The position numbers and the translations under genes are program-made. Below, piece by piece: positions 1 through 64,000 of a stretch of 64,000 bases of DNA. The notes beneath the pieces were generated by a model, which saw only the letters and a program-made list of their open reading frames with translations, had not been told where the DNA came from and searched no databases. Source of the DNA: Ehretia macrophylla (taxonomy: Eukaryota > Streptophyta > Magnoliopsida > Boraginales > Ehretiaceae). Within the stretch, counting starts at the first letter, position 1, and every line of letters begins with the position of its first letter. The stretch lies in contig CM075783.1 of assembly GCA_037974665.1 (NCBI GenBank), positions 41,801,712 through 41,865,711 of the forward strand. The letters are read 5' to 3'.

Positions 1-33
1 CATAAGTTATCAGTTCAAATCCGATAACGGGCT
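1..33 (+). pseudogene. Plastid trnT-GGU-like remnant, 3' end only
   Basis: The T-arm and acceptor end of a tRNA-Thr(GGU)-like sequence, matching the 3' half of the fuller copy at 30790-30860. The left part lies before the window. Confidence 0.6.
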
Positions 34-947
34 TTGGTTATAGCCGTTAGGCAATGTGGGGATGCTGGCGTGTCCCAGCTGATGCCAGAGGGTGGTGGAT
101 AATGTAACGCCCTGATCCCTCATGAGGTCGGGACTCCTATTTATCATGCTATTTTCACCCAATTCCAAACCCCAGGCATAAAATTTAGGAGAAAACTGAC
201 GGAGTCTCCCCTGTTTTTAGGACTAAACTGGTACCTGCAAAAGACACCTATGATGCTAGATCCACAAACAGCAACTCTTACAACCAATCCTCCAAGATTT
301 TTATGGGCCACCCGCGATCACAAGGCCATCCGAGCCTTGGAACAACAATTACATATAACACACAAGCAAGCAAAGCATTTCTAATTTTAACTATAGGTAG
401 TTAGATACAACAATAGCCAAGTTCTACTTCCAAGTTTGTTAATCACACAAGCATGCAAAAGAATAAGTTTACTATGGATTATTACATGTCATTCCACTTT
501 ATATCCAGCATACAAGATTACAAATTATTACATTCACCAATTATACTCGAGACCCCAAGGTCACAAAAAGGCAATCAACAACAACTCCACGCAAGCTTCT
601 CATTTTAGACAACCTTATCACACAAGAAGTCAGGGAAATTGCTTAACTAGCACTTCCTCCTCTTCTACTACCGCTACTAGCTGAAGGTCTACCTCAAGTT
701 CTCCTGAAACATATTAAATGAGGAGTGAGCAACGAAGTTGCCCAGTGAGGGAGGTGATGCAACATGCCAACGTGCAATATGATATGCAAACACAAGAAAA
801 CATATATAAGCCATGTAAATCAACAAGATAATAAGCCAAGCAATTAATCACTTTTAAAAAGGATACGGTTCCACTTCCAAGTCTTCATTCACGAGCCACG
901 AACCACGAGCATCACGAACATGCCGGCAAACCCCAAACACCACAATT

Positions 948-968
948 GGGATACTCCGGATGTATCCC
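948..968 (-). other. LTR stem-loop H2 (family A)
   Basis: Arms GGGATAC and GTATCCC enclose a 7-nt loop reading ATCCGGA on the sense (minus) strand. The same loop with different but paired arms occurs in families B and D. Confidence 0.6.
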
Positions 969-1136
969 GATCCTACGACCCTTTCTCCCGAGGTAGGTCC
1001 ATGCCCAGCAGGTGAACCACGCCTCTGGGGTAGTGGAGTATGCCTCAGCGAGAAAGGGAATAGGCACCATGGTAGTCGAGGGAGCACGGCAAGCCCGACG
1101 CCGCCCGTGTTTCTCGACGCTACCATGTCCGATAAA

Positions 1137-1148
1137 GGTTGCGCAACC
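1137..1148. other. Conserved palindrome GGTTGCGCAACC (family A)
   Basis: A perfect 12-bp palindrome between stem-loops H1 and H2. It is also present in A2 (32373-32384) and in family B (9061-9072, 39863-39874), whose surrounding LTR sequence is otherwise diverged. Confidence 0.55.
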
Positions 1149-1190
1149 CAATACAAGTCACAAGCAATCAATATAACACATAACACGTAA

Positions 1191-1216
1191 GAGGGACGAC
1201 AAAGTAGGCCGCCCTC
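1191..1216 (-). other. LTR stem-loop H1 (family A)
   Basis: Arms GAGGGACG and CGCCCTC pair with one bulged base around a loop that reads GCCTACTTTGT on the sense strand. The loop is the same in families C and D while the arms differ. Confidence 0.6.
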
Positions 1217-2604
1217 ACATATATGCACGATAAAAGTTTATATAAGCACGATTTTCGCTAATAGATGCCAAAAGAAGCAATCAACACAATTAATTCCAAT
1301 AATCTACTCAAATAACTTAAATACATCCTAAATATTCAACTCAAGGCATTACTAACACACAACAAGTTCCAAATGTAACTAAAAAGGCTAAAAAATACTT
1401 TTCCCCTTTCTTTAACCGAGCTTTCTTTCTCCTAAGCATGGTTCGAGATTCCAATCATACCCTAGTCTTTCTATATTCCTAATTAAGCTCAAAGGTACCT
1501 TTTAAAGTGACTAAAACTCATTTTTGAAGCAAAAGTTCGGGAAGGCCCCGAACGGGTTTAATCTATAGCCATACTAACCGAACCCCATTTTCGTGAAACG
1601 AAAGCACCAAAGGTGCTTCCTTAGCTCAAGGATACCCAAATCAATGCCCAAACTTGCCCGGATTGCTTAACGTATAAAACCCCCTTTTTAAAGTAAGCTA
1701 ATTATGCAATTAAGTTCAAATTTGAGTGATTCAACCTAACGTGGCTTTTCAACTAACTTCCCTAGGGTCTAGAGGACCTAATTGAGACATCAATTCAAGT
1801 CAATTAGCAAATTTTCTCAAAACCCTAGTTCTAGGCACTATTCATCATCTTTTTGATCAAATTCAACATTCAACCATTAAATTTGTTATCAAACCACAAA
1901 AGTTAGCTCTATAGACATTAAATAACTCATAGAAAGCATTCATAACAAGTTTTATAGCTAATATCAACAAATCAATAAAATTCAATATATGCACATAAAC
2001 TTTAAAAACAAATAAATGCATCTCCCTCACAAATTTTAAGATGAAGACTCTAGGTTGCTCAAAACCCCTCCCAAGATGAATCTAGAAGCTCAAAATGCAA
2101 GATTGTTGAAGCAAGAATCTCTTTTTTTTCCTTCTCCTTTGGTATTTTCGGCTTGCTACAGTAATTCCTGCACATTGTTCTTTTTTTTTTTTTGTGTTTT
2201 AATAAGCTTATGTGATTTATATAAGATTAAGTTGAGGTGGGGTCAAGTTTGGGTATTTAAAAGGTCACTAGAATGCGCGTTATTAACTTAAAAACGAGCC
2301 TAAGATGAAAAGTAATGTTAGTTATTTAAATATCTAAGTTTGTTACGTAATACTATTCACTTAACTACTAAAAACATTTTCTAAACGAGCTCTCCTATCG
2401 CCTCTAGCTCAATTGCACATTTTTCCCATTCCTCTAACAATTAATATGATTTAATAAAAATACTAATTCACTAATAGAATATAGTTTGAAAATAGGATGA
2501 ATAGTAGCTAAAGAAGCCAGTTAATAAAGCACAGAAGGAAATGCGCAAACAATAGATGCAACAGTAAATAAATGTACGGCTAAAATCCCGGGCGTCACAG
2601 ATAA

Positions 2605-2860
2605 TCCGTTCATATTCAATTGTAGATATATACTTTTGTATGTAATATATGTACATATAGATCTCTTTTCCACACAATGACTATTTCATGAATTAAATCA
2701 AATAGGCCCATTTAACACAATGGTAGAGTAACATCATGGTAAGGCGTAAGTTATTGGTTCAAATCCGATAAGGGGCTTTGGTTTTCTGCCGTTAGGCAAT
2801 GTGTGGATATTGGCGTGTCCCAACCGATGCCAGAGGGTGGTAATTAATCCATTCTATATC
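2605..2860 (+). repeat. Second unit of the ~240-bp trnT-bearing tandem repeat, copy 1
   Basis: From the AT-rich lead to the GCCAGAGGGTGGT-type end, this resembles the preceding unit, whose end is at 1-102 and which solo LTR A1 interrupts. In copy 2 the same pair lies at about 30698-33408 (with A2 inside) and 33409-33650. Each unit carries one plastid-like tRNA-Thr sequence. Confidence 0.65.
2706..2777 (+). pseudogene. Plastid trnT-GGU-like tRNA pseudogene
   Basis: This 72-nt sequence follows the layout of plastid tRNA-Thr(GGU), with D-arm, a CATGGTAAG anticodon loop giving anticodon GGT, T-arm and GGGGCT end. It lies in nuclear repeat sequence between retrotransposons. One acceptor-stem pair is not complementary, and the D-arm and anticodon arm differ from my memory of the plastid gene. 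I read it as a nuclear plastid-DNA relic, not a working tRNA gene. A tRNA-derived SINE head is the main alternative. Confidence 0.6.
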
Positions 2861-3860
2861 TCGTGAGTTGGTTGAGTGGGCATTTTCCTCACAAAGCAAA
2901 AAAAAAGTGTATGATTGTTCAAATATTCACATTGATGAACAAGGTAGTCATAGCCCATAAGATTTGTGTATATTGATACATAAAATGTGTATGCTCTCTC
3001 ACATGAGTATAATGTTAGTATACGCTTACATGTAGGGATTCACATCCTCTTGTATATATAGAAGGACTAATATTAACCATCTACTTAGATTTTAGTCTAA
3101 AATAATAATAATTAGACCAAACACACCTAAACAAGTTACATTAAATTTTGTGAAGTTATTCTTAACCATCATTTGATAACCATAAATTTCTCCTTTTAAT
3201 TCTTTTTCTCTTTCCCTGCTACTACTCATCTCTGTGTTTTTCACATGATTGAACATTAAAAATTTCATGAATAGAGTAGATATAGACAAAACTTAATAAA
3301 TTTTAGGAATCCCACTTATATATTTTTTTCAACAAATATAAACTATGTATATACAAAATATATAACATGGACAGAGAAAAAGAGAGTTGGGTTTTTTTAG
3401 AGAGAAAAAAAAAAGAAAGAGGCAAGAGAAATTTGGGGGAAATTTTGAATTTTAAAATTAATTGTGTAATTCATTAGTTTTGAATGTTTAATTCAAATGG
3501 TTAAAATATTTTAAAGTTGAAATTGGGATGGAAGGTCTAAATCATCTCTTTTTTTGCTAATCAGGTGAAAATGATTCAATTAAAACTCCAACTCAAAAGT
3601 TTATAAAGTCAATTCGAGAAAAAAACGCTGCCTCTACTAAAAAATATCATCTAATCTCTGATTAGCGTGTATGTAATTCATTTGTAACTGTTCTCCTAAT
3701 TATTTTACATTTACAAAGTCAAATTCAACTCTTTTATATACTGATAGAATGAAACAAGTAAACAATATGGATCCGTACAATAATCGTACATTGTATGTGT
3801 ATAGGTGACTCAAGCAACTTCTCAGGCACAAATGTTGCCATTCCCAACCGTATTTTTGTG
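2861..3860. other. AT-rich intergenic stretch upstream of the secreted-protein gene
   Basis: No coding region is supported here. It is AT-rich, with A/T runs and short purine runs. The counterpart in copy 2 is 33651-34655 with only scattered differences. A 65-codon minus-strand ORF at 3092-3289 has no recognisable domain. Confidence 0.6.
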
Positions 3861-3869
3861 AAAATTAGC

Positions 3870-3947
3870 CACGTGAAAGGAGCAGAGTGTTTGAAGAAAT
3901 TGAGAGGTGGAGGTATGTCGACAACTTCTTCATATCTCTTATATATA
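3870..3947 (+). promoter_or_regulatory. Promoter of the copy 1 secreted-protein gene
   Basis: A G-box/ABRE-like core CACGTG at 3870-3875 precedes a TATA-box TTATATATA at 3939-3947. With a typical 30-bp TATA-to-start spacing, transcription would start near 3975, giving a 5' UTR of about 100 nt before the ATG at 4075. The G-box suggests bZIP or bHLH control (light, stress or abscisic acid), which is inference. Both boxes are kept in copy 2. Confidence 0.55.
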
Positions 3948-4074
3948 GAGGAAGCTAAATGTTAATAAAAATCATATTCACTTGCCATCTTTTGCCTTTA
4001 CATTCATAAAAAAGGCCAAATAAAAGTAGATTGCAAGTGAGTAAATAAAAAAATCAATAACCAATACCTCTCAA

Positions 4075-4581
4075 ATGGCATTGAATAACAATGCTTGTCT
4101 CCTCCTGGCCATGATCGTCATGGTCAGTTCCAATGCTTTGGTGAACGGACAAACTTTACCGAATAGTATCAGTCCCACCCCCGCTCCCAACGTTGCAGTG
4201 GATGAATGGAAGGTTAATATGATTAATTTGGTCAACAAACCTATAGAGGTACAATTTTCTATTAAAACATTCATTGATGCTAAACTACCCAAGTACTTAG
4301 ATAAGCTCAACCCAGATATAAAAAATACAATCATCGATCGTTGCATAAAATCCACAAAGGATACTCTTACACTTCTCGATGGCGTCAAGAGATTTCTCCA
4401 TGAAAATGAAACCATGGCTAAGTTGATCGAAACACTCACTCAAGCAGAAGATGCTGGAAAGGATTGCCTATATCAGCTTGATACATTCCAAGCTAAAGAT
4501 GTTCCTAGAATCCCTGAGCTAGTCAAGGAGTATGAAACTGTTCTAAGGCAGGCCAAGACTTCTATTTTGTGGGAGAATTAA
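4075..4581 (+). CDS. Small secreted helical protein, copy 1
   Basis: An intron-less 168-aa ORF in plant start context (CAAATGGC). Residues 1-25 form a clear signal peptide: polar N-terminus, hydrophobic run of Leu, Ala, Met, Ile and Val, small residues before Gln26. A Pro/Ser-rich linker (about 27-40) follows, then mainly amphipathic helices. The mature protein has two cysteines (Cys90, Cys131), which could form one disulfide, and one N-glycosylation sequon at Asn111 (NET). It is therefore probably secreted to the apoplast. I do not recognise the family with certainty. The spacing DRC...DCL and the helical second half recall pectin methylesterase/invertase inhibitors, but those normally have four conserved cysteines, so this is a weak lead. 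It has its own promoter and poly(A) signal, and a tandem paralogue at 34871-35377 differs at four residues between 65 and 72. Confidence 0.8.
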   Translation: MALNNNACLLLAMIVMVSSNALVNGQTLPNSISPTPAPNVAVDEWKVNMINLVNKPIEVQFSIKTFIDAKLPKYLDKLNPDIKNTIIDRCIKSTKDTLTLLDGVKRFLHENETMAKLIETLTQAEDAGKDCLYQLDTFQAKDVPRIPELVKEYETVLRQAKTSILWEN

Positions 4582-4648
4582 TATAGATATAAAATGTTGT
4601 TATCAAATTTTGCCATTAATGACTTGCAATCAAGAGGGTGGCTTGTTG

Positions 4649-4654
4649 AATAAA
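4649..4654 (+). terminator. Poly(A) signal AATAAA of the copy 1 secreted-protein gene
   Basis: A canonical AATAAA 68 bp past the stop codon, followed by T-rich sequence, in a position normal for plant 3' UTRs. The same hexamer follows the copy 2 gene near 35440. Confidence 0.5.
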
Positions 4655-4774
4655 ATGTTGTATGCATGAAATTTTCATCAATGAAAATATTTACATTTTG
4701 ATCAAATATATATACTTGCATATGTCATTTCTTGAGCACCCAAAATCACATACACTCGTAAAGCAATGTAACAC

Positions 4775-4987
4775 ATGTCTCTTTGCCTAAGTGATCAAGG
4801 TTTGAAAAATGTGAATTTCGAGATAGACTCCCCCTCGAACGCACCTGAGTGGCAAGAGATTACCAAAAAAACCCCTTCAAAAGAAAGTTTGGAAGTTGAG
4901 CATTTGAGCCCCGAAACTGCTTATCAGGAAACAAATGTGGAAGGCAATTCTTCATCCCCTTCCCCTTCTCCAAATATGGACCCCTAA
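4775..4987 (+). CDS. Hypothetical 70-aa ORF downstream of the secreted-protein gene, copy 1
   Basis: A 70-codon ORF about 190 bp past the secreted-protein gene. It is hydrophilic, Glu/Ser/Pro-rich and ends in a Ser-Pro repeat; there is no signal peptide and no domain I recognise. The copy 2 counterpart (35566-35778) stays open with two amino-acid changes and about as many silent ones, which does not show constraint given the recent duplication. Pro/Ser-rich coding-like sequence continues in frame past the stop, so it may be the remnant of a longer exon. I would not treat it as a proven gene. Confidence 0.3.
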   Translation: MSLCLSDQGLKNVNFEIDSPSNAPEWQEITKKTPSKESLEVEHLSPETAYQETNVEGNSSSPSPSPNMDP

Positions 4988-5645
4988 AGTCCCCTTATGT
5001 CTCCCCCCACATCCAAATCTTCTCCCTCAAAATCTAAGAGTGCCATCTTCCACCTTGAGAATTGGCGAGATGTTTGGGTTAAAAGTGCTACATTAATGTC
5101 CATGTATAGTTAATTTTATTTATTTTTGCATTAATCCCTTTTGGAGACTATCGTTATAAAGAATTTACCTAGCCGATTTTATTCTTTAGCCATCATAAAA
5201 AATAAATATAAGTTTGAGATTTATTTATTTTTTCATTAAGTGAATCTAGACAAGCCCTTTCGTACTAGCGAAAACAACTCTCTTCTATTTATTTATTTAC
5301 ATTTCTACACATAAAAGGAAAAAAGGGGAATCGTGGAAGTTTTATCATTTTTTACCTCCAAAAGCTTATTAGCTTCAAGAATCCTTATCCATTTTTGCTT
5401 TTGGAAAAAAAAAAAGCATGAATTTTTCTGAGAGATCTGCGCCTGCTTGTAGACAAGGATAGAAAGGAAGTGACTTTCCGAAAAATGATTGTACAATAAT
5501 TCGCTTATCAGCCTCTCGGGGAAGTAAAAAATCATTTAAACAATCTTAAATTTTAATTCTCTCCCTCCAATCCCATCGTACTTCTTTTACTGGGGTTAGG
5601 GGTGGGTAAATGAAACATTCTATATACTTAAAAATTTTACAAATT

Positions 5646-5756
5646 GTAACGGTTAAAATTTTTCTATCACTTTCTGTTAATAATTTCTCATGAGATAAGT
5701 TTTCTCAATGGTTATAGAATTACAATTTAATTGCAAAAGTTTTTTTTAACCGTTAC
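5646..5756. repeat. Short foldback (MITE-like inverted repeat), copy 1
   Basis: GTAACGGTTAAAA at 5646-5658 is mirrored by TTTTAACCGTTAC at 5744-5756, giving a 13-bp perfect inverted repeat around about 85 bp of AT-rich sequence. No clear target duplication was seen. The copy 2 counterpart is at 36435-36544. The rest of 4988-5944 is AT-rich with nothing else recognised. Confidence 0.4.
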
Positions 5757-5944
5757 TTGGTATTTACAAACATCTTTTTTCAAGAGAGAATTTGTAAACG
5801 GTTTTTTTTTCCAATTATTGCATAAAGTTATCTGTAATAATTTTAATCTTTTTACGACAGTTTTAATTGTTTGAAGAAGACAAAATTGTGTAGGTACTTC
5901 ATTCTAAGCTTTTGAATAATTATTTTAGTTCTCAGCATGAAGAT

Positions 5945-6335
5945 CACAATAAACTAGAAATTAAAACTTCATCTTTAATCCTCATAACAAAAGTAAACCT
6001 TCAAGGGGAGCTTTATCGTTGTTCGATTGTGTCTTTAAGGTAAACAATTTCTTGCACTAATACAAAGTTAAGTTGCATAAAATAAATCTTAAAGTGGTTC
6101 TGAAAAGAATTTTGCCCTTAGCGAGAGTTTGTGCATTGAACACAATAAACTAGAAGTTAAAACTTCATCTTTAATTTTCAGAACAAAAGTAAACCTTCAA
6201 GTGGAGCTTTACCGTTGTTTGATTGTGACTTTAAGGTAAACAATTTCTTGCATTAATACAAAGTTAAGTTTCGTAAAATAAATCTTAAAGTGGTTCTGAA
6301 AAGAATTTTGCCCATGACGAGAGTTTGTGCACTGA
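5945..6335 (+). repeat. 196-bp tandem repeat, two units, copy 1
   Basis: CACAATAAACTAGAA begins each unit at 5945 and 6141, giving a period of 196 bp. Units share an AGCTTTA(C/T)CGTTGTT core, a TTTAAGGTAAAC block and a GAGAGTTTGTGCA end. The same pair is at 36732-37123, and a further pair lies at about 60861-61190 next to different sequence. Function unknown. Confidence 0.75.
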
Positions 6336-6442
6336 ACTCCCTTTTTTATTATCTTATTTAATTATATATTAAGTGGTGTGTAACTTTGTCATTCCACATG
6401 AAGCTAGGCTCTTGTGAAGGACAAGGTCATAGCCAAGAAGAT

Positions 6443-7373
6443 TGTTAGAGTTTATTGCAGCATAAGTATGGATAATTTGATTAACTAATAGAGTTTATGG
6501 TGTGACCAGAAAAACTATTACAAATGATGTTGTAGCATTAACTGAAACACTAGATTAGTCACAGTAACATAATAACAGGTTTCACATAATGTTGCAACAT
6601 AAACAGAGAACGTATAAAGCAGCGGAATAAAGCAAGCTGTAACAGAAATAAAGAACACCAAGATTTAACGTGGTTCAACCGTGCGGTCTACGTCCACGGG
6701 ACCAACCCCTAGTCCAACAAACCAATTCATTAAGAAATATCAAGTTTCAACATCAATTGACTTACACAAATAAAGACTTTATCTTAACATTTGATGCCTC
6801 GATGAAAAACTCCTTAATGAACTTCGGTTTGGCGAGCTCCCCTCGACTTGCAATGTTCTCTCTCGAGAACTATACTTTTTTCTCCCGAAGAATGAACAAA
6901 AGATACAATAATCTAAACATTCAAAGGCTCAAACAAGTTGCTCATAACTCATTGTAAAAATCAACACAGTTGCAACACTTAATACAATCAAAGACTAGAG
7001 CATAGAACGTGTTGCAACATAACACAGAACACTGGGCAGAACTCCTTTATACTCTTTTGCGCTTTCTTTCTGTCTACTCCCTTCCTGCCGTGACCTATTC
7101 TTCTTATATATATACTTGATTGCTCCTTGAACATCTTGGCTTGGGCTTCAAGAAAGGCCTCTTCTCATAAAACTCTAATATTCATTTTATTCTTCCTTTC
7201 CTTATGAATAGGCAATCAATGCAATTTCTTAATCATCACAAAGCCTTATCTATTGTGGTAAGTTACCATAATATTTTCAATGCACAATACAAATGGCAAT
7301 AACACAAGTATGGTAACAAAAGTTTTGCTAAAACATAGCCAATTAATTCACAGTCAATTTAATTGCCTTAACA
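6443..7373 (-). repeat. 3' LTR of the Copia remnant, copy 1
   Basis: 931 bp bounded by TGTTAGAG and TTAACA. The sequence just right of it, read on the minus strand, is the polypurine tract (CCAAAGGGGGAGATTG in copy 2), which fixes the orientation. It contains an ACGTGG...CGTCCACGG block resembling those of many plant Copia LTRs and several copies of the palindrome TGTTGCAACA. Confidence 0.75.
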
Positions 7374-8001
7374 ATCTCTCCTTTTGGGTTTGTTTTAGCA
7401 AAACCTAGTATCACTATACTGCACAAACGCTCAAGCCCAAGTCAAAGACCCTGTTGCAACAGTCAGTATAACATCATAGAAACACATATAAAAAAGTATT
7501 AGAGTAGCAAAGATAATGACCCTGCACAAGAGAATGAAACTGTTGCAACAAACAATAAAACATCACAGACAGACAAGAAAGTATTAGAGCACAATGATCC
7601 TGTTGTAACAACACAGAAACACAAACAATATTGCAATAAGGAAATAAGAAGCAGCAAGTCATAGCAAAATCAATAGCAACAACAACCGCAAGCAATAAGT
7701 AATAGCATATTCTCCATTTTTTTGCCAAATAGAGACAAGGGGGCAAGGTAACACAATGTAGTGTATCAACATAGCCTCTATATCAAAGAAAGCAGTAAAC
7801 TGATTGAAAAAAGAGTTAATCAACACAATGTATCAAGAGGAAAGGTATCATGATTTTGAAAACAACTATCTAGGTCAATCATCAAAATAAACAATGTAAC
7901 GCAAAGCTTCAAAACATAAAACATCAAACCATTATCTTGTGAGAGTTCATCTCCCCCTTTGCCAAAAGAAACCAAAAGGGAAACAAAGTACTAGACCAAA
8001 G
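7374..8001 (-). other. Copia 3' untranslated interior between polypurine tract and LTR B, copy 1
   Basis: AT-rich interior sequence of the Copia remnant. It contains TGTTGCAACA at 7452-7461 and 7541-7550. Its 90-codon minus-strand ORF shows no domain. Confidence 0.5.
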
Positions 8002-8867
8002 TTATAACACCCTGATCCCTCATGAGACCGGGACTCCTATTAAACATGTTATTCTCAACCTAATTTCAAACTCCGAGCATGAAATTTTGGGAAAAACAAA
8101 CGGAGTCTCCCCTGCTTAAAGGACTATCCGATAACCTGCAAATAACATAATACAATTACAAAACCATAATCCAACATTCTCATACACTCCAACTTCAACC
8201 ATTAAGCTATGGCCCGTCTCAAGGCCATCCAAGCCTTAGACTCAACAAAATAGGTACACAAGCATGCATAGGCCTCAAATATTGAAATACTATGTTATAA
8301 AGTCACTTATCATACCATTCTAACTTTATCTCTTCAATTGTCTTGTCTATTAATCCAGCCTATTAACTCCATTAACCCAAGCAAGCATGCACGACCAATG
8401 AACAACAACATAGTCCATTAAGCTATTACAGGCCACCTACAAATCAAATACAAACAAGATCCAATACAATTACAAGTTGGGTTTCTATAGTTCCAATCAA
8501 ATTACAATTCAAACCATTTTACTAATTCACATGGATTCGCAGGTACTAACAATGGAAGCCAATACAACCAAACACGATAACTCTCGAGCTTTCCCTGTAT
8601 TACCTTGCGAAAGTGCTGAATCTGAAAGGTGTTAGAAACGAGGGTGAGTATACAACTGGTATACTCAATGAGGGAGGTGATGCAGCATACAGGGGAAGTG
8701 TTTTCATGAAATGCACAAGATAACACATAAATATCACAAATAAACAAGCTATTGAAACAAGTAATTAAACACTTTATAAAAGGATACGATTCCACTTTGT
8801 CTTCAATCACGAGCCACGAGCCAAGATCTTCAAGCAAGTGCCGGTAAAACCCTTATTCCTCCAAAAT

Positions 8868-8888
8868 GGGATACTCCGGATGTACCCC
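8868..8888 (-). other. LTR stem-loop H2 (family B, copy 1)
   Basis: On the sense (minus) strand the arms are GGGGTAC and GTATCCC with loop ATCCGGA. One G-U pair replaces the A-U pair of family A, which is tolerated only in RNA of the sense strand. Copy 2: 39670-39690. Confidence 0.55.
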
Positions 8889-9060
8889 AATCCTATGACC
8901 CTTTCTCCTGAGGTAGGTCCATATGCCCCAACGAGGTAAACCACGCCTCTGGGGTAGTGGAGTATACTCAGCGAGAGAAATAGAATAGGCACCATGGTAG
9001 TCGAGAGAGAATGACAATCCCGATGCCGCCCGTGTTTCTCGACACTACCATGTCCAAAAA

Positions 9061-9072
9061 GGTTGCGCAACC
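9061..9072. other. Conserved palindrome GGTTGCGCAACC (family B)
   Basis: Identical to the palindrome in family A LTRs, in the same position relative to H2. Confidence 0.5.
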
Positions 9073-11403
9073 CCAAGCCAAGATCACGAGAGCCAAGTAA
9101 CATATACATAATAATTTACAAACAATATAGGCAAGATAACAATATAAGCAAAATAACTAACATATATAGCATGGACATTATCCAACATAATTTATATACA
9201 ACAGAGAATGCAAATAAGATGCAACTCCCTCACCTCCAGAAGCCACGAACTCTCTCAATCTTTTCCCTCGTGCTCAAAACTAAAAATTCACACAGGATTC
9301 GTAATTTAGTTCAACACAATACAACTATACACTTTATAACAAGTAAAAACATAACATTTGACAATCATGCAAAGTCACATACAAGCAACCAGATAATCAT
9401 TAGAACAACATGAAAAGTAGCATTTCAAGATATTGTCAACGTTAGGCTTAATTTTGACACTTATTCCCTTTGTCTTTTGGCACAATTCGAAGCATATCCC
9501 GCATATAACTTTAATCCATTTAAACTCGACATGCAAATAACTAACTAGTTTTACACATAGACTTAAAGACAAGCATGAAAATATTCATTAACATCATGAG
9601 GGGCAACTAGACTTGATTCAATGTTCATTAGCATGTAAAATACTTCAATTACTTTAACTACAACAAACATTAACTTTTATCTATTTAAGCTAACTCCACA
9701 ATTTATTACAATCCTATTCGATTATGGCACAACACCTACTGCAACATTTAGAGTTTAATCTAATTCAATAAATCAACTCAATTAACCACGGAGATGCTCA
9801 CATACCAAATTCAAACAAGGTTCTTATAAGACTAACATTATAAGCTCGTGGCAATTAAATCTCACAAATACTAATCAACTCATTTATTTAACACATAATA
9901 TAACTCGATAGACACCTCATAACCATCAATTAGTTCAAATAACCTCAACTACATTTATGGAACCTAACCCAAGCGTTAAACTAGCATTCAAGGCTTTAAT
10001 TACAATAATTCTAATGTGCGCATACAAAGAGGCATAAAAATTGACGTTCTCGAAATTCGATAAATCTTAACGTGGGACCGTTTTATCAACCCAACATCAC
10101 ATATCTATAATTAAATTGAGGTTTTGAGCAAGATTTAAAGGGCCTGAGTGAATAGTGCTTATTAAACTAATTTTAACTAAATGATCTTGCACTTTAAGCA
10201 TTTTTAATCCATTCAAGTCTCTAAACTAGATTCATTTACTCCTAAATTGAGCCTAAATAATATTTAATCGAGCTTTAATGCAAGGATACACAAAATCCCC
10301 AATTTCAATATGAAAGCCCTACTTTAATTTAAAGATTAAGCAATCTAAGAATTTTCAAACCATGTGAGGCTCCAAACTAGGTTTAATAACTCTTAAATCA
10401 CACTTATATAACAATAAATTAAGCTAGAACACAAGAGTTACTATTCATATTTTTACTATTCATGATCTTCTCTAATTTGATTCTTTTATTTATTCCACAA
10501 ACAAGCCATTAAACTACATAAACTAAGTCTCTATAGCATGTAGAGATCATATTATACAAGATTTAAGCATTTCATAAGTTATTAAGAACAAATCCAATAA
10601 TTACAAAATATGGCATAAATATTTAATATGCAAAATAATGTAAAATCCCTCACGTGGCAAGAAGAAGAAAGCTTGAGAATGATCTTTGATGGCTAAAACA
10701 ACTCCCAATGCAAGCTCAAAGGATCAAATTGAAGAATTGAAGAGTTTTTTTTTCTTTCTTTTCCTTTCTCTTTCTCGGCTTTGAGCCTTCTTGCTTTTTT
10801 TTTTTTTCCTTTTGTTTTGTGCTTGTTTTGGCTTTAAAAGGAAAACAAGCAAAGGTCAAAGGTCAAGGGTCAAAGGCTTGGTCAAATGGCTCTAATTAAA
10901 TGGTCAAACACTTTGTATTGGCAATTAAAACTGCTAAGAATAAAAACAATCTCAATTCAATTACAAACTCTACTAAAAGCTGAAAATACTATTCACTCGG
11001 GGACACTCAAAATAATCCATTATATTTGATTTTCGATATGCTATGCACAAACGATCAAGGAACGAATGCTTTAAATATGGTACGTAAAAAAATATTAAAT
11101 TTGAAAGATAAATCAGTTTAAAATTTACTCTGGGCTAGGAGTTTTTTTTTTTTCATTTAGTTGAAAACAAGATAAATAAATGCAAGAAAATGAAACCTAA
11201 TATTATAAATAATAAGATAGTTAATATTCATTTCACATAATTGATTTAACTATTATTTGAATAATTTTGATGTAATATGAAAATAATGCTAAAAAATGAA
11301 TAAATTAACTAAAGCAAACACACAATTTCATGTCAGCATTCAAGATAAAACCTAATTAAATGCAAACATGTACTATTCATGACATGCTGGGTTCGGGGTA
11401 CCA

Positions 11404-12789
11404 CAAAAGTACTTAATAGAAATCATCAAACAAAAACATGGACCCATAGTAGATCAACATAGTAAAGTATAAAACTTAAAAACCTGTAAAGTATCAGAGC
11501 AATAATCATCAAGCAAATGAACATTTAAGCAGTGGATTTGAAGACGAAATCAAGTACAATTTGTTGTCCTTCCATCCCTAGGTTTGGTGTGCCGCGGAAG
11601 CAGAGACCCACTAGATCTAGTGTTGCTTGATGTTGAGACATTATCTGTAGCCAATGTGGGGGATAATAACTCATCGATAGTGATTGGTTGATTTGACGCA
11701 CCCCTAGTGCCCCTTGCTTTGGTTTTCCCCAACATCTACCACTTGACCTTGTGTTCACCATTGTTGTTCTGCAAATGGGTAAGCAACAAAAACTCGAAAA
11801 GAGAAAAAACGAGAAGGTGAGAAAGAGAGAAAACATGAGTAGTAAAGAAGACAAATGAATTGTAAGATGTAAAGTCACTGAATTGCTCAAATAAATCGTG
11901 CCCTAATTGTGAGTAATAGACGGCAACGTCCAATCCAACGATCTTAGGAAATTCAAAAACTACAAAATTGAACCAACTGCCAATTACAGATATCCAGAAT
12001 TCCCGCTCAAAAACTTTTTCCTTTCAGATCACTAAAATGTTGCAACATTGACATATGTTACGCACTGTTATCCATAAAAAAAAAAAAAACAAATAGAAGT
12101 GATGTTGCAACTATATTTCCAATAGTATCTTCCAATTTTTTGGCTCAAATCCCTTGAGATTTTACCCTTTTTTTCGTTTAACAGGAAATAAAAATGCACG
12201 ATATGTTCAGAAGGCATGAAGTCACTCAAGAAGGTTTACTTGTTAATATTAATTAAGTCAGAGATTTAATCAATGAACCATGTGCGTGTGTGAAGCAGAA
12301 TTCTGAAAAAGATCACTTTCACTATCAAATCTGCAAGATGAAGAAACTCTCCCTATCAGCTCAAACATACCTGATCGACTATTCATCCCGCAGGAAATTT
12401 CAATATCTATCCATTATTGTTTTCTTTTTTTTCTTATGTTTCAGCTCATGTTACAACTGGTAGCTTTCACACTAATACATTTTATTTAGGATTAGGTAGC
12501 TCTTTTCAGTGCTTGACATTCTCAATATAACCTACATATTTTGTTTTGCTGATCTTGAGGATGAGTAGAATGCAGGAATGGATTAGAGTGACTTCTCTCG
12601 TTATCCTCAGTCATTTGATAGATCAAGCTCCTGTACTCACAGATCATCAAGATTAGCTTTATTCATAAAACCAGAATTCAGTTGTGCAAAAAGTATGGTT
12701 CATTAAATAAATCACCAGTTGAATTAAATATTAATTTTTTAAACTTCTCAAGCTACTTTCGCAACCCCGATGCAGTCTATGATGCAACA
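11404..12789 (-). other. Copia interior between LTR B and the RNase H part, copy 1
   Basis: Sequence between the RNase H region and the 3' end of the Copia remnant. It includes a coding-like stretch at 11525-11890 (minus strand) with an N-T-R-S-S-G motif. SIRE-type Copia elements often carry an extra ORF after pol, so this may be a trace of one; uncertain. Confidence 0.35.
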
Positions 12790-15700
12790 TTATAAACTAC
12801 AAATTGCTAGAGCTTTTCTCAAGGTTTCAAATCTCAAAGGATCTAAAGCTTTAGTAAAGATATCTACCAATTGTTTCTCTATTGCAACATGTTCTAAAAC
12901 AATGGTTTCAGTTTCAACAAATTCACGGATAGAGTGATGTCTTATGTCAATGTGTTTAGTGCGAGAGTGTTGAACAAGATTTTTGGATATATTAATGGCA
13001 CTCATGTTATCACAAAAAATAGTTAAAACTCCCTGTTCAATACCATAGTCTTCCAACATTTGCTTCATAAATTCAACAGACTTGTTTTTAGATGTTGCAC
13101 CAAAAACTATATCATATACATAAATTTGTGCAATAAAAATTTATGTACCAAATTTCTTAATGAATGGAGTTTTATCAACCCCCCCCCCCCCCCTATCTTG
13201 TAGCCTTTTTCAAGCAAAAACTTGGTCAATCTTTCGTACCAAGTTGTTGGGGCTTGTTTCAACCCATACAAGGCCTTTTTTACATTTTTTGGTTCAAATT
13301 GTGAGGTAAAGCATACATACCTGACCATTGCTTTGTAGTTCACCCTAGGCTTACCTCGAGTTTTGACCCCTTCATGAATGGAGCCAATAACATCGTCTAT
13401 TCAGTGACTTTTGTGAACATGAGCATGTGGTTCCTGAGCTTTTGACTGCAAATTGCTACCTCCAAAAATGTTTGATTTTTCCAGATTTGTTGCACCTCCT
13501 GTTGCACCAGCATCTGAAACATCGTTGCTTGTTGCTTCACCTGTTGTTACGACATCTTTTGCAATAGAATTGGTTTCCATACCGTTAACATTATCTTCTA
13601 GATCATTTGGTACAACCTGTTTGAAATCATCAATCACAATATTTTTAGCATTATCAAGTGAATTATTTTGACACAACAAAGTTTGTGCCCATGGTGAGGT
13701 CAAGATATAACAATTGTCTGTCAATCTAGTTCCTGCAAGAACACGATTGTTAGATTTATCAAACACTTGACACTCATCCTTGGTGAACTTAACAAACAAC
13801 TCTTGATCACACAACTAACTAATGCTTATAAGATTTTTGCTTTCAACCCTTCAACATGAAGAACCTTCTTTAATCTTAGAAAATATTCAATAGCAAGAGT
13901 TCATTTCCCAAGAACTCGACCTTTCTCACCATTACAAAAAGTTACTTGACCTTCTAAGCAACTTCGATAATTTGTCAACACACCACGATCTCCTGTCATA
14001 TGTCTAGAACAATCACTATTAAAATACCATGAGTTAGTGGTATAAGCTTATAACAAGGTGTAAGCAACTAGACAAGTGTGTACAGATTTTCTTACCCAGA
14101 TTTGTTTCAAGATTTGTTGCGACAAATCAATCATTACTTTTGGTGATTTCCTAGGTTTACCATAAAAGAAGGGATTGACAAACATACCTATTTTCTGATC
14201 AATATACCTATAGCATCGTGGTCTGATGTGGCTAGGTACGCCGCAGTAATGACAAATTCGGACAAATCTCTTTCGCTTTCCTTCTGAAATTTTTGCCTTT
14301 GTCATAGGAAATGTTGCAACATGCGGTTCCAACTTCGGTTTTCAGTCTCTTTGACAAAGATAGTTTTACCAGTTGAAGTACCTTCTTGGAACCCAAGTCC
14401 AGTATGATCTCCGTTTGGCTTTTGAATTAACAACATACGATCAAGCTTCAAAGTACCTGAATTCAACATCTTCACTCGCTAAGTCTGTTTTAGCACTAGT
14501 TGTAACTCTTCAATCTTCAATTGACTCTTGGCTACTTGAATCTAATGATTTTTCACAAATTTTGTCAAGTCAACTTTTTGTTCCTCCAATTCATTTATCT
14601 TTTCCTCTAGCTCTTGATTCTTCTTGCATACAATCAACTATTTTTCGTACATCTCCTTGTATGCTTTTATGATTCATTCTTCATCCAAATCATCATCACT
14701 ATCTGTTTCTAAATTTGTGTTGTTGTCACCTGATAGCACATGTTCTGTTGTGGATGTTGTTGCAACATATAGTGCGATATCTGCTGAACCAGAATTTCTG
14801 TCATTATGTCCTGTTGCAACAGTGAACGCAACATAGTTATTGGTGTACCCTGTGTCACTTTCAGAAGAATCATTTGAATCTTCATCACTCCAAGTGGTAT
14901 TCATGGCTCTATTCTTTTTCTTCAAGGTATTTGCACATTCAGCCTATATATGGCCAAATCATTCGCACTCCCTGCACTGAATACCTTTATTTCTCTTTAT
15001 CTCCTCGAACGTTTTTCCATTTTGCCTTCTGGATGTCTCTAGATTTGTTGTAACAGTCTGCTTCCTTTCAGAAAATGCTGGCCTTGATCCACTTCTCTGC
15101 TACTTCTATTTTTTTAGAAATTTGTTGAAGTTTTTGGTAAGCAAGGCCAAAGAGTCATAAATTTTCATGTCATCATCCTCCGAAGAGCTTAGTGTTCCTT
15201 TTCTTTCAACTTCAGCACGTAGAGCAATATTTTTTTCTTTCTTCTTCTGCCTAAATTTCATTTCAAAGGTTTGAAGTGACCCCATCAGTTCATCAATCTT
15301 GATTTCATAAACATTCTTGGATTCTTTTATGGCAGCCACCTTGATTCCAAATCTATCTGGGAGAGAACGTAACATTTTCCTTACTAGGTTAGAGTCTGAA
15401 TACTTTTCTCCCAAAGCAAAAGTTTCATTAGCAATGTCACACAGTTTGACATTAAACTCAGTAATCGTTTTGTCCCCATGCATCCTTATCTCTTCAAATT
15501 CAGTGGCCAACATTTGCAATTTAGATCTTCTGACTGATGTTGTTCCTTCATATGCTGTTTGCAATTTCTCCCAAGCTTCATTAGCAGAATCACACGTTGA
15601 GATTAGCTTGAATTGGTTTAAATCAACAACATTGAATATTGCATTCAGCGCCTTGGAGTTCCAGTTCGCCAACTGATCTTCCTCATTGGTACATTTTGTT

Positions 15701-15836
15701 TCAGGTTTTGTTACAACATTGCCCTGAGTATCCGTAGTGGTGGGAGTTGTCCAACCCGTCAAAACCACTCTCCAAGCCTTCTCATCAATCGAAATGCCCT
15801 CATTCTAGCCTTCCAATAATTTGCACCATCGAGCAG

Positions 15837-16194
15837 TGTGAAACCCCACTTTTCTTCTTTAACTCGATTTACGTGTTTTATCTCGTTTTGCGTGCATTTG
15901 ACCTGTTTATGTGCTATATGACCTAGAATGTTATAATTTTGATGTCAATACTCCTAATACGTGCTAAATGTGCATTCATGAAATTTTCATCAAAAACGGG
16001 ATCCGAAATTTTAAGTTCGATTTTCAGTGAATAGTATTTTCGAAACACGTCCGCTAAAATTTTGAAACTGGTCTTTTTAACCCTTCTATACCTAGACTAT
16101 GGATTTTAATATACCTGTGTTTGATTAAAACGGTTTTAAAATCGGCTTAAGAATTTATTAGGGTTTTTACACCGACTTTTGCGAAAATCGAGTT
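15837..16194 (+). mobile_element. Family C LTR fragment, copy 1
   Basis: Begins TGTGAAACCCC directly after AGCAG in the Copia gag leader and matches the sense strand of the family C LTRs at 41352-43764 and 45734-48152. It joins element D LTR sequence around 16191-16197. The longer counterpart is 58934-60863. Confidence 0.7.
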
Positions 16195-17652
16195 TTATTA
16201 GGACTATATCCCCTGACTGTGCGTGCATTGCATATCAGGATCAACGGTAAACGATTCGCAAAATGTATGATGAATAGTACCAGCGGGATTTTTTCAGATT
16301 TATCAGATTTTTGGCATTTTGTTTTGCTGAAATTTAATCACCCAAGTGACCCATTTACCCTTACAAAAATGCCTAATTGCTTGACCCACCCTTTGACCAT
16401 CTCATGAGAACATTATAAGCCAAGAAACAAAAAAAAGGGTCAAAAAAATAGCCAAAAAGGAGTTACGGGAATAGTAACTTCTCAAAAAAAAAAAATTGCT
16501 CCTTGCTTCATTCTTACTTCCATTGCTTCGCAAATTGGTTGTGCTTCATCCTTGGTACCTTAAGACCATTCTTTGATCTTCAAAAGGGGTGAGGGTGCAT
16601 TCCATTCTTGTATTAAATTCAATTAAAGTTTGTGTTATTATTTTTATGATCTAATATTGTAGTAATTTAATGCTTGTTCCGTTGTTTCTTATATGCTCTA
16701 ATGACTTCACAAAATATATTTGATGGTTTAAAATATTTATTGAATGCTTGAAAATAAAAATGGCACTTGGGGAAGATGATTGAATAGTACTTTTGCCATG
16801 AAAATGACCTAGAAAATATTTGTGTATCGGATTTCGAATTCCTCACTCGTGTAGGTCCTTGGCATGTTAGATTGACATAATGTGGAATAAAATTGAGGTA
16901 CTCTTTGAGAAAATCATGAAAACGGACCTAATTTAAGTCGGGGCTGAAAAATAGAGTTATCCATTTGCTCGTTTTTATTTAGGGCTTTGCCTTAGTAGGC
17001 CATGGAAGCACTTTCCGTGCATTTATGGTGTCGGTTGGGGTTTCGGGTGATATAGCTCCTTTGTAAAATCGTAAGAGGGAAATTTAAGTGGGTCATAAAA
17101 TGTCCTTGAATGGGGTGTGAAGTCGGTTTTGAGTTTAGTTATCATATGAGTTCATAGGCGCACAATTTCTTTTGACTTTAAGCATAATAGTTAAAATTGA
17201 GAATTAGAATTTTGTTAGCTTGAAATGTCGCACCATATGCTTCCTTTATTGATTGTCATTGCATTTCATGGCTATATTGCTTAGTTGAATGATATATAGA
17301 CCGAACATTGTTAAATGCTTATATGATGTGAACTTGGTTATATCGGTTATAAATGTTAGCTATGTGAATCCTCGTGATAAATATATATTCTATTACATGA
17401 TAGAGTCGATCCATTGAGTTGTTTCTCGTATTTTGGAGCTCAGTAAAAGTGAGGGTTGCATCATACTTGGCACCTTAACTGATTCATTGATTTTTCATTA
17501 TGATGGTTATCCTCGTGATAAATATATATTCTATTACATGATAGTTATTGTTTAATTACTTTAATTGTATTGTTATGTGCTCATTCATATGTTAACTAGG
17601 AAGTATTATGTTATCTAGGTTACAAATGCTTGTTAGTGGAAATTCATGTACG

Positions 17653-17675
17653 AGGACAACCTACTTTGTTGTCCT
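17653..17675 (+). other. LTR stem-loop H1 (family D, 5' LTR)
   Basis: Arms AGGACAA and TTGTCCT pair perfectly around loop CCTACTTTG. Confidence 0.65.
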
Positions 17676-19131
17676 TAAATGTGTTTATTGATTATATTGT
17701 CATTGTCATCATACTTGCATTGCATCGTGGTTATGCAACCTCATTGTTCGGGCCGGATGTGACGGGCCTCTCTAAGCGGTATTGGGCTTGCTTGGGTTGG
17801 TGCTCTAGCTCCGTACCCTATTCCCTCACTCGTCTGGTATGAAGTATGCCAAGGAGTGATTGGGGGTTTATGCCGGCACATTGAACGTGGTTCGTGGTTC
17901 GTGTTGTGTGATTTATAACGCAAGTGCACGTATCGCAACAAGTAATAAAGTGATAAGTAAAGATCGTTTCCACGAAGACTGTAATTACTAACTACCGAAA
18001 TTAGTTTAGCTTTAACTTTATTCGGACAATCAAATATAAGAGATTATGATTAATAACTAATAACTAAAGTACTTTTGGAATTAACAACTAAAGTGAATAT
18101 GAAATTAATAAAGAGGATAAATCAAGAATTAAAATGCTCTAGGGGTTCCGATTTTACCAAGATTAATCTTATTTGAAACTACTGATTTAAATCAATTGAC
18201 ACATATTCCTTACGTTGCCAGCAATTTCGCTAAGGTAAATATTAATCTTTCTCAAGCATCAATAACCTATCTCAATAAGCAAGCTAACTACATCTCTGTG
18301 ATAACTGTGAACTTATGGAATGCATTAAGCCCTAGAAATTCAAATGCTGCACTAGATCTCATAACTATCTCTAGCTTATGATGATTTAATGGTATTTTAT
18401 ACGTGGTCTAATTTAGTTATCACTTCTCAGTCTCAAACTAAATCACGACTCATGTAATTGTTGATCAGGCAACCACAAGCATTAAACTCAGCATAAAATA
18501 CTCAACGCAAATATGAAATAGTTCATCAATGAATTCAAACTAAAAGCATCAAATATTCAAAATTCGGCTACATCGTAGCCCTAGAAAAATAATCTAGAAC
18601 ATCATAATGAAATTAAATAAAATCCCAATTGTAACGTAAAACATGATAAGAGAGAGAGAGAGAAAACTAGGATTTAGAGAATAATTGGGCAGAAGTCCGT
18701 CTCCGGATCGTTCTTCCGTCTTCAACTCGCGAATCCTCTATTTCTTTTCTTCTCTGCAACGTTTTTTGCTCCCTCTTGATGGTTGTCTCCCAAAAGCTCC
18801 CCTCTCTCACGTTCTTTTCATTCTTTTTAATATAGGGTTTCTTCTTTTTGCGCCTTTTTTACAAAATTGCCCTTAAAAATCATGCGATACTGCGTAGCGG
18901 CGCTATGACTACGCTACTTCTATTTGTTCTTCAATTTCTCCACAAATTGCATGAAAGTTAATCTTTTGCAATTTCTCTTCAATCTTTGCCTCCAAACTTA
19001 GCTTGTCGCTTGAAAATTACCTACAGCTCAAATCAAACGCAAAACGAATCAAATTGCTCATAAATTACTCAAGAACTAACCAAATTTAAGTGAAAATGTG
19101 CTGAAATTATATATCAATAATACACCCAACA

Positions 19132-21773
19132 AACACCCCCAAACTTAAGCTTTGCTTGTCCTCAAGCAAAAGACACAACTAAGGAAAGAAAGAACCTAAA
19201 ACTAAAGACTCAACACAAACTAACTCATGAAAGCAATGTTGTAAGATGGAAAATTTTCACAGCCTCAGTAGCTTTTTCCCAACTCAAGAGGTGACTTTCA
19301 ATCATAAGCATGAGAAATAACAACTTCACATAAGTCTCATTTTACTTCAAATCCCCCAAGTGAGTGTGTGAATAGCCTCTATCCTAATCAATTGTAGTCG
19401 GATGAGTTTATGCAAGTTAAGTGAATCATCAATATGGATCTTTTATTTTCAATCACTTAGGACTTCATAAGCTCACTTTTCATGCCACTTTCCACTAATG
19501 TAGGTTAATCATAGCATTAAAGATCAGTAGGACTTTACATTTGGTTGTAACGTGTGGCTAGGGTCAAGGTAGGATAATGGATATAACATAAGGTTAAACT
19601 ACTTGTAAGCACACAATCATTCTAGGATGTTCAATGGAGCACATACCAACTCTACTTCTTACCACCACAATTATTCAGTATATATCTTTTCTTTCTTTTT
19701 TCATGTCACTTCCTCAACATTTATCCACAACATTTATAAACACATAAAGTCTTCACATTCCCCCAAACTTGCATTTTGATATTAGTTACAAGAGTCTGGC
19801 TCTTCTCATTTCTTTTCATTCTTTTTTTTTCTCAATATTTTTTTTTTGTTTTGTTTTTGTTTTTTTGTTTTTGAAACAAAACAACATATCACCAAATCAT
19901 TGAACCTCCCATCATTCAATACAAAACATGGCTCCATATAATCATCCTAGAACAATCATATGTTACAAGTAGGAAGGTCATAACATGGGAAAATCAAACT
20001 TGACAAGTTAAGGAAGATATTATAAGTTGTATAAGAAAGAAAAGGTTATTTTAGGCTCAAAAGAGTGGACTAGGGATATTCAATTATTACAAGGGTTGGC
20101 TTGAAAGACTCAAACGATCCAAAGATAACCTAAATCATTTCTCTAATGCTATGCAACCTAGGATTTCACCTCGAATGACAATCAAGCAAGTTCTAAAGTC
20201 CTATACTCTTTTTTCTTTTCTCTTTAACTCACATAAACTTTCTCTAAGTATCAACATAACTAGGTGAGGCTAAGTACGCAAGATGTAGGGATTTTCCGTA
20301 AAACGAAGCTATGTTTCAGTCAATTATCCTCATTACCATCATGTACTCCTTACGCTACTCGTCATCGGCCTATTTCTTATCTTTCCAGCATCACTTTCAA
20401 ATTTTGTTTTTTCTCAGTTTTTCAGCTTTTTTTTTCAAAATTTTTTTTTAACATAATAAAAATAACAAAACACATTAAAAAGAAAAACACATAATATGAA
20501 TATTAAAAGAACAAGTTCACACAGGAAAACACATGATAACCACCCCCAAACTTTAAACTAGGCATTGTTCTCATTGTCAAAAGTAAAGAAAAGTAAACAG
20601 AAGACTTCCCTGAATAGTCTCTGCATTCATTGATCGTCTGGGATGTAGTCACTAGCTAGCTGAAATGGGGGTACATCGAGCACATCTTTCAGAGGATATT
20701 GTTATCTAGAATAATCAGTCAATTGCAGCTGTTCAATCAATTTAACATCCAATCTGAATCCTCAAACTGCTCCACTTAAGAAACACAACTTGCCATCACT
20801 ATAAGTTAGTCAATAGAAGCACCGGGCACTCACACTACACGATATCCACAAAAAAAAAAAAAACAACCACATGTTACTCGCACGCCGTCGTCGCTGCTGA
20901 TGCTCTGTTGTCGTTGCTGTGTGAAGTGGATCGGTAGTGGTGGTTGCCTCCGATGAGCTTTACGACATCACTGCTGTCGGTGCCTTCTTCAAGACCCAAG
21001 ACCGCCGTTAGAAAACTCTTATACGCTGCGATCGTCGCTGACCCTCTGTCTTCATCGGTAAGAATGCGTCGTCAGCAAGAGAATCGTGAGCTTTGAGATC
21101 TGAGAGTTTGTGAGATTTTGGTTTGGGTTTAATATGTGGGTTTGATAAATGGGTGTGATATGAGTTGGGTTTAAAAGTTTGGGATTGTAGAAGTGTGGGT
21201 TTAGGTAGTAATATGAAGTGGGTTGTATGGTGCTGATGGGTAGACGGGTTGAAATAAGGAGATTTAGTGACTTCAATTTTTATTTTTTTTCAACGTCAAA
21301 ACACAAGGACGTAAGCGTAGCTGCGCTGTATTTTTTAACGTCAAATTGAAGGACGTAAACGCAGCTGCGCTACGCTTGCGCTATAATTTTCTTTTAGCAA
21401 CGTCTCGTGAGTGTAACTTTTAAACTTCTGGAGCGCAGCTGCGCTATATTTTAGCGCAACCGCACTACTTTCACACCTCTTATTTTCGTTGTTTTTCTCT
21501 TCAAGCTTGCAGTTCATGCAATCCAAACACCAATCTCTCTATATGTGCTCCCTTATTCGACTTGGTAGAACTCCTCTTTGCCTCAGCTTCCCCCCAAACT
21601 TGTTCTTGAACCTATCATGACAAGAAAAATTAACCATTAGTTATGACAACTATAACTCAAAAATTAACAAAAAAAAATAATAAAAACTATTAAATCAAGA
21701 AAAGTAAGAAAATTCGGGTTGCCTTCCGAAAAACGCTTGTTTTAACGTCGACAGCCCGATGGAGCAATTTTTT
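19132..21773 (-). other. E interior between pol remnant and 3' LTR
   Basis: Mostly non-coding AT-rich sequence with T runs. It includes a GC-rich island at about 20868-21060 and the repeated CGCAGCTGCGCT motifs at 21306-21470. No reliable gene is seen. Confidence 0.5.
21306..21470. repeat. Repeated GCAGCTGCGCT palindromic motifs in element E
   Basis: Variants of GCAGCTGCGCTA recur near 21313, 21360 and 21432, the last as the perfect palindrome AGCGCAGCTGCGCT (21432-21445). The first two follow a GACGTAA block. Related GCGTAGCG/GCGCTAC strings occur in both E LTRs near 18893 and 25585. Confidence 0.45.
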
Positions 21774-22139
21774 TCACGACGAATTGAGGTGGACAACGGT
21801 CTTGTGCTTATCAAACTCATCATTCCAATAAGTCTTCAATCGTTGTTCATTGACCTTGAACGTCCCCTTCTTTGGATGATTGACTTCGACAGCTCCATAG
21901 GAAAACACCTTTGTTACAACAAAAGGGCCAGGCCATCTTGACTTGTATTTTCCAAGAATCCGTGGGTTATAAAAAAGTACTTGTTGCCCAGGAGAGAAAT
22001 CTTTTCCTGAAATGGGTTTATCGTGCCACTCTTTTGTCATCTCCTTATAACTTCTTACTTTCTTATTCGTTTCATCACCTAATTCTTCCAGCTTATTCAA
22101 TTGCAGCAATTCTTTCTCACCCGTTGCTTGCACACCCAT
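21774..22139 (-). CDS. Integrase C-terminal-like fragment of element E
   Basis: About 120 codons resembling the end of Gypsy integrase: the GQQVLFYNPR and KYKSRWPGPF pattern seen in the region after the integrase core of Athila elements. Fossil fragment. Confidence 0.6.
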   Translation of the reverse strand: MGVQATGEKELLQLNKLEELGDETNKKVRSYKEMTKEWHDKPISGKDFSPGQQVLFYNPRILGKYKSRWPGPFVVTKVFSYGAVEVNHPKKGTFKVNEQRLKTYWNDEFDKHKTVVHLNSS

Positions 22140-22157
22140 GTTTTTTTGTTTAGTCGC

Positions 22158-23120
22158 CTAATATTCTTTGTGTTCCAATCCCACCAAAACAAAATAATCA
22201 TCTTGTAACAAGCTCACCTCTACGGGATCCGATTGGCCCCCCTGGTTGGACACTATAGCTTTTATGGCATCCACACGAAAACAACTGTCGCTGGCTTCTG
22301 GGTACTTGATAGCTTTGAAAACATTGAAGGTTACCTCTTCATCTTGTACTCGCAACCTAAGCGCACCCTTTCGAACATCAATAACTGCTCCCCCAGTTGC
22401 AAGGAAATGTCTTCCAAGAATGATAGGAATTTCCTTATCTTCCTCTATGTCTAACACTATAAAGTCCACAGGGAATATAAACATGTCAACCTTGACTAAC
22501 ACATCTTCAATAACTCCTCTAGGATGCTTTAGCGAGCGATCAGCTAACTGCAATGTAACAGTTGTGGGCCTCGCCTCACCCAATCCAAGTTTCATGAAAA
22601 TAAATAAAGGCATCAAATTAATGCTAGCACCTAAATCACACAAAGCTCGCTCAAAAATGACATTGCCAATTTCACAAGGAATAGTAAAACTCCCTGGATC
22701 CTTAAGCTTTTGTGGTAGTTTCTTCTGTAGGATGGCGCTGCACTCCTCAGTTAATGCAACTGTCTCGTAATCTCCAAGCCTCCTCTTATTTGAAAGTATG
22801 TCATTCATGAACTTCACATAACTCGGCATTTGTTCAAGTGCATCTGCAAATGGAATATTGATGTGAAGCTTCTTGAAGACTTCAAGAAATTTAGCAAATT
22901 GCTTATCAAGCTTATTTTTCTGCAATCGTTGAGGGAATGGCACAACTACATGCGGATCCTTCATAGGTTGTGGTTGAGCTTCTACTTTCTCTTTATCTTC
23001 TACCTCATTCTTTACTTCACTTTTCTCAACCTTCTTAGTTTTTACTAGCTCCTCTAACTCTTTACTGCTTCTCAAAGTGATCACTTTGCAATGCTCTGTG
23101 CCATCTCTTCTAGGATTCAC
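22158..23120 (-). CDS. Aspartic protease-like region of element E
   Basis: 320 codons. The central part has the CDLGASINLMP motif (a protease active-site variant, D-L-G-A for the usual D-S/T-G-A) and IPIILGRHFLAT, both standard for Athila-type gag-pol. The N-terminal portion is a charged linker. Part of a broken element. Confidence 0.7.
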   Translation of the reverse strand: MNPRRDGTEHCKVITLRSSKELEELVKTKKVEKSEVKNEVEDKEKVEAQPQPMKDPHVVVPFPQRLQKNKLDKQFAKFLEVFKKLHINIPFADALEQMPSYVKFMNDILSNKRRLGDYETVALTEECSAILQKKLPQKLKDPGSFTIPCEIGNVIFERALCDLGASINLMPLFIFMKLGLGEARPTTVTLQLADRSLKHPRGVIEDVLVKVDMFIFPVDFIVLDIEEDKEIPIILGRHFLATGGAVIDVRKGALRLRVQDEEVTFNVFKAIKYPEASDSCFRVDAIKAIVSNQGGQSDPVEVSLLQDDYFVLVGLEHKEY

Positions 23121-23144
23121 CTCTGAAGTGCTAGGTAAATTCCC

Positions 23145-24353
23145 TTATTGTCTTTCTGAAAACATGGTAGCCATTTGGCTAAACTGTGCCACAAAATTTC
23201 TAATTTGTGCAGACTGGTTCTGAAAGTTTGTCCTTGTTTCATTCATGAATTGAGTCTTTGAAGTCACCAACTGAGCCAATGCATCCTCCAAGTTCACCTT
23301 CTTCTCTAGTGGTAGGTTATTATGCTCAGACTGCAACACATTCTGATTATTTCTCCAGGAGAAATTTGGATGATTACGCCATGCTGGATTATATCTGTTA
23401 GAGTACGAATTGTGCTGCTGCCCATTAAAATTTCCCACATACTGTGCTTGTTATGCTGTGCCTTGCGCAAATGGATTTCCAACTTGACATTCTGCACTAT
23501 GATGTGGACCACAACAAAACTCACACACCACTGTCGCCTGAACAACATTAGCAGTTACCTGGCTATTATGCAACTGTTTCGCGAGATTGTCAATTTTCGC
23601 CGCCAAAGCAATTATGGCGCCAATTTCATGGACCCCAGCTGTCTTCTTTGGTATGACTCCCTCGCTCGACCACTGCTGATGGTTCAAAACAATATTCTCT
23701 AGTAACGCATAAGCTTCATCTGCTGTCTTGTTCATTAAAGCTCCTCCTGCTGATGCATTTATCAAAGTTCTTGTGGAGCTAATTAACCCATTGTAAAAAT
23801 TATGAACTTGCATCCACCTAGGCACTCTATGATTAGGACACTTCCTTAACAATGACTTATACATTTCCCATGCTTCACTCAAAGTTTCTCCTTCATGTTG
23901 CGCAAAATTATTAATTTCTATGCGCAGCTTTGCTGTCTTTCCAGGTAGGAAAAATCTTGACAAAAATTTGTGCACCAAATCCTCCCAAGTAGTGATTGAA
24001 TCTGAAGGCAGCGAGTTCAACCATTCATTAGTTTGATCCCTTAAGGAGAAAGGAAACAAGCGAAGGCGCAGAGTTTTATCAGTGACTCCATTGTACTTAA
24101 TTGTTTCACAGACTTCTAGAAAATTCACAATGTGCTGGTTAGGATCTTCAAAAGGCAATCCATGGAACTGAATATTCTGAATCAATTGTAGTGTCACTGT
24201 CTTCAAATCAAAATCATGCGCCTGAATCGTTGGCCTTCTAATCACAGGTTGAATTCCAGTGGGTGGTAATGCATACTCTCGCAGTGTTCTAGGTGGATTT
24301 TCCTGATTATTCCCTTCTTGTGCTACCACGATGTCAGCCATGTTTTCTTGCAA
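23145..24353 (-). CDS. Gag region of element E
   Basis: The upstream 300 codons match the retrotransposon gag family: LFPFSLRDQTNEWLNSLP, then FLSRFFLP and a C-x2-C...H zinc-knuckle-like end. A further 97 codons extend gag at 23145-23438. Part of a broken element. Confidence 0.7.
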
Positions 24354-24577
24354 TTGATGGGTAGTTGTAGTAACACTTTCTCCTTTCTATTCTTCTAACA
24401 GGTTCGTTCTATCTTAGGATCGAAAGGCAACAAATTACTACCTCCTGACTTTCGCATGCACGTAAAAGAATATGTTCCTGAAACACACGTAACGAAAATA
24501 AGATAACAACACAAAACTAAATAAAATCCAAAGTAAAATCAAAGCTATTTGGTATCGATATTAATAATTGCACAGTA

Positions 24578-24593
24578 CCCGGCAACGGCGCCA
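24578..24593 (-). other. Primer-binding site of element E (tRNA-Asp type)
   Basis: TGGCGCCGTTGCCGGG on the minus strand, complementary to the 3' end of tRNA-Asp, a few bases from the right LTR. This primer is characteristic of Athila elements and supports the family call. Confidence 0.75.
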
Positions 24594-26635
24594 AAAACCT
24601 GTTGTGTGATTTACAACGCAAATGCACGTATCGCAACAAGTAATAAAGTGATAAATAAAGATCGTTCCCACGAGGACTGTAATTACTAACTACCGAAATT
24701 AGTTTAGCTTTAACTTTATTCGGACAATCAAATATAAGAGATTGTGAGTAATAACTAATAACTAAAGTACTTTTAGAATTAACAACTAAAGCAAATAGGA
24801 AATTACTAAAGATGATAAATCAAGAATTAAAATGCTCTAGGGGTTCCGATTTCACCAAGATTAATCATATTTGAAACTATTGATTTAAATAAATTGACAC
24901 CTATTCCTTACGTTGACAGCAATTTCGCTAAGGTAGATATTAATCTTTTTCAAGCATCAATAACCTATCCCAATAAGCAAGCTAACTACATCTCTGTGAT
25001 AACTGTAAACTTATGGAATGCATTAAGCCCTAGAAATTCAAATGCTGCACTAGATCTCATAACTATCTCTAGCTTATGATGATTTAATTGTATTTTATAT
25101 GTGGTCTAATTTAGTTATAACTTCTCAGTCTCAAACTAAATCACGACTCATGTAATTGTTGATCAGGCAACCACAAGCATTAAACTCAGCATAAAATACT
25201 CAACGCAAATATGGAATAGTTCATTAATTAATTCAAATCAAAAGCATCAAATATTCAAAATCCGGCTATATTGTAGCCCTAGAAAAATAATCTAGAACAT
25301 CATAATGAAATTAAATAAAATCTCAATTGTAACGCAAAACATGATAAGAGAGATAGATAAAACTAGGATTTGGAGAAGAATTGGGGCAGAAGTCTGTCTC
25401 CGGATTGTTCATCCGTCTTCAACTCGCGAATCCTCTCTTTCTTTTCTTCTCTGCATCGTTTCTTGCTCCCTCTTGATGGTTGCCTTCCCAAAAAGCTTTC
25501 CTTCTCACGTTCTTTTCATTCTTTTTAATATAGGGTTTCTTCTTTTTGTGCCTTTTTACAAAATTTCCCTTAAAAATCCTGCGACACTGCGCCGCGGACT
25601 GCGCTACTTCTATTTGTTCTTCAATTTCTCCACAAATTGCATGAAAGTCAATCCTTTGCAATTTCTCTTCAATCTTTGCCTCAAAACTTAGCTTGTCGCT
25701 TGGAAATTACATGCAGGTCAAATCAAACGCAAAATGAATCAAATCGCTCATAAATTACTCAAGAACTAACCAAATTTAAGTGAAAAGGTGCTGAGATCAT
25801 ATATCAATAATACACCCAACAGTTCGTGACTCATGGTTCGTGATCTGAAATAAGAGAATTCTGGAGTGTTGGGGTTAAGAGTATCGTATCCTTTGATATG
25901 TGTGGTTATTTGTTATTTCAGTTGTACTTTACTAGTTTTTATTGCTTAATTGCTATAATTGTCGCATTGCACGCCCGGGGTAGACTTTTTCCCTCAATGA
26001 GCAATAGTGGTTGCTCATATCTCGCCAACCTGTTTCAGGAGGTGCTGAAGTTGAACCCCAGCTTGATTTAGTTAAGGGTGAGGACCAAGAGGTACAGGCA
26101 GAAAAGTTACCATAGTTGTTGTGTTCTTTGCTCTTGAGGTGGATGTGTTTCTGCTATTATGTGGAGAATCTGCTAGTTGTTTATGTTCTACTTTGGAGCC
26201 TTAAGCTCATATATATATTGTTTAGTTGTAAGTTTGAATTTAATGTATGATAAGTATCAATGGCATGTAATAACTAGCATTGGTCGTGGGGGTTGAAATG
26301 GTTGTCTTTAAATTCCAAGTATTTTTAAATGTTATCATTGAGTAGTATGATAAGCGGTTTCTATAAAGAAGTTATATTGGGAATGCTTGCTTGTTTGTAT
26401 TTATATTGTCTTGTGCTGTTTAAGGCTCAGATAGCCTTGAAGTTTGGATTTCAATTAAAAATGTTATTCTTTTTACTTCGTGATTTTATTTGAATGCTTA
26501 CAGGTTTTCGGAGTGTCCATGTTACAGGGGAGACTCTTTCTGTTTCCCCTAAAATTTTATGACTTGGGTTTTGGATTGCGTTGTGTTTAGTGGGTATATA
26601 GAGCTGCTGTTTCCGTGAGGGGACGGGGCATTACA

Positions 26636-27717
26636 GGTGGTATCAGAGGTTAGTTAGGTCTCAGCCGGGACAGGGTCCTCAGCCTATCGGGTAGTAACCT
26701 TTCCACGTGTGCTTGTTAAGTGTGTCTTGAAAGTACGCGCCTGTATGTTTGATTGTGTGTCTTGGATTGAATATGTGCACCTATGCAATATAGTTATGTG
26801 GTATGTGCTAAACGTGTGCTAAGTGAAGAGAAGTTGCATTGAACTGACATCGTGAATCGTTATCTGCTTGAATTATTGATTGTAATGTATATACTTGAGC
26901 ATTTTGAATTAAGTTTTATTGTGATTTGAATTGGTTATGTTATGATTCGCACTTGAATGACTTTGTTGCTTACATTATTTTTATAAGTTCTTTTATAATC
27001 ATGCTTGCATAATAGCTTAAAGAATGTTTATACATATGCAATACTTTGGCATTCATGCATAGCCCGTCGAAATGGTAAGAAAGCCTTCACCTTCCCCCTG
27101 AATTGAGGTGATTAGTGGCAGGTCCTCCAAGTTATGTGGATTAGCAGGAATGAGAGGCATTTGATCAGCCTTTATTTGAGAGTTGGTGTTTATAGTTGAA
27201 GCTCGGTTATTGGCATTCTATTAAGGTGTTCTTTTACGCTCAGCAATCATAAATGAGTGGCTTCTTTCGGGGTTTCTATATGACGGTTCTCATAAGCATT
27301 TTCTTGGTATTTTCTTATCAGGTCTTCTTTTGGTATTCTTTTGTCGGTATCTCTCGAAAGGCTTAGTATATGGGATTCTTTTCAGCCTTATTATACCGTA
27401 TTGCCTACAGTACTCCTGCTCGGGTCTTTTATTGGTATTTTCTCGCCGCTCTTAGTTGGGTTTCTACGGTATTTGTGCCAGCAGAATTCTTATTCAGATT
27501 TTTAAGTAGCATTTCTATTGGAGCCTTTATTTGGCCTTATTACTTGAGCTTCGCAGGCAATACTACTAGGATTTCTAAATGAGTTCCTACGAGAATTCGT
27601 AAATGGTATTCTTGCTTCGCAACTAATGATGAGTAATCGGAGTTGATTTTCAGTTGATGCGGAGTTCTCTTGTGAAGAAGAAATTGCGAGGATGCAATTT
27701 TTGTAAGGAGGGGAGGA
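26636..27717 (+). other. Non-coding interior of element D
   Basis: 1082 bp between the D LTRs. The primer site TGGTATCAGAG (26638-26648) is complementary to initiator tRNA-Met, and AAGGAGGGGAGGA (27705-27717) is the polypurine tract. Between them are an untranslated-leader-like part and a T-rich part with repeated GGTATT. The ORF at 27370-27582 has no domain. Confidence 0.65.
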
Positions 27718-29350
27718 TGTGACACCTTGAACCCAGCACTTCATTAATTGCATTCATTAAATGGTTAACTTAGATGTACCTTAGCTAATTACTTCATTTT
27801 TTCATATTTTCATAAATTCAAATGTTTCTTTTCATGCATTTTATATTTTTATAAAATATTACATATTTTTAGGGGACTATAGCCCCTGACCGTACGTGTA
27901 TTGCATATCGAGATCAACGGAAAAAAATTCTCGAAATGTCTGATGAATAGTATCAGCGGGATTTTTCAAATTTTTGGCATTTTGTTTTGCTAAAATTTAA
28001 TCACCCAAGTGACACATTTACCCTTACTAAAATGTCCTAATTGCTTGACCCACCCTTTGACCATCTCATGAGAACATTATAAGGCAAGAAACAAAAAAAA
28101 ATGGGTCAAAAAAATGGCCAAAAAAGAGTTACGGGAATAGTAACTTCTCCAAAAAAAAAAAAAAAAAAAATTGCTCCTTGCTTCATTCTTGCTTCCATTG
28201 CTTCCCAAATTGGTTGTGCTTCATCCTTAGTACCTTAAGACCATTCTTTGATCTTCAAAAGAGGTGAGGGTGCATTCTATTCTTGTATTAAATTCAATTA
28301 AAGTTAGTGATATTATTTTTGTAATCTAATATTGTAGTGGTTTAATGCTTGTTCCGTTGTTTCTTATATGCTCTAATGACTTCATAGAATATATTTGATG
28401 GTTTAAAATGCTTGTTGAATGCTTGAAAATAAACATAGCACTTGGGGAAGATGATTGAGTACTTTTGCCATGAAAATGATCTAGAAAATATTTGTGTCTC
28501 GGATTTCGAATTCCTCGCTCGTGTAGGTCCTTGGCATGTTAGATTGACATAATGTGGAATAAAATTGAGGTGTTTTTTGAGAAAATCATGAAAACATACC
28601 TAATTTAAGACGGGGCCGAAAAACAGAGTTGTCTGTTTGCTCGTTTTTATTTAGGGCTTTGTCTCAGTAGGTCATGGAGGCATTTTCCGTGCATTTATGA
28701 CGTCGGTTGGGGTTTCGGGTGATATAGCTCCTTTGTAAAACCGTAAGAGGGAAATCAGGATTTTTGGATAAACATAGGCGGAACTGGGGTTTCATAACTT
28801 TTAAGTGGGTCATAAAATGTCATTGAATGAGGTGTGAAGTTGGTTTTGAGTTTGGTTATCATATGAGTTCATAGGCGCATAATTTCTATTAACTTTAAGC
28901 ATAATAGTTGAAATTGAGAATTAGACTTTTGTTAGCTTGAAATGTCGCACCATATGCTTCCTATATTGATTGTCATTGCATTTCATGGCTATATTGCTTA
29001 GTTGAATAATATATAGACCGAACATTGTTAAATTCTTATATGATGTGAACTTGCTTATATCGGTTATAAATGTTAGCTATGTGAATCCTCGTGATAAATA
29101 TATATTCTATTGCATGATAGGGTCGATCCATTGAGTTGTTTCTTGTATCTTGGAGCTCGGTAAAGGTGAGGGTTGCATCATACTTGGCATCTTAACTGAT
29201 TCATTAATTTTTCATTATGATGGTTATCGTGTAGATTATGAGTTATTGTTTAATTACTTTAATTGTATTGTTATGTGCTCGTTTATATGTCAACTAGGAA
29301 GTATTATGTTATCTAGGTTACAAATGCTTGTTAGTGGAAATTCATGTACG

Positions 29351-29374
29351 AAGATAACCTACTTTGTTGTCCTT
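29351..29374 (+). other. LTR stem-loop H1 (family D, 3' LTR)
   Basis: Arms AAGATAA and TTGTCCTT around CCTACTTTG, with one G-U pair and one mismatch. It is a decayed version of the perfect stem in the D 5' LTR. Confidence 0.5.
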
Positions 29375-29571
29375 AAATGTGTTTATTGATTATATTGTCA
29401 TTGTCATCATACTTGCATTGCATCGTGGTTACGCAACATCATTGTTCAGGGCGGATGCGATAGGCCTCTCTGGGCAGCATTGGGCTTGTCGGGGTTGGTG
29501 CTCTAACTCCATACCCTAGTCTCTCACTCGCCTGGTATAGAGTATGTCAGGGGGTATTAGGTCGTAGGATC

Positions 29572-29590
29572 GGGTACATCCGGAGTACCC
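29572..29590 (+). other. LTR stem-loop H2 (family D)
   Basis: Arms GGGTAC and GTACCC pair perfectly around loop ATCCGGA. Compared with family A one base pair is absent as a unit, yet pairing and loop are kept. Confidence 0.6.
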
Positions 29591-30462
29591 ATTAGAGTGA
29601 TTGGGGGTTTATGACAGCACATTGAACATGGTTCGTGATCGGAGATAAGAGAATTCTGGAGTGTTGGGGTTAAGAGTATCGTATCCTTTGATATGTATGG
29701 TTATTTGCTATTTCAGTTGTACTTTACTTGTTTTTATTGCTTAATTGCTATAATTGTCGCATTGCACGCTCCGGGTAGACTTTATCCCTCACTGAGCAAT
29801 AGTGGTTGCTCATACCTCGCTAACATGTTTCAGAAGGTGCTGAGGTTGAACCCCAGCTTGATTTAGTTGAGGGTGAGGAGCAAGTGGTACAGGCAGAACA
29901 GTTACCATAGTTGCTGTGTTCTTTGTTCTTGAGGTGGATGTGTTTCTGCTGTTATGTGGAGAATCTACTAGTTGTTTATGTTATATTTTGGAGCCTTGAG
30001 CTCATGTATATATTGTTTAGTTGTAAGTTTGAATTTAATCTATGATAAGTATCCATGGCATGTAATAACTAGCATTCTTACATTTAGTTTGATGCATGCT
30101 TGTGTGTTGGTTGTGGGGGTTAAAATGGTTGTCATTAAATTCTAAGTATGTTTAAATGTTATCATAGAATGGTATGATAAGTGGTTTTTGTAAAGAAGTT
30201 ATACTTGGAATACATCCTTGTATGTATTTATATTGTCTTGTGCTGTTTAAGGCTCGGATGACCTTGAAGTTGGGATTTCCATTAGAAATGTTGTTCTTTT
30301 TACTTCGTGGCTTTATTTGAATGCTTACAGGTTTTCGCAGTGTCCACGATACAGGGGAGACTCTCTCTATTTCCCCTAAAATTTTATGACTTGGGTTTTG
30401 GATCGGGTTGTGTTTAGTGGATATATAGAGCTCCTATTTCCGTGAAGGGACGGCCCGTTACA

Positions 30463-30697
30463 GAAGATGTGGGGGTTTAGGGCATCTATTAGAGAAGCCT
30501 AATTGTCATTTTTGTGCATGTATGTTCACCTACAAGTGTATGATTTTTGACCCTAAGGGTCAACCTAGTGGTAGTGGTCAAACAACTTTGCCAAGAAGTC
30601 CTGGGTTCGAGTATGACAACTACTATTGGGGTTTCTAACTTGACTTATGGGGTATATGCCTTGGTTCATACCGCTGTATCCCGAAATTTTAGTTCTT
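30463..30697 (+). other. Spacer with tRNA-derived SINE candidate
   Basis: Between the D 3' LTR and the trnT repeat. A pol III A box TAGTGGTAGTGG (30566-30577) and B box GGGTTCGAGT (30603-30612) lie about 25 bp apart, as in tRNA-headed SINEs of the plant Au type. No clear tail or target duplication was found, so its ends are unknown (roughly 30548-30690). Confidence 0.4.
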
Positions 30698-30892
30698 ATT
30701 CAATTATGGATATATACTTATGGATGTAATATATGTACATATAGATCTTTTTTTCACACAGTGACTACTTCAGGAATTAAATCAAATAGGCCTATTTAAC
30801 TTAATGGCAGAGTAACGCTTGGTAAGGCATAAGTTATCAGTTCAAATCCGATAACGGGCTTTGGTTATAGCTGTTAGGCAATGTGGGGACGC
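30698..30892 (+). repeat. First unit of the ~240-bp trnT-bearing tandem repeat, copy 2
   Basis: The left part of the unit; its end continues at 33365-33408 after solo LTR A2. It is clearly diverged from the second unit (33409-33650), so the repeat pair is older than the segmental duplication. Confidence 0.6.
30790..30860 (+). pseudogene. Plastid trnT-GGU-like tRNA pseudogene, first unit
   Basis: 71 nt with anticodon GGT in CTTGGTAAG. It is more decayed than the second-unit copies (2706-2777, 33503-33574). Probably not functional. Confidence 0.55.
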
Positions 30893-32304
30893 TGGCGTGT
30901 GACACCCGAGAATTTTACCCTAAAATTATTATAATCGTTGCATACTTATGTGCGCATTTCTACGTGCATCATTTTTCTTGTTTAATTGTTTTTGTTGTGG
31001 GTTACTATTCATAATATTTTTGACTGTTTCAAAAGCTTGATTTTAAATTTTTCCTAGGTCACTCGACATTTAAAAGGAACCAAGAAATTTTCGTTTTGAA
31101 CTTTCGAGCTTAGGAGTATGCGTTTGAAAAATATTTTCCGTGAACTTTGAATAGTGTTACGTTAGAATAGTACTAGTATTAAATTAAAAGCATTTGGAAT
31201 TTCAATTAGCCATTAGTTGATCAAGATTATAGACTAATTAGCTTACATTATCTAGTCTTGCACCACATATAATATTAGCCAACTTATTAAATTAAAACAT
31301 AAGCTTATTCTTGTCAACAAAAACAATTGCAAAAATTCCATCCATGTCCCCTAGCCTTGGCCGTCCACTTCAAGGAGGAAAAAGAGGATTTTTGCTTCTT
31401 CAATCTTGCACTTTGAGCTATTAGATTGATCTTGGGAGGATTTTGAGCAACTTAGGACCTTCAACAAAGCTTCTCCATCTTCAAAATTGTGAGGGAGTCT
31501 TATTTTCTTGAGTTTAAAGTTTATGTGCATATGTTCAATTTTATTGATTTGTCAATTATAGCTATATATCTTGTTATGAATGCTTCCTATGAGTTATTTA
31601 ATGTCTATAGAGCTAACTTTTGTGGTGTGATAACAAATTTAATGGTTGAATGTTGAATTTGATCAAAGAGATGATGAATAGTGCCTAAAACTAGGGTTTT
31701 GAGAAAATTTGCTAATTGGCTTGAATTGATGCCTCAATTAGGTGCTCTAGACCCTAGGGAAGGTAATTGAAAAGCCACGTTAGGTTGAATCACTCGAATT
31801 TGAACTTTAGTGCATAAATAGCTTACTTTAAAAAGGAGGTTTTGCACGTTAGGCAATCCGGGCAAATTTGGGCATCGATTTGGGTATCCTTGAGCTAAGG
31901 AAGCACCTTTGGTGCTTTCGTTTCGCGAAATTGGGGTTCGGTTAGTATGGCTATAGTTCAAACCCGTTCGGGGCCTTCCCGAACTTTTGCTTCAAAAATG
32001 AGTTTTAGTGACTTTAAAGGGTATCTTTGAGCTTAATTAGGAATATAGAAAGACTAGGGTATGATTGGGAATCTCGAACCATGCTTAGGAGAAAGAAAGC
32101 TCGGTTAAAGAAAGGGGAAAAAGTAGTTTTTAGCCTTTTTAGTTGCAATTGGAACTTGTTGTGTGTTAGTAATGCCTTGCATTGAATAATTAGGATGTAT
32201 TTAAGTTATTTGAGTAGATTATTGGAATTAATTGTGTTGATTGCTTCTTTTGGCATCTATTAGTTAATATCGTGCATATATGAACTTTTATTGTGCATAT
32301 ATGT

Positions 32305-32330
32305 GAGGGCGGCCTACTTTGTCGTCCCTC
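32305..32330 (+). other. LTR stem-loop H1 (family A, A2)
   Basis: Arms GAGGGCG and CGTCCCTC with one bulged T around GCCTACTTTGT. Confidence 0.6.
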
Positions 32331-32551
32331 TTACGTGTTATGTGTTATATTGATTGTTTGTGATTTGTATTGGGTTGCGCAACCTTTATCGGACATGGTA
32401 GCGTCGAGAAACACGGGCGGCATCGGGCTTGCCGTGCTCCCTCGACTACCATGGTGCCTATTCCCTTCTCGTTGAGGCATACTCCACTACCCCAGAGGCG
32501 TGGTTCACCTGCTGGGCATGGACCTACCTCAGGAGAAGGGGTCGTAGGATC

Positions 32552-32572
32552 GGGATACAGCCGGAGTATCCC
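32552..32572 (+). other. LTR stem-loop H2 (family A, A2)
   Basis: Arms GGGATAC and GTATCCC around loop AGCCGGA, a one-base variant of the usual ATCCGGA. Confidence 0.6.
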
Positions 32573-33502
32573 AATTGTGGTGTTGGGGTTTGCCGGCATA
32601 TTCGTGATACTTGTGGATCGTGGCTCGTGGATGAAGTCTTGGAAGTGGAACCGTATCCTTTTTAAAGTGATTAATAGTTTGACTTATTGTCTTGTTAGTT
32701 TATGTGTCTTGTATATATGTTTACTTGTGTTGCATATCATATTGCACGTTGGCATGCTGCATCACCTCCCTCGCTGGGCAACTTTGTTGCTCACTCCTCA
32801 TTTGAAATGTTTCAGGAGAAGCTGAGGTGAATCCCCAGCTGTTAGAAGTAGGAGAAGAAGAAGAAGTTCAAGTAGATCAGAATCAGTGATCTTGTGTGCT
32901 GAGGTGGATTTTTATGTGCTTCTTACGTGGAGTTCTTGTTATTAATGTATTTTGAGACTTTAGAGTCTTGTATATATATGTCTAGTAGATGTGTACTAGG
33001 ATGTTAAAGAAAGTTGTTGGATTGTAATAATGAATTCTAGACTTTAATTTTCCCTTGCATGCTTGGAGTGTTTGTTAATCTTCATATGAAACTTAGAAGT
33101 TTATTGTATTTAATTACTTATGACTAAAACCAACTTATCTCGCATGCTTGTGTGCTTTAGCAGAATATTGTTGCTCCAAGGCTCGGATGGCCTTGTGATT
33201 GTGTTTTGGCTTTGGAGTTATTGTGGATAAGTTGTTGCTTTTAGTTCAGATGTCTTGAATGAATGTTTACAGGTATCAGTTTTGTCCTTGGTACAGAGGA
33301 GACTCTGTCCGAGTGACGGGTCCGAACCTGACTATTAACGTGGGGTTGGGTTCGGGGCATTACATGGCGTGTCCCAGCTGATGCCAGAGGGTGGTGGATA
33401 ATCCGTTCATATTCAATTGTAGATATATACTTTTGTATGTAATATATGTACATATAGATCTCTTTTCCACACAATGACTATTTCATGAATTAAATCAAAT
33501 AG

Positions 33503-33574
33503 GCCCATTTAACACAATGGTAGAGTAACGCCATGGTAAGGCGTAAGTTATTGGTTCAAATCCGATAAGGGGCT
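33503..33574 (+). pseudogene. Plastid trnT-GGU-like tRNA pseudogene, copy 2 second unit
   Basis: Counterpart of 2706-2777. It keeps the anticodon-arm bases GCCATGGTAAGGC closer to the plastid gene than copy 1 does. It has the same acceptor-stem mismatch and is probably inactive. Confidence 0.6.
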
Positions 33575-34665
33575 TTGGTTTTCTGCCGTTAGGCAATGTG
33601 GTGATACTGGCGTGTCCCAACCGATGCCAGAGGGTGGTAATTAATCCATTCTATATCTCGTGAGTTGGTTGAGTGGGAATTTTCCTCACAAAGCAAAAAA
33701 AAAGTGTATGATTGTTCAAATATTCACATTGATGAACAAGGTAGTCATAGCCTATAAGATTTGTGTATATTGATACATAAAATGTGTATGCTCTCTCACA
33801 TGAGTATAATGTTAGCATACGCTTACATGTAGGGATTCACATCCTCTTGTATATATAGAAGGACTAATATTAACCATCTACTTAAATTTTAGTCTAAAAT
33901 AATAATAATTAGATCAAACACACCTAAACAAGTTACATTAAATTTTGTGAAGTTATTCTTAACCATCATTTGATAACCATAAATTTCTCCTTTTAATTCT
34001 TTTTCTCTTTCCCTGCTACCACTCATCTCTGTGTTTTTCACATGATTGAACATTAAAAATTTCATGAATAGAGTAGATATAGACAAAACTTAATAAATTT
34101 CAGGAATCCCACTTATATATTTTTTTCAACAAATATAAACTATGTATATACAAAATATATAACATGGACAGAGAAAGAGAGAGTTGGGGTTTTTCTAGAG
34201 AGAAAAAAAAAGAAAGAGGCAAGAGAAATTTGGGAGAAATTTTGAATTTTAAAATTAATTGTGTAATTCATTAGTTTTGAATGTTTAATTCAAATGGTTA
34301 AAATATTTTATAGTTGAAATTGGGATGGAAGGTCTAAATCATCTCTTTTTTTGCTAATCAGGTGAAAATGATTCAATTAAAACTCCAACTCAAAAGTTTA
34401 TAAAGTCAATTCGAGAAAAAATGCTACCTCTACTAAAAAATATCACCTAATCTCTGATTAGCGTGTATGTAATTCATTTGTAACTGTTCTCCTAATTATT
34501 TTACATTTACAAAGTCAAATTCAACTCTTTTATATACTGATAGAATCAAACAACTAAACAATATGGATCCATACAATAATCGCACATTGTATGTGTATAG
34601 GTGACTCAAGCAACTTCTCAGGCACAAATGTTGCCATTCCCAACCGTATTTTTGTGAAAATTAGC

Positions 34666-34743
34666 CACGTGAAATGAGCAGAGTGTTTGAAGAAGTTGAG
34701 AGGTGGAGGTATGTCGCCAACTTCTTCATATCTCTTATATATA
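34666..34743 (+). promoter_or_regulatory. Promoter of the copy 2 secreted-protein gene
   Basis: G-box CACGTG at 34666-34671 and TATA-box TTATATATA at 34735-34743, same spacing as copy 1 with only a few base changes around them. Both paralogues therefore look equally able to be transcribed. Confidence 0.55.
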
Positions 34744-34870
34744 GAGGAAGCTAAATGTTAATACAAATCATATTCACTTGCCATCTTTTGCCTTTACATT
34801 CATAAAAAAGGCCAAATAAAAGTAGATTGCAAGTGAGTAAATAAAAAAATCAATAACCAATACCTCTCAA

Positions 34871-35377
34871 ATGGCATTGAATAACAATGCTTGTCTCCTC
34901 CTGGCCATGATCGTCATGGTCAGTTCCAACGCTTTGGTGAACGGACAAACTTTACCGAATAGTATCAGTCCCACCCCCGCTCCCAACGTTGCAGTGGATG
35001 AATGGAAGGTTAATATGATTAATTTGGTCAACAAACCTATAGAGGTACAATTTTCTATTAAACCATTCCTTGATGCTGAACTACACAAGTACTTAGATAA
35101 GCTCAACCCAGATATAAAAAATACAATCATCGATCGTTGCATAAAATCCACAAAGGATACTCTTACACTTCTCGATGGCGTCAAGAGATTTCTCCATGAA
35201 AATGAAACCATGGCTAAGTTGATCGAAACTCTCACTCAAGCAGAAGATGCTGGAAAGGATTGCCTATATCAACTTGATACATTCCAAGCTAAAGATGTTC
35301 CTAGAATCCCTGAGCTAGTCAAGGAGTATGAAACTGTTCTAAGGCAGGCCAAGACTTCTATTTTGTGGGAGAATTAA
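34871..35377 (+). CDS. Small secreted helical protein, copy 2
   Basis: 168 aa, intact, same signal peptide (1-25), Cys90, Cys131 and Asn111 sequon as the copy at 4075-4581. The two proteins differ only at residues 65, 67, 70 and 72: Thr to Pro, Ile to Leu, Lys to Glu and Pro to His from copy 1 to copy 2. The other three base differences in the gene are silent (codons 20, 120 and one near 134). A poly(A) signal AATAAA follows about 65 bp after the stop. Function is unknown; an apoplastic inhibitor-like helical protein is a weak possibility, as for copy 1. Confidence 0.8.
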   Translation: MALNNNACLLLAMIVMVSSNALVNGQTLPNSISPTPAPNVAVDEWKVNMINLVNKPIEVQFSIKPFLDAELHKYLDKLNPDIKNTIIDRCIKSTKDTLTLLDGVKRFLHENETMAKLIETLTQAEDAGKDCLYQLDTFQAKDVPRIPELVKEYETVLRQAKTSILWEN

Positions 35378-35565
35378 TATAGATATAAAATGTTGTTATT
35401 TTGCCATTAATGACTTGCAATCAAGAGGGTGGCTTGTTGAATAAAATGTTGTATGCATGAAATTTTCATCAATGAAAATATTTACATTTTGATCAAATAT
35501 ATATACTTGCATATGTCATTTCTTGAGCACCCAAAATCACATACACTCATAAAGCAATGTAACAT

Positions 35566-35778
35566 ATGTCTCTTTGCCTAAGCGATCAAGGTTTGAAAAA
35601 TGTGAATTTCGAGATAGACTCCCCCTCGAACGCACCTGAGTGGCAAGAGATTACCAAAAAAACCCCTTCAAAAGAAAGTTTGGAAGTTGAGCATTTGATC
35701 CCCGAAACCGCTTATCAGGAAACAAATGTGGAAGGCAATTTTTCATCCCCTTCCCCTTCTCCAAATATGGACCCCTAA
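35566..35778 (+). CDS. Hypothetical 70-aa ORF, copy 2
   Basis: Counterpart of 4775-4987. Two residues differ (a Ser to Ile and a Ser to Phe) with about two silent changes. Hydrophilic with a Ser-Pro tail and no recognised domain. It could be a chance ORF or an exon remnant. Confidence 0.3.
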   Translation: MSLCLSDQGLKNVNFEIDSPSNAPEWQEITKKTPSKESLEVEHLIPETAYQETNVEGNFSSPSPSPNMDP

Positions 35779-36434
35779 AGTCCACTTATGTCTCCCCCTA
35801 CATCCAAATCTTCTCCCTCAAAATCTAACAGTGCCAACTTCCACCTTCAGAAATGGCGAGATGTTTGGGTTAAAAGTACTACATTAATGTCCCTGTATAG
35901 TTAACTTTATTTATTTTTGCATTAATCCCTTTTGGAGACTATCGTTATAAAGAATTTACCTAGCCGATTTTATTCTTTAGCCATCATAAAAAATAAATAT
36001 AAGTTTGAGATTTATTTATTTTGTCATTAAGTGAATCTAAACAAGCCCTTTTGTACTAGCGAAAACAACTCTCTTCTATTTATTTATTTACATTTCTACA
36101 CATAAAAGGCAAAAAGGGGAATCGTGGAAGTTTTATCATTTTTTACCTCCAAAAGCTTATTAGCTTCAAGAATCCTTATCCATTTTTGCTTTTGGAAAAA
36201 AAAAGCATGAATTTTTCTGAGTGATTTGCGCTTGCTTGTAGACAAGGATAGAAAGGAAGTGACTTTCCGAAAAATGATTGTACAATAATTCGCTTATCGG
36301 CCTCTCGGGGAAGTAAAAAATCATTTAAACAATCTTAAATTTTAATTCTCTCCCCCCAATCCCATTGTACTTCTTTTACTGGGGTTGGGGGTGGGTAAAT
36401 GAAACATTCTATATACTTAAAAATTTTACAAATT

Positions 36435-36544
36435 GTAACGGTTAAAATTTTTCTATCACTTTCTGTTAATAATTTCTCACGAGATAAGTTTTCTCAATGG
36501 TTATAGAATTACAATTTAATTGCAAAAGTTTTTTTAACCGTTAC
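36435..36544. repeat. Short foldback, copy 2
   Basis: Counterpart of 5646-5756 with the same 13-bp inverted repeat. The surrounding 35779-36731 is AT-rich with nothing else recognised. Confidence 0.4.
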
Positions 36545-36731
36545 TTGGTATTTACAAACATCTTTTTTCAAGAGAGAATTTGTAAACGGTTTTTTTTCCA
36601 ATTATTGCATAAATTTATCTGTAATAATTTTAATCTTTTTACGACAGTTTTAATTGTTTGAAGAAGACAAAATCGTGTAGGAACTTCATTCTAAGCTTTT
36701 CAATAATTATTTTAGTTCTCAGCATGAAGAT

Positions 36732-37123
36732 CACAATAAACTAGAAATTAAAACTTCATCTTTAATCCTCATAACAAAAGTAAACCTTCAAGGGGAGCTT
36801 TACCGTTGTTCGATTGTGTCTTTAAGGTAAACAATTTCTTGCACTAATACAAAGTTAAGTTGCATAAAATAAATCTTAAAGTGGTTCTGAAAAGAATTTT
36901 TCCCTTAGCGAGAGTTTGTGCACTGAACACAATAAACTAGAAGTTAAAACTTCATCTTTAATTTTCAGAAGCAAAGTAAACCTTCAAGTGGAGCTTTACC
37001 GTTGTTTGATTGTTACTTTAAGGTAAACAATTTCTTGCATTAATACAAAGTTAAGTCTCGTAAAATAAATCTTAAAGTGGTTCTGAAAATAATTTTTCCC
37101 ATGATGAGAGTTTGTGCACTAAA
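36732..37123 (+). repeat. 196-bp tandem repeat, two units, copy 2
   Basis: Units start at 36732 and 36928, the same period as in copy 1. Confidence 0.75.
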
Positions 37124-40100
37124 CTCCCTTTTTTTATTATCTTATTTAATTATATATTAAGTGGTGTGTAACGTTGTCATTCCACATGAAGCTGGGCTCT
37201 TGTGAAGGACAAGGTCATAGCCAAGAAGATTGTTAGAGTTTATTGCAGCATAAGTATGGATAATTTGATTAACTAATAGAGTTTATGGTGTGACCAGAAA
37301 AACTATTACAAATGATGTTGTAGCATTAACTGAAACACTAGATTAGTCACAGTAACATAATAACAGGTTTCACATAATGTTGCAACATAAACAGAGAACG
37401 TATAAAGCAGCGGAATAAAGCAAGCTGTAACAGAAATAAAGAACCCCAAGATTTAACGTGGTCCAACCGTGCGGTCTACGTCCACGGGACCAACCCCTAG
37501 TCCAACAAACCAATTCATTAAGAAATATCAAGTTTCAACATCAATTGACTTACACAAATAAAGACTTTATCTTAACATTTGATGCCTCGAGGGAAAACTC
37601 CTTAATGAACTTCGGTTGGTAGAGCTCCCCTCGACTTGCAATGTTCTCTCTCGAGAACTATACTTTTTTCTCCCGAAGAATGAACAAAAGATACAATAAT
37701 CTAAACATTCAAAGCCTCAAACAAGTTGCTCATAACTCACTGTAAAAAGCAACACAGTTGCAACACTTAATACAATCAAAGACTAGAACATAGATCGCGT
37801 TGCAACATTACACGGAACACTGGGTAGAACTCCTTTATATTCTTTTGCACTTTCTTTCTGTCTACTCCCTTCCTGCTGTGACCTATTCTTCTTATATATA
37901 TACTTGATTGCTCCTTGAACATCTTGGCTTGGACTTCTAGAAAGACCTCTTCTCATAAAACTCTAATCTTCCTTTTATTCTTCATTTCCTTATGAATAGG
38001 CAATCAATGCAATTTATTAATCATCACAAAGCTTTATCTATTATGGTAAGTTACCATAATATTTTCAATGCACAATACAAATGGCAATTACACAAGTATG
38101 GTAACAAAAGTTTTGCTAAAACATAGCCAATTAATTCGCAATCAATTTAATTGCCTTAACAATCTCCCCCTTTGGCTTTGTTTTAGCAAAACCTAGTATC
38201 ACTATCCTGCACAAACGCTCAAGCTCAAGTCAAAGACCCTATTGCAACAGTCAGTATAACATCATAGAAACACATATAAAAAAGTATCAGAGCAGCAAAG
38301 CTAATGACCCTGCACAAGAGAATGAAACTGTTGCAACAAACAATAAAACATCACAGACAGACAAGAAAGTATTAGAGCACAATGATCCTGTTGTAACAAC
38401 ACAGAAACACAAACAATATTGCAATAAGGAAATAAGAAGCAGCAAGTCATAGCAAAATCAATAGCAGCAACAACCGCAAGCAATAAGCAATAGCATATTC
38501 TCCCTTTTTTTTCCAAACAGAGACAAGGGGGCAAGGTAACACAATGTAGTGTATCAACATAGCCTCTATATCAAAGAAAGCAGTAAACTGATTGAAAAAA
38601 GAGTTAATCAACACAATGTATCAAGAAAAAAGGTATCATGATTTCGAAAACAGCTATCCAGGTCAATCATCAAAATAAGCAATGTAATGCAAAGCTTAAA
38701 AACATAAAACATCAAACCAAACATCAAACCATTATCTTGTGAGAGTTCATCTCCCCCTTTGCCAAAAGAAACCAAAAGAGAAACACAAAGTACTAGACCA
38801 AAGTTATAACGCCCCGATCCCTCACGAGACCGGGACTCCTATTAAACATGTTATTCTCAACCTAATTTCAAACTCCGGGCACGAAATTTAGGGAAAAATA
38901 GACAGAGTCTCCCCTGCTTAAAGGACTATTCGATAACCTGCAAATAACATAATACAATTACAAAACCATAATCCAACATTCTCATACACTCCAACTTCAA
39001 CCATTAAGCTATGGCCCGTCTCAAGGCCATCCAAGCCTTAGACTCAACAAAATAGGTACACAAGCATGCATAGGCCTCAAATATTGAAATACTATGTTAT
39101 AAAGTCATTTATCATACCATTCTAACTTTATCTCTTCAATTGTCTTGTCTATTAATCCAGCCTATTAACTCCATTAACCCAAGCAAGAATGCACGACCAA
39201 TGAACAATAACATAGTTCATTAAACTATTACAGGCCACCTACAAATCAAATACAAAGAAGATCCAATACAATTACAAGCCGGGTTTCTATAGTTCCAATC
39301 AAATTACAATTCAAACCACTTTACTAATTCACATGGATTCGCAGGTACTAACAATGGAAGCCAACACAACCAAACACGGTAACTCTCGAGCTTTCCCTGT
39401 ATTACCTTGCGAAGGTGCTGAACTTGAAAGGTGTTAGAAACGAGGGTGAGTAGACAACTGGTATACTCAGTGAGGGAGGTGTTGCAGCATACCGGGGAAG
39501 TGCTTTCATGAAATGCACAAGATAACACATAAATATCACAAATAAACAAGCTATTGAAACAAGTAATTAAACACTTTATAAAAGGATACGATTCCACTTT
39601 GTCTTCAATCACGAGCCACGAGCCAAGATCTTCAAGCAAGTGCCGGTAAAACCCTTATTCCTCCAAAATGGGATACTCCGGATGTACCCCAATCCTATGA
39701 CCCTTTCTCCTGAGGTAGGTCCATATGCCCCAACGAGGTAAACCACGCCTCTGGGGTAGTGGAGTATACTCAGCGAGAGAAATAGAATAGGCACCATGGT
39801 AGTCGAGAGAGAATGACAATCCCGATGCCGCCCGTGTTTCTCGACACTACCATGTCCAAAAAGGTTGCGCAACCCCAAGCCAAGATCACGAGAGCCAAGT
39901 AACATATACATAATAATTTACAAACAATATAGGCAAGATAACAATATAAGCAAAATAACTAACATATATAGCATGGGCATTATCCAACATAATTTATATA
40001 CAACAGAGAATGCAAATAAGATGCAACTCCCTCACCTCCAGAAGCCACAAACTCTCTCAATCTTTTCCCTCGTGCTCAAAACTAAAAATTCATACAGGAT

Positions 40101-41351
40101 TCGTAATTTAGTTCAACACAACACAACTATACACTTTATAACAAGTTTCAACATAACATTTGACAATCATGCAAAGTCACATACAAGCAACCCGATAATC
40201 ATTAGAACAACATGAAAAGTAGCATTCCAAGATATTTTCAACGTTAGGCTTAATTTTGACACTTATTCCCTTTGTCTTTTGGCACAATTCGAAGCATATC
40301 CCGCATATAACTTTAATCCATTTAAACTCGACATGCAAATAACTAACTAGTTTTACACATAGACTTAAAGACAAGCATGAAAATATTCATTAACATCATG
40401 AGGGGCAACTAGACTTGATTCAATGTTCATTAGCATGCAAAATACTTCAATTACTTTAACTACAACAAACATTAACTTTTATCTACTTAAGCTAACTCCA
40501 CAATTTATAACAATCTTATTCGATTATGGCACAACACCTACTGTAACATTTAGAGTTTAATCTAATTCAATAAATCAACTCAATTAACCACGGAGATGCT
40601 CACATACCAAATTCAAACAAGATTCTTATAAGACTAACACTATAAGCTCGTGACAATTAAATCTCACAAATACTAATCAACTCATTTGTTCAACACATAA
40701 TATAACTCGATAGACACCTCATAACCATCAATTAGTTCAAATAACTTCAACTACATTTATGGAACCTAACCTAAGCATTAAAATAGTATTCAAGGCTCTA
40801 ATTGCAATAATTCTAATGTGCGCATACAAAGAGGCATAAAAATTGACATTCTCGGAATTCAATAAATTTTAACGTGGGACCGTTTTATCAACCCAACATC
40901 ACATATCTATAATTAGATTAAGATTTTCAGCAAGATTTAAAGGGCCTGAGTGAATAGTGCTTATTAAACTAATTTTAACTAAATGATCTTGCACTTTAAG
41001 CATTTTTAATCCATTCAAGTCTCTAAACTAGATTCATTTACTCCTAAATTGAGCCTAAATAATATTTAATCGAGCTTTAATGCAAGGATACACAAAATCC
41101 CCAATTTCAATATGAAAGCCCTACTTTAATTTAAAGATTAAGCAATCTAAACATTTTCAAACCATGTGAAGCTCCAAACTAGGTTTAATAACTCTTAAAT
41201 CACATTTATATAACAATAAATTAAGCTAGAACACAAGAGTTACTATTTACATTTTTACTATTCATGATCTTCTCTAATTTGATTCTTTTATTTATTCCAC
41301 AAACAAGCCATTAAACTACATAAACTAAGTCTCTATAGCATGTAGAGATCA

Positions 41352-43764
41352 TGTCACGCCCCAACTCGACCCCTCCTATAATCAGTCAGGACGCAACGGA
41401 ATTTCGGCGGCATAACGACAGTAAATAGATTTCCGAGGTTCTAAGCCAACCTCATAAAACATCATACATCCAGCAATTCCTCAATACAAACAACAACATA
41501 CAACACAACCATATTATACAATAAACCATCCTCGTTATACGCCTCCGTTCCAACATGACATACAATACCTCAACCTTATCATACATTTCAAAAATAAGTT
41601 GAGACACAACTACAACTTAACCATAGACAAAAGAAAGCCACTAAGTTAACATCGTTTGGATCATCATCTTTCAACATCTATTACAATAAGAACCACAAAG
41701 CATATAAAAGTCTATTAAGCTAATATACATGACATTAAACAACATATAATCATGGATAAGACTCGGGAACATATGACTCGTCCACGTAAGGCACATTTTC
41801 CTCCTCATGAGGCACGTACCCGTAATCCGGCTCTGCAACACCTGTAAGCATGCAATAATAGATAGTGAGCTTATATACATAAGCCCAGTGAGGATCCGAT
41901 AGATCTCGACAGTATTCACTACGCACCTTGGATTTAGTCATTTGAGCAAGTAAATACACAACAACAATAATAACATTATCACCACATAACTATATAACCA
42001 TTCATTAAAGAATACTCTATTTGGTGTAGCTCCAAACGCCATCACGAACTCAACCGTTCTTCTTATAACTCCCCATTACTCACGCACCCGAGGTACCTCA
42101 CTAGCCCCTCCCTCCATGACACCTCCGTCATGCGAGCTGGGGGTAGCCTATGGCAGTCATGCCGTTATCAACCCGACAGCCCGACGCTGCCCGAGAGGTG
42201 GCACACACATACCAAGACTCCATAATCATCAATCATCAATCAATCAATTGGGAGATCAGCAACAAAAGTGCCCGATTCCCGAACTCAATAATAATCAATC
42301 AATAACATCAATATAACATCAATATTAAATTAAACAACAAACAACGTAGTTAGATGACAAAGTAGGCCATCTAACCGGACATGCATAATATACATAATTA
42401 AACTCTAAATTACTCATCAACAACTCACCATTCATCACTCGAACACTACCCAACCATCTAAAGGCATCGTTCAACAAATTAAAGAATGACAACCTAAACT
42501 TCTAAAATTCATAACTTACAATCTACTAACTCAAAAATTGCCAAATCAGTTCCTATCACTCACCCATTCAACCTACTACATTAGCCCTCTCGGAAATCCA
42601 CCATAACACCTCCAAATCATGCCCGATAACCCTAAAACCCTAAGATGTCTTGGATGGATTTTTCGGATTTCACACGAACAATGTAATCGAAAATTTGGCA
42701 TTACAGCAGCGCTAACACGTAATTATCAAGTATTTAGAAATCGACGGCAATCGATTCTGATCAACACAACTCATTTAATTCAACTTTGAACATTTTAATC
42801 AAAATTAAATACCCGAAAAATAAAAATTATGCTACATCCGACAGAAATTCGTAGTATTAGTATATAACGATCCCTAGCATGCAAGGAGCAATAATCTATC
42901 ATCAGATTTCAATTCTAACGGTTCAATCTTCATTTATACGCAAAAACATAAAAATGACATTTTGAGATCTAGAATTTTTCTCTCACCTTTGATGCGATAT
43001 AAGCCTAGGAATGCGTGCTATGCGTGCCCAACAAGCAGAATCCAAGTCGGTGCGAAGTTCTACGGACAAAAACTAGGTTTTTCTTTGAAAAATTGATTGA
43101 AAAGCTTGAGTTTTTCTCTTTCTTTTTCTCCCTCTTTTCTCTCAGACTTGTGTGTGTTTGTGGAGTGTGTTTTGTGTTGTGTGAGTGTGTGTTGATGACA
43201 AGGAGTATTTAAAAGCTTGGTCAATTAAAAAAAATGCAAAGTCAAAGTTAGTTTTAATTAGTATTTTTGTGTTTTTAATGACTTTAATTGCATTTTATTG
43301 CTCACCAAGTTAAAAATAATTATGCAACCCCCAAGATATCTCAAGTGGATTATTTTTAGGTGACAAGAAGTTTTACAATCCAACAATTTCACCCGAGTCG
43401 GCTTAAAACTCGATATTCGCAAAAGTCGGTGTAAAAAACCCTAATAAATTCTTACTCCGATTTTAAAACCGTTTTCATCAAACACAGGTCTATTAAAGTT
43501 CGTGGACTAGGTCTAGAAGGGTTAAAAAGACCAGTTTCAAAATTTTAGCGGACGTGTTTCGAAAACACTATTTACTAAAAATCGACGATAAAATTTCTGA
43601 CTCCGTTTTTGATGAAAATTTCATGAATGCACATTTAGCACGTATTAGGAGTATTGACATCAAAATTATAACTTTCTAGGTCCTATAGCACACAAACAGA
43701 ACATATGCACGCAAAACGAGATATAGCACGTAAAATGAGATAAGCAGGAAAGTGAGGTTTCACA
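41352..43764 (-). mobile_element. Solo LTR, family C, inside LTR B
   Basis: 2413 bp, TGTCACGCCCC to GGTTTCACA, with target duplication GATCA (41347-41351, 43765-43769). The empty site is intact in copy 1 near 10550, so it inserted after the duplication. H1 is at 42349-42375. Confidence 0.9.
42349..42375 (-). other. LTR stem-loop H1 (family C solo LTR)
   Basis: Perfect 8-bp arms GTTAGATG and CATCTAAC around an 11-nt loop, GCCTACTTTGT on the sense strand. Confidence 0.65.
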
Positions 43765-45733
43765 GATCATATTATACAAGATTTAAGCATTTCATAATTT
43801 ATTAACAACAAATCCAAGAATTACAAAATATGGCATAAATATTTAATATGCAAAATAATGTAAAATCCCTCACGTGGCAAGAAGAAGAAAGCTTGAGAAT
43901 GATCTTTGATGGCTAAAACAACTCCCAATGCAAGCTCAAAGGATCAAATTGAAGAATTGAAGAATTTTTTTTTCTTTCTTTTCCTTTCTCTTTCTCGGCT
44001 TTGAGCCTTCTTGCTCTTTTCTTTTTTTTTTTCCTTTCGTTTTGTGCTTGTTTTGCCTTTAAAAGGAAAACAAGAAAAGGTCAAAGGTCAAGGGTCAAAG
44101 GCTTTGTCAAATGGCTCTAATTAAATGGTCAAACACTTTGTATTGGCAATTAAAATGGCTAAGAATAAAAACAATCTCAATTCAATTATAAACTCTACTA
44201 AAAGCTAAAAATACTATTCACTCGGGGACACTCAAAATAATCCATTATATTTAATTTTCGATATGTTATGCACAAACGATCAAGGAACGAATGCTTTAAA
44301 TATGGTACGTAAAAAAATATTAAATTTGAAAGATAAATTAGTTTAAAATTTACTCTGGGCTAGGAGTTATTTTTTTTTTCATTTAGTTGAAAACAAGATA
44401 AATAAATGCAAGAAAATGAAACCTAATATTATAAATAATAAGATAGTTAATATTCATTTCACATAATTGATTTAACTATTATTTGAATAATTTTGATGTA
44501 ATATGAAAATAATGCTAAAAAATGAATAAATTAACTAAAGCAAACACATAATTTCATGTCAGCATCCAAGATAAAACCTAATTAAATGCAAACATGCACT
44601 ATTCATGACATGCTGGGTTCGGGGTACCACAAAAGTACTTAATAGAAATCATCAAACAAAAACATGGACCCATAGTAGATCAACATAGTAAAGTATAAAA
44701 CTTAAAAACCTGTAAAGTATCAGAGCAATAATCATCAAGCAAATGAACATTTAAGTAGTGGATTTGAAGACAAAATCAAGTACGGTTTGTTGTCCTTCCA
44801 TCCCTAGGTTTGGTGTTCCGCGGAAGCAGAGACCCACTAGAGCTAGTGTTGCTTGATGTTGAGACATTATCTGAAGCCAATGTGGGGGATAATAACTCAT
44901 CGATAGTGATTGGTTGATTTGACGCACCCCCAGTGCCCCTTGCTTTGGTTTTCCCCAACATCTACCACTTGACCTTGTGTTCACCGTTGTTGTTCTGCAA
45001 ATGGGTAAGCAACAAAAACTCAAAAAGAGAAAAAATGAGAAGGTGAGAAAGAGAGAAAGCATAAGTAGTAAAGAAGACAAATGAATTGTAAGATGTAAAG
45101 TCACTGAATTGCTCAAATAAATCGTGCCCTAATTGTGAGTAATAGACGGCAACATCCAATCCAACGATCTTAGAAAATTCAAAAACTACAAAATTGAACC
45201 AACTGCCAATTATAGATATCCAGAATTCCCGCTCAAAAACTTTTTCCTTTCGGATCTCTAAAATGTTGCAACATTGACATATGTTACGCACTGTTGTCCA
45301 TAAAAAAAAAAACAAATAGAAGTGATGTTGCAACTATATTTCCAATAGTATCTTCCAATTTTTTGGCTCAAATCCCCTGAGATTTTACCCTTTTTTTCGT
45401 TTAACAGGAAATCAAAATGCACGATATGTTCAGGAGGCATCAAGTCACTCAAGAAGATTTACTTGTTAATATTAATTAAGTCAGAGATTTAATCAATGAA
45501 CCATGTGTGTGTGTGAAGCAGAATTCTGAAAAAGATCACTTTCACTATCAAATCTGCAAGATGAAGAAACTCTCCCTATCAGCTCAAACATACTTGATCG
45601 ACTATTCATCCCGCAGGAAATTTCAATATCTATCCATCATTTTTTTTCTTTTTTTTTTCTTATGTTTCAGCTCATGTTACAACTGGTAGCTTTCACACTA
45701 ATACATTTTATTTAGGATTAGGTAGCTCTTTTC

Positions 45734-48152
45734 TGTCACGCCCCAACTCGACCCCACCTATAATCAGTCAGGACGCAACGGAATTTCGGCGGCATAACGA
45801 CAGTAAACAGATTTCCGAGGTTCTAAACCAACCTCATAAAACATCATACATCCAGTAATTCCTCAATACAAACAACAACATACAACACAACCATATTATA
45901 CAATAAACATCCTCGTTATACGCCTCCGTTCCAACATGACATACAATACTTCAACTTTATCATACATTTCAAAAGTAAGTTGAGACACAACTACAACTTA
46001 ACCATAGACAAAAGAAAGCCACTAAATTAACATCGTTTGGATCATCATCTTTCAACATCTATTACAATAAGAACCATTAAGCATATAAAAGTCTATTAAG
46101 CTAATATACATTACATTAAACAACATATAATCATGGATAAGACTCGGGAACATATGACTCGTCCACGTAAGGCACATCTTCCTCCTCAGGAGGCACGTAC
46201 CCGTAATCCGGCTCTGCAACACCTGTAAGCATGCAATAATAGAGAGTGAGCTTATATACATAAGCCCAGTGAGGATCCGATAGATCTCGACAGTATTCAC
46301 TACACTCCTTGGATTTAGTCCTTTGAGCAAGTAAACACACAACAACAATAATAACATTATCATCACATAACTATATAACCATTCATTAAAGGATACTCTA
46401 TTTGGTGTAGCTCCAAACGCCATCACGATCTCAACCGTTCTTCTTATAACTCCCCATTACTCACGCACCCGAGGTACCTCACTAGCCCCTCCCTCCATGA
46501 CACCTCCGTCATGCGAGCTGGGGGTAGCCTATGGCAGTCATGCCGTTATCAACCCGACAGCCCGACGCTGAGAGGTGGCACAAACATACCAAGACTCCAT
46601 AATCATCAATCATCAATCAATCATCAATCAATCAATTGGGAGATCAGCAACAAAAGTGCCCGATTCCCGAACTCAATAATAATCAATCAATAACATCAAT
46701 ATAACATCAATATTAAATTAAACAACAAACAACGTAGTTAGATGACAAAGTAGGGCATCTAACCGGACATGCATAATATACATAATTACACTCTAAATTA
46801 CTCATCAACCACTCCCCATTCATCACTCGAACACTACCCAACCATCTAAAGGCATCGTTCAAGAAATTAAAGAATGACAACCTAAACTTCTAAAATTCAT
46901 AACTTACAATCTACTAATCCAAACATTGCCAAATCAGTTCCTATCACTCACCCATTCAACCTACTACATTAGCCCTCTCGGAAATCCACCATAACACCTC
47001 CAAATCATGCCCGACAACCCTAAAACCCTAAGATGTCTTGGCTGGATTTTTCGGATTTTCACACAAACAATGTAATCGAAAATTCGGCATTACAACAGCG
47101 CTAACACGTAATTATCAAGTATTTAGAAATCGACGGCAATCGATTTCGATCAACACAACTCATTTAATTCAACTTTGAACATTTTAACCAAAATTAAATA
47201 CCCGAAATATAAAAATTATGCTACATCCGACAGAAATTCGTAGTATTAGTATATAATGATCCCTAGCATGCAAGGAGCAATAATCTATCATCAGATTTCA
47301 ATTCTAACGGTTCAATCTTCATTTATACGCAAAAACACAAAAATGACATTTTGAGATCTAGAATTTTTCTCTCACCTTAGATGCGATATAAGCCTAGGAA
47401 TGCGTGCTATGCGTGCCCAACAAGCAGAATCCAAGTCGGTGCGAAGTTTCACGGACAAAAACTAGGTTTTTCTTTGAAAAATTGGATTGAAAAGCTTGAG
47501 TTTTCTCTTCTCTTTTTCTCCCTCTTTCTCACGGCAATGTGTGTGTTTGTGGAGTGTGTTTTGTGTTGTGTGAGTGTGTGTAGGTGATAGTATATAATTA
47601 AAAGCTTGGTCAATTAAAAAAATGCAAAGTCAAAGTTAGTTTAAATAGGTATTTTTGTGTTTTTAATGACTTTAATTGCATTTTATTGCTCACCAAATTA
47701 AAAATAATTATGCAACCCCCAAGATATCTCAAGTGGATTATTTTTAGGTGACAAGAAGTTTTACAATCCAACAATTTCACCCGAGTCGGCTTAAAACTCG
47801 ATTTTTTGCAAAAGTCGGTGTAAAAACCCTAATAAATTCTTAAGCCGATTTTAAAACCGTTTTCATCAAACACAGGTCTATTAAAGTCCGTGGACTAGGT
47901 CTAGAAGGGTTAAAAAGACCAATTTCAAAATTTTAGCGGACGTGTTTCGAAAATACTATTCACTGAAAATCGACGATAAAATTTCTAACTCCGTTTTTGA
48001 TGAAAATTTCATGAATGCACATTTAGCACGTATTAGGAGTATTGACATCAAAATTATAACTTTCTAGGTCCTATAGCACATAAACAGATCATATGCACGC
48101 AAAACGAGGTATAGCACGTAAAACGAGATAAGCAGGAAAGTGGGGTTTCACA
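45734..48152 (-). repeat. 3' LTR of the family C element
   Basis: 2419 bp. H1 is at 46737-46763. Next to the polypurine tract of the minus-strand element. Confidence 0.85.
46737..46763 (-). other. LTR stem-loop H1 (family C, 3' LTR)
   Basis: Arms GTTAGATG and CATCTAAC as in the other family C LTRs, with one base change in the loop. Confidence 0.6.
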
Positions 48153-51100
48153 TTCTCCCCTCCTTATAGAAATTTCGTCCTCGAAATTCTTACTTGATGT
48201 ACGGAAAAGATCTGGGTATTGCTGCTGCATCTGATCTCGTCTCTCCCACGTAGCTTCCTCAATGTCGTGATGCTTCCACAACACCTTAACCATCGGAATC
48301 CTCTTCGACCTCAACTCTCGGTCCATCTGATCTAGAATACGAATCGGACGCTCGTCATAAGTCAAATTCTCTCGAAGCTGTAACGGCTCTGGCTCAAGAA
48401 TATGAGAAGGATCCGGATTATATTTCCGCAAATTAGACACGTGAAATACATCGTGGACATTAGAGAAGTTCTCCGGTAAAGCCAACCGATATGCCAACTT
48501 ACCAACCCTGCCAGTAATCTCAAACGGCCCAACAAATCTCGGACTCAGCTTTCCACCTTTACCATAACGAGCAAACCCCTTTCGAGGAGACAATCTCAAG
48601 AAAACCCGATCTCCAACTGCAAACTCTAAGTCTCGACGACGCTTATCAGCATAACTCTTGAATCTACTCTGTGCCGTAAGCATTCTCTGCCTGATCAACT
48701 GAACATTCTCAATCTTCTCAAGAAATTCTGGCATGATAGTCGGATCAACAGTCTTCATCTCTCCTACCTCGTCCCAATACAAAGGTGAACGGCACTTACG
48801 ACCGTAAAGAGCTGCGAAAGGCGCCATCCCAATAGTAGCATGATAACTATTGTTATAGACAAACTCGGCAAGTGGTAGATGTTTCTCCCAGTTCTTCCCG
48901 AAGTCCAGAACACAAGCCCTAAGCATATCTTCCAGAATCTGAATAGTCCGCTCAGACTGACCGTCGGTCTGTGGATGATACGCTGTACTAAAGTTCAACT
49001 GAGTACCTAAGGTCTCCTGAAGTTTCTCCCACAAACGAGAAGTAAATCGAGGATCTCGATCAGAGACAATACTAGATGGAATACCGTGAAGTCTAACAAT
49101 CTGATCCAGATAGAGGTCCGTCAACTTTGTAACCTCATCTCCCAACCTCATGGCAATAAAATGAGCTGTCTTCGTCAAACGATCCACGACAACCCAAACT
49201 GCATCATTACCCCTCGGTGATCTAGGCAAACCAGTGACGAAGTCCATCGTAATATGCTCCCATTTCCACTCCGGTATAGCCAACGGCTGAAGCAAACCTG
49301 CTGGTCGTTGATGCTCGGCTTTCACTCTCTGATAAGTCAAACATCTAGACACAAACTGAGCAACCTCCCTTTTCATGTTGTTCCACCAGTAATGTTGCTT
49401 CAAATCCCGATACATCTTGGTTCCACCGGGATGAATAGTATATTTAGAATTATGAGCTTCCTCCAGAATACCTCGCCTCAAGCTCGGTTCATCGGGAACA
49501 CAAACCCTGTTCCGAAACCGAAGAATACCGTCCTCATGCAGTTTGAAGTCAGACTGATCATCCATGATCTGATCCTTGATCTTCTGAAGTTTAACATCAA
49601 GCTGCTGAGCTTCCCTGATCTGAGACAATAATAAAGGCTGAATACGGAGATGTGAACACATCACCCCAACCTGAGTGAACTCTGGTCTCCAATAACTAAA
49701 CTCCTCAAGAACCTCCCACTTCTTGACAGCCAAACAAGAAATACTAGCCTTCCGGCTGAGAGCATCTCCTACAACATCTGCCTTTCCAGGCAGATAATTG
49801 ATAGAACAATTATAATCTCCAAGAAGCTCCATCCACCTCCGCTGGCGCATATTCAACTCCTTGTGTGAGAACAAGTACTTCAGACTCTTATGATCAGTGA
49901 AAATTTCAAACTTGCTTCCCCACAGATAATGACGCCACTTCTTGAGTGCAAAGACAACCGCTGCCAACTCAAGATCATGAGTCGGATAATTTTCTTCATA
50001 AGGCTTCAACTTTCGAGAAGCATAGGCAATAACTCGGCCATCCTGCATAAGAACACATCCCAAGCCCTCCTTGGATGCATCACTATAAATGACCATATTA
50101 TCGGTCCCCTCTGGTAGAGCAAGTACTGGAGCGGTAGTTAACCTCTTTTTCAACTCCTGAAATCCACTCTCACACTTCTCGTCCCAATTAAAGATAGTCC
50201 GTTTCTGAGTCAACTTAGATAGTGGCCCCGCAATCTTTGAGAAGTCCTTGACAAACCTACGGTAATAACCCGCCAAGCCAAGAAAGCTACGGACATCAGT
50301 AACACTCTCTGGCCGCTTCCAAGACATCACCGACTCAATCTTAGTGGGATCTACGGAAATACCACTCTGTGTAATAACATGGCCAAGAAAAGAAATCCGT
50401 TGCAGCCAAAATTCACATTTGCTGAACTTGGCAAACAACTGATGCTCCTGCAACTTCTCTAATACAAGCCGTAGATGTTGCTCGTGCTCCGATTCAGATT
50501 TAGAATAGACCAAGATATCATCAATAAAAATCACCACGAACTGGTCCAAGTACGGCTGAAAGACTCGATGCATAAGATCCATGAATGCTGCCGGTGCATT
50601 AGTCAATCCAAATGGCATAACAACAAACTCATAATGCCCGTACCGAGTCCTGAAGGCAGACTTCGGAACATCGTCTATGCGAATCCGAAGCTGATAATAC
50701 CCCTGCCTCAAATCAAATTTAGAATAGACTTTGGCTCCCTGAAGTTGATCAAACAACTCATCAATCAGCGGCAAAGGATATCTATTCTTGATGGTCACCT
50801 GATTCAAACCACGGTAATCAATACACAATCTCAAAGTACCATCCTTCTTCTTCACAAATAAGACTGGAGCTCCCCAAGGTGAAGAACTCTGCTGAATGAA
50901 TCCTTTCTTCAATAACTCCTGTAACTGAGTCTTCAACTCCTTCAACTCAACTGGTGCCATCCGGTACGCCGATTTAGAAATAGGTTGAGTACCGGGAACA
51001 AGATTAATCACAAACTCTATATCCCTCTTTGGCGGCAATCCTGGCAACTCCTCGGGAAATACATTAGGATATTCCCGAATAATAGGGACTTCCTCTAGCT

Positions 51101-51164
51101 GTAGCTTATCAGATGGCTTGTTGATCAAATAAGCTAGATAACCCGAACACCCCTTACTCACCAA
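48054..51164 (-). CDS. Pol region of the family C chromovirus
   Basis: A 1036-codon stretch covering, in order, reverse transcriptase ([11 protein letters not shown] near residue 213), RNase H ([11 protein letters not shown] near 365), integrase with zinc-binding and catalytic regions ([32 protein letters not shown]), and a C-terminal chromodomain ([14 protein letters not shown]). The chromodomain places it among chromoviruses; with 2.4-kb LTRs and a Met primer it fits Tekay/Del. The frame runs across the polypurine tract about 100 nt into the 3' LTR. Part of a fossil element. Confidence 0.85.
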
Positions 51165-51236
51165 CTTAACGGCTTTAGTTGCTGAGATAACAAAACTCGT
51201 CTTAGCACCCCGGTTACCCGCTACTTCTACTACTGG

Positions 51237-52931
51237 CTAATCTGGCAAACGAAACTGTACTACCTTGGTTCTACAGTTCAACTGGGCATCATACTTAGAA
51301 AGCCAATCCATACCCAGAATAACATCATACCCCCGGATTGGAAATAAAATAAGGTCCGAAGGAAAATTATGCCCCTTAACATGTATTATACAATCCTTAC
51401 ATACTAAGCCAGTAATATACTTATCAGTCAAAGAGGTACTAATCTCAACCACATAAGGCAATCTTTCAGGTTGCAATTTAACACGTTGCACACAAGCAGG
51501 AGTAATGAAAGAATGCGTAGCACCAGAATCAATCAACACTTTAACAAGTTGATCAAGTATAAGGAAGTTACCTTCCACAACTGCAGTCTCCTCAGGCATC
51601 TCCTCCATATCAACTGCGTAAGCCCGAGCCTGAACCCGCTGCTGCTGTGGTACACTGCCTGTAGGCTTACCCTGGTAACCCTGAGTCGCTGCCCGACCCT
51701 CAGTCCTCGCATATCTAGGGCAATCCTTCGCCCTATGCTCGATGCTACCACAACCCAAACATGTCCCTGCCTTTACCCTGCAGTCGGACTCCACATGCCC
51801 TGGGCGCTTGCAGTAATTACACTGCAATGATGTGGCACTAACACTGCCCCTAGAAGAACCAGAAGCTGATGAAGCAGCTGATACAGCCTGCAGCTGAGGT
51901 CTCACCACACTAGGCCTGTACTGACTCTGAGACTGCGCTGGCCTATACTGAGTCTCACCCTGATATGGCCTCTGCTGAAACTGAGGCCGATAGTAACTCT
52001 GCTGACCCTGTGGCCTATAAGAACTCTGCTGGGCTGGTGGTCTGTAGACAACCTGCTGTACTGGAGGCCTATATATAACCTGCTGGCCATGTGGCTGATA
52101 CGGCCTCTTACTAGGCTGACTGGAGACAATCTGATCCCCTTTCCTCTTCTCTAACCTAGAAGCTGCATCAAAAGCCTCAGTGAAGATATCATAGCGATTC
52201 AGAGCCATTGCATCCTGAATCTCGGGCCTCAATCCCAACATAAATCTACGGGTCTTCCTCTCCTCCACAGCTACAAACTCCGGTGCATACCGGGACAACC
52301 TAGTGAATGTAGCCTCATACTGAGCCACAGTAGAATCCCCCTGCACCAAGGACAAGAACTCAGCCTCTCTCCTCTCTCGTGCAACCCTCGGGACATACTT
52401 ATCCCTAAAAGCAGTCAGAAAGGTATCCCAAACATACGGAACACCCCGGGTCTCCCAACTGGCTCTCACAGTGCGCCACCATTCCTCCGCCTCATCATCA
52501 AGCAAATAGACAGCACAAGTCACCTTCCGCTCATCAGTGTACCCGAGAGAATCAAAAATTTTCTCTAACTTGCTAATCCACGACTCGGCCTTCCTATCAT
52601 CAGGCTCTCCCTGAAATCTAGGAGGATAGTACCCCAGAAACTCCTTCATAGTGCCTCGACCGTGATTACCTCCCTGTACATTCTGTATCTGAGCCTGCAA
52701 CGCCTGAGTCTGAACTGCCTGACCTGCTAACAACTGGGCCTACCCAGCCATCAAATCTGCAATCCGATCCATTGCTGACTCTAACCTGCCATCACCCCTA
52801 TCACTGCCCTGTGCCACATTACCAATAACCTCATCTACAATCTCGGGCCTACCACGAGTCCTCGGTCTACCGGCCATCGTACTAATCAAAGAGTTAGCAC
52901 AGGTTATAGCACATAAACAGGTTATATACAA
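51237..52931 (-). CDS. Gag-protease region of the family C chromovirus
   Basis: Gag family core (FLGYYPPRFQGEPDD, then AVYLLDDEAEEWW), a long Gln/Tyr/Pro-rich repeat segment, two CCHC zinc knuckles (CNYCKRPGHVESDC; CLGCGSIEHRAKDC) and an aspartic protease with the LIDSGATHSFI active site. The N-terminal end lies near 52.93 kb. Part of a fossil element. Confidence 0.85.
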
Positions 52932-53153
52932 CTTTTAACACATAAACAACAAACTCATATAAAGCACATAAATCACATAAGTTTCCATCACATAAGCAAA
53001 TTGATCACATAATCACATAAGCACTTAAATCACATAATCACTTAATCATTTAATCATATCAATACATATTTCACTTTTCTTTCTTTTCATACATATTTCA
53101 TGCTAAGACCATTACCCACATTCCGAGAATACCCCGGCTGACAACTAACATGC

Positions 53154-53165
53154 GCTCTGATACCA
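53154..53165 (-). other. Primer-binding site of the family C element (initiator tRNA-Met)
   Basis: TGGTATCAGAGC on the minus strand, 7 nt inside the 5' LTR (53173-55596). Confidence 0.85.
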
Positions 53166-53172
53166 CTTAAAC

Positions 53173-55596
53173 TGTCACGCCCCAACTCGACCCCACCTAT
53201 AATCAGTCAGGACGCAACGGAATTTCGGCGGCATAACGACAGTAAACAGATTTCCGAGGTTCTAAACCAACCTCATAAAACATCATACATCCAGTAATTC
53301 CTCAATACAAACAACAACATACAACACAACCATATTATACAATAAAACATCCTCGTTATACGCCTCCGTTCCAACATGACATACAATACTTCAACTTTAT
53401 CATACATTTCAAAAGTAAGTTGAGACACAACTACAACTTAACCATAGACAAAAGAAAGCCACTAAATTAACATCGTTTGGATCATCATCTTTCAACATCT
53501 ATTACAATAAGAACCATTAAGCATATAAAAGTCTATTAAGCTAATATACATTACATTAAACAACATATAATCATGGATAAGACTCGGGAACATATGACTC
53601 GTCCACGTAAGGCACATTTTCCTCCTCAGGAGGCACGTACCCGTAATCCGGCTCTGCAACACCTGTAAGCATGCAATAATAGAGAGTGAGCTTATATACA
53701 TAAGCCCAGTGAGGATCCGATAGATCTCGACAGTATTCACTACACTCCTTGGATTTAGTCCTTTGAGCAAGTAAACACACAACAACAATAATAACATTAT
53801 CATCACATAACTATATAACCATTCATTAAAGGATACTCTATTTGGTGTAGCTCCAAACGCCATCACGAACTCAACCGTTCTTCTTATAACTCCCCATTAC
53901 TCACGCACCCGAGGTACCTCACTAGCCCCTCCCTCCATGACACCTCCGTCATGCGAGCTGGGGGTAGCCTATGGCAGTCATGCCGTTATCAACCCGACAG
54001 CCCGACGCTGCCCGAGAGGTGGCACACACATACCAAGACTCCATAATCATCAATCATCAATCAATCATCAATCAATCAATTGGGAGATCAGCAACAAAAG
54101 TGCCCGATTCCCGAACTCAATAATAATCAATCAATAACATCAATATAACATCAATATTAAATTAAACAACAAACAACGTAGTTAGATGACAAAGTAGGCC
54201 ATCTAACCGGACATGCATAATATACATAATTAAACTCTAAATTACTCCTCAACAACTCGCCATTCATCACTCGAACACTACCCAACCATCTAAAGGCATC
54301 GTTCAAGAAATTAAAGAATGACAACCTAAACTTCTAAAATTCATAACTTACAATCTACTAATCCAAACATTGCCAAATCAGTTCCTATCACTCACCCACT
54401 CAACCTACTACATTATCCCTCTCGGAAATCCACCAGAACACCTCCAAATGGTGCCGGACATCCTTAAAACCCTAAGATGTCTTGGCTGGATTTTCCGCTT
54501 TTTCCCACAAACAATGTAATCGAAAATTCGGCATTACAACAGCGCTAACACGTAATTATCAAGTATTTAGAAATCGACGGCAATCGATTTCTATCAACAC
54601 AACTCATTTAATTCAACTTTGAACATTTTAATCAAAATTAAATACCCGGAAAATAAAAATTATGCTACATCGGACAGAAATTCGTAGTATTAGTATATAA
54701 TGATCCCTAGCATGCAAGGAGCAATAATCTATCATCAGATTTCAATTCTAACGGTTCAATCTTCATTTATACGCAAAAACACAAAAATGACATTTTGAGA
54801 TCTAGAATTTTTCTCTCACCTTAGATGCGATATAAGCCTAGGAATGCGTGCTATGCGTGCCCAACAAGCAGAATCCAAGTCGGTGCGAAGTTTCACGGAC
54901 AAAAACTAGGTTTTTCTTTGAAAAATTGGATTGAAAAGCTTGAGTTTTCTCTTCTCTTTTTCTCCCTCTTTCTCACGGCAATGTGTGTGTTTGTGGAGTG
55001 TGTTTTGTGTTGTGTGAGTGTGTGTAGGTGATAGTATATAATTAAAAGCTTGGTCAATTAAAAAAATGCAAAGTCAAAGTTAGTTTAAATAGGTATTTTT
55101 GTATTTTTAATGACTTTAATTGCATTTTATTGCTCACCAAATTAAAAATAATTATGCAACCCCCAAGATATCTCAAGTGGATTATTTTTAGGTGACAAGA
55201 AGTTTTACAATCCAACAATTTCATCCGAGTCGGCTTAAAACTCGATTTTTTGCAAAAGTCGGTGTAAAAACCCTAATAAATTCTTAAGCCGATTTTAAAA
55301 CCGTTTTCATCAAACACAGGTCTATTAAAGTCCGTGGACTAGGTCTAGAAGGGTTAAAAAGACCAGTTTCAAAATTTTAGTGGACGTGTTTCGAAAACAC
55401 TATTCACTAAAAATCGATGATAAAATTTCTGACTCCGTTTTTTATGAAAATTTCATGAATGCACATTTAGCACGTATTAGGAGTATTGACATCAAAATTA
55501 TAACTTTCTAGGTCCTATAGCACATAAACAGATCATATGCACGCAAAACGAGGTATAGCACGTAAAACGAGATAAGCAGGAAAGTGGGGTTTCACA
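53173..55596 (-). repeat. 5' LTR of the family C element
   Basis: 2424 bp. H1 is at 54181-54207. Differences from the 3' LTR are partly clustered around 54410-54520. Confidence 0.85.
54181..54207 (-). other. LTR stem-loop H1 (family C, 5' LTR)
   Basis: Perfect GTTAGATG / CATCTAAC arms with the GCCTACTTTGT sense loop. Confidence 0.6.
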
Positions 55597-58500
55597 TTTT
55601 CAGTGCTTGACATTCTCAATATTTCCTACATATTTTGTTTTGCTGATCTTGAGGATGAGTAGAATGCAGGAATGGATTAGAGTGATTTCTCTCGTTATCC
55701 TCAGTCATTTGATAGATCAAGCTCATGTACTCACAGATCATCAAGATTAGCTTTCTTCATAAAACCAGAATTCAGTTGTGCAAAAAGTATGGTTCATTAA
55801 ATAAATCACCAGTTGAATTAAATATTAATTTTTTAAACTTCTCAAGCTACTTTCGCAACCCCGATGCAGTCTATGATGCAACATTATAAACTACAAATTG
55901 CTAAAGCTTTTCTCAAGGTTTCAAATCTCAAAGGATCTAAAGCTTTAGTGAAGATATCTACCAATTGTTTCTCTATTGCAACATGTTCTAAAACAATGGT
56001 TTCAGTTTCAACAAATTCACGGATAGAGTGATGTCTTATGTCAATGTGTTTAGTGCGAGAGTGTTGAACAAGATTTTTGGATATATTAATGGCACTCATG
56101 TTATCACAAAAAATAGTTAAAACTCCCTGTTCAATACCATAGTCTTCCAACATTTGCTTCATAAATTCATCAGACTTGTTTTTAGATGTTGCACCAAAAA
56201 CTATATCATCTACATAAATTTGTGCAATAAAAATTTATGTACCAAATTTCTTAATGAATGGAGTTTTATCAACCCCCCCCCCCCCCTCCCCCTCTTGTAG
56301 CCTCTTTCAAGCAAAAACTTGGTCAATCTTTCGTACCAAGCTCTTGGGGCTTGTTTCAACCCATACAAGGCCTTTTTTACATTTTTTGGTTCAAATTGTG
56401 AGGTAAAGCATACATACCTGACCATTGCCTTGTAGTTTACCCTAGGCTTACCTCGAGTTTTGACCCCTTCATGAATGGAGCCAATAACATCGTCTATTCA
56501 GTGACTTTTGTGAACATGAGCATGTGGTTCCTAAGCTTTTGACTGCAAATTGCTACCTCCAAAATTTTTTGATTTTTCCAGATTTGTTGCACCTCCTGTT
56601 ACACCAGCATCTGAAACATCGTTGCTTGTTGCTTCACCTGTTGTTACAACATCTTTTGCAATAGAATTGGTTTCCATACCGTTAACATTATCTTCTAGAT
56701 CATCTGGTGCAACCTGTTTGAAATCATTAATCACAATATTTTCAGCATTATCAAGTGAATTATTTTGACACAACAAAGTTTGTGCCCATGATGAGGTCAA
56801 CATATAACAATTGTCTGTCAATCTAGTTCCTGCAAGAACACGATTGTTAGATTTATCAAACACTTGACACTCATTCTTGGTGAACTTAACAAACAACTCT
56901 TGATCGCACAACTGACTAATGCTTATAAGATTTTTGCTTTCAACCCTTCAACATGAAGAACCTTCTTTAATCTTAGAAAATATTCAATAGCAAGAGTTCA
57001 TTTCCCAAGAACTCGACCTTTCTCACCATTACAAAAAGTTACTTGACCTTCTAAGCAACTTCGATAATTTGTCAACACACCATGATTTCCTGTCATATGT
57101 CTAGAAAAACCACTATTAAAATACCATGAGTTAGTGGTATAAGCTTATAACAAGGTGTAAGCAACTAGACAAGTGTGTACAGATTTTCTTACCCAGATTT
57201 GTTTCAAGTTCTGTTGCGACAAATCAATCCTTACTTTTGGTGATTTCCTAGGTTTACCATAAAAGAAGGGATTGACAAACATACCTATTTTCTGATCAAT
57301 ATACCTATTGCATCGTGTTCTGATGTGTCTAGGTACACCGCAGTAATGACAAATTTAGAAAAATCTCTTTCGCTTTCCTTCTGAAATTTTTGCCTTTGTC
57401 ACAGGAAATGTTGCAACATGCAGTTCCAACTTCGGTTTTTAGTCTCTTTGACAAAGATAGTTTTACCAGTTGAAGTACCTTCTTGGAACCCAAGTCTAGT
57501 ATGATCTCCGTTTGGCTTTTGAATTGACAACATACGATCAAGCTTCAAAGTACCTGAATTCAACATCTTCACTCGCTAAGTCTGTTTCAGCACTAGTTGC
57601 AACTCTTCAATCTTCAATTGACTCTTGGCTACTTGAATCTAATGATTTTTCACAAATTTTGTCAAGTCAACTTTTTGTTCCTCCAATTCATTGATCTTTT
57701 CCTGTAGCTCTTGATTCTTCTTGCATACAATCAACTATTTTTCGTACATCTCCTTGTATGCTTTTATGATTCATTCTTCATCCAGATCATCATCACTATC
57801 TGTTTCTAAATTTGTGCTATTGTCACCTGATAGCACATGTTCTGTTGTGGATGTTGTTGCAACATATAGTGCGATATCTGCTGAACCAGAATTTCTGTCA
57901 TTATGTCCTGTTGCAACAGTGAACGCAACATAGTTATTGGTGTACCCTATGTCACTTTCAGAAGAATCATTTGAATCTTCATCACTCCAAGTGTTATTCA
58001 TGGCTCTGTTCTTTTTCTTCAAGGTATTTGCACATTCAGCCTGTATATGGCTAAATCCTTCGCACTCCCTGCACTGAATACCTTTATTTCTCTTTATCTC
58101 CTCGAACGTTTTTCCATTTTGCCTTCTGGATGTCTCAAGATTTGTTGTAACAGTCTACTTCCTTTCAGAAAATGTTGGCCTTGATCCACTTCTCTGCTAC
58201 TTCTATTTTTTTTTTAATTTGTTGAAGTTTTTGGTAAGCAAGGCCAAAGAGTCATAAATTTTCATGTCCTCATCCTCTGAAGAGCTTAGTGTTCCTTTTC
58301 TTTCAACTTCAGCACGTAGAGCAATATTTTTTTCTTTCTTCTTCTACCTAAATTTCATTTCAAAGGTTTGAAGTGACCCCATCAGTTCATCAATCTTGAT
58401 TTCATAAACATTCTTGGATTCTTTTATGGCAGCCACCTTGATTCCAAATCTATCTGGGAGAAAACGTAACATTTTTCTTACTAGGTTAGAGTCTGAATAC

Positions 58501-60301
58501 TTTTCTCCCAAAGCAAAAGTTTCATTAGCAATGTCACACAGTTTGACATTAAACTCAGTAATCGTTTTTTCCCCATGCATCCCTATCTCTTCAAATTCAG
58601 TGGCCAACATTTGCAATTTAGATCTTCTGACTGATGTTGTTCCTTCATATGTTGTTTGCAATATCTCCCAAGCTTCATTAGCAGAATCACACGTTGAGAT
58701 TAGCTTGAATTGGTTTAAATCAACAACATTGAATATTGCATTCAGCGCCTTGGAGTTCCAGTTCGCCAACAGATCTTCCTCCTTGGTCCATTTTGTTTCA
58801 AGTTTTGTTACAACATTGTCCTGAGTATCCGTAGTGGTAGGAGTTGTCCAACCTGTCAAAACCACTCTCCAAGCCATCTCATCAATCGAAATTCCCTTAT
58901 TCTAGCCTTCCAATAATTTGCACCATCCAGCAGTGTGAAACCCCACTTTTCTGCTTTAACTCGATTTACGTGTTTTATCTCGTTTTGCGTGCATTTGACC
59001 TGTTTATGTGCTATATGACCTAGAATGTTATAATTTTGATGTCAATACTCCTAACACGTGCTAAATATGCATTCATGAAAATTTCATCAAAAACGGGATT
59101 AGAAATTTTATCGTCGATTTTCAGTGAATAGTATTTTCGAAACACGTCTGCTAAAATTTTGAAACTGGTCTTTTTAACCCTTCTAGACCTAGACCACGGA
59201 CTTTAATAGACATGTGTTAGATTAAAACGGTTTTAAAATTGGCTTAAGAATTTATTAGGGTTTTTACACCGACTTTTGAGAAAATTGAGTTTTAAGCCGA
59301 CTCGGGTGAAAGTGTTTGATTGTAAAACTTCTAGTCACCTAAAAATAACCTACTTGAGCTAGCTTGGGTGTTGAATAATTGTTTTGAACTTTGGTGATCA
59401 AGAAAATGCATTTAAAGTCAAGAAAACACAAAAAAATGCTAAGTTTCAACTTTGACTTTCATTTAAATGGTTGACCAACAAGCTTATATCATCAACACAT
59501 ACTCACAAAGCACAAAAACACCCCAAAAACACACACAAAACCGTGGCTCCTTGAAGGAGAAAGATGAAGGCATTTTCAAAGCATTTTTCTCATAGATTTT
59601 GCATTTCAAAGCCGAATTGAGTGATTCAAAGCTTGATTTCCCTTGTTTGGCATCCATTCTACACATTTCTTGCATCAAAACACATCAAAGGTGAGAGAAA
59701 AATTCTAGATCTCAAAACTCATATTTTGTGTTTATGCGTATAAATGATTATTGAACCGTTAGAATGTTAATATGATGTTAGATTATTGCTCCTTGCATGC
59801 TAGGGATCATTTAGCTGTAATACTACGAGTTTTTATCGGTTGTAGCATAATTTTTATTTTTCGGGTATTTAATTTGATTAATTTGTTCAAAGTTGATTAA
59901 ATTGAGTTGTGTTGATCAGAATCGATTGCCGTCGATTTCTAAAAGTTTGTTAATTACGTGGTAGCGCCGTTGTAATGCCGAATTTTTTATTGTGATGTTC
60001 GTGCCAAAATTCAGAAATTTCAGCCATGACATCTTAGGGTTTTAGGGTTATTGGGCATGATTTGGATGTGTTTTGGTTGGTTTCCGAGGGGGCTAATGTA
60101 GTTGATTGAATGGGTGAGTGTTTGAAACTGATTTGGAGTTGTTTGGATTAGTAGAATGTAAGATATGACTTATTGAAGTTTAGGTTATCTTTCTTTAAAT
60201 TGTTGAATTGAGCCTTAGTTGATTGGGTGTGGTTTGAGTGATTGAATTGTCAGTTGATGATGGGTAAACTAGGGTTTGATTGTGTGTTTAATGCATGTTC
60301 G

Positions 60302-60328
60302 GTTAGATGGCCTACTTTGTCATCTAAC
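60302..60328 (+). other. LTR stem-loop H1 (older family C fragment)
   Basis: Perfect GTTAGATG / CATCTAAC arms with loop GCCTACTTTGT, retained although the LTR around it is diverged from the young copies. Confidence 0.6.
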
Positions 60329-60374
60329 TTAGTTGTTTGTTGTTTAATTAAATATTGATGTTATATTGATTATT

Positions 60375-60486
60375 ATTGAGTACGGGAATCGGGCACTTTT
60401 GTTGCTGATCTCCCAGATTATTGATTGATTATTGAGTACGGGAATCGGGCACTTTTGTTGCTGATCTCCCAGATTATTGATTGATG
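60375..60486 (+). repeat. 56-bp tandem duplication in the family C fragment
   Basis: ATTGAGTACGGGAATCGGGC begins at 60375 and again at 60431. The other family C LTRs have only one such unit. Confidence 0.7.
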
Positions 60487-60860
60487 ATTGATTGATTATT
60501 GATGATTGTTATGGAGTCTTGGTATGTGTGTGCCACCTCTCGGGCAGCGTTGGGCTGTCGGGTTGAAAACGGCATGACTGCCAGAGACTACCCCCAGCTC
60601 GCATGACGGAGGTGTCATGGAGGGAGGGGCTAGTGAGGTACCTCGGGTGCGTGTGTAATGGGGAGTTACAAGAAGAATGGTTGAGATCGTGATGGCGTTT
60701 AGAGCTACACCAACTAGAGTATCCTTTATTGAATGGTTATATAGTTAAGTGATGATAATATTATTGTTATTGTGTGTTTACTAACTCAAAGGATTATTCC
60801 AAGGAGTTTAATAGACCTTGTTCGAGATCTATCGGATCCTCGCTGGGCTTATTTTATATA

Positions 60861-61813
<953 letters not shown>

Positions 61814-63458
61814 TGTGACACCCCGAACCCAGCACTTCATTAATTGCATTCATTAAATGGTTAACTTAGATGTAACTTAGCTAATTACTTCATTTTTTCA
61901 TATTTTCATAAATTCAACTATTTCTTTTCATGCATTTTATATTTTTTAAAATATTATATATTTTTAGGGGACTATATCCCCTGACTGTGCATGCATTGCA
62001 TATCGGGATCAACGGTAAAAGATTCGCAAAATGTATGATGAATAGTACCAGCGGGATTTTTTTAGATTTATCAGATTTTTGGCATTTTGTTTTGCTGAAA
62101 TTTAATCACCCAAGTGACCCATTTACCCTAACTAAAATGCCCTAATGGCTTGACCTACCCTTTGACCATCTCATGAGAACATTATAAGCCAAGAAATATA
62201 TAAAAAAAAAGGGTCAAAAAAATGGCCAAAAAAGAGTTACGGGAATAGTAACTTCTCCAAAAAAAAAAAAAATTTGCTCCTTACTTCATTCTTGCTTCCA
62301 TTGCTTCCCAAATTAGTTGTGCTTCATCCTTAGGACCTTAAGACCATTCTTTGATCTTCAAAAGAGGTGAGGGTGCATTTCATTCTTGTATTAAATTCAA
62401 TTAAAGTTTGTGCTATTATTTTTGTGATCTAATATTGTAGTGGTTTAATGCTTGTTCCGTTGTTTCTTATATGCTCTAATGACTTCACAAAATATATTTG
62501 ATGGTTTAAAATACTTATTGAATGCTTGAAAATAAAAATGGCACTTGGGGAAGATGATTGAATAGTACTTTTGCCATGAAAATGACCTAGAAAATATTTG
62601 TGTATCGGATTTCGAATTCCTCGCTCGTGTAGGTCCTTGGCATGTTAGATTGACATAATGTGGAATAAAATTGAGGTGCTCTTTGAGAAAATCATGAAAA
62701 CAGACCTAATTTAAGTCGGGGCCAAAAAATAGAGTTGTGTGTTTGCTGCTCGTTTTTATTTAGGGCTTTGCCTTAGAAGGTCATGGAGGCACTTTCCGTG
62801 GATTTATGGCGTCGGTTGGGGTTTCGGGTGATATAGCTCCTTTGTAAAATCGTAAGAGAAAAATCGGGATTTTTGGATAAACGTGGGCGGAACCGGGGTT
62901 TCATAGCTTTTAAGTGGTCATAAAATGTCCTTGAATGGGGTGTGAAGTAGGTTTTGAGTTTAGTTATCATATGAGTTCATAGGCGCATAATTTCTTTTTA
63001 CTTTAAGCATAATAGTTAAAATTGAGAATTAGAATTTTGTTAGCTTGAAATGTCGCACCATATGCTTCCTATATTGATTGTGATTGCTTTTGATGGCTAT
63101 ATTGCTTAGTTGAATGATATATAGACTGAACATTGTTAAATGCTTATATGATATGAACTTGGTTATATCGGTTATAAATGTTAGCTATGTGAATCCTCGT
63201 GATAAATATATATTCTATTACATGATAGAGTCGATCGATTGAGCTGTTTCTCGTATTTTGGAGCTCGGTAAAAGTGAGGGTTGCACCATACTTGGCATCT
63301 TAACTGATTCATTGATTTTTCATTATGATGGTTATCATGTAAATTATGAGTTATTGTTTAATTACTTTAATTGTATTGTTATGTGCTCATTCATATGTTA
63401 ACTAGGAAGTATTATGTTATCTAGGTTACAAATGCTTGTTAGTGGAAATTCATGTACG

Positions 63459-63482
63459 AAGACAACCTACTTTGTTGTCCTT
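63459..63482 (+). other. LTR stem-loop H1 (family D, copy 2)
   Basis: Arms AAGACAA and TTGTCCTT around CCTACTTTG, with one mismatch. Confidence 0.5.
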
Positions 63483-63707
63483 AAATGTGTTTATTGATTA
63501 TATTGTCATTGTTATCATACTTGCATTGCATCGTGGTTATGCAACCTCATTGTTCGGGGCAGATGTGACGGGCCTCTCTAGACAGTATTGGGCTTGCTGG
63601 GGTTGGTGCTCTAGCTCCGTACCCTATTCCCTCACTCGTCTGGCATGAAGTATTCCAGGGAGTGATTGGGGGTTTATGCCGGCACATTGAACGTGGTTCG
63701 TGGTTCC

Positions 63708-64000
63708 TGTTGTGTGATTTATAACGCAAGTGCACGTATCGCAACAAGTAATAAAGTGATAAGTAAAGATCGTTCCCACGAGGACTGTAATTACTAACTA
63801 CCGAAATTAGTTTAGCTTTAACTTTATTCGGACAATCAAATATAAGAGATTGTGAGTAATAACTAATAACTAAAGTACTTTTGGAATTAACAACTAAAGC
63901 GAATACGAAATTAATAAAGAGGATAAATCAAGAATTAAAATGCTCTAGGGGTTCCGATTTCACCAAGATTAATCCTATTTGAAACTACTGATTTAAATCA
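63708..64000 (-). mobile_element. Element E (Athila-type), copy 2, partial
   Basis: First 293 bp of the left LTR, TGTTGTGTGATTTATAACGC onward, nearly identical to 17902-18190. Continues beyond the window. Confidence 0.8.

Follow-up and report, generated by a model that had tools for sequence, protein, structure and literature searches.

Long terminal repeats (LTRs) in the window, by which I mean the whole 64,000-nt stretch of Ehretia macrophylla DNA analyzed here, carry a stem-loop, H1, whose variable arms pair around a nearly invariant loop. That H1 is a selected structure is strongly supported by its covariation, and RNA on the sense strand is modestly favored as the form selected. I propose, tentatively and at a little under an even chance, that H1 is a chromovirus LTR RNA stem-loop kept only in unspliced RNA and most likely part of a multi-hairpin packaging domain. 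Its variable stem would present the near-invariant heptaloop CUACUUU, the arms being free to drift while pairing holds and the loop being the part recognized. With a donor-like site upstream of it in the LTR and an acceptor-like site downstream, right next to where gag starts, H1 would be retained only in unspliced RNA, and the domain from H1 to a further hairpin, H4, would be recognized on genomic RNA, for packaging, by Gag or by a host protein. Splicing itself, presence in packaged RNA and the binding partner are what I infer; the hairpin is what I observe.

H1 in the Window

The word CCTACTTTG has nine exact matches in the window, as against a mean of 0.52 and a maximum of 3 in 100 dinucleotide-preserving shuffles. 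A sequence-only reading of this DNA had reported nine copies between paired arms, and all nine are present, with arms that pair (Table 1). The arm sequences it gave are also borne out: GAGGACAA/TTGTCCTT in family D, GGTTAGATGG/TCATCTAAC in family C, and GAGGGCGG/TCG(T)CCCTC, with a bulged T, in family A. The copies are all real but do not make nine independent cases, as they represent three families and a C-like subfamily. Scored with a covariance model built on the 33-nt hairpin, they reach 37.8–46.6 bits and the next match in the window 10.6, a gap that arises partly by construction, since the model includes the families of these nine copies. Some of them carry decay mutations: A stands opposite C at 29358 and 63466, and a G-U pair is lost at 46754.

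H1 matched no known RNA family. Rfam release 15 places three tRNAs and one snoR71 at curated score in the window and, in L104–L107, one 5S rRNA above cut-off and two matches (E 0.91–0.99) below theirs; none falls on H1.

Table 1. Features located in the window, with the grounds for each (CM, covariance model score).
Feature	Position	Strand	Basis
H1, family A	1188..1220	-	exact loop, paired arms; CM 41.2 bits
H1, family D	17648..17680	+	exact loop, paired arms; CM 44.2 bits
H1, family D, 5' arm decayed	29346..29378	+	exact loop, paired arms; CM 37.8 bits
H1, family A	32301..32333	+	exact loop, paired arms; CM 41.2 bits
H1, family C solo LTR	42346..42378	-	exact loop, paired arms; CM 43.7 bits
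H1, family C 3' LTR, G-U pair lost	46734..46766	-	exact loop, paired arms; CM 40.1 bits
H1, family C 5' LTR	54178..54210	-	exact loop, paired arms; CM 43.7 bits
H1, C-like subfamily	60299..60331	+	exact loop, paired arms; CM 46.6 bits
H1, family D	63454..63486	+	exact loop, paired arms; CM 41.4 bits
H4, family A	726..750	-	placement
H4, family D	29787..29812	+	placement
H4, family A	32769..32793	+	placement
H4, family C solo LTR	41866..41893	-	placement
H4, family C 3' LTR	46247..46274	-	placement
H4, family C 5' LTR	53687..53714	-	placement; family-wide covariation
Candidate 5' splice site GTGAGGG, family A LTR	31489..31495	+	motif
Candidate 5' splice site GTGAGAG, family C LTR	54813..54819	-	motif
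Candidate leader intron, family C, 1938 nt, containing H1, H4, LTR end, PBS	52882..54819	-	motifs, composition
Family C element in its present state, with two LTRs, PBS TGGTATCAGAGC, gag, protease, RT, RNase H, integrase, weak chromodomain match, purine tract	45734..55596	-	Pfam on six pieces; ends, empty site
Family C 5' LTR, 2424 bp, H1 loop at LTR base 1399	53173..55596	-	

Covariation across the Genome

Overlapping pattern searches of the genome found 9,912 and 13,886 copies of H1, as against 15 and 0 with the reversed patterns; the pattern giving 13,886 forced both arms, and its strings were excluded from pair counts. The 126 loop records include loci overlapping window copies. Loci L106, L108, and L109 come from a pattern that required a purine at each of positions -2 and -1 and a pyrimidine at +1. 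Among 49 distinct copies from this one genome, representing ten arm types, two-sided changes occur at nine of the ten pairs. The covariation score of the alignment was reached by none of 500 shuffles. In control (a), a shuffle-based null inflated by sequence kinship, the observed number of two-sided-change pairs was reached by 2 of 500 and each of the other four measures by 0 of 500. When arms were swapped between types, the observed stability was matched in 0 of 20,000 cases (one unpaired loop copy, L058, 1 of 50 distinct, was left out of both this test and the alignment). The five innermost positions hold standard pairs, in register, in all ten arm types (50/50). The compensatory change and selected structure proposed from the sequence alone are thus upheld, and arms that fail to pair in other families, named at that time as the finding that would tell against them, did not appear at these positions. 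H1 is also present in the minimum-energy fold of 360–820-nt stretches in all seven families folded.

These results bear on two other accounts. H1 might be a relic of shared ancestry, copied along with active families and having no present function, and the unpaired arm mutations among copies within a family would suit such an origin, but two-sided changes in ten arm types together with a kept loop are hard to reach by drift; I disfavor this account as the least probable of all. A role as DNA structure, whether cruciform or protein-binding inverted repeat, might be read from arms that are perfect inverted repeats in some families, e.g., D. It is very improbable, given that the arms vary in sequence and still pair, and that, of 93 pairs counted at family level, 9 read as G-U on the sense strand, good in RNA and poor in DNA, and would be C-A on the other strand. 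Folding of the ten types was better for the sense strand in six and the antisense in three, with one tie.

IMG/VR viral contigs were rejected as a source of H1 relatives: the H1 pattern had no matches there, and at least 120 stretches fitting a loose H4 pattern were judged to be chance, with no hit of the H1 model in 80 of these among the matches listed.

The Loop and Its Surroundings

Folding gives the heptaloop CUACUUU, with the first C of the word pairing with its last G to close it; at L023:1567-1599 the closing pair is U-A and the heptaloop is kept. The loop had been called fixed, and near-fixed is the better word: among 13 loci found independently of the loop (via H4), it is exact in five and variant in four, and no clear H1 was found in the 201 nt examined for each of the remaining four (L113, L115, L117, L118). 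The arms pair well around the variants CCTCTTTTG (L116) and CCTCTTTTT (L120), poorly around CTTACTTTG (L110) and CCTATTTTG (L121). The distance from LTR start to loop, earlier put at 1.4–1.65 kb, was measured in C, A, and E only, and came to 1399 bases in C, 1415 in A (L054, 169 to 1584), and 1399 in E (L057, 1754 to 3153). The description of the LTRs as otherwise hard to align suits C, which has no blastn match to another family, and nearly suits G, with one weak match, but not A, D, E, E2, and F, which share alignable stretches; several families align downstream. Gag identity between C and E2 is 44% over 95 columns, so the families have diverged.

H1 is the first of several hairpins, of which H4 also covaries family-wide (the 32 H4 strings were taken from among the matches listed, in the first 100 places). 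A palindromic hairpin, GGTTGCGCAACC, is found downstream of H1 in A and E.

A fixed loop on free arms is also what would result if the loop paired with another RNA, either in dimerization or to help strand transfer or primer placement in reverse transcription. In A and E2 an exact partner, AAAGTAG, stands 180–193 nt upstream, and the palindromic hairpin would fit as well. I nevertheless consider such contacts improbable: the exact partner occurs in two of eight stretches, and allowing G-U adds single sites elsewhere in F and G and none in C, D, or E, so that a loop-loop partner inside the LTR was rejected as not conserved across the eight stretches searched. The loop of a dimer initiation stem-loop is self-complementary and CUACUUU is not; self-dimerization through the H1 loop is unlikely because the loop is not palindromic. 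Two further ideas, a possible likeness to a tRNA anticodon loop and a possible extra pairing to initiator tRNA, were set aside.

A Candidate Leader Intron

Judging from motifs and composition, the stretch holding H1 is likely a leader intron. Of 15 loci, 10 have a donor-like GTGAGRG upstream of H1 (8/9 of those with at least 800 nt upstream, 2/6 of those with less), and none has the motif reversed and complemented. GTGAGRG is kept in 21 of 22 C-type copies, displaced in F, and absent from family G and from four loci whose upstream stretches are short. At the other end, YAG stands 4–9 nt before the gag ATG in all five leaders, with a chance of about 0.06–0.24 each. Another AG, located 21–24 nt 3' of H4 in A, C, E, F, and G, leaves the position of the acceptor uncertain. 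Beyond this alternative acceptor at H4, an acidic reading frame was noticed by eye in A and C; it was dropped, as by eye it is not kept in E, F, and G. The family C candidate intron has a T content of 37.1%, as against 23.0% in gag and 23.3% in exon 1, if that exon starts where the TATA suggests. It contains 83 ATGs, as against 47.5 expected from composition (maximum of 500 shuffles, 65); exon 1 has none in C and two in E2. Spliced copies, whether of LTR or of gag, were sought in four junction searches, which gave 0, 0, 1 (about chance expectation), and 0, none convincing, with patterns that fit part of the copies (one of them, in 22 C-type loci, matched the donor half in 5, the acceptor half in 9, and both in 1). 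Spliced RNA, which would have no PBS, should not be copied.

A ribosome simply scanning unspliced C RNA would have to pass all the ATGs that lie between donor and gag and could hardly arrive at gag; on another account, H1 might be a translation element, working by internal entry or ribosome shunt, that allows gag to be translated despite the leader. But in C ~1.3 kb separates H1 from gag downstream, the gag-less derivatives are members of a family with H1, and splicing is the simpler solution; I regard this role as quite improbable. Less easily set aside, though still unlikely, is control of leader-intron splicing or export, a host RNA-binding protein on the pyrimidine-rich loop keeping part of the RNA unspliced. 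The location of H1 between donor-like and acceptor-like motifs would serve this role, as would the variants CUCUUUU and CUAUUUU, likewise rich in pyrimidines. However, a gag-less unit without the E gag-start motif TCTAGCTA has LTRs of an H1-bearing family (one unit read); the AG after H4 would still be available to it.

The Family C Element and a Gag-Less Derivative

Family C qualifies as a plant chromovirus (Ty3/gypsy), a group marked by an integrase chromodomain: it has gag, protease, RT, RNase H, and integrase in gypsy order (Pfam, six pieces), with a Chromo match that is weak (E 0.00058, 20.2 bits, below the cut-off of 25.1). Its target duplication is GAAAA (5 bp), with an empty site. It does not fit the CRM clade. 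Elements of that clade have the chromodomain downstream of the PPT and an ORF running into the 3' LTR (PMC3605345), whereas the chromodomain match of family C (~48207-48323) lies upstream of the purine tract at LTR edge 48152, though its ORF does stop 99 nt inside the LTR. Tekay, a clade defined by gag-pol phylogeny, has long LTRs (2561–2743 bp for unflagged Beta LTRs in a table of PMC3605345); family C was compared with it by LTR length (2424 bp) and 5-bp target duplication.

A gag-less 3.5-kb derivative, represented by a single copy, keeps LTR, PBS, and PPT and has no 60-aa ORF. In the first 100 places, among the matches listed, 12 H1-H1 spacings are of 3.4–3.7 kb and 13 of 7.4–7.7 kb. The derivative shares its whole LTR with the H1-bearing family, so what it keeps is the LTR as a whole. 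Among the roles listed in the sequence-only reading, packaging appears the most plausible, because what surrounds H1 is probably a leader intron and because the gag-less derivative still carries the hairpin.

Significance and Comparison with Known Systems

The presence of H1 in thousands of LTRs, in an intron-like stretch, points to a signal that the genomic RNA of the element carries. It is possible, though I hold the idea more loosely than the packaging role, that the high-copy chromoviruses of this plant divide their RNA in the retroviral manner: the leader intron (LTR to gag start) would be removed for messenger, the intron's covarying multi-hairpin signal would mark unspliced RNA as genome, and gag-less relatives would exploit the same signal. 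A covariation-backed hairpin with a near-fixed loop offers a concrete bait for finding the protein; it could also mark LTRs in families that cannot be aligned and serve in tests of how gag-less derivatives are mobilized. In the open-access literature, surveyed mostly at listing level, I found no defined RNA structure described for the choice of genomic RNA in plant gypsy packaging.

Retroviral Psi consists of stem-loops in the 5' RNA whose essential parts follow the splice donor and are therefore confined to unspliced RNA. The motifs around H1 would put it in such a position, downstream of a donor, if the candidate intron is spliced. H1 differs in its place within the LTR, 5' of the PBS, where the candidate intron measures ~1.9 kb; its packaging role is putative, and no sequence relation to Psi is known. 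LTR profile models link residual conservation of long R regions to stem-loops (PMC3601003), but, in the portion of that source used here, the remark concerns retroviruses, and the chromovirus model is fish Sushi, not a plant element.

Plant LTR elements with spliced RNAs include Ogre and EVADE, with introns, and sunflower Tyran and Varan, with isoforms (PMC12786077, PMC7730604). Introns are called exceptional in plant LTR elements in a review among these sources; the sections of these sources drawn on here name no LTR-to-gag leader intron in chromoviruses. BARE1 and BARE2 of barley (Ty1/copia) differ in being copia elements with a small intron within gag, and the part of their description used here contains no such hairpin (PMC3735527). 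They do have separate translated and packaged RNA pools and a facultative U-rich intron, and their gag-less parasite is said to keep the dimerization and packaging signals (PMC3735527).

H1 Copies and Their Surroundings in the Window

The exact word CCTACTTTG occurs nine times in the window, as compared to 0.52 occurrences expected, and complementary arms flank every one, so that the nine LTR copies of stem-loop H1 noticed in the sequence-only reading are all present. They are listed in the table with the full element C, a chromovirus-type retrotransposon of family C, and with two blocks that follow H1.

Positions of H1 copies, element C and blocks following H1 (window coordinates unless a locus elsewhere in the genome is named)
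Feature	Family or locus	Position	Strand	Details
H1	A LTRs	1188, 32301
H1	C LTRs	42346, 46734, 54178
H1	C-like subfamily LTR	60299
H1	D LTRs	17648, 29346, 63454
Element C, full	C	45734-55596	minus	target duplication GAAAA; primer binding site (PBS) TGGTATCAGAGC
GGTT-four bases-AACC block		32373; L104:803; L105:1382
GGCGGCATCGGGCTTGCC-like block		32416; L104:850; L105:1424

Element C encodes gag, protease, reverse transcriptase (RT), RNase H and integrase and has a weak match to a chromodomain; gag-protease and RT-integrase share one frame, with a single stop codon between them (51237-51239). A segment is duplicated in the window at about 97% identity (2600-16197 and 33397-59294), the second copy interrupted by a solo C LTR and the full element C and the first showing the empty sites of both. 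The window also contains a snoR71 match, which together with the repeats suggests a plant genome, and tRNA-like sequences at 33502-33575, 2706-2777 and 30790-30860, the first of them read as tRNA-Thr (GGT) and perhaps plastid in origin.

Covariation of the Arms

In a gap-free alignment of 49 distinct H1 copies (33 columns), 87.8% of the cells of the 10-pair stem are paired, as against 71.3% with the 3' letters shuffled, and the covariation score is 0.555 as against 0.287, neither value being reached in 500 shuffles, statistics that retain the relatedness among copies. The score falls to 0.106-0.265 when the partner is slid by one to three columns. Nine pairs show changes on both sides (matched by 2 of 500 shuffles), and RNAalifold recovers nine pairs of the ten-pair stem. 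The arms of ten types differ on average at 59% of their letters, and, aligned in register without gaps, their five innermost positions form standard pairs in every type (50/50). Mean energy over ten arm clusters is -10.7 kcal/mol, compared to -5.9 with arms swapped (0/20000 permutations reach it), and H1 is part of the minimum-energy structure predicted for every one of the seven family stretches folded. The proposal that the arms differ by family yet stay complementary thus holds in the larger alignment, and the structure is almost certainly real. Because 9 of 93 family-level pairs are G-U on the sense strand, H1 likely acts as RNA rather than DNA, though sense folding is better than antisense in only six of ten arm types.

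Pattern scans of the genome (1.58 Gb, 20 contigs) gave 4927+4985 matches to CATNNNNGN9CCTACTTTG, versus 7+8 for the pattern read backwards, and 6883+7003 to GAGGNNRRCCTACTTTGYYNNNCCTC, versus 0+0 for its reversed control, the two match sets overlapping within family A. Beyond the arm types first noticed there are those of, among others, families E (GAGGTCAA/TTGATCCTC), F (GAGGTTAG/CTAACTTCC) and G (GGTATTGCGA/TCGCATACC) and of locus L114 (GGTGA/TCACC).

Two side observations concern single loci. Locus L108 has a second H1-like hairpin (L108:676-708, loop CCTACTCTG, 14.7 bits), placed some 127 nt before H1. The E-family LTR end at L104:1801 adjoins 5S rRNA gene sequence, with a full 5S gene about 600 nt past it (L104:2408-2526, Rfam 108.9 bits); this LTR looks to have inserted in a 5S array.

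Downstream Hairpins and the Loop

Downstream of H1 lie GGTT-four bases-AACC (the four being GCGC in A, E and E2, GTGC in F and ATGC in D), a GC-rich hairpin with GGCGGCATCGGGCTTGCC or similar in A, E and F, and a further hairpin, H4 (CCTCACTG-stem-GCTCA). The first two, as conserved blocks, are hairpin-like. The H4 pattern has 24,711 genome matches, versus 5 when reversed; among 32 distinct strings, 91 of the 96 cells at the inner positions left free by the pattern are paired, where 47 are expected after shuffling (0/20000 reach the observed count). The palindrome GGTTGCGCAACC also occurs at window positions 9061 and 39863, near 8738-9087 and 39540-39889, stretches 82% like the A LTR in which the window's exact-word list has no exact H1 loop.

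When H1 folds, the first C of the word pairs with the last G, leaving the loop CUACUUU; one copy has U-A in place of the closing C-G, with the same heptaloop. A loop-independent sample came from the 201-nt stretches upstream of 13 H4 matches picked for unusual stems. The exact loop is present in five (L111, L112, L114, L119, L122) and altered in four, whose arms pair well (L116, L120) or poorly (L110, L121), and no clear H1 was found in the stretches of L113, L115, L117 and L118. Conservation of the loop, described initially as fixed, is therefore strong but not absolute.

A Candidate Leader Intron

Donor-like GTGAGRG lies upstream of H1 in 10 of 15 loci: A, C, D, E, E2, F (displaced), H (L108), F2 (L109), L110 and L121. 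It is absent upstream of H1 in G and in L114, L116, L119 and L120, the last four having an upstream stretch of only 26-166 nt; its reversed and complemented forms occur in none of the 15. Among C-type copies examined, 21 of 22 keep it. Acceptor-like YAG stands 4-9 nt upstream of the gag ATG in all five leaders read (A, C, C2, E and E2, the C2 copy lacking its PBS region). In element C the stretch between the two motifs (1938 nt) is 37.1% T, compared with 23.3% for exon 1 (presumed) and 23.0% for gag; its ATGs number 83, versus 47.5 predicted from base composition. Plant introns are described as U-rich in PMC3735527. Judging from these features, a leader intron is likely present. Because an AG also lies 21-24 nt past H4 in A, C, E, F and G, there are two acceptor candidates, this AG or the YAG before gag, and H1 would fall inside the candidate intron in both cases. 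Genome searches for spliced copies found no convincing ones, a result compatible both with no splicing and with splicing that removes the PBS.

Possible Function

Among the first 100 GAGGNNRRCCTACTTTGYYNNNCCTC matches listed, same-strand neighbours lie 3.4-3.7 kb apart in 12 cases and 7.4-7.7 kb apart in 13, one of the latter family A. Among these matches a 3.5-kb gag-less E derivative (L246) is about as common as the 7.5-kb pairs, and its LTR hairpins sometimes come in threes at equal steps. The one unit read carries a PBS, a purine tract (PPT) and a stretch of about 1.04 kb in which no frame reaches 60 aa. In a comparison with the E, E2 and A leaders, the similarity of E and A is confined to the PBS and its surroundings, and E2 shows none; the unit and its presumed helper thus have in common the H1-bearing LTR, the PBS and the PPT. 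This points to packaging or replication, not gag expression, but the entire LTR is in common rather than H1 alone. Of several possible roles, packaging is favoured.

Searches of an open-access library listed no description of such a hairpin. PMC7730604 reports sunflower elements with splicing; its expressed set did not include Tekay, the largest family there, and RNA evidence may therefore be difficult to obtain.
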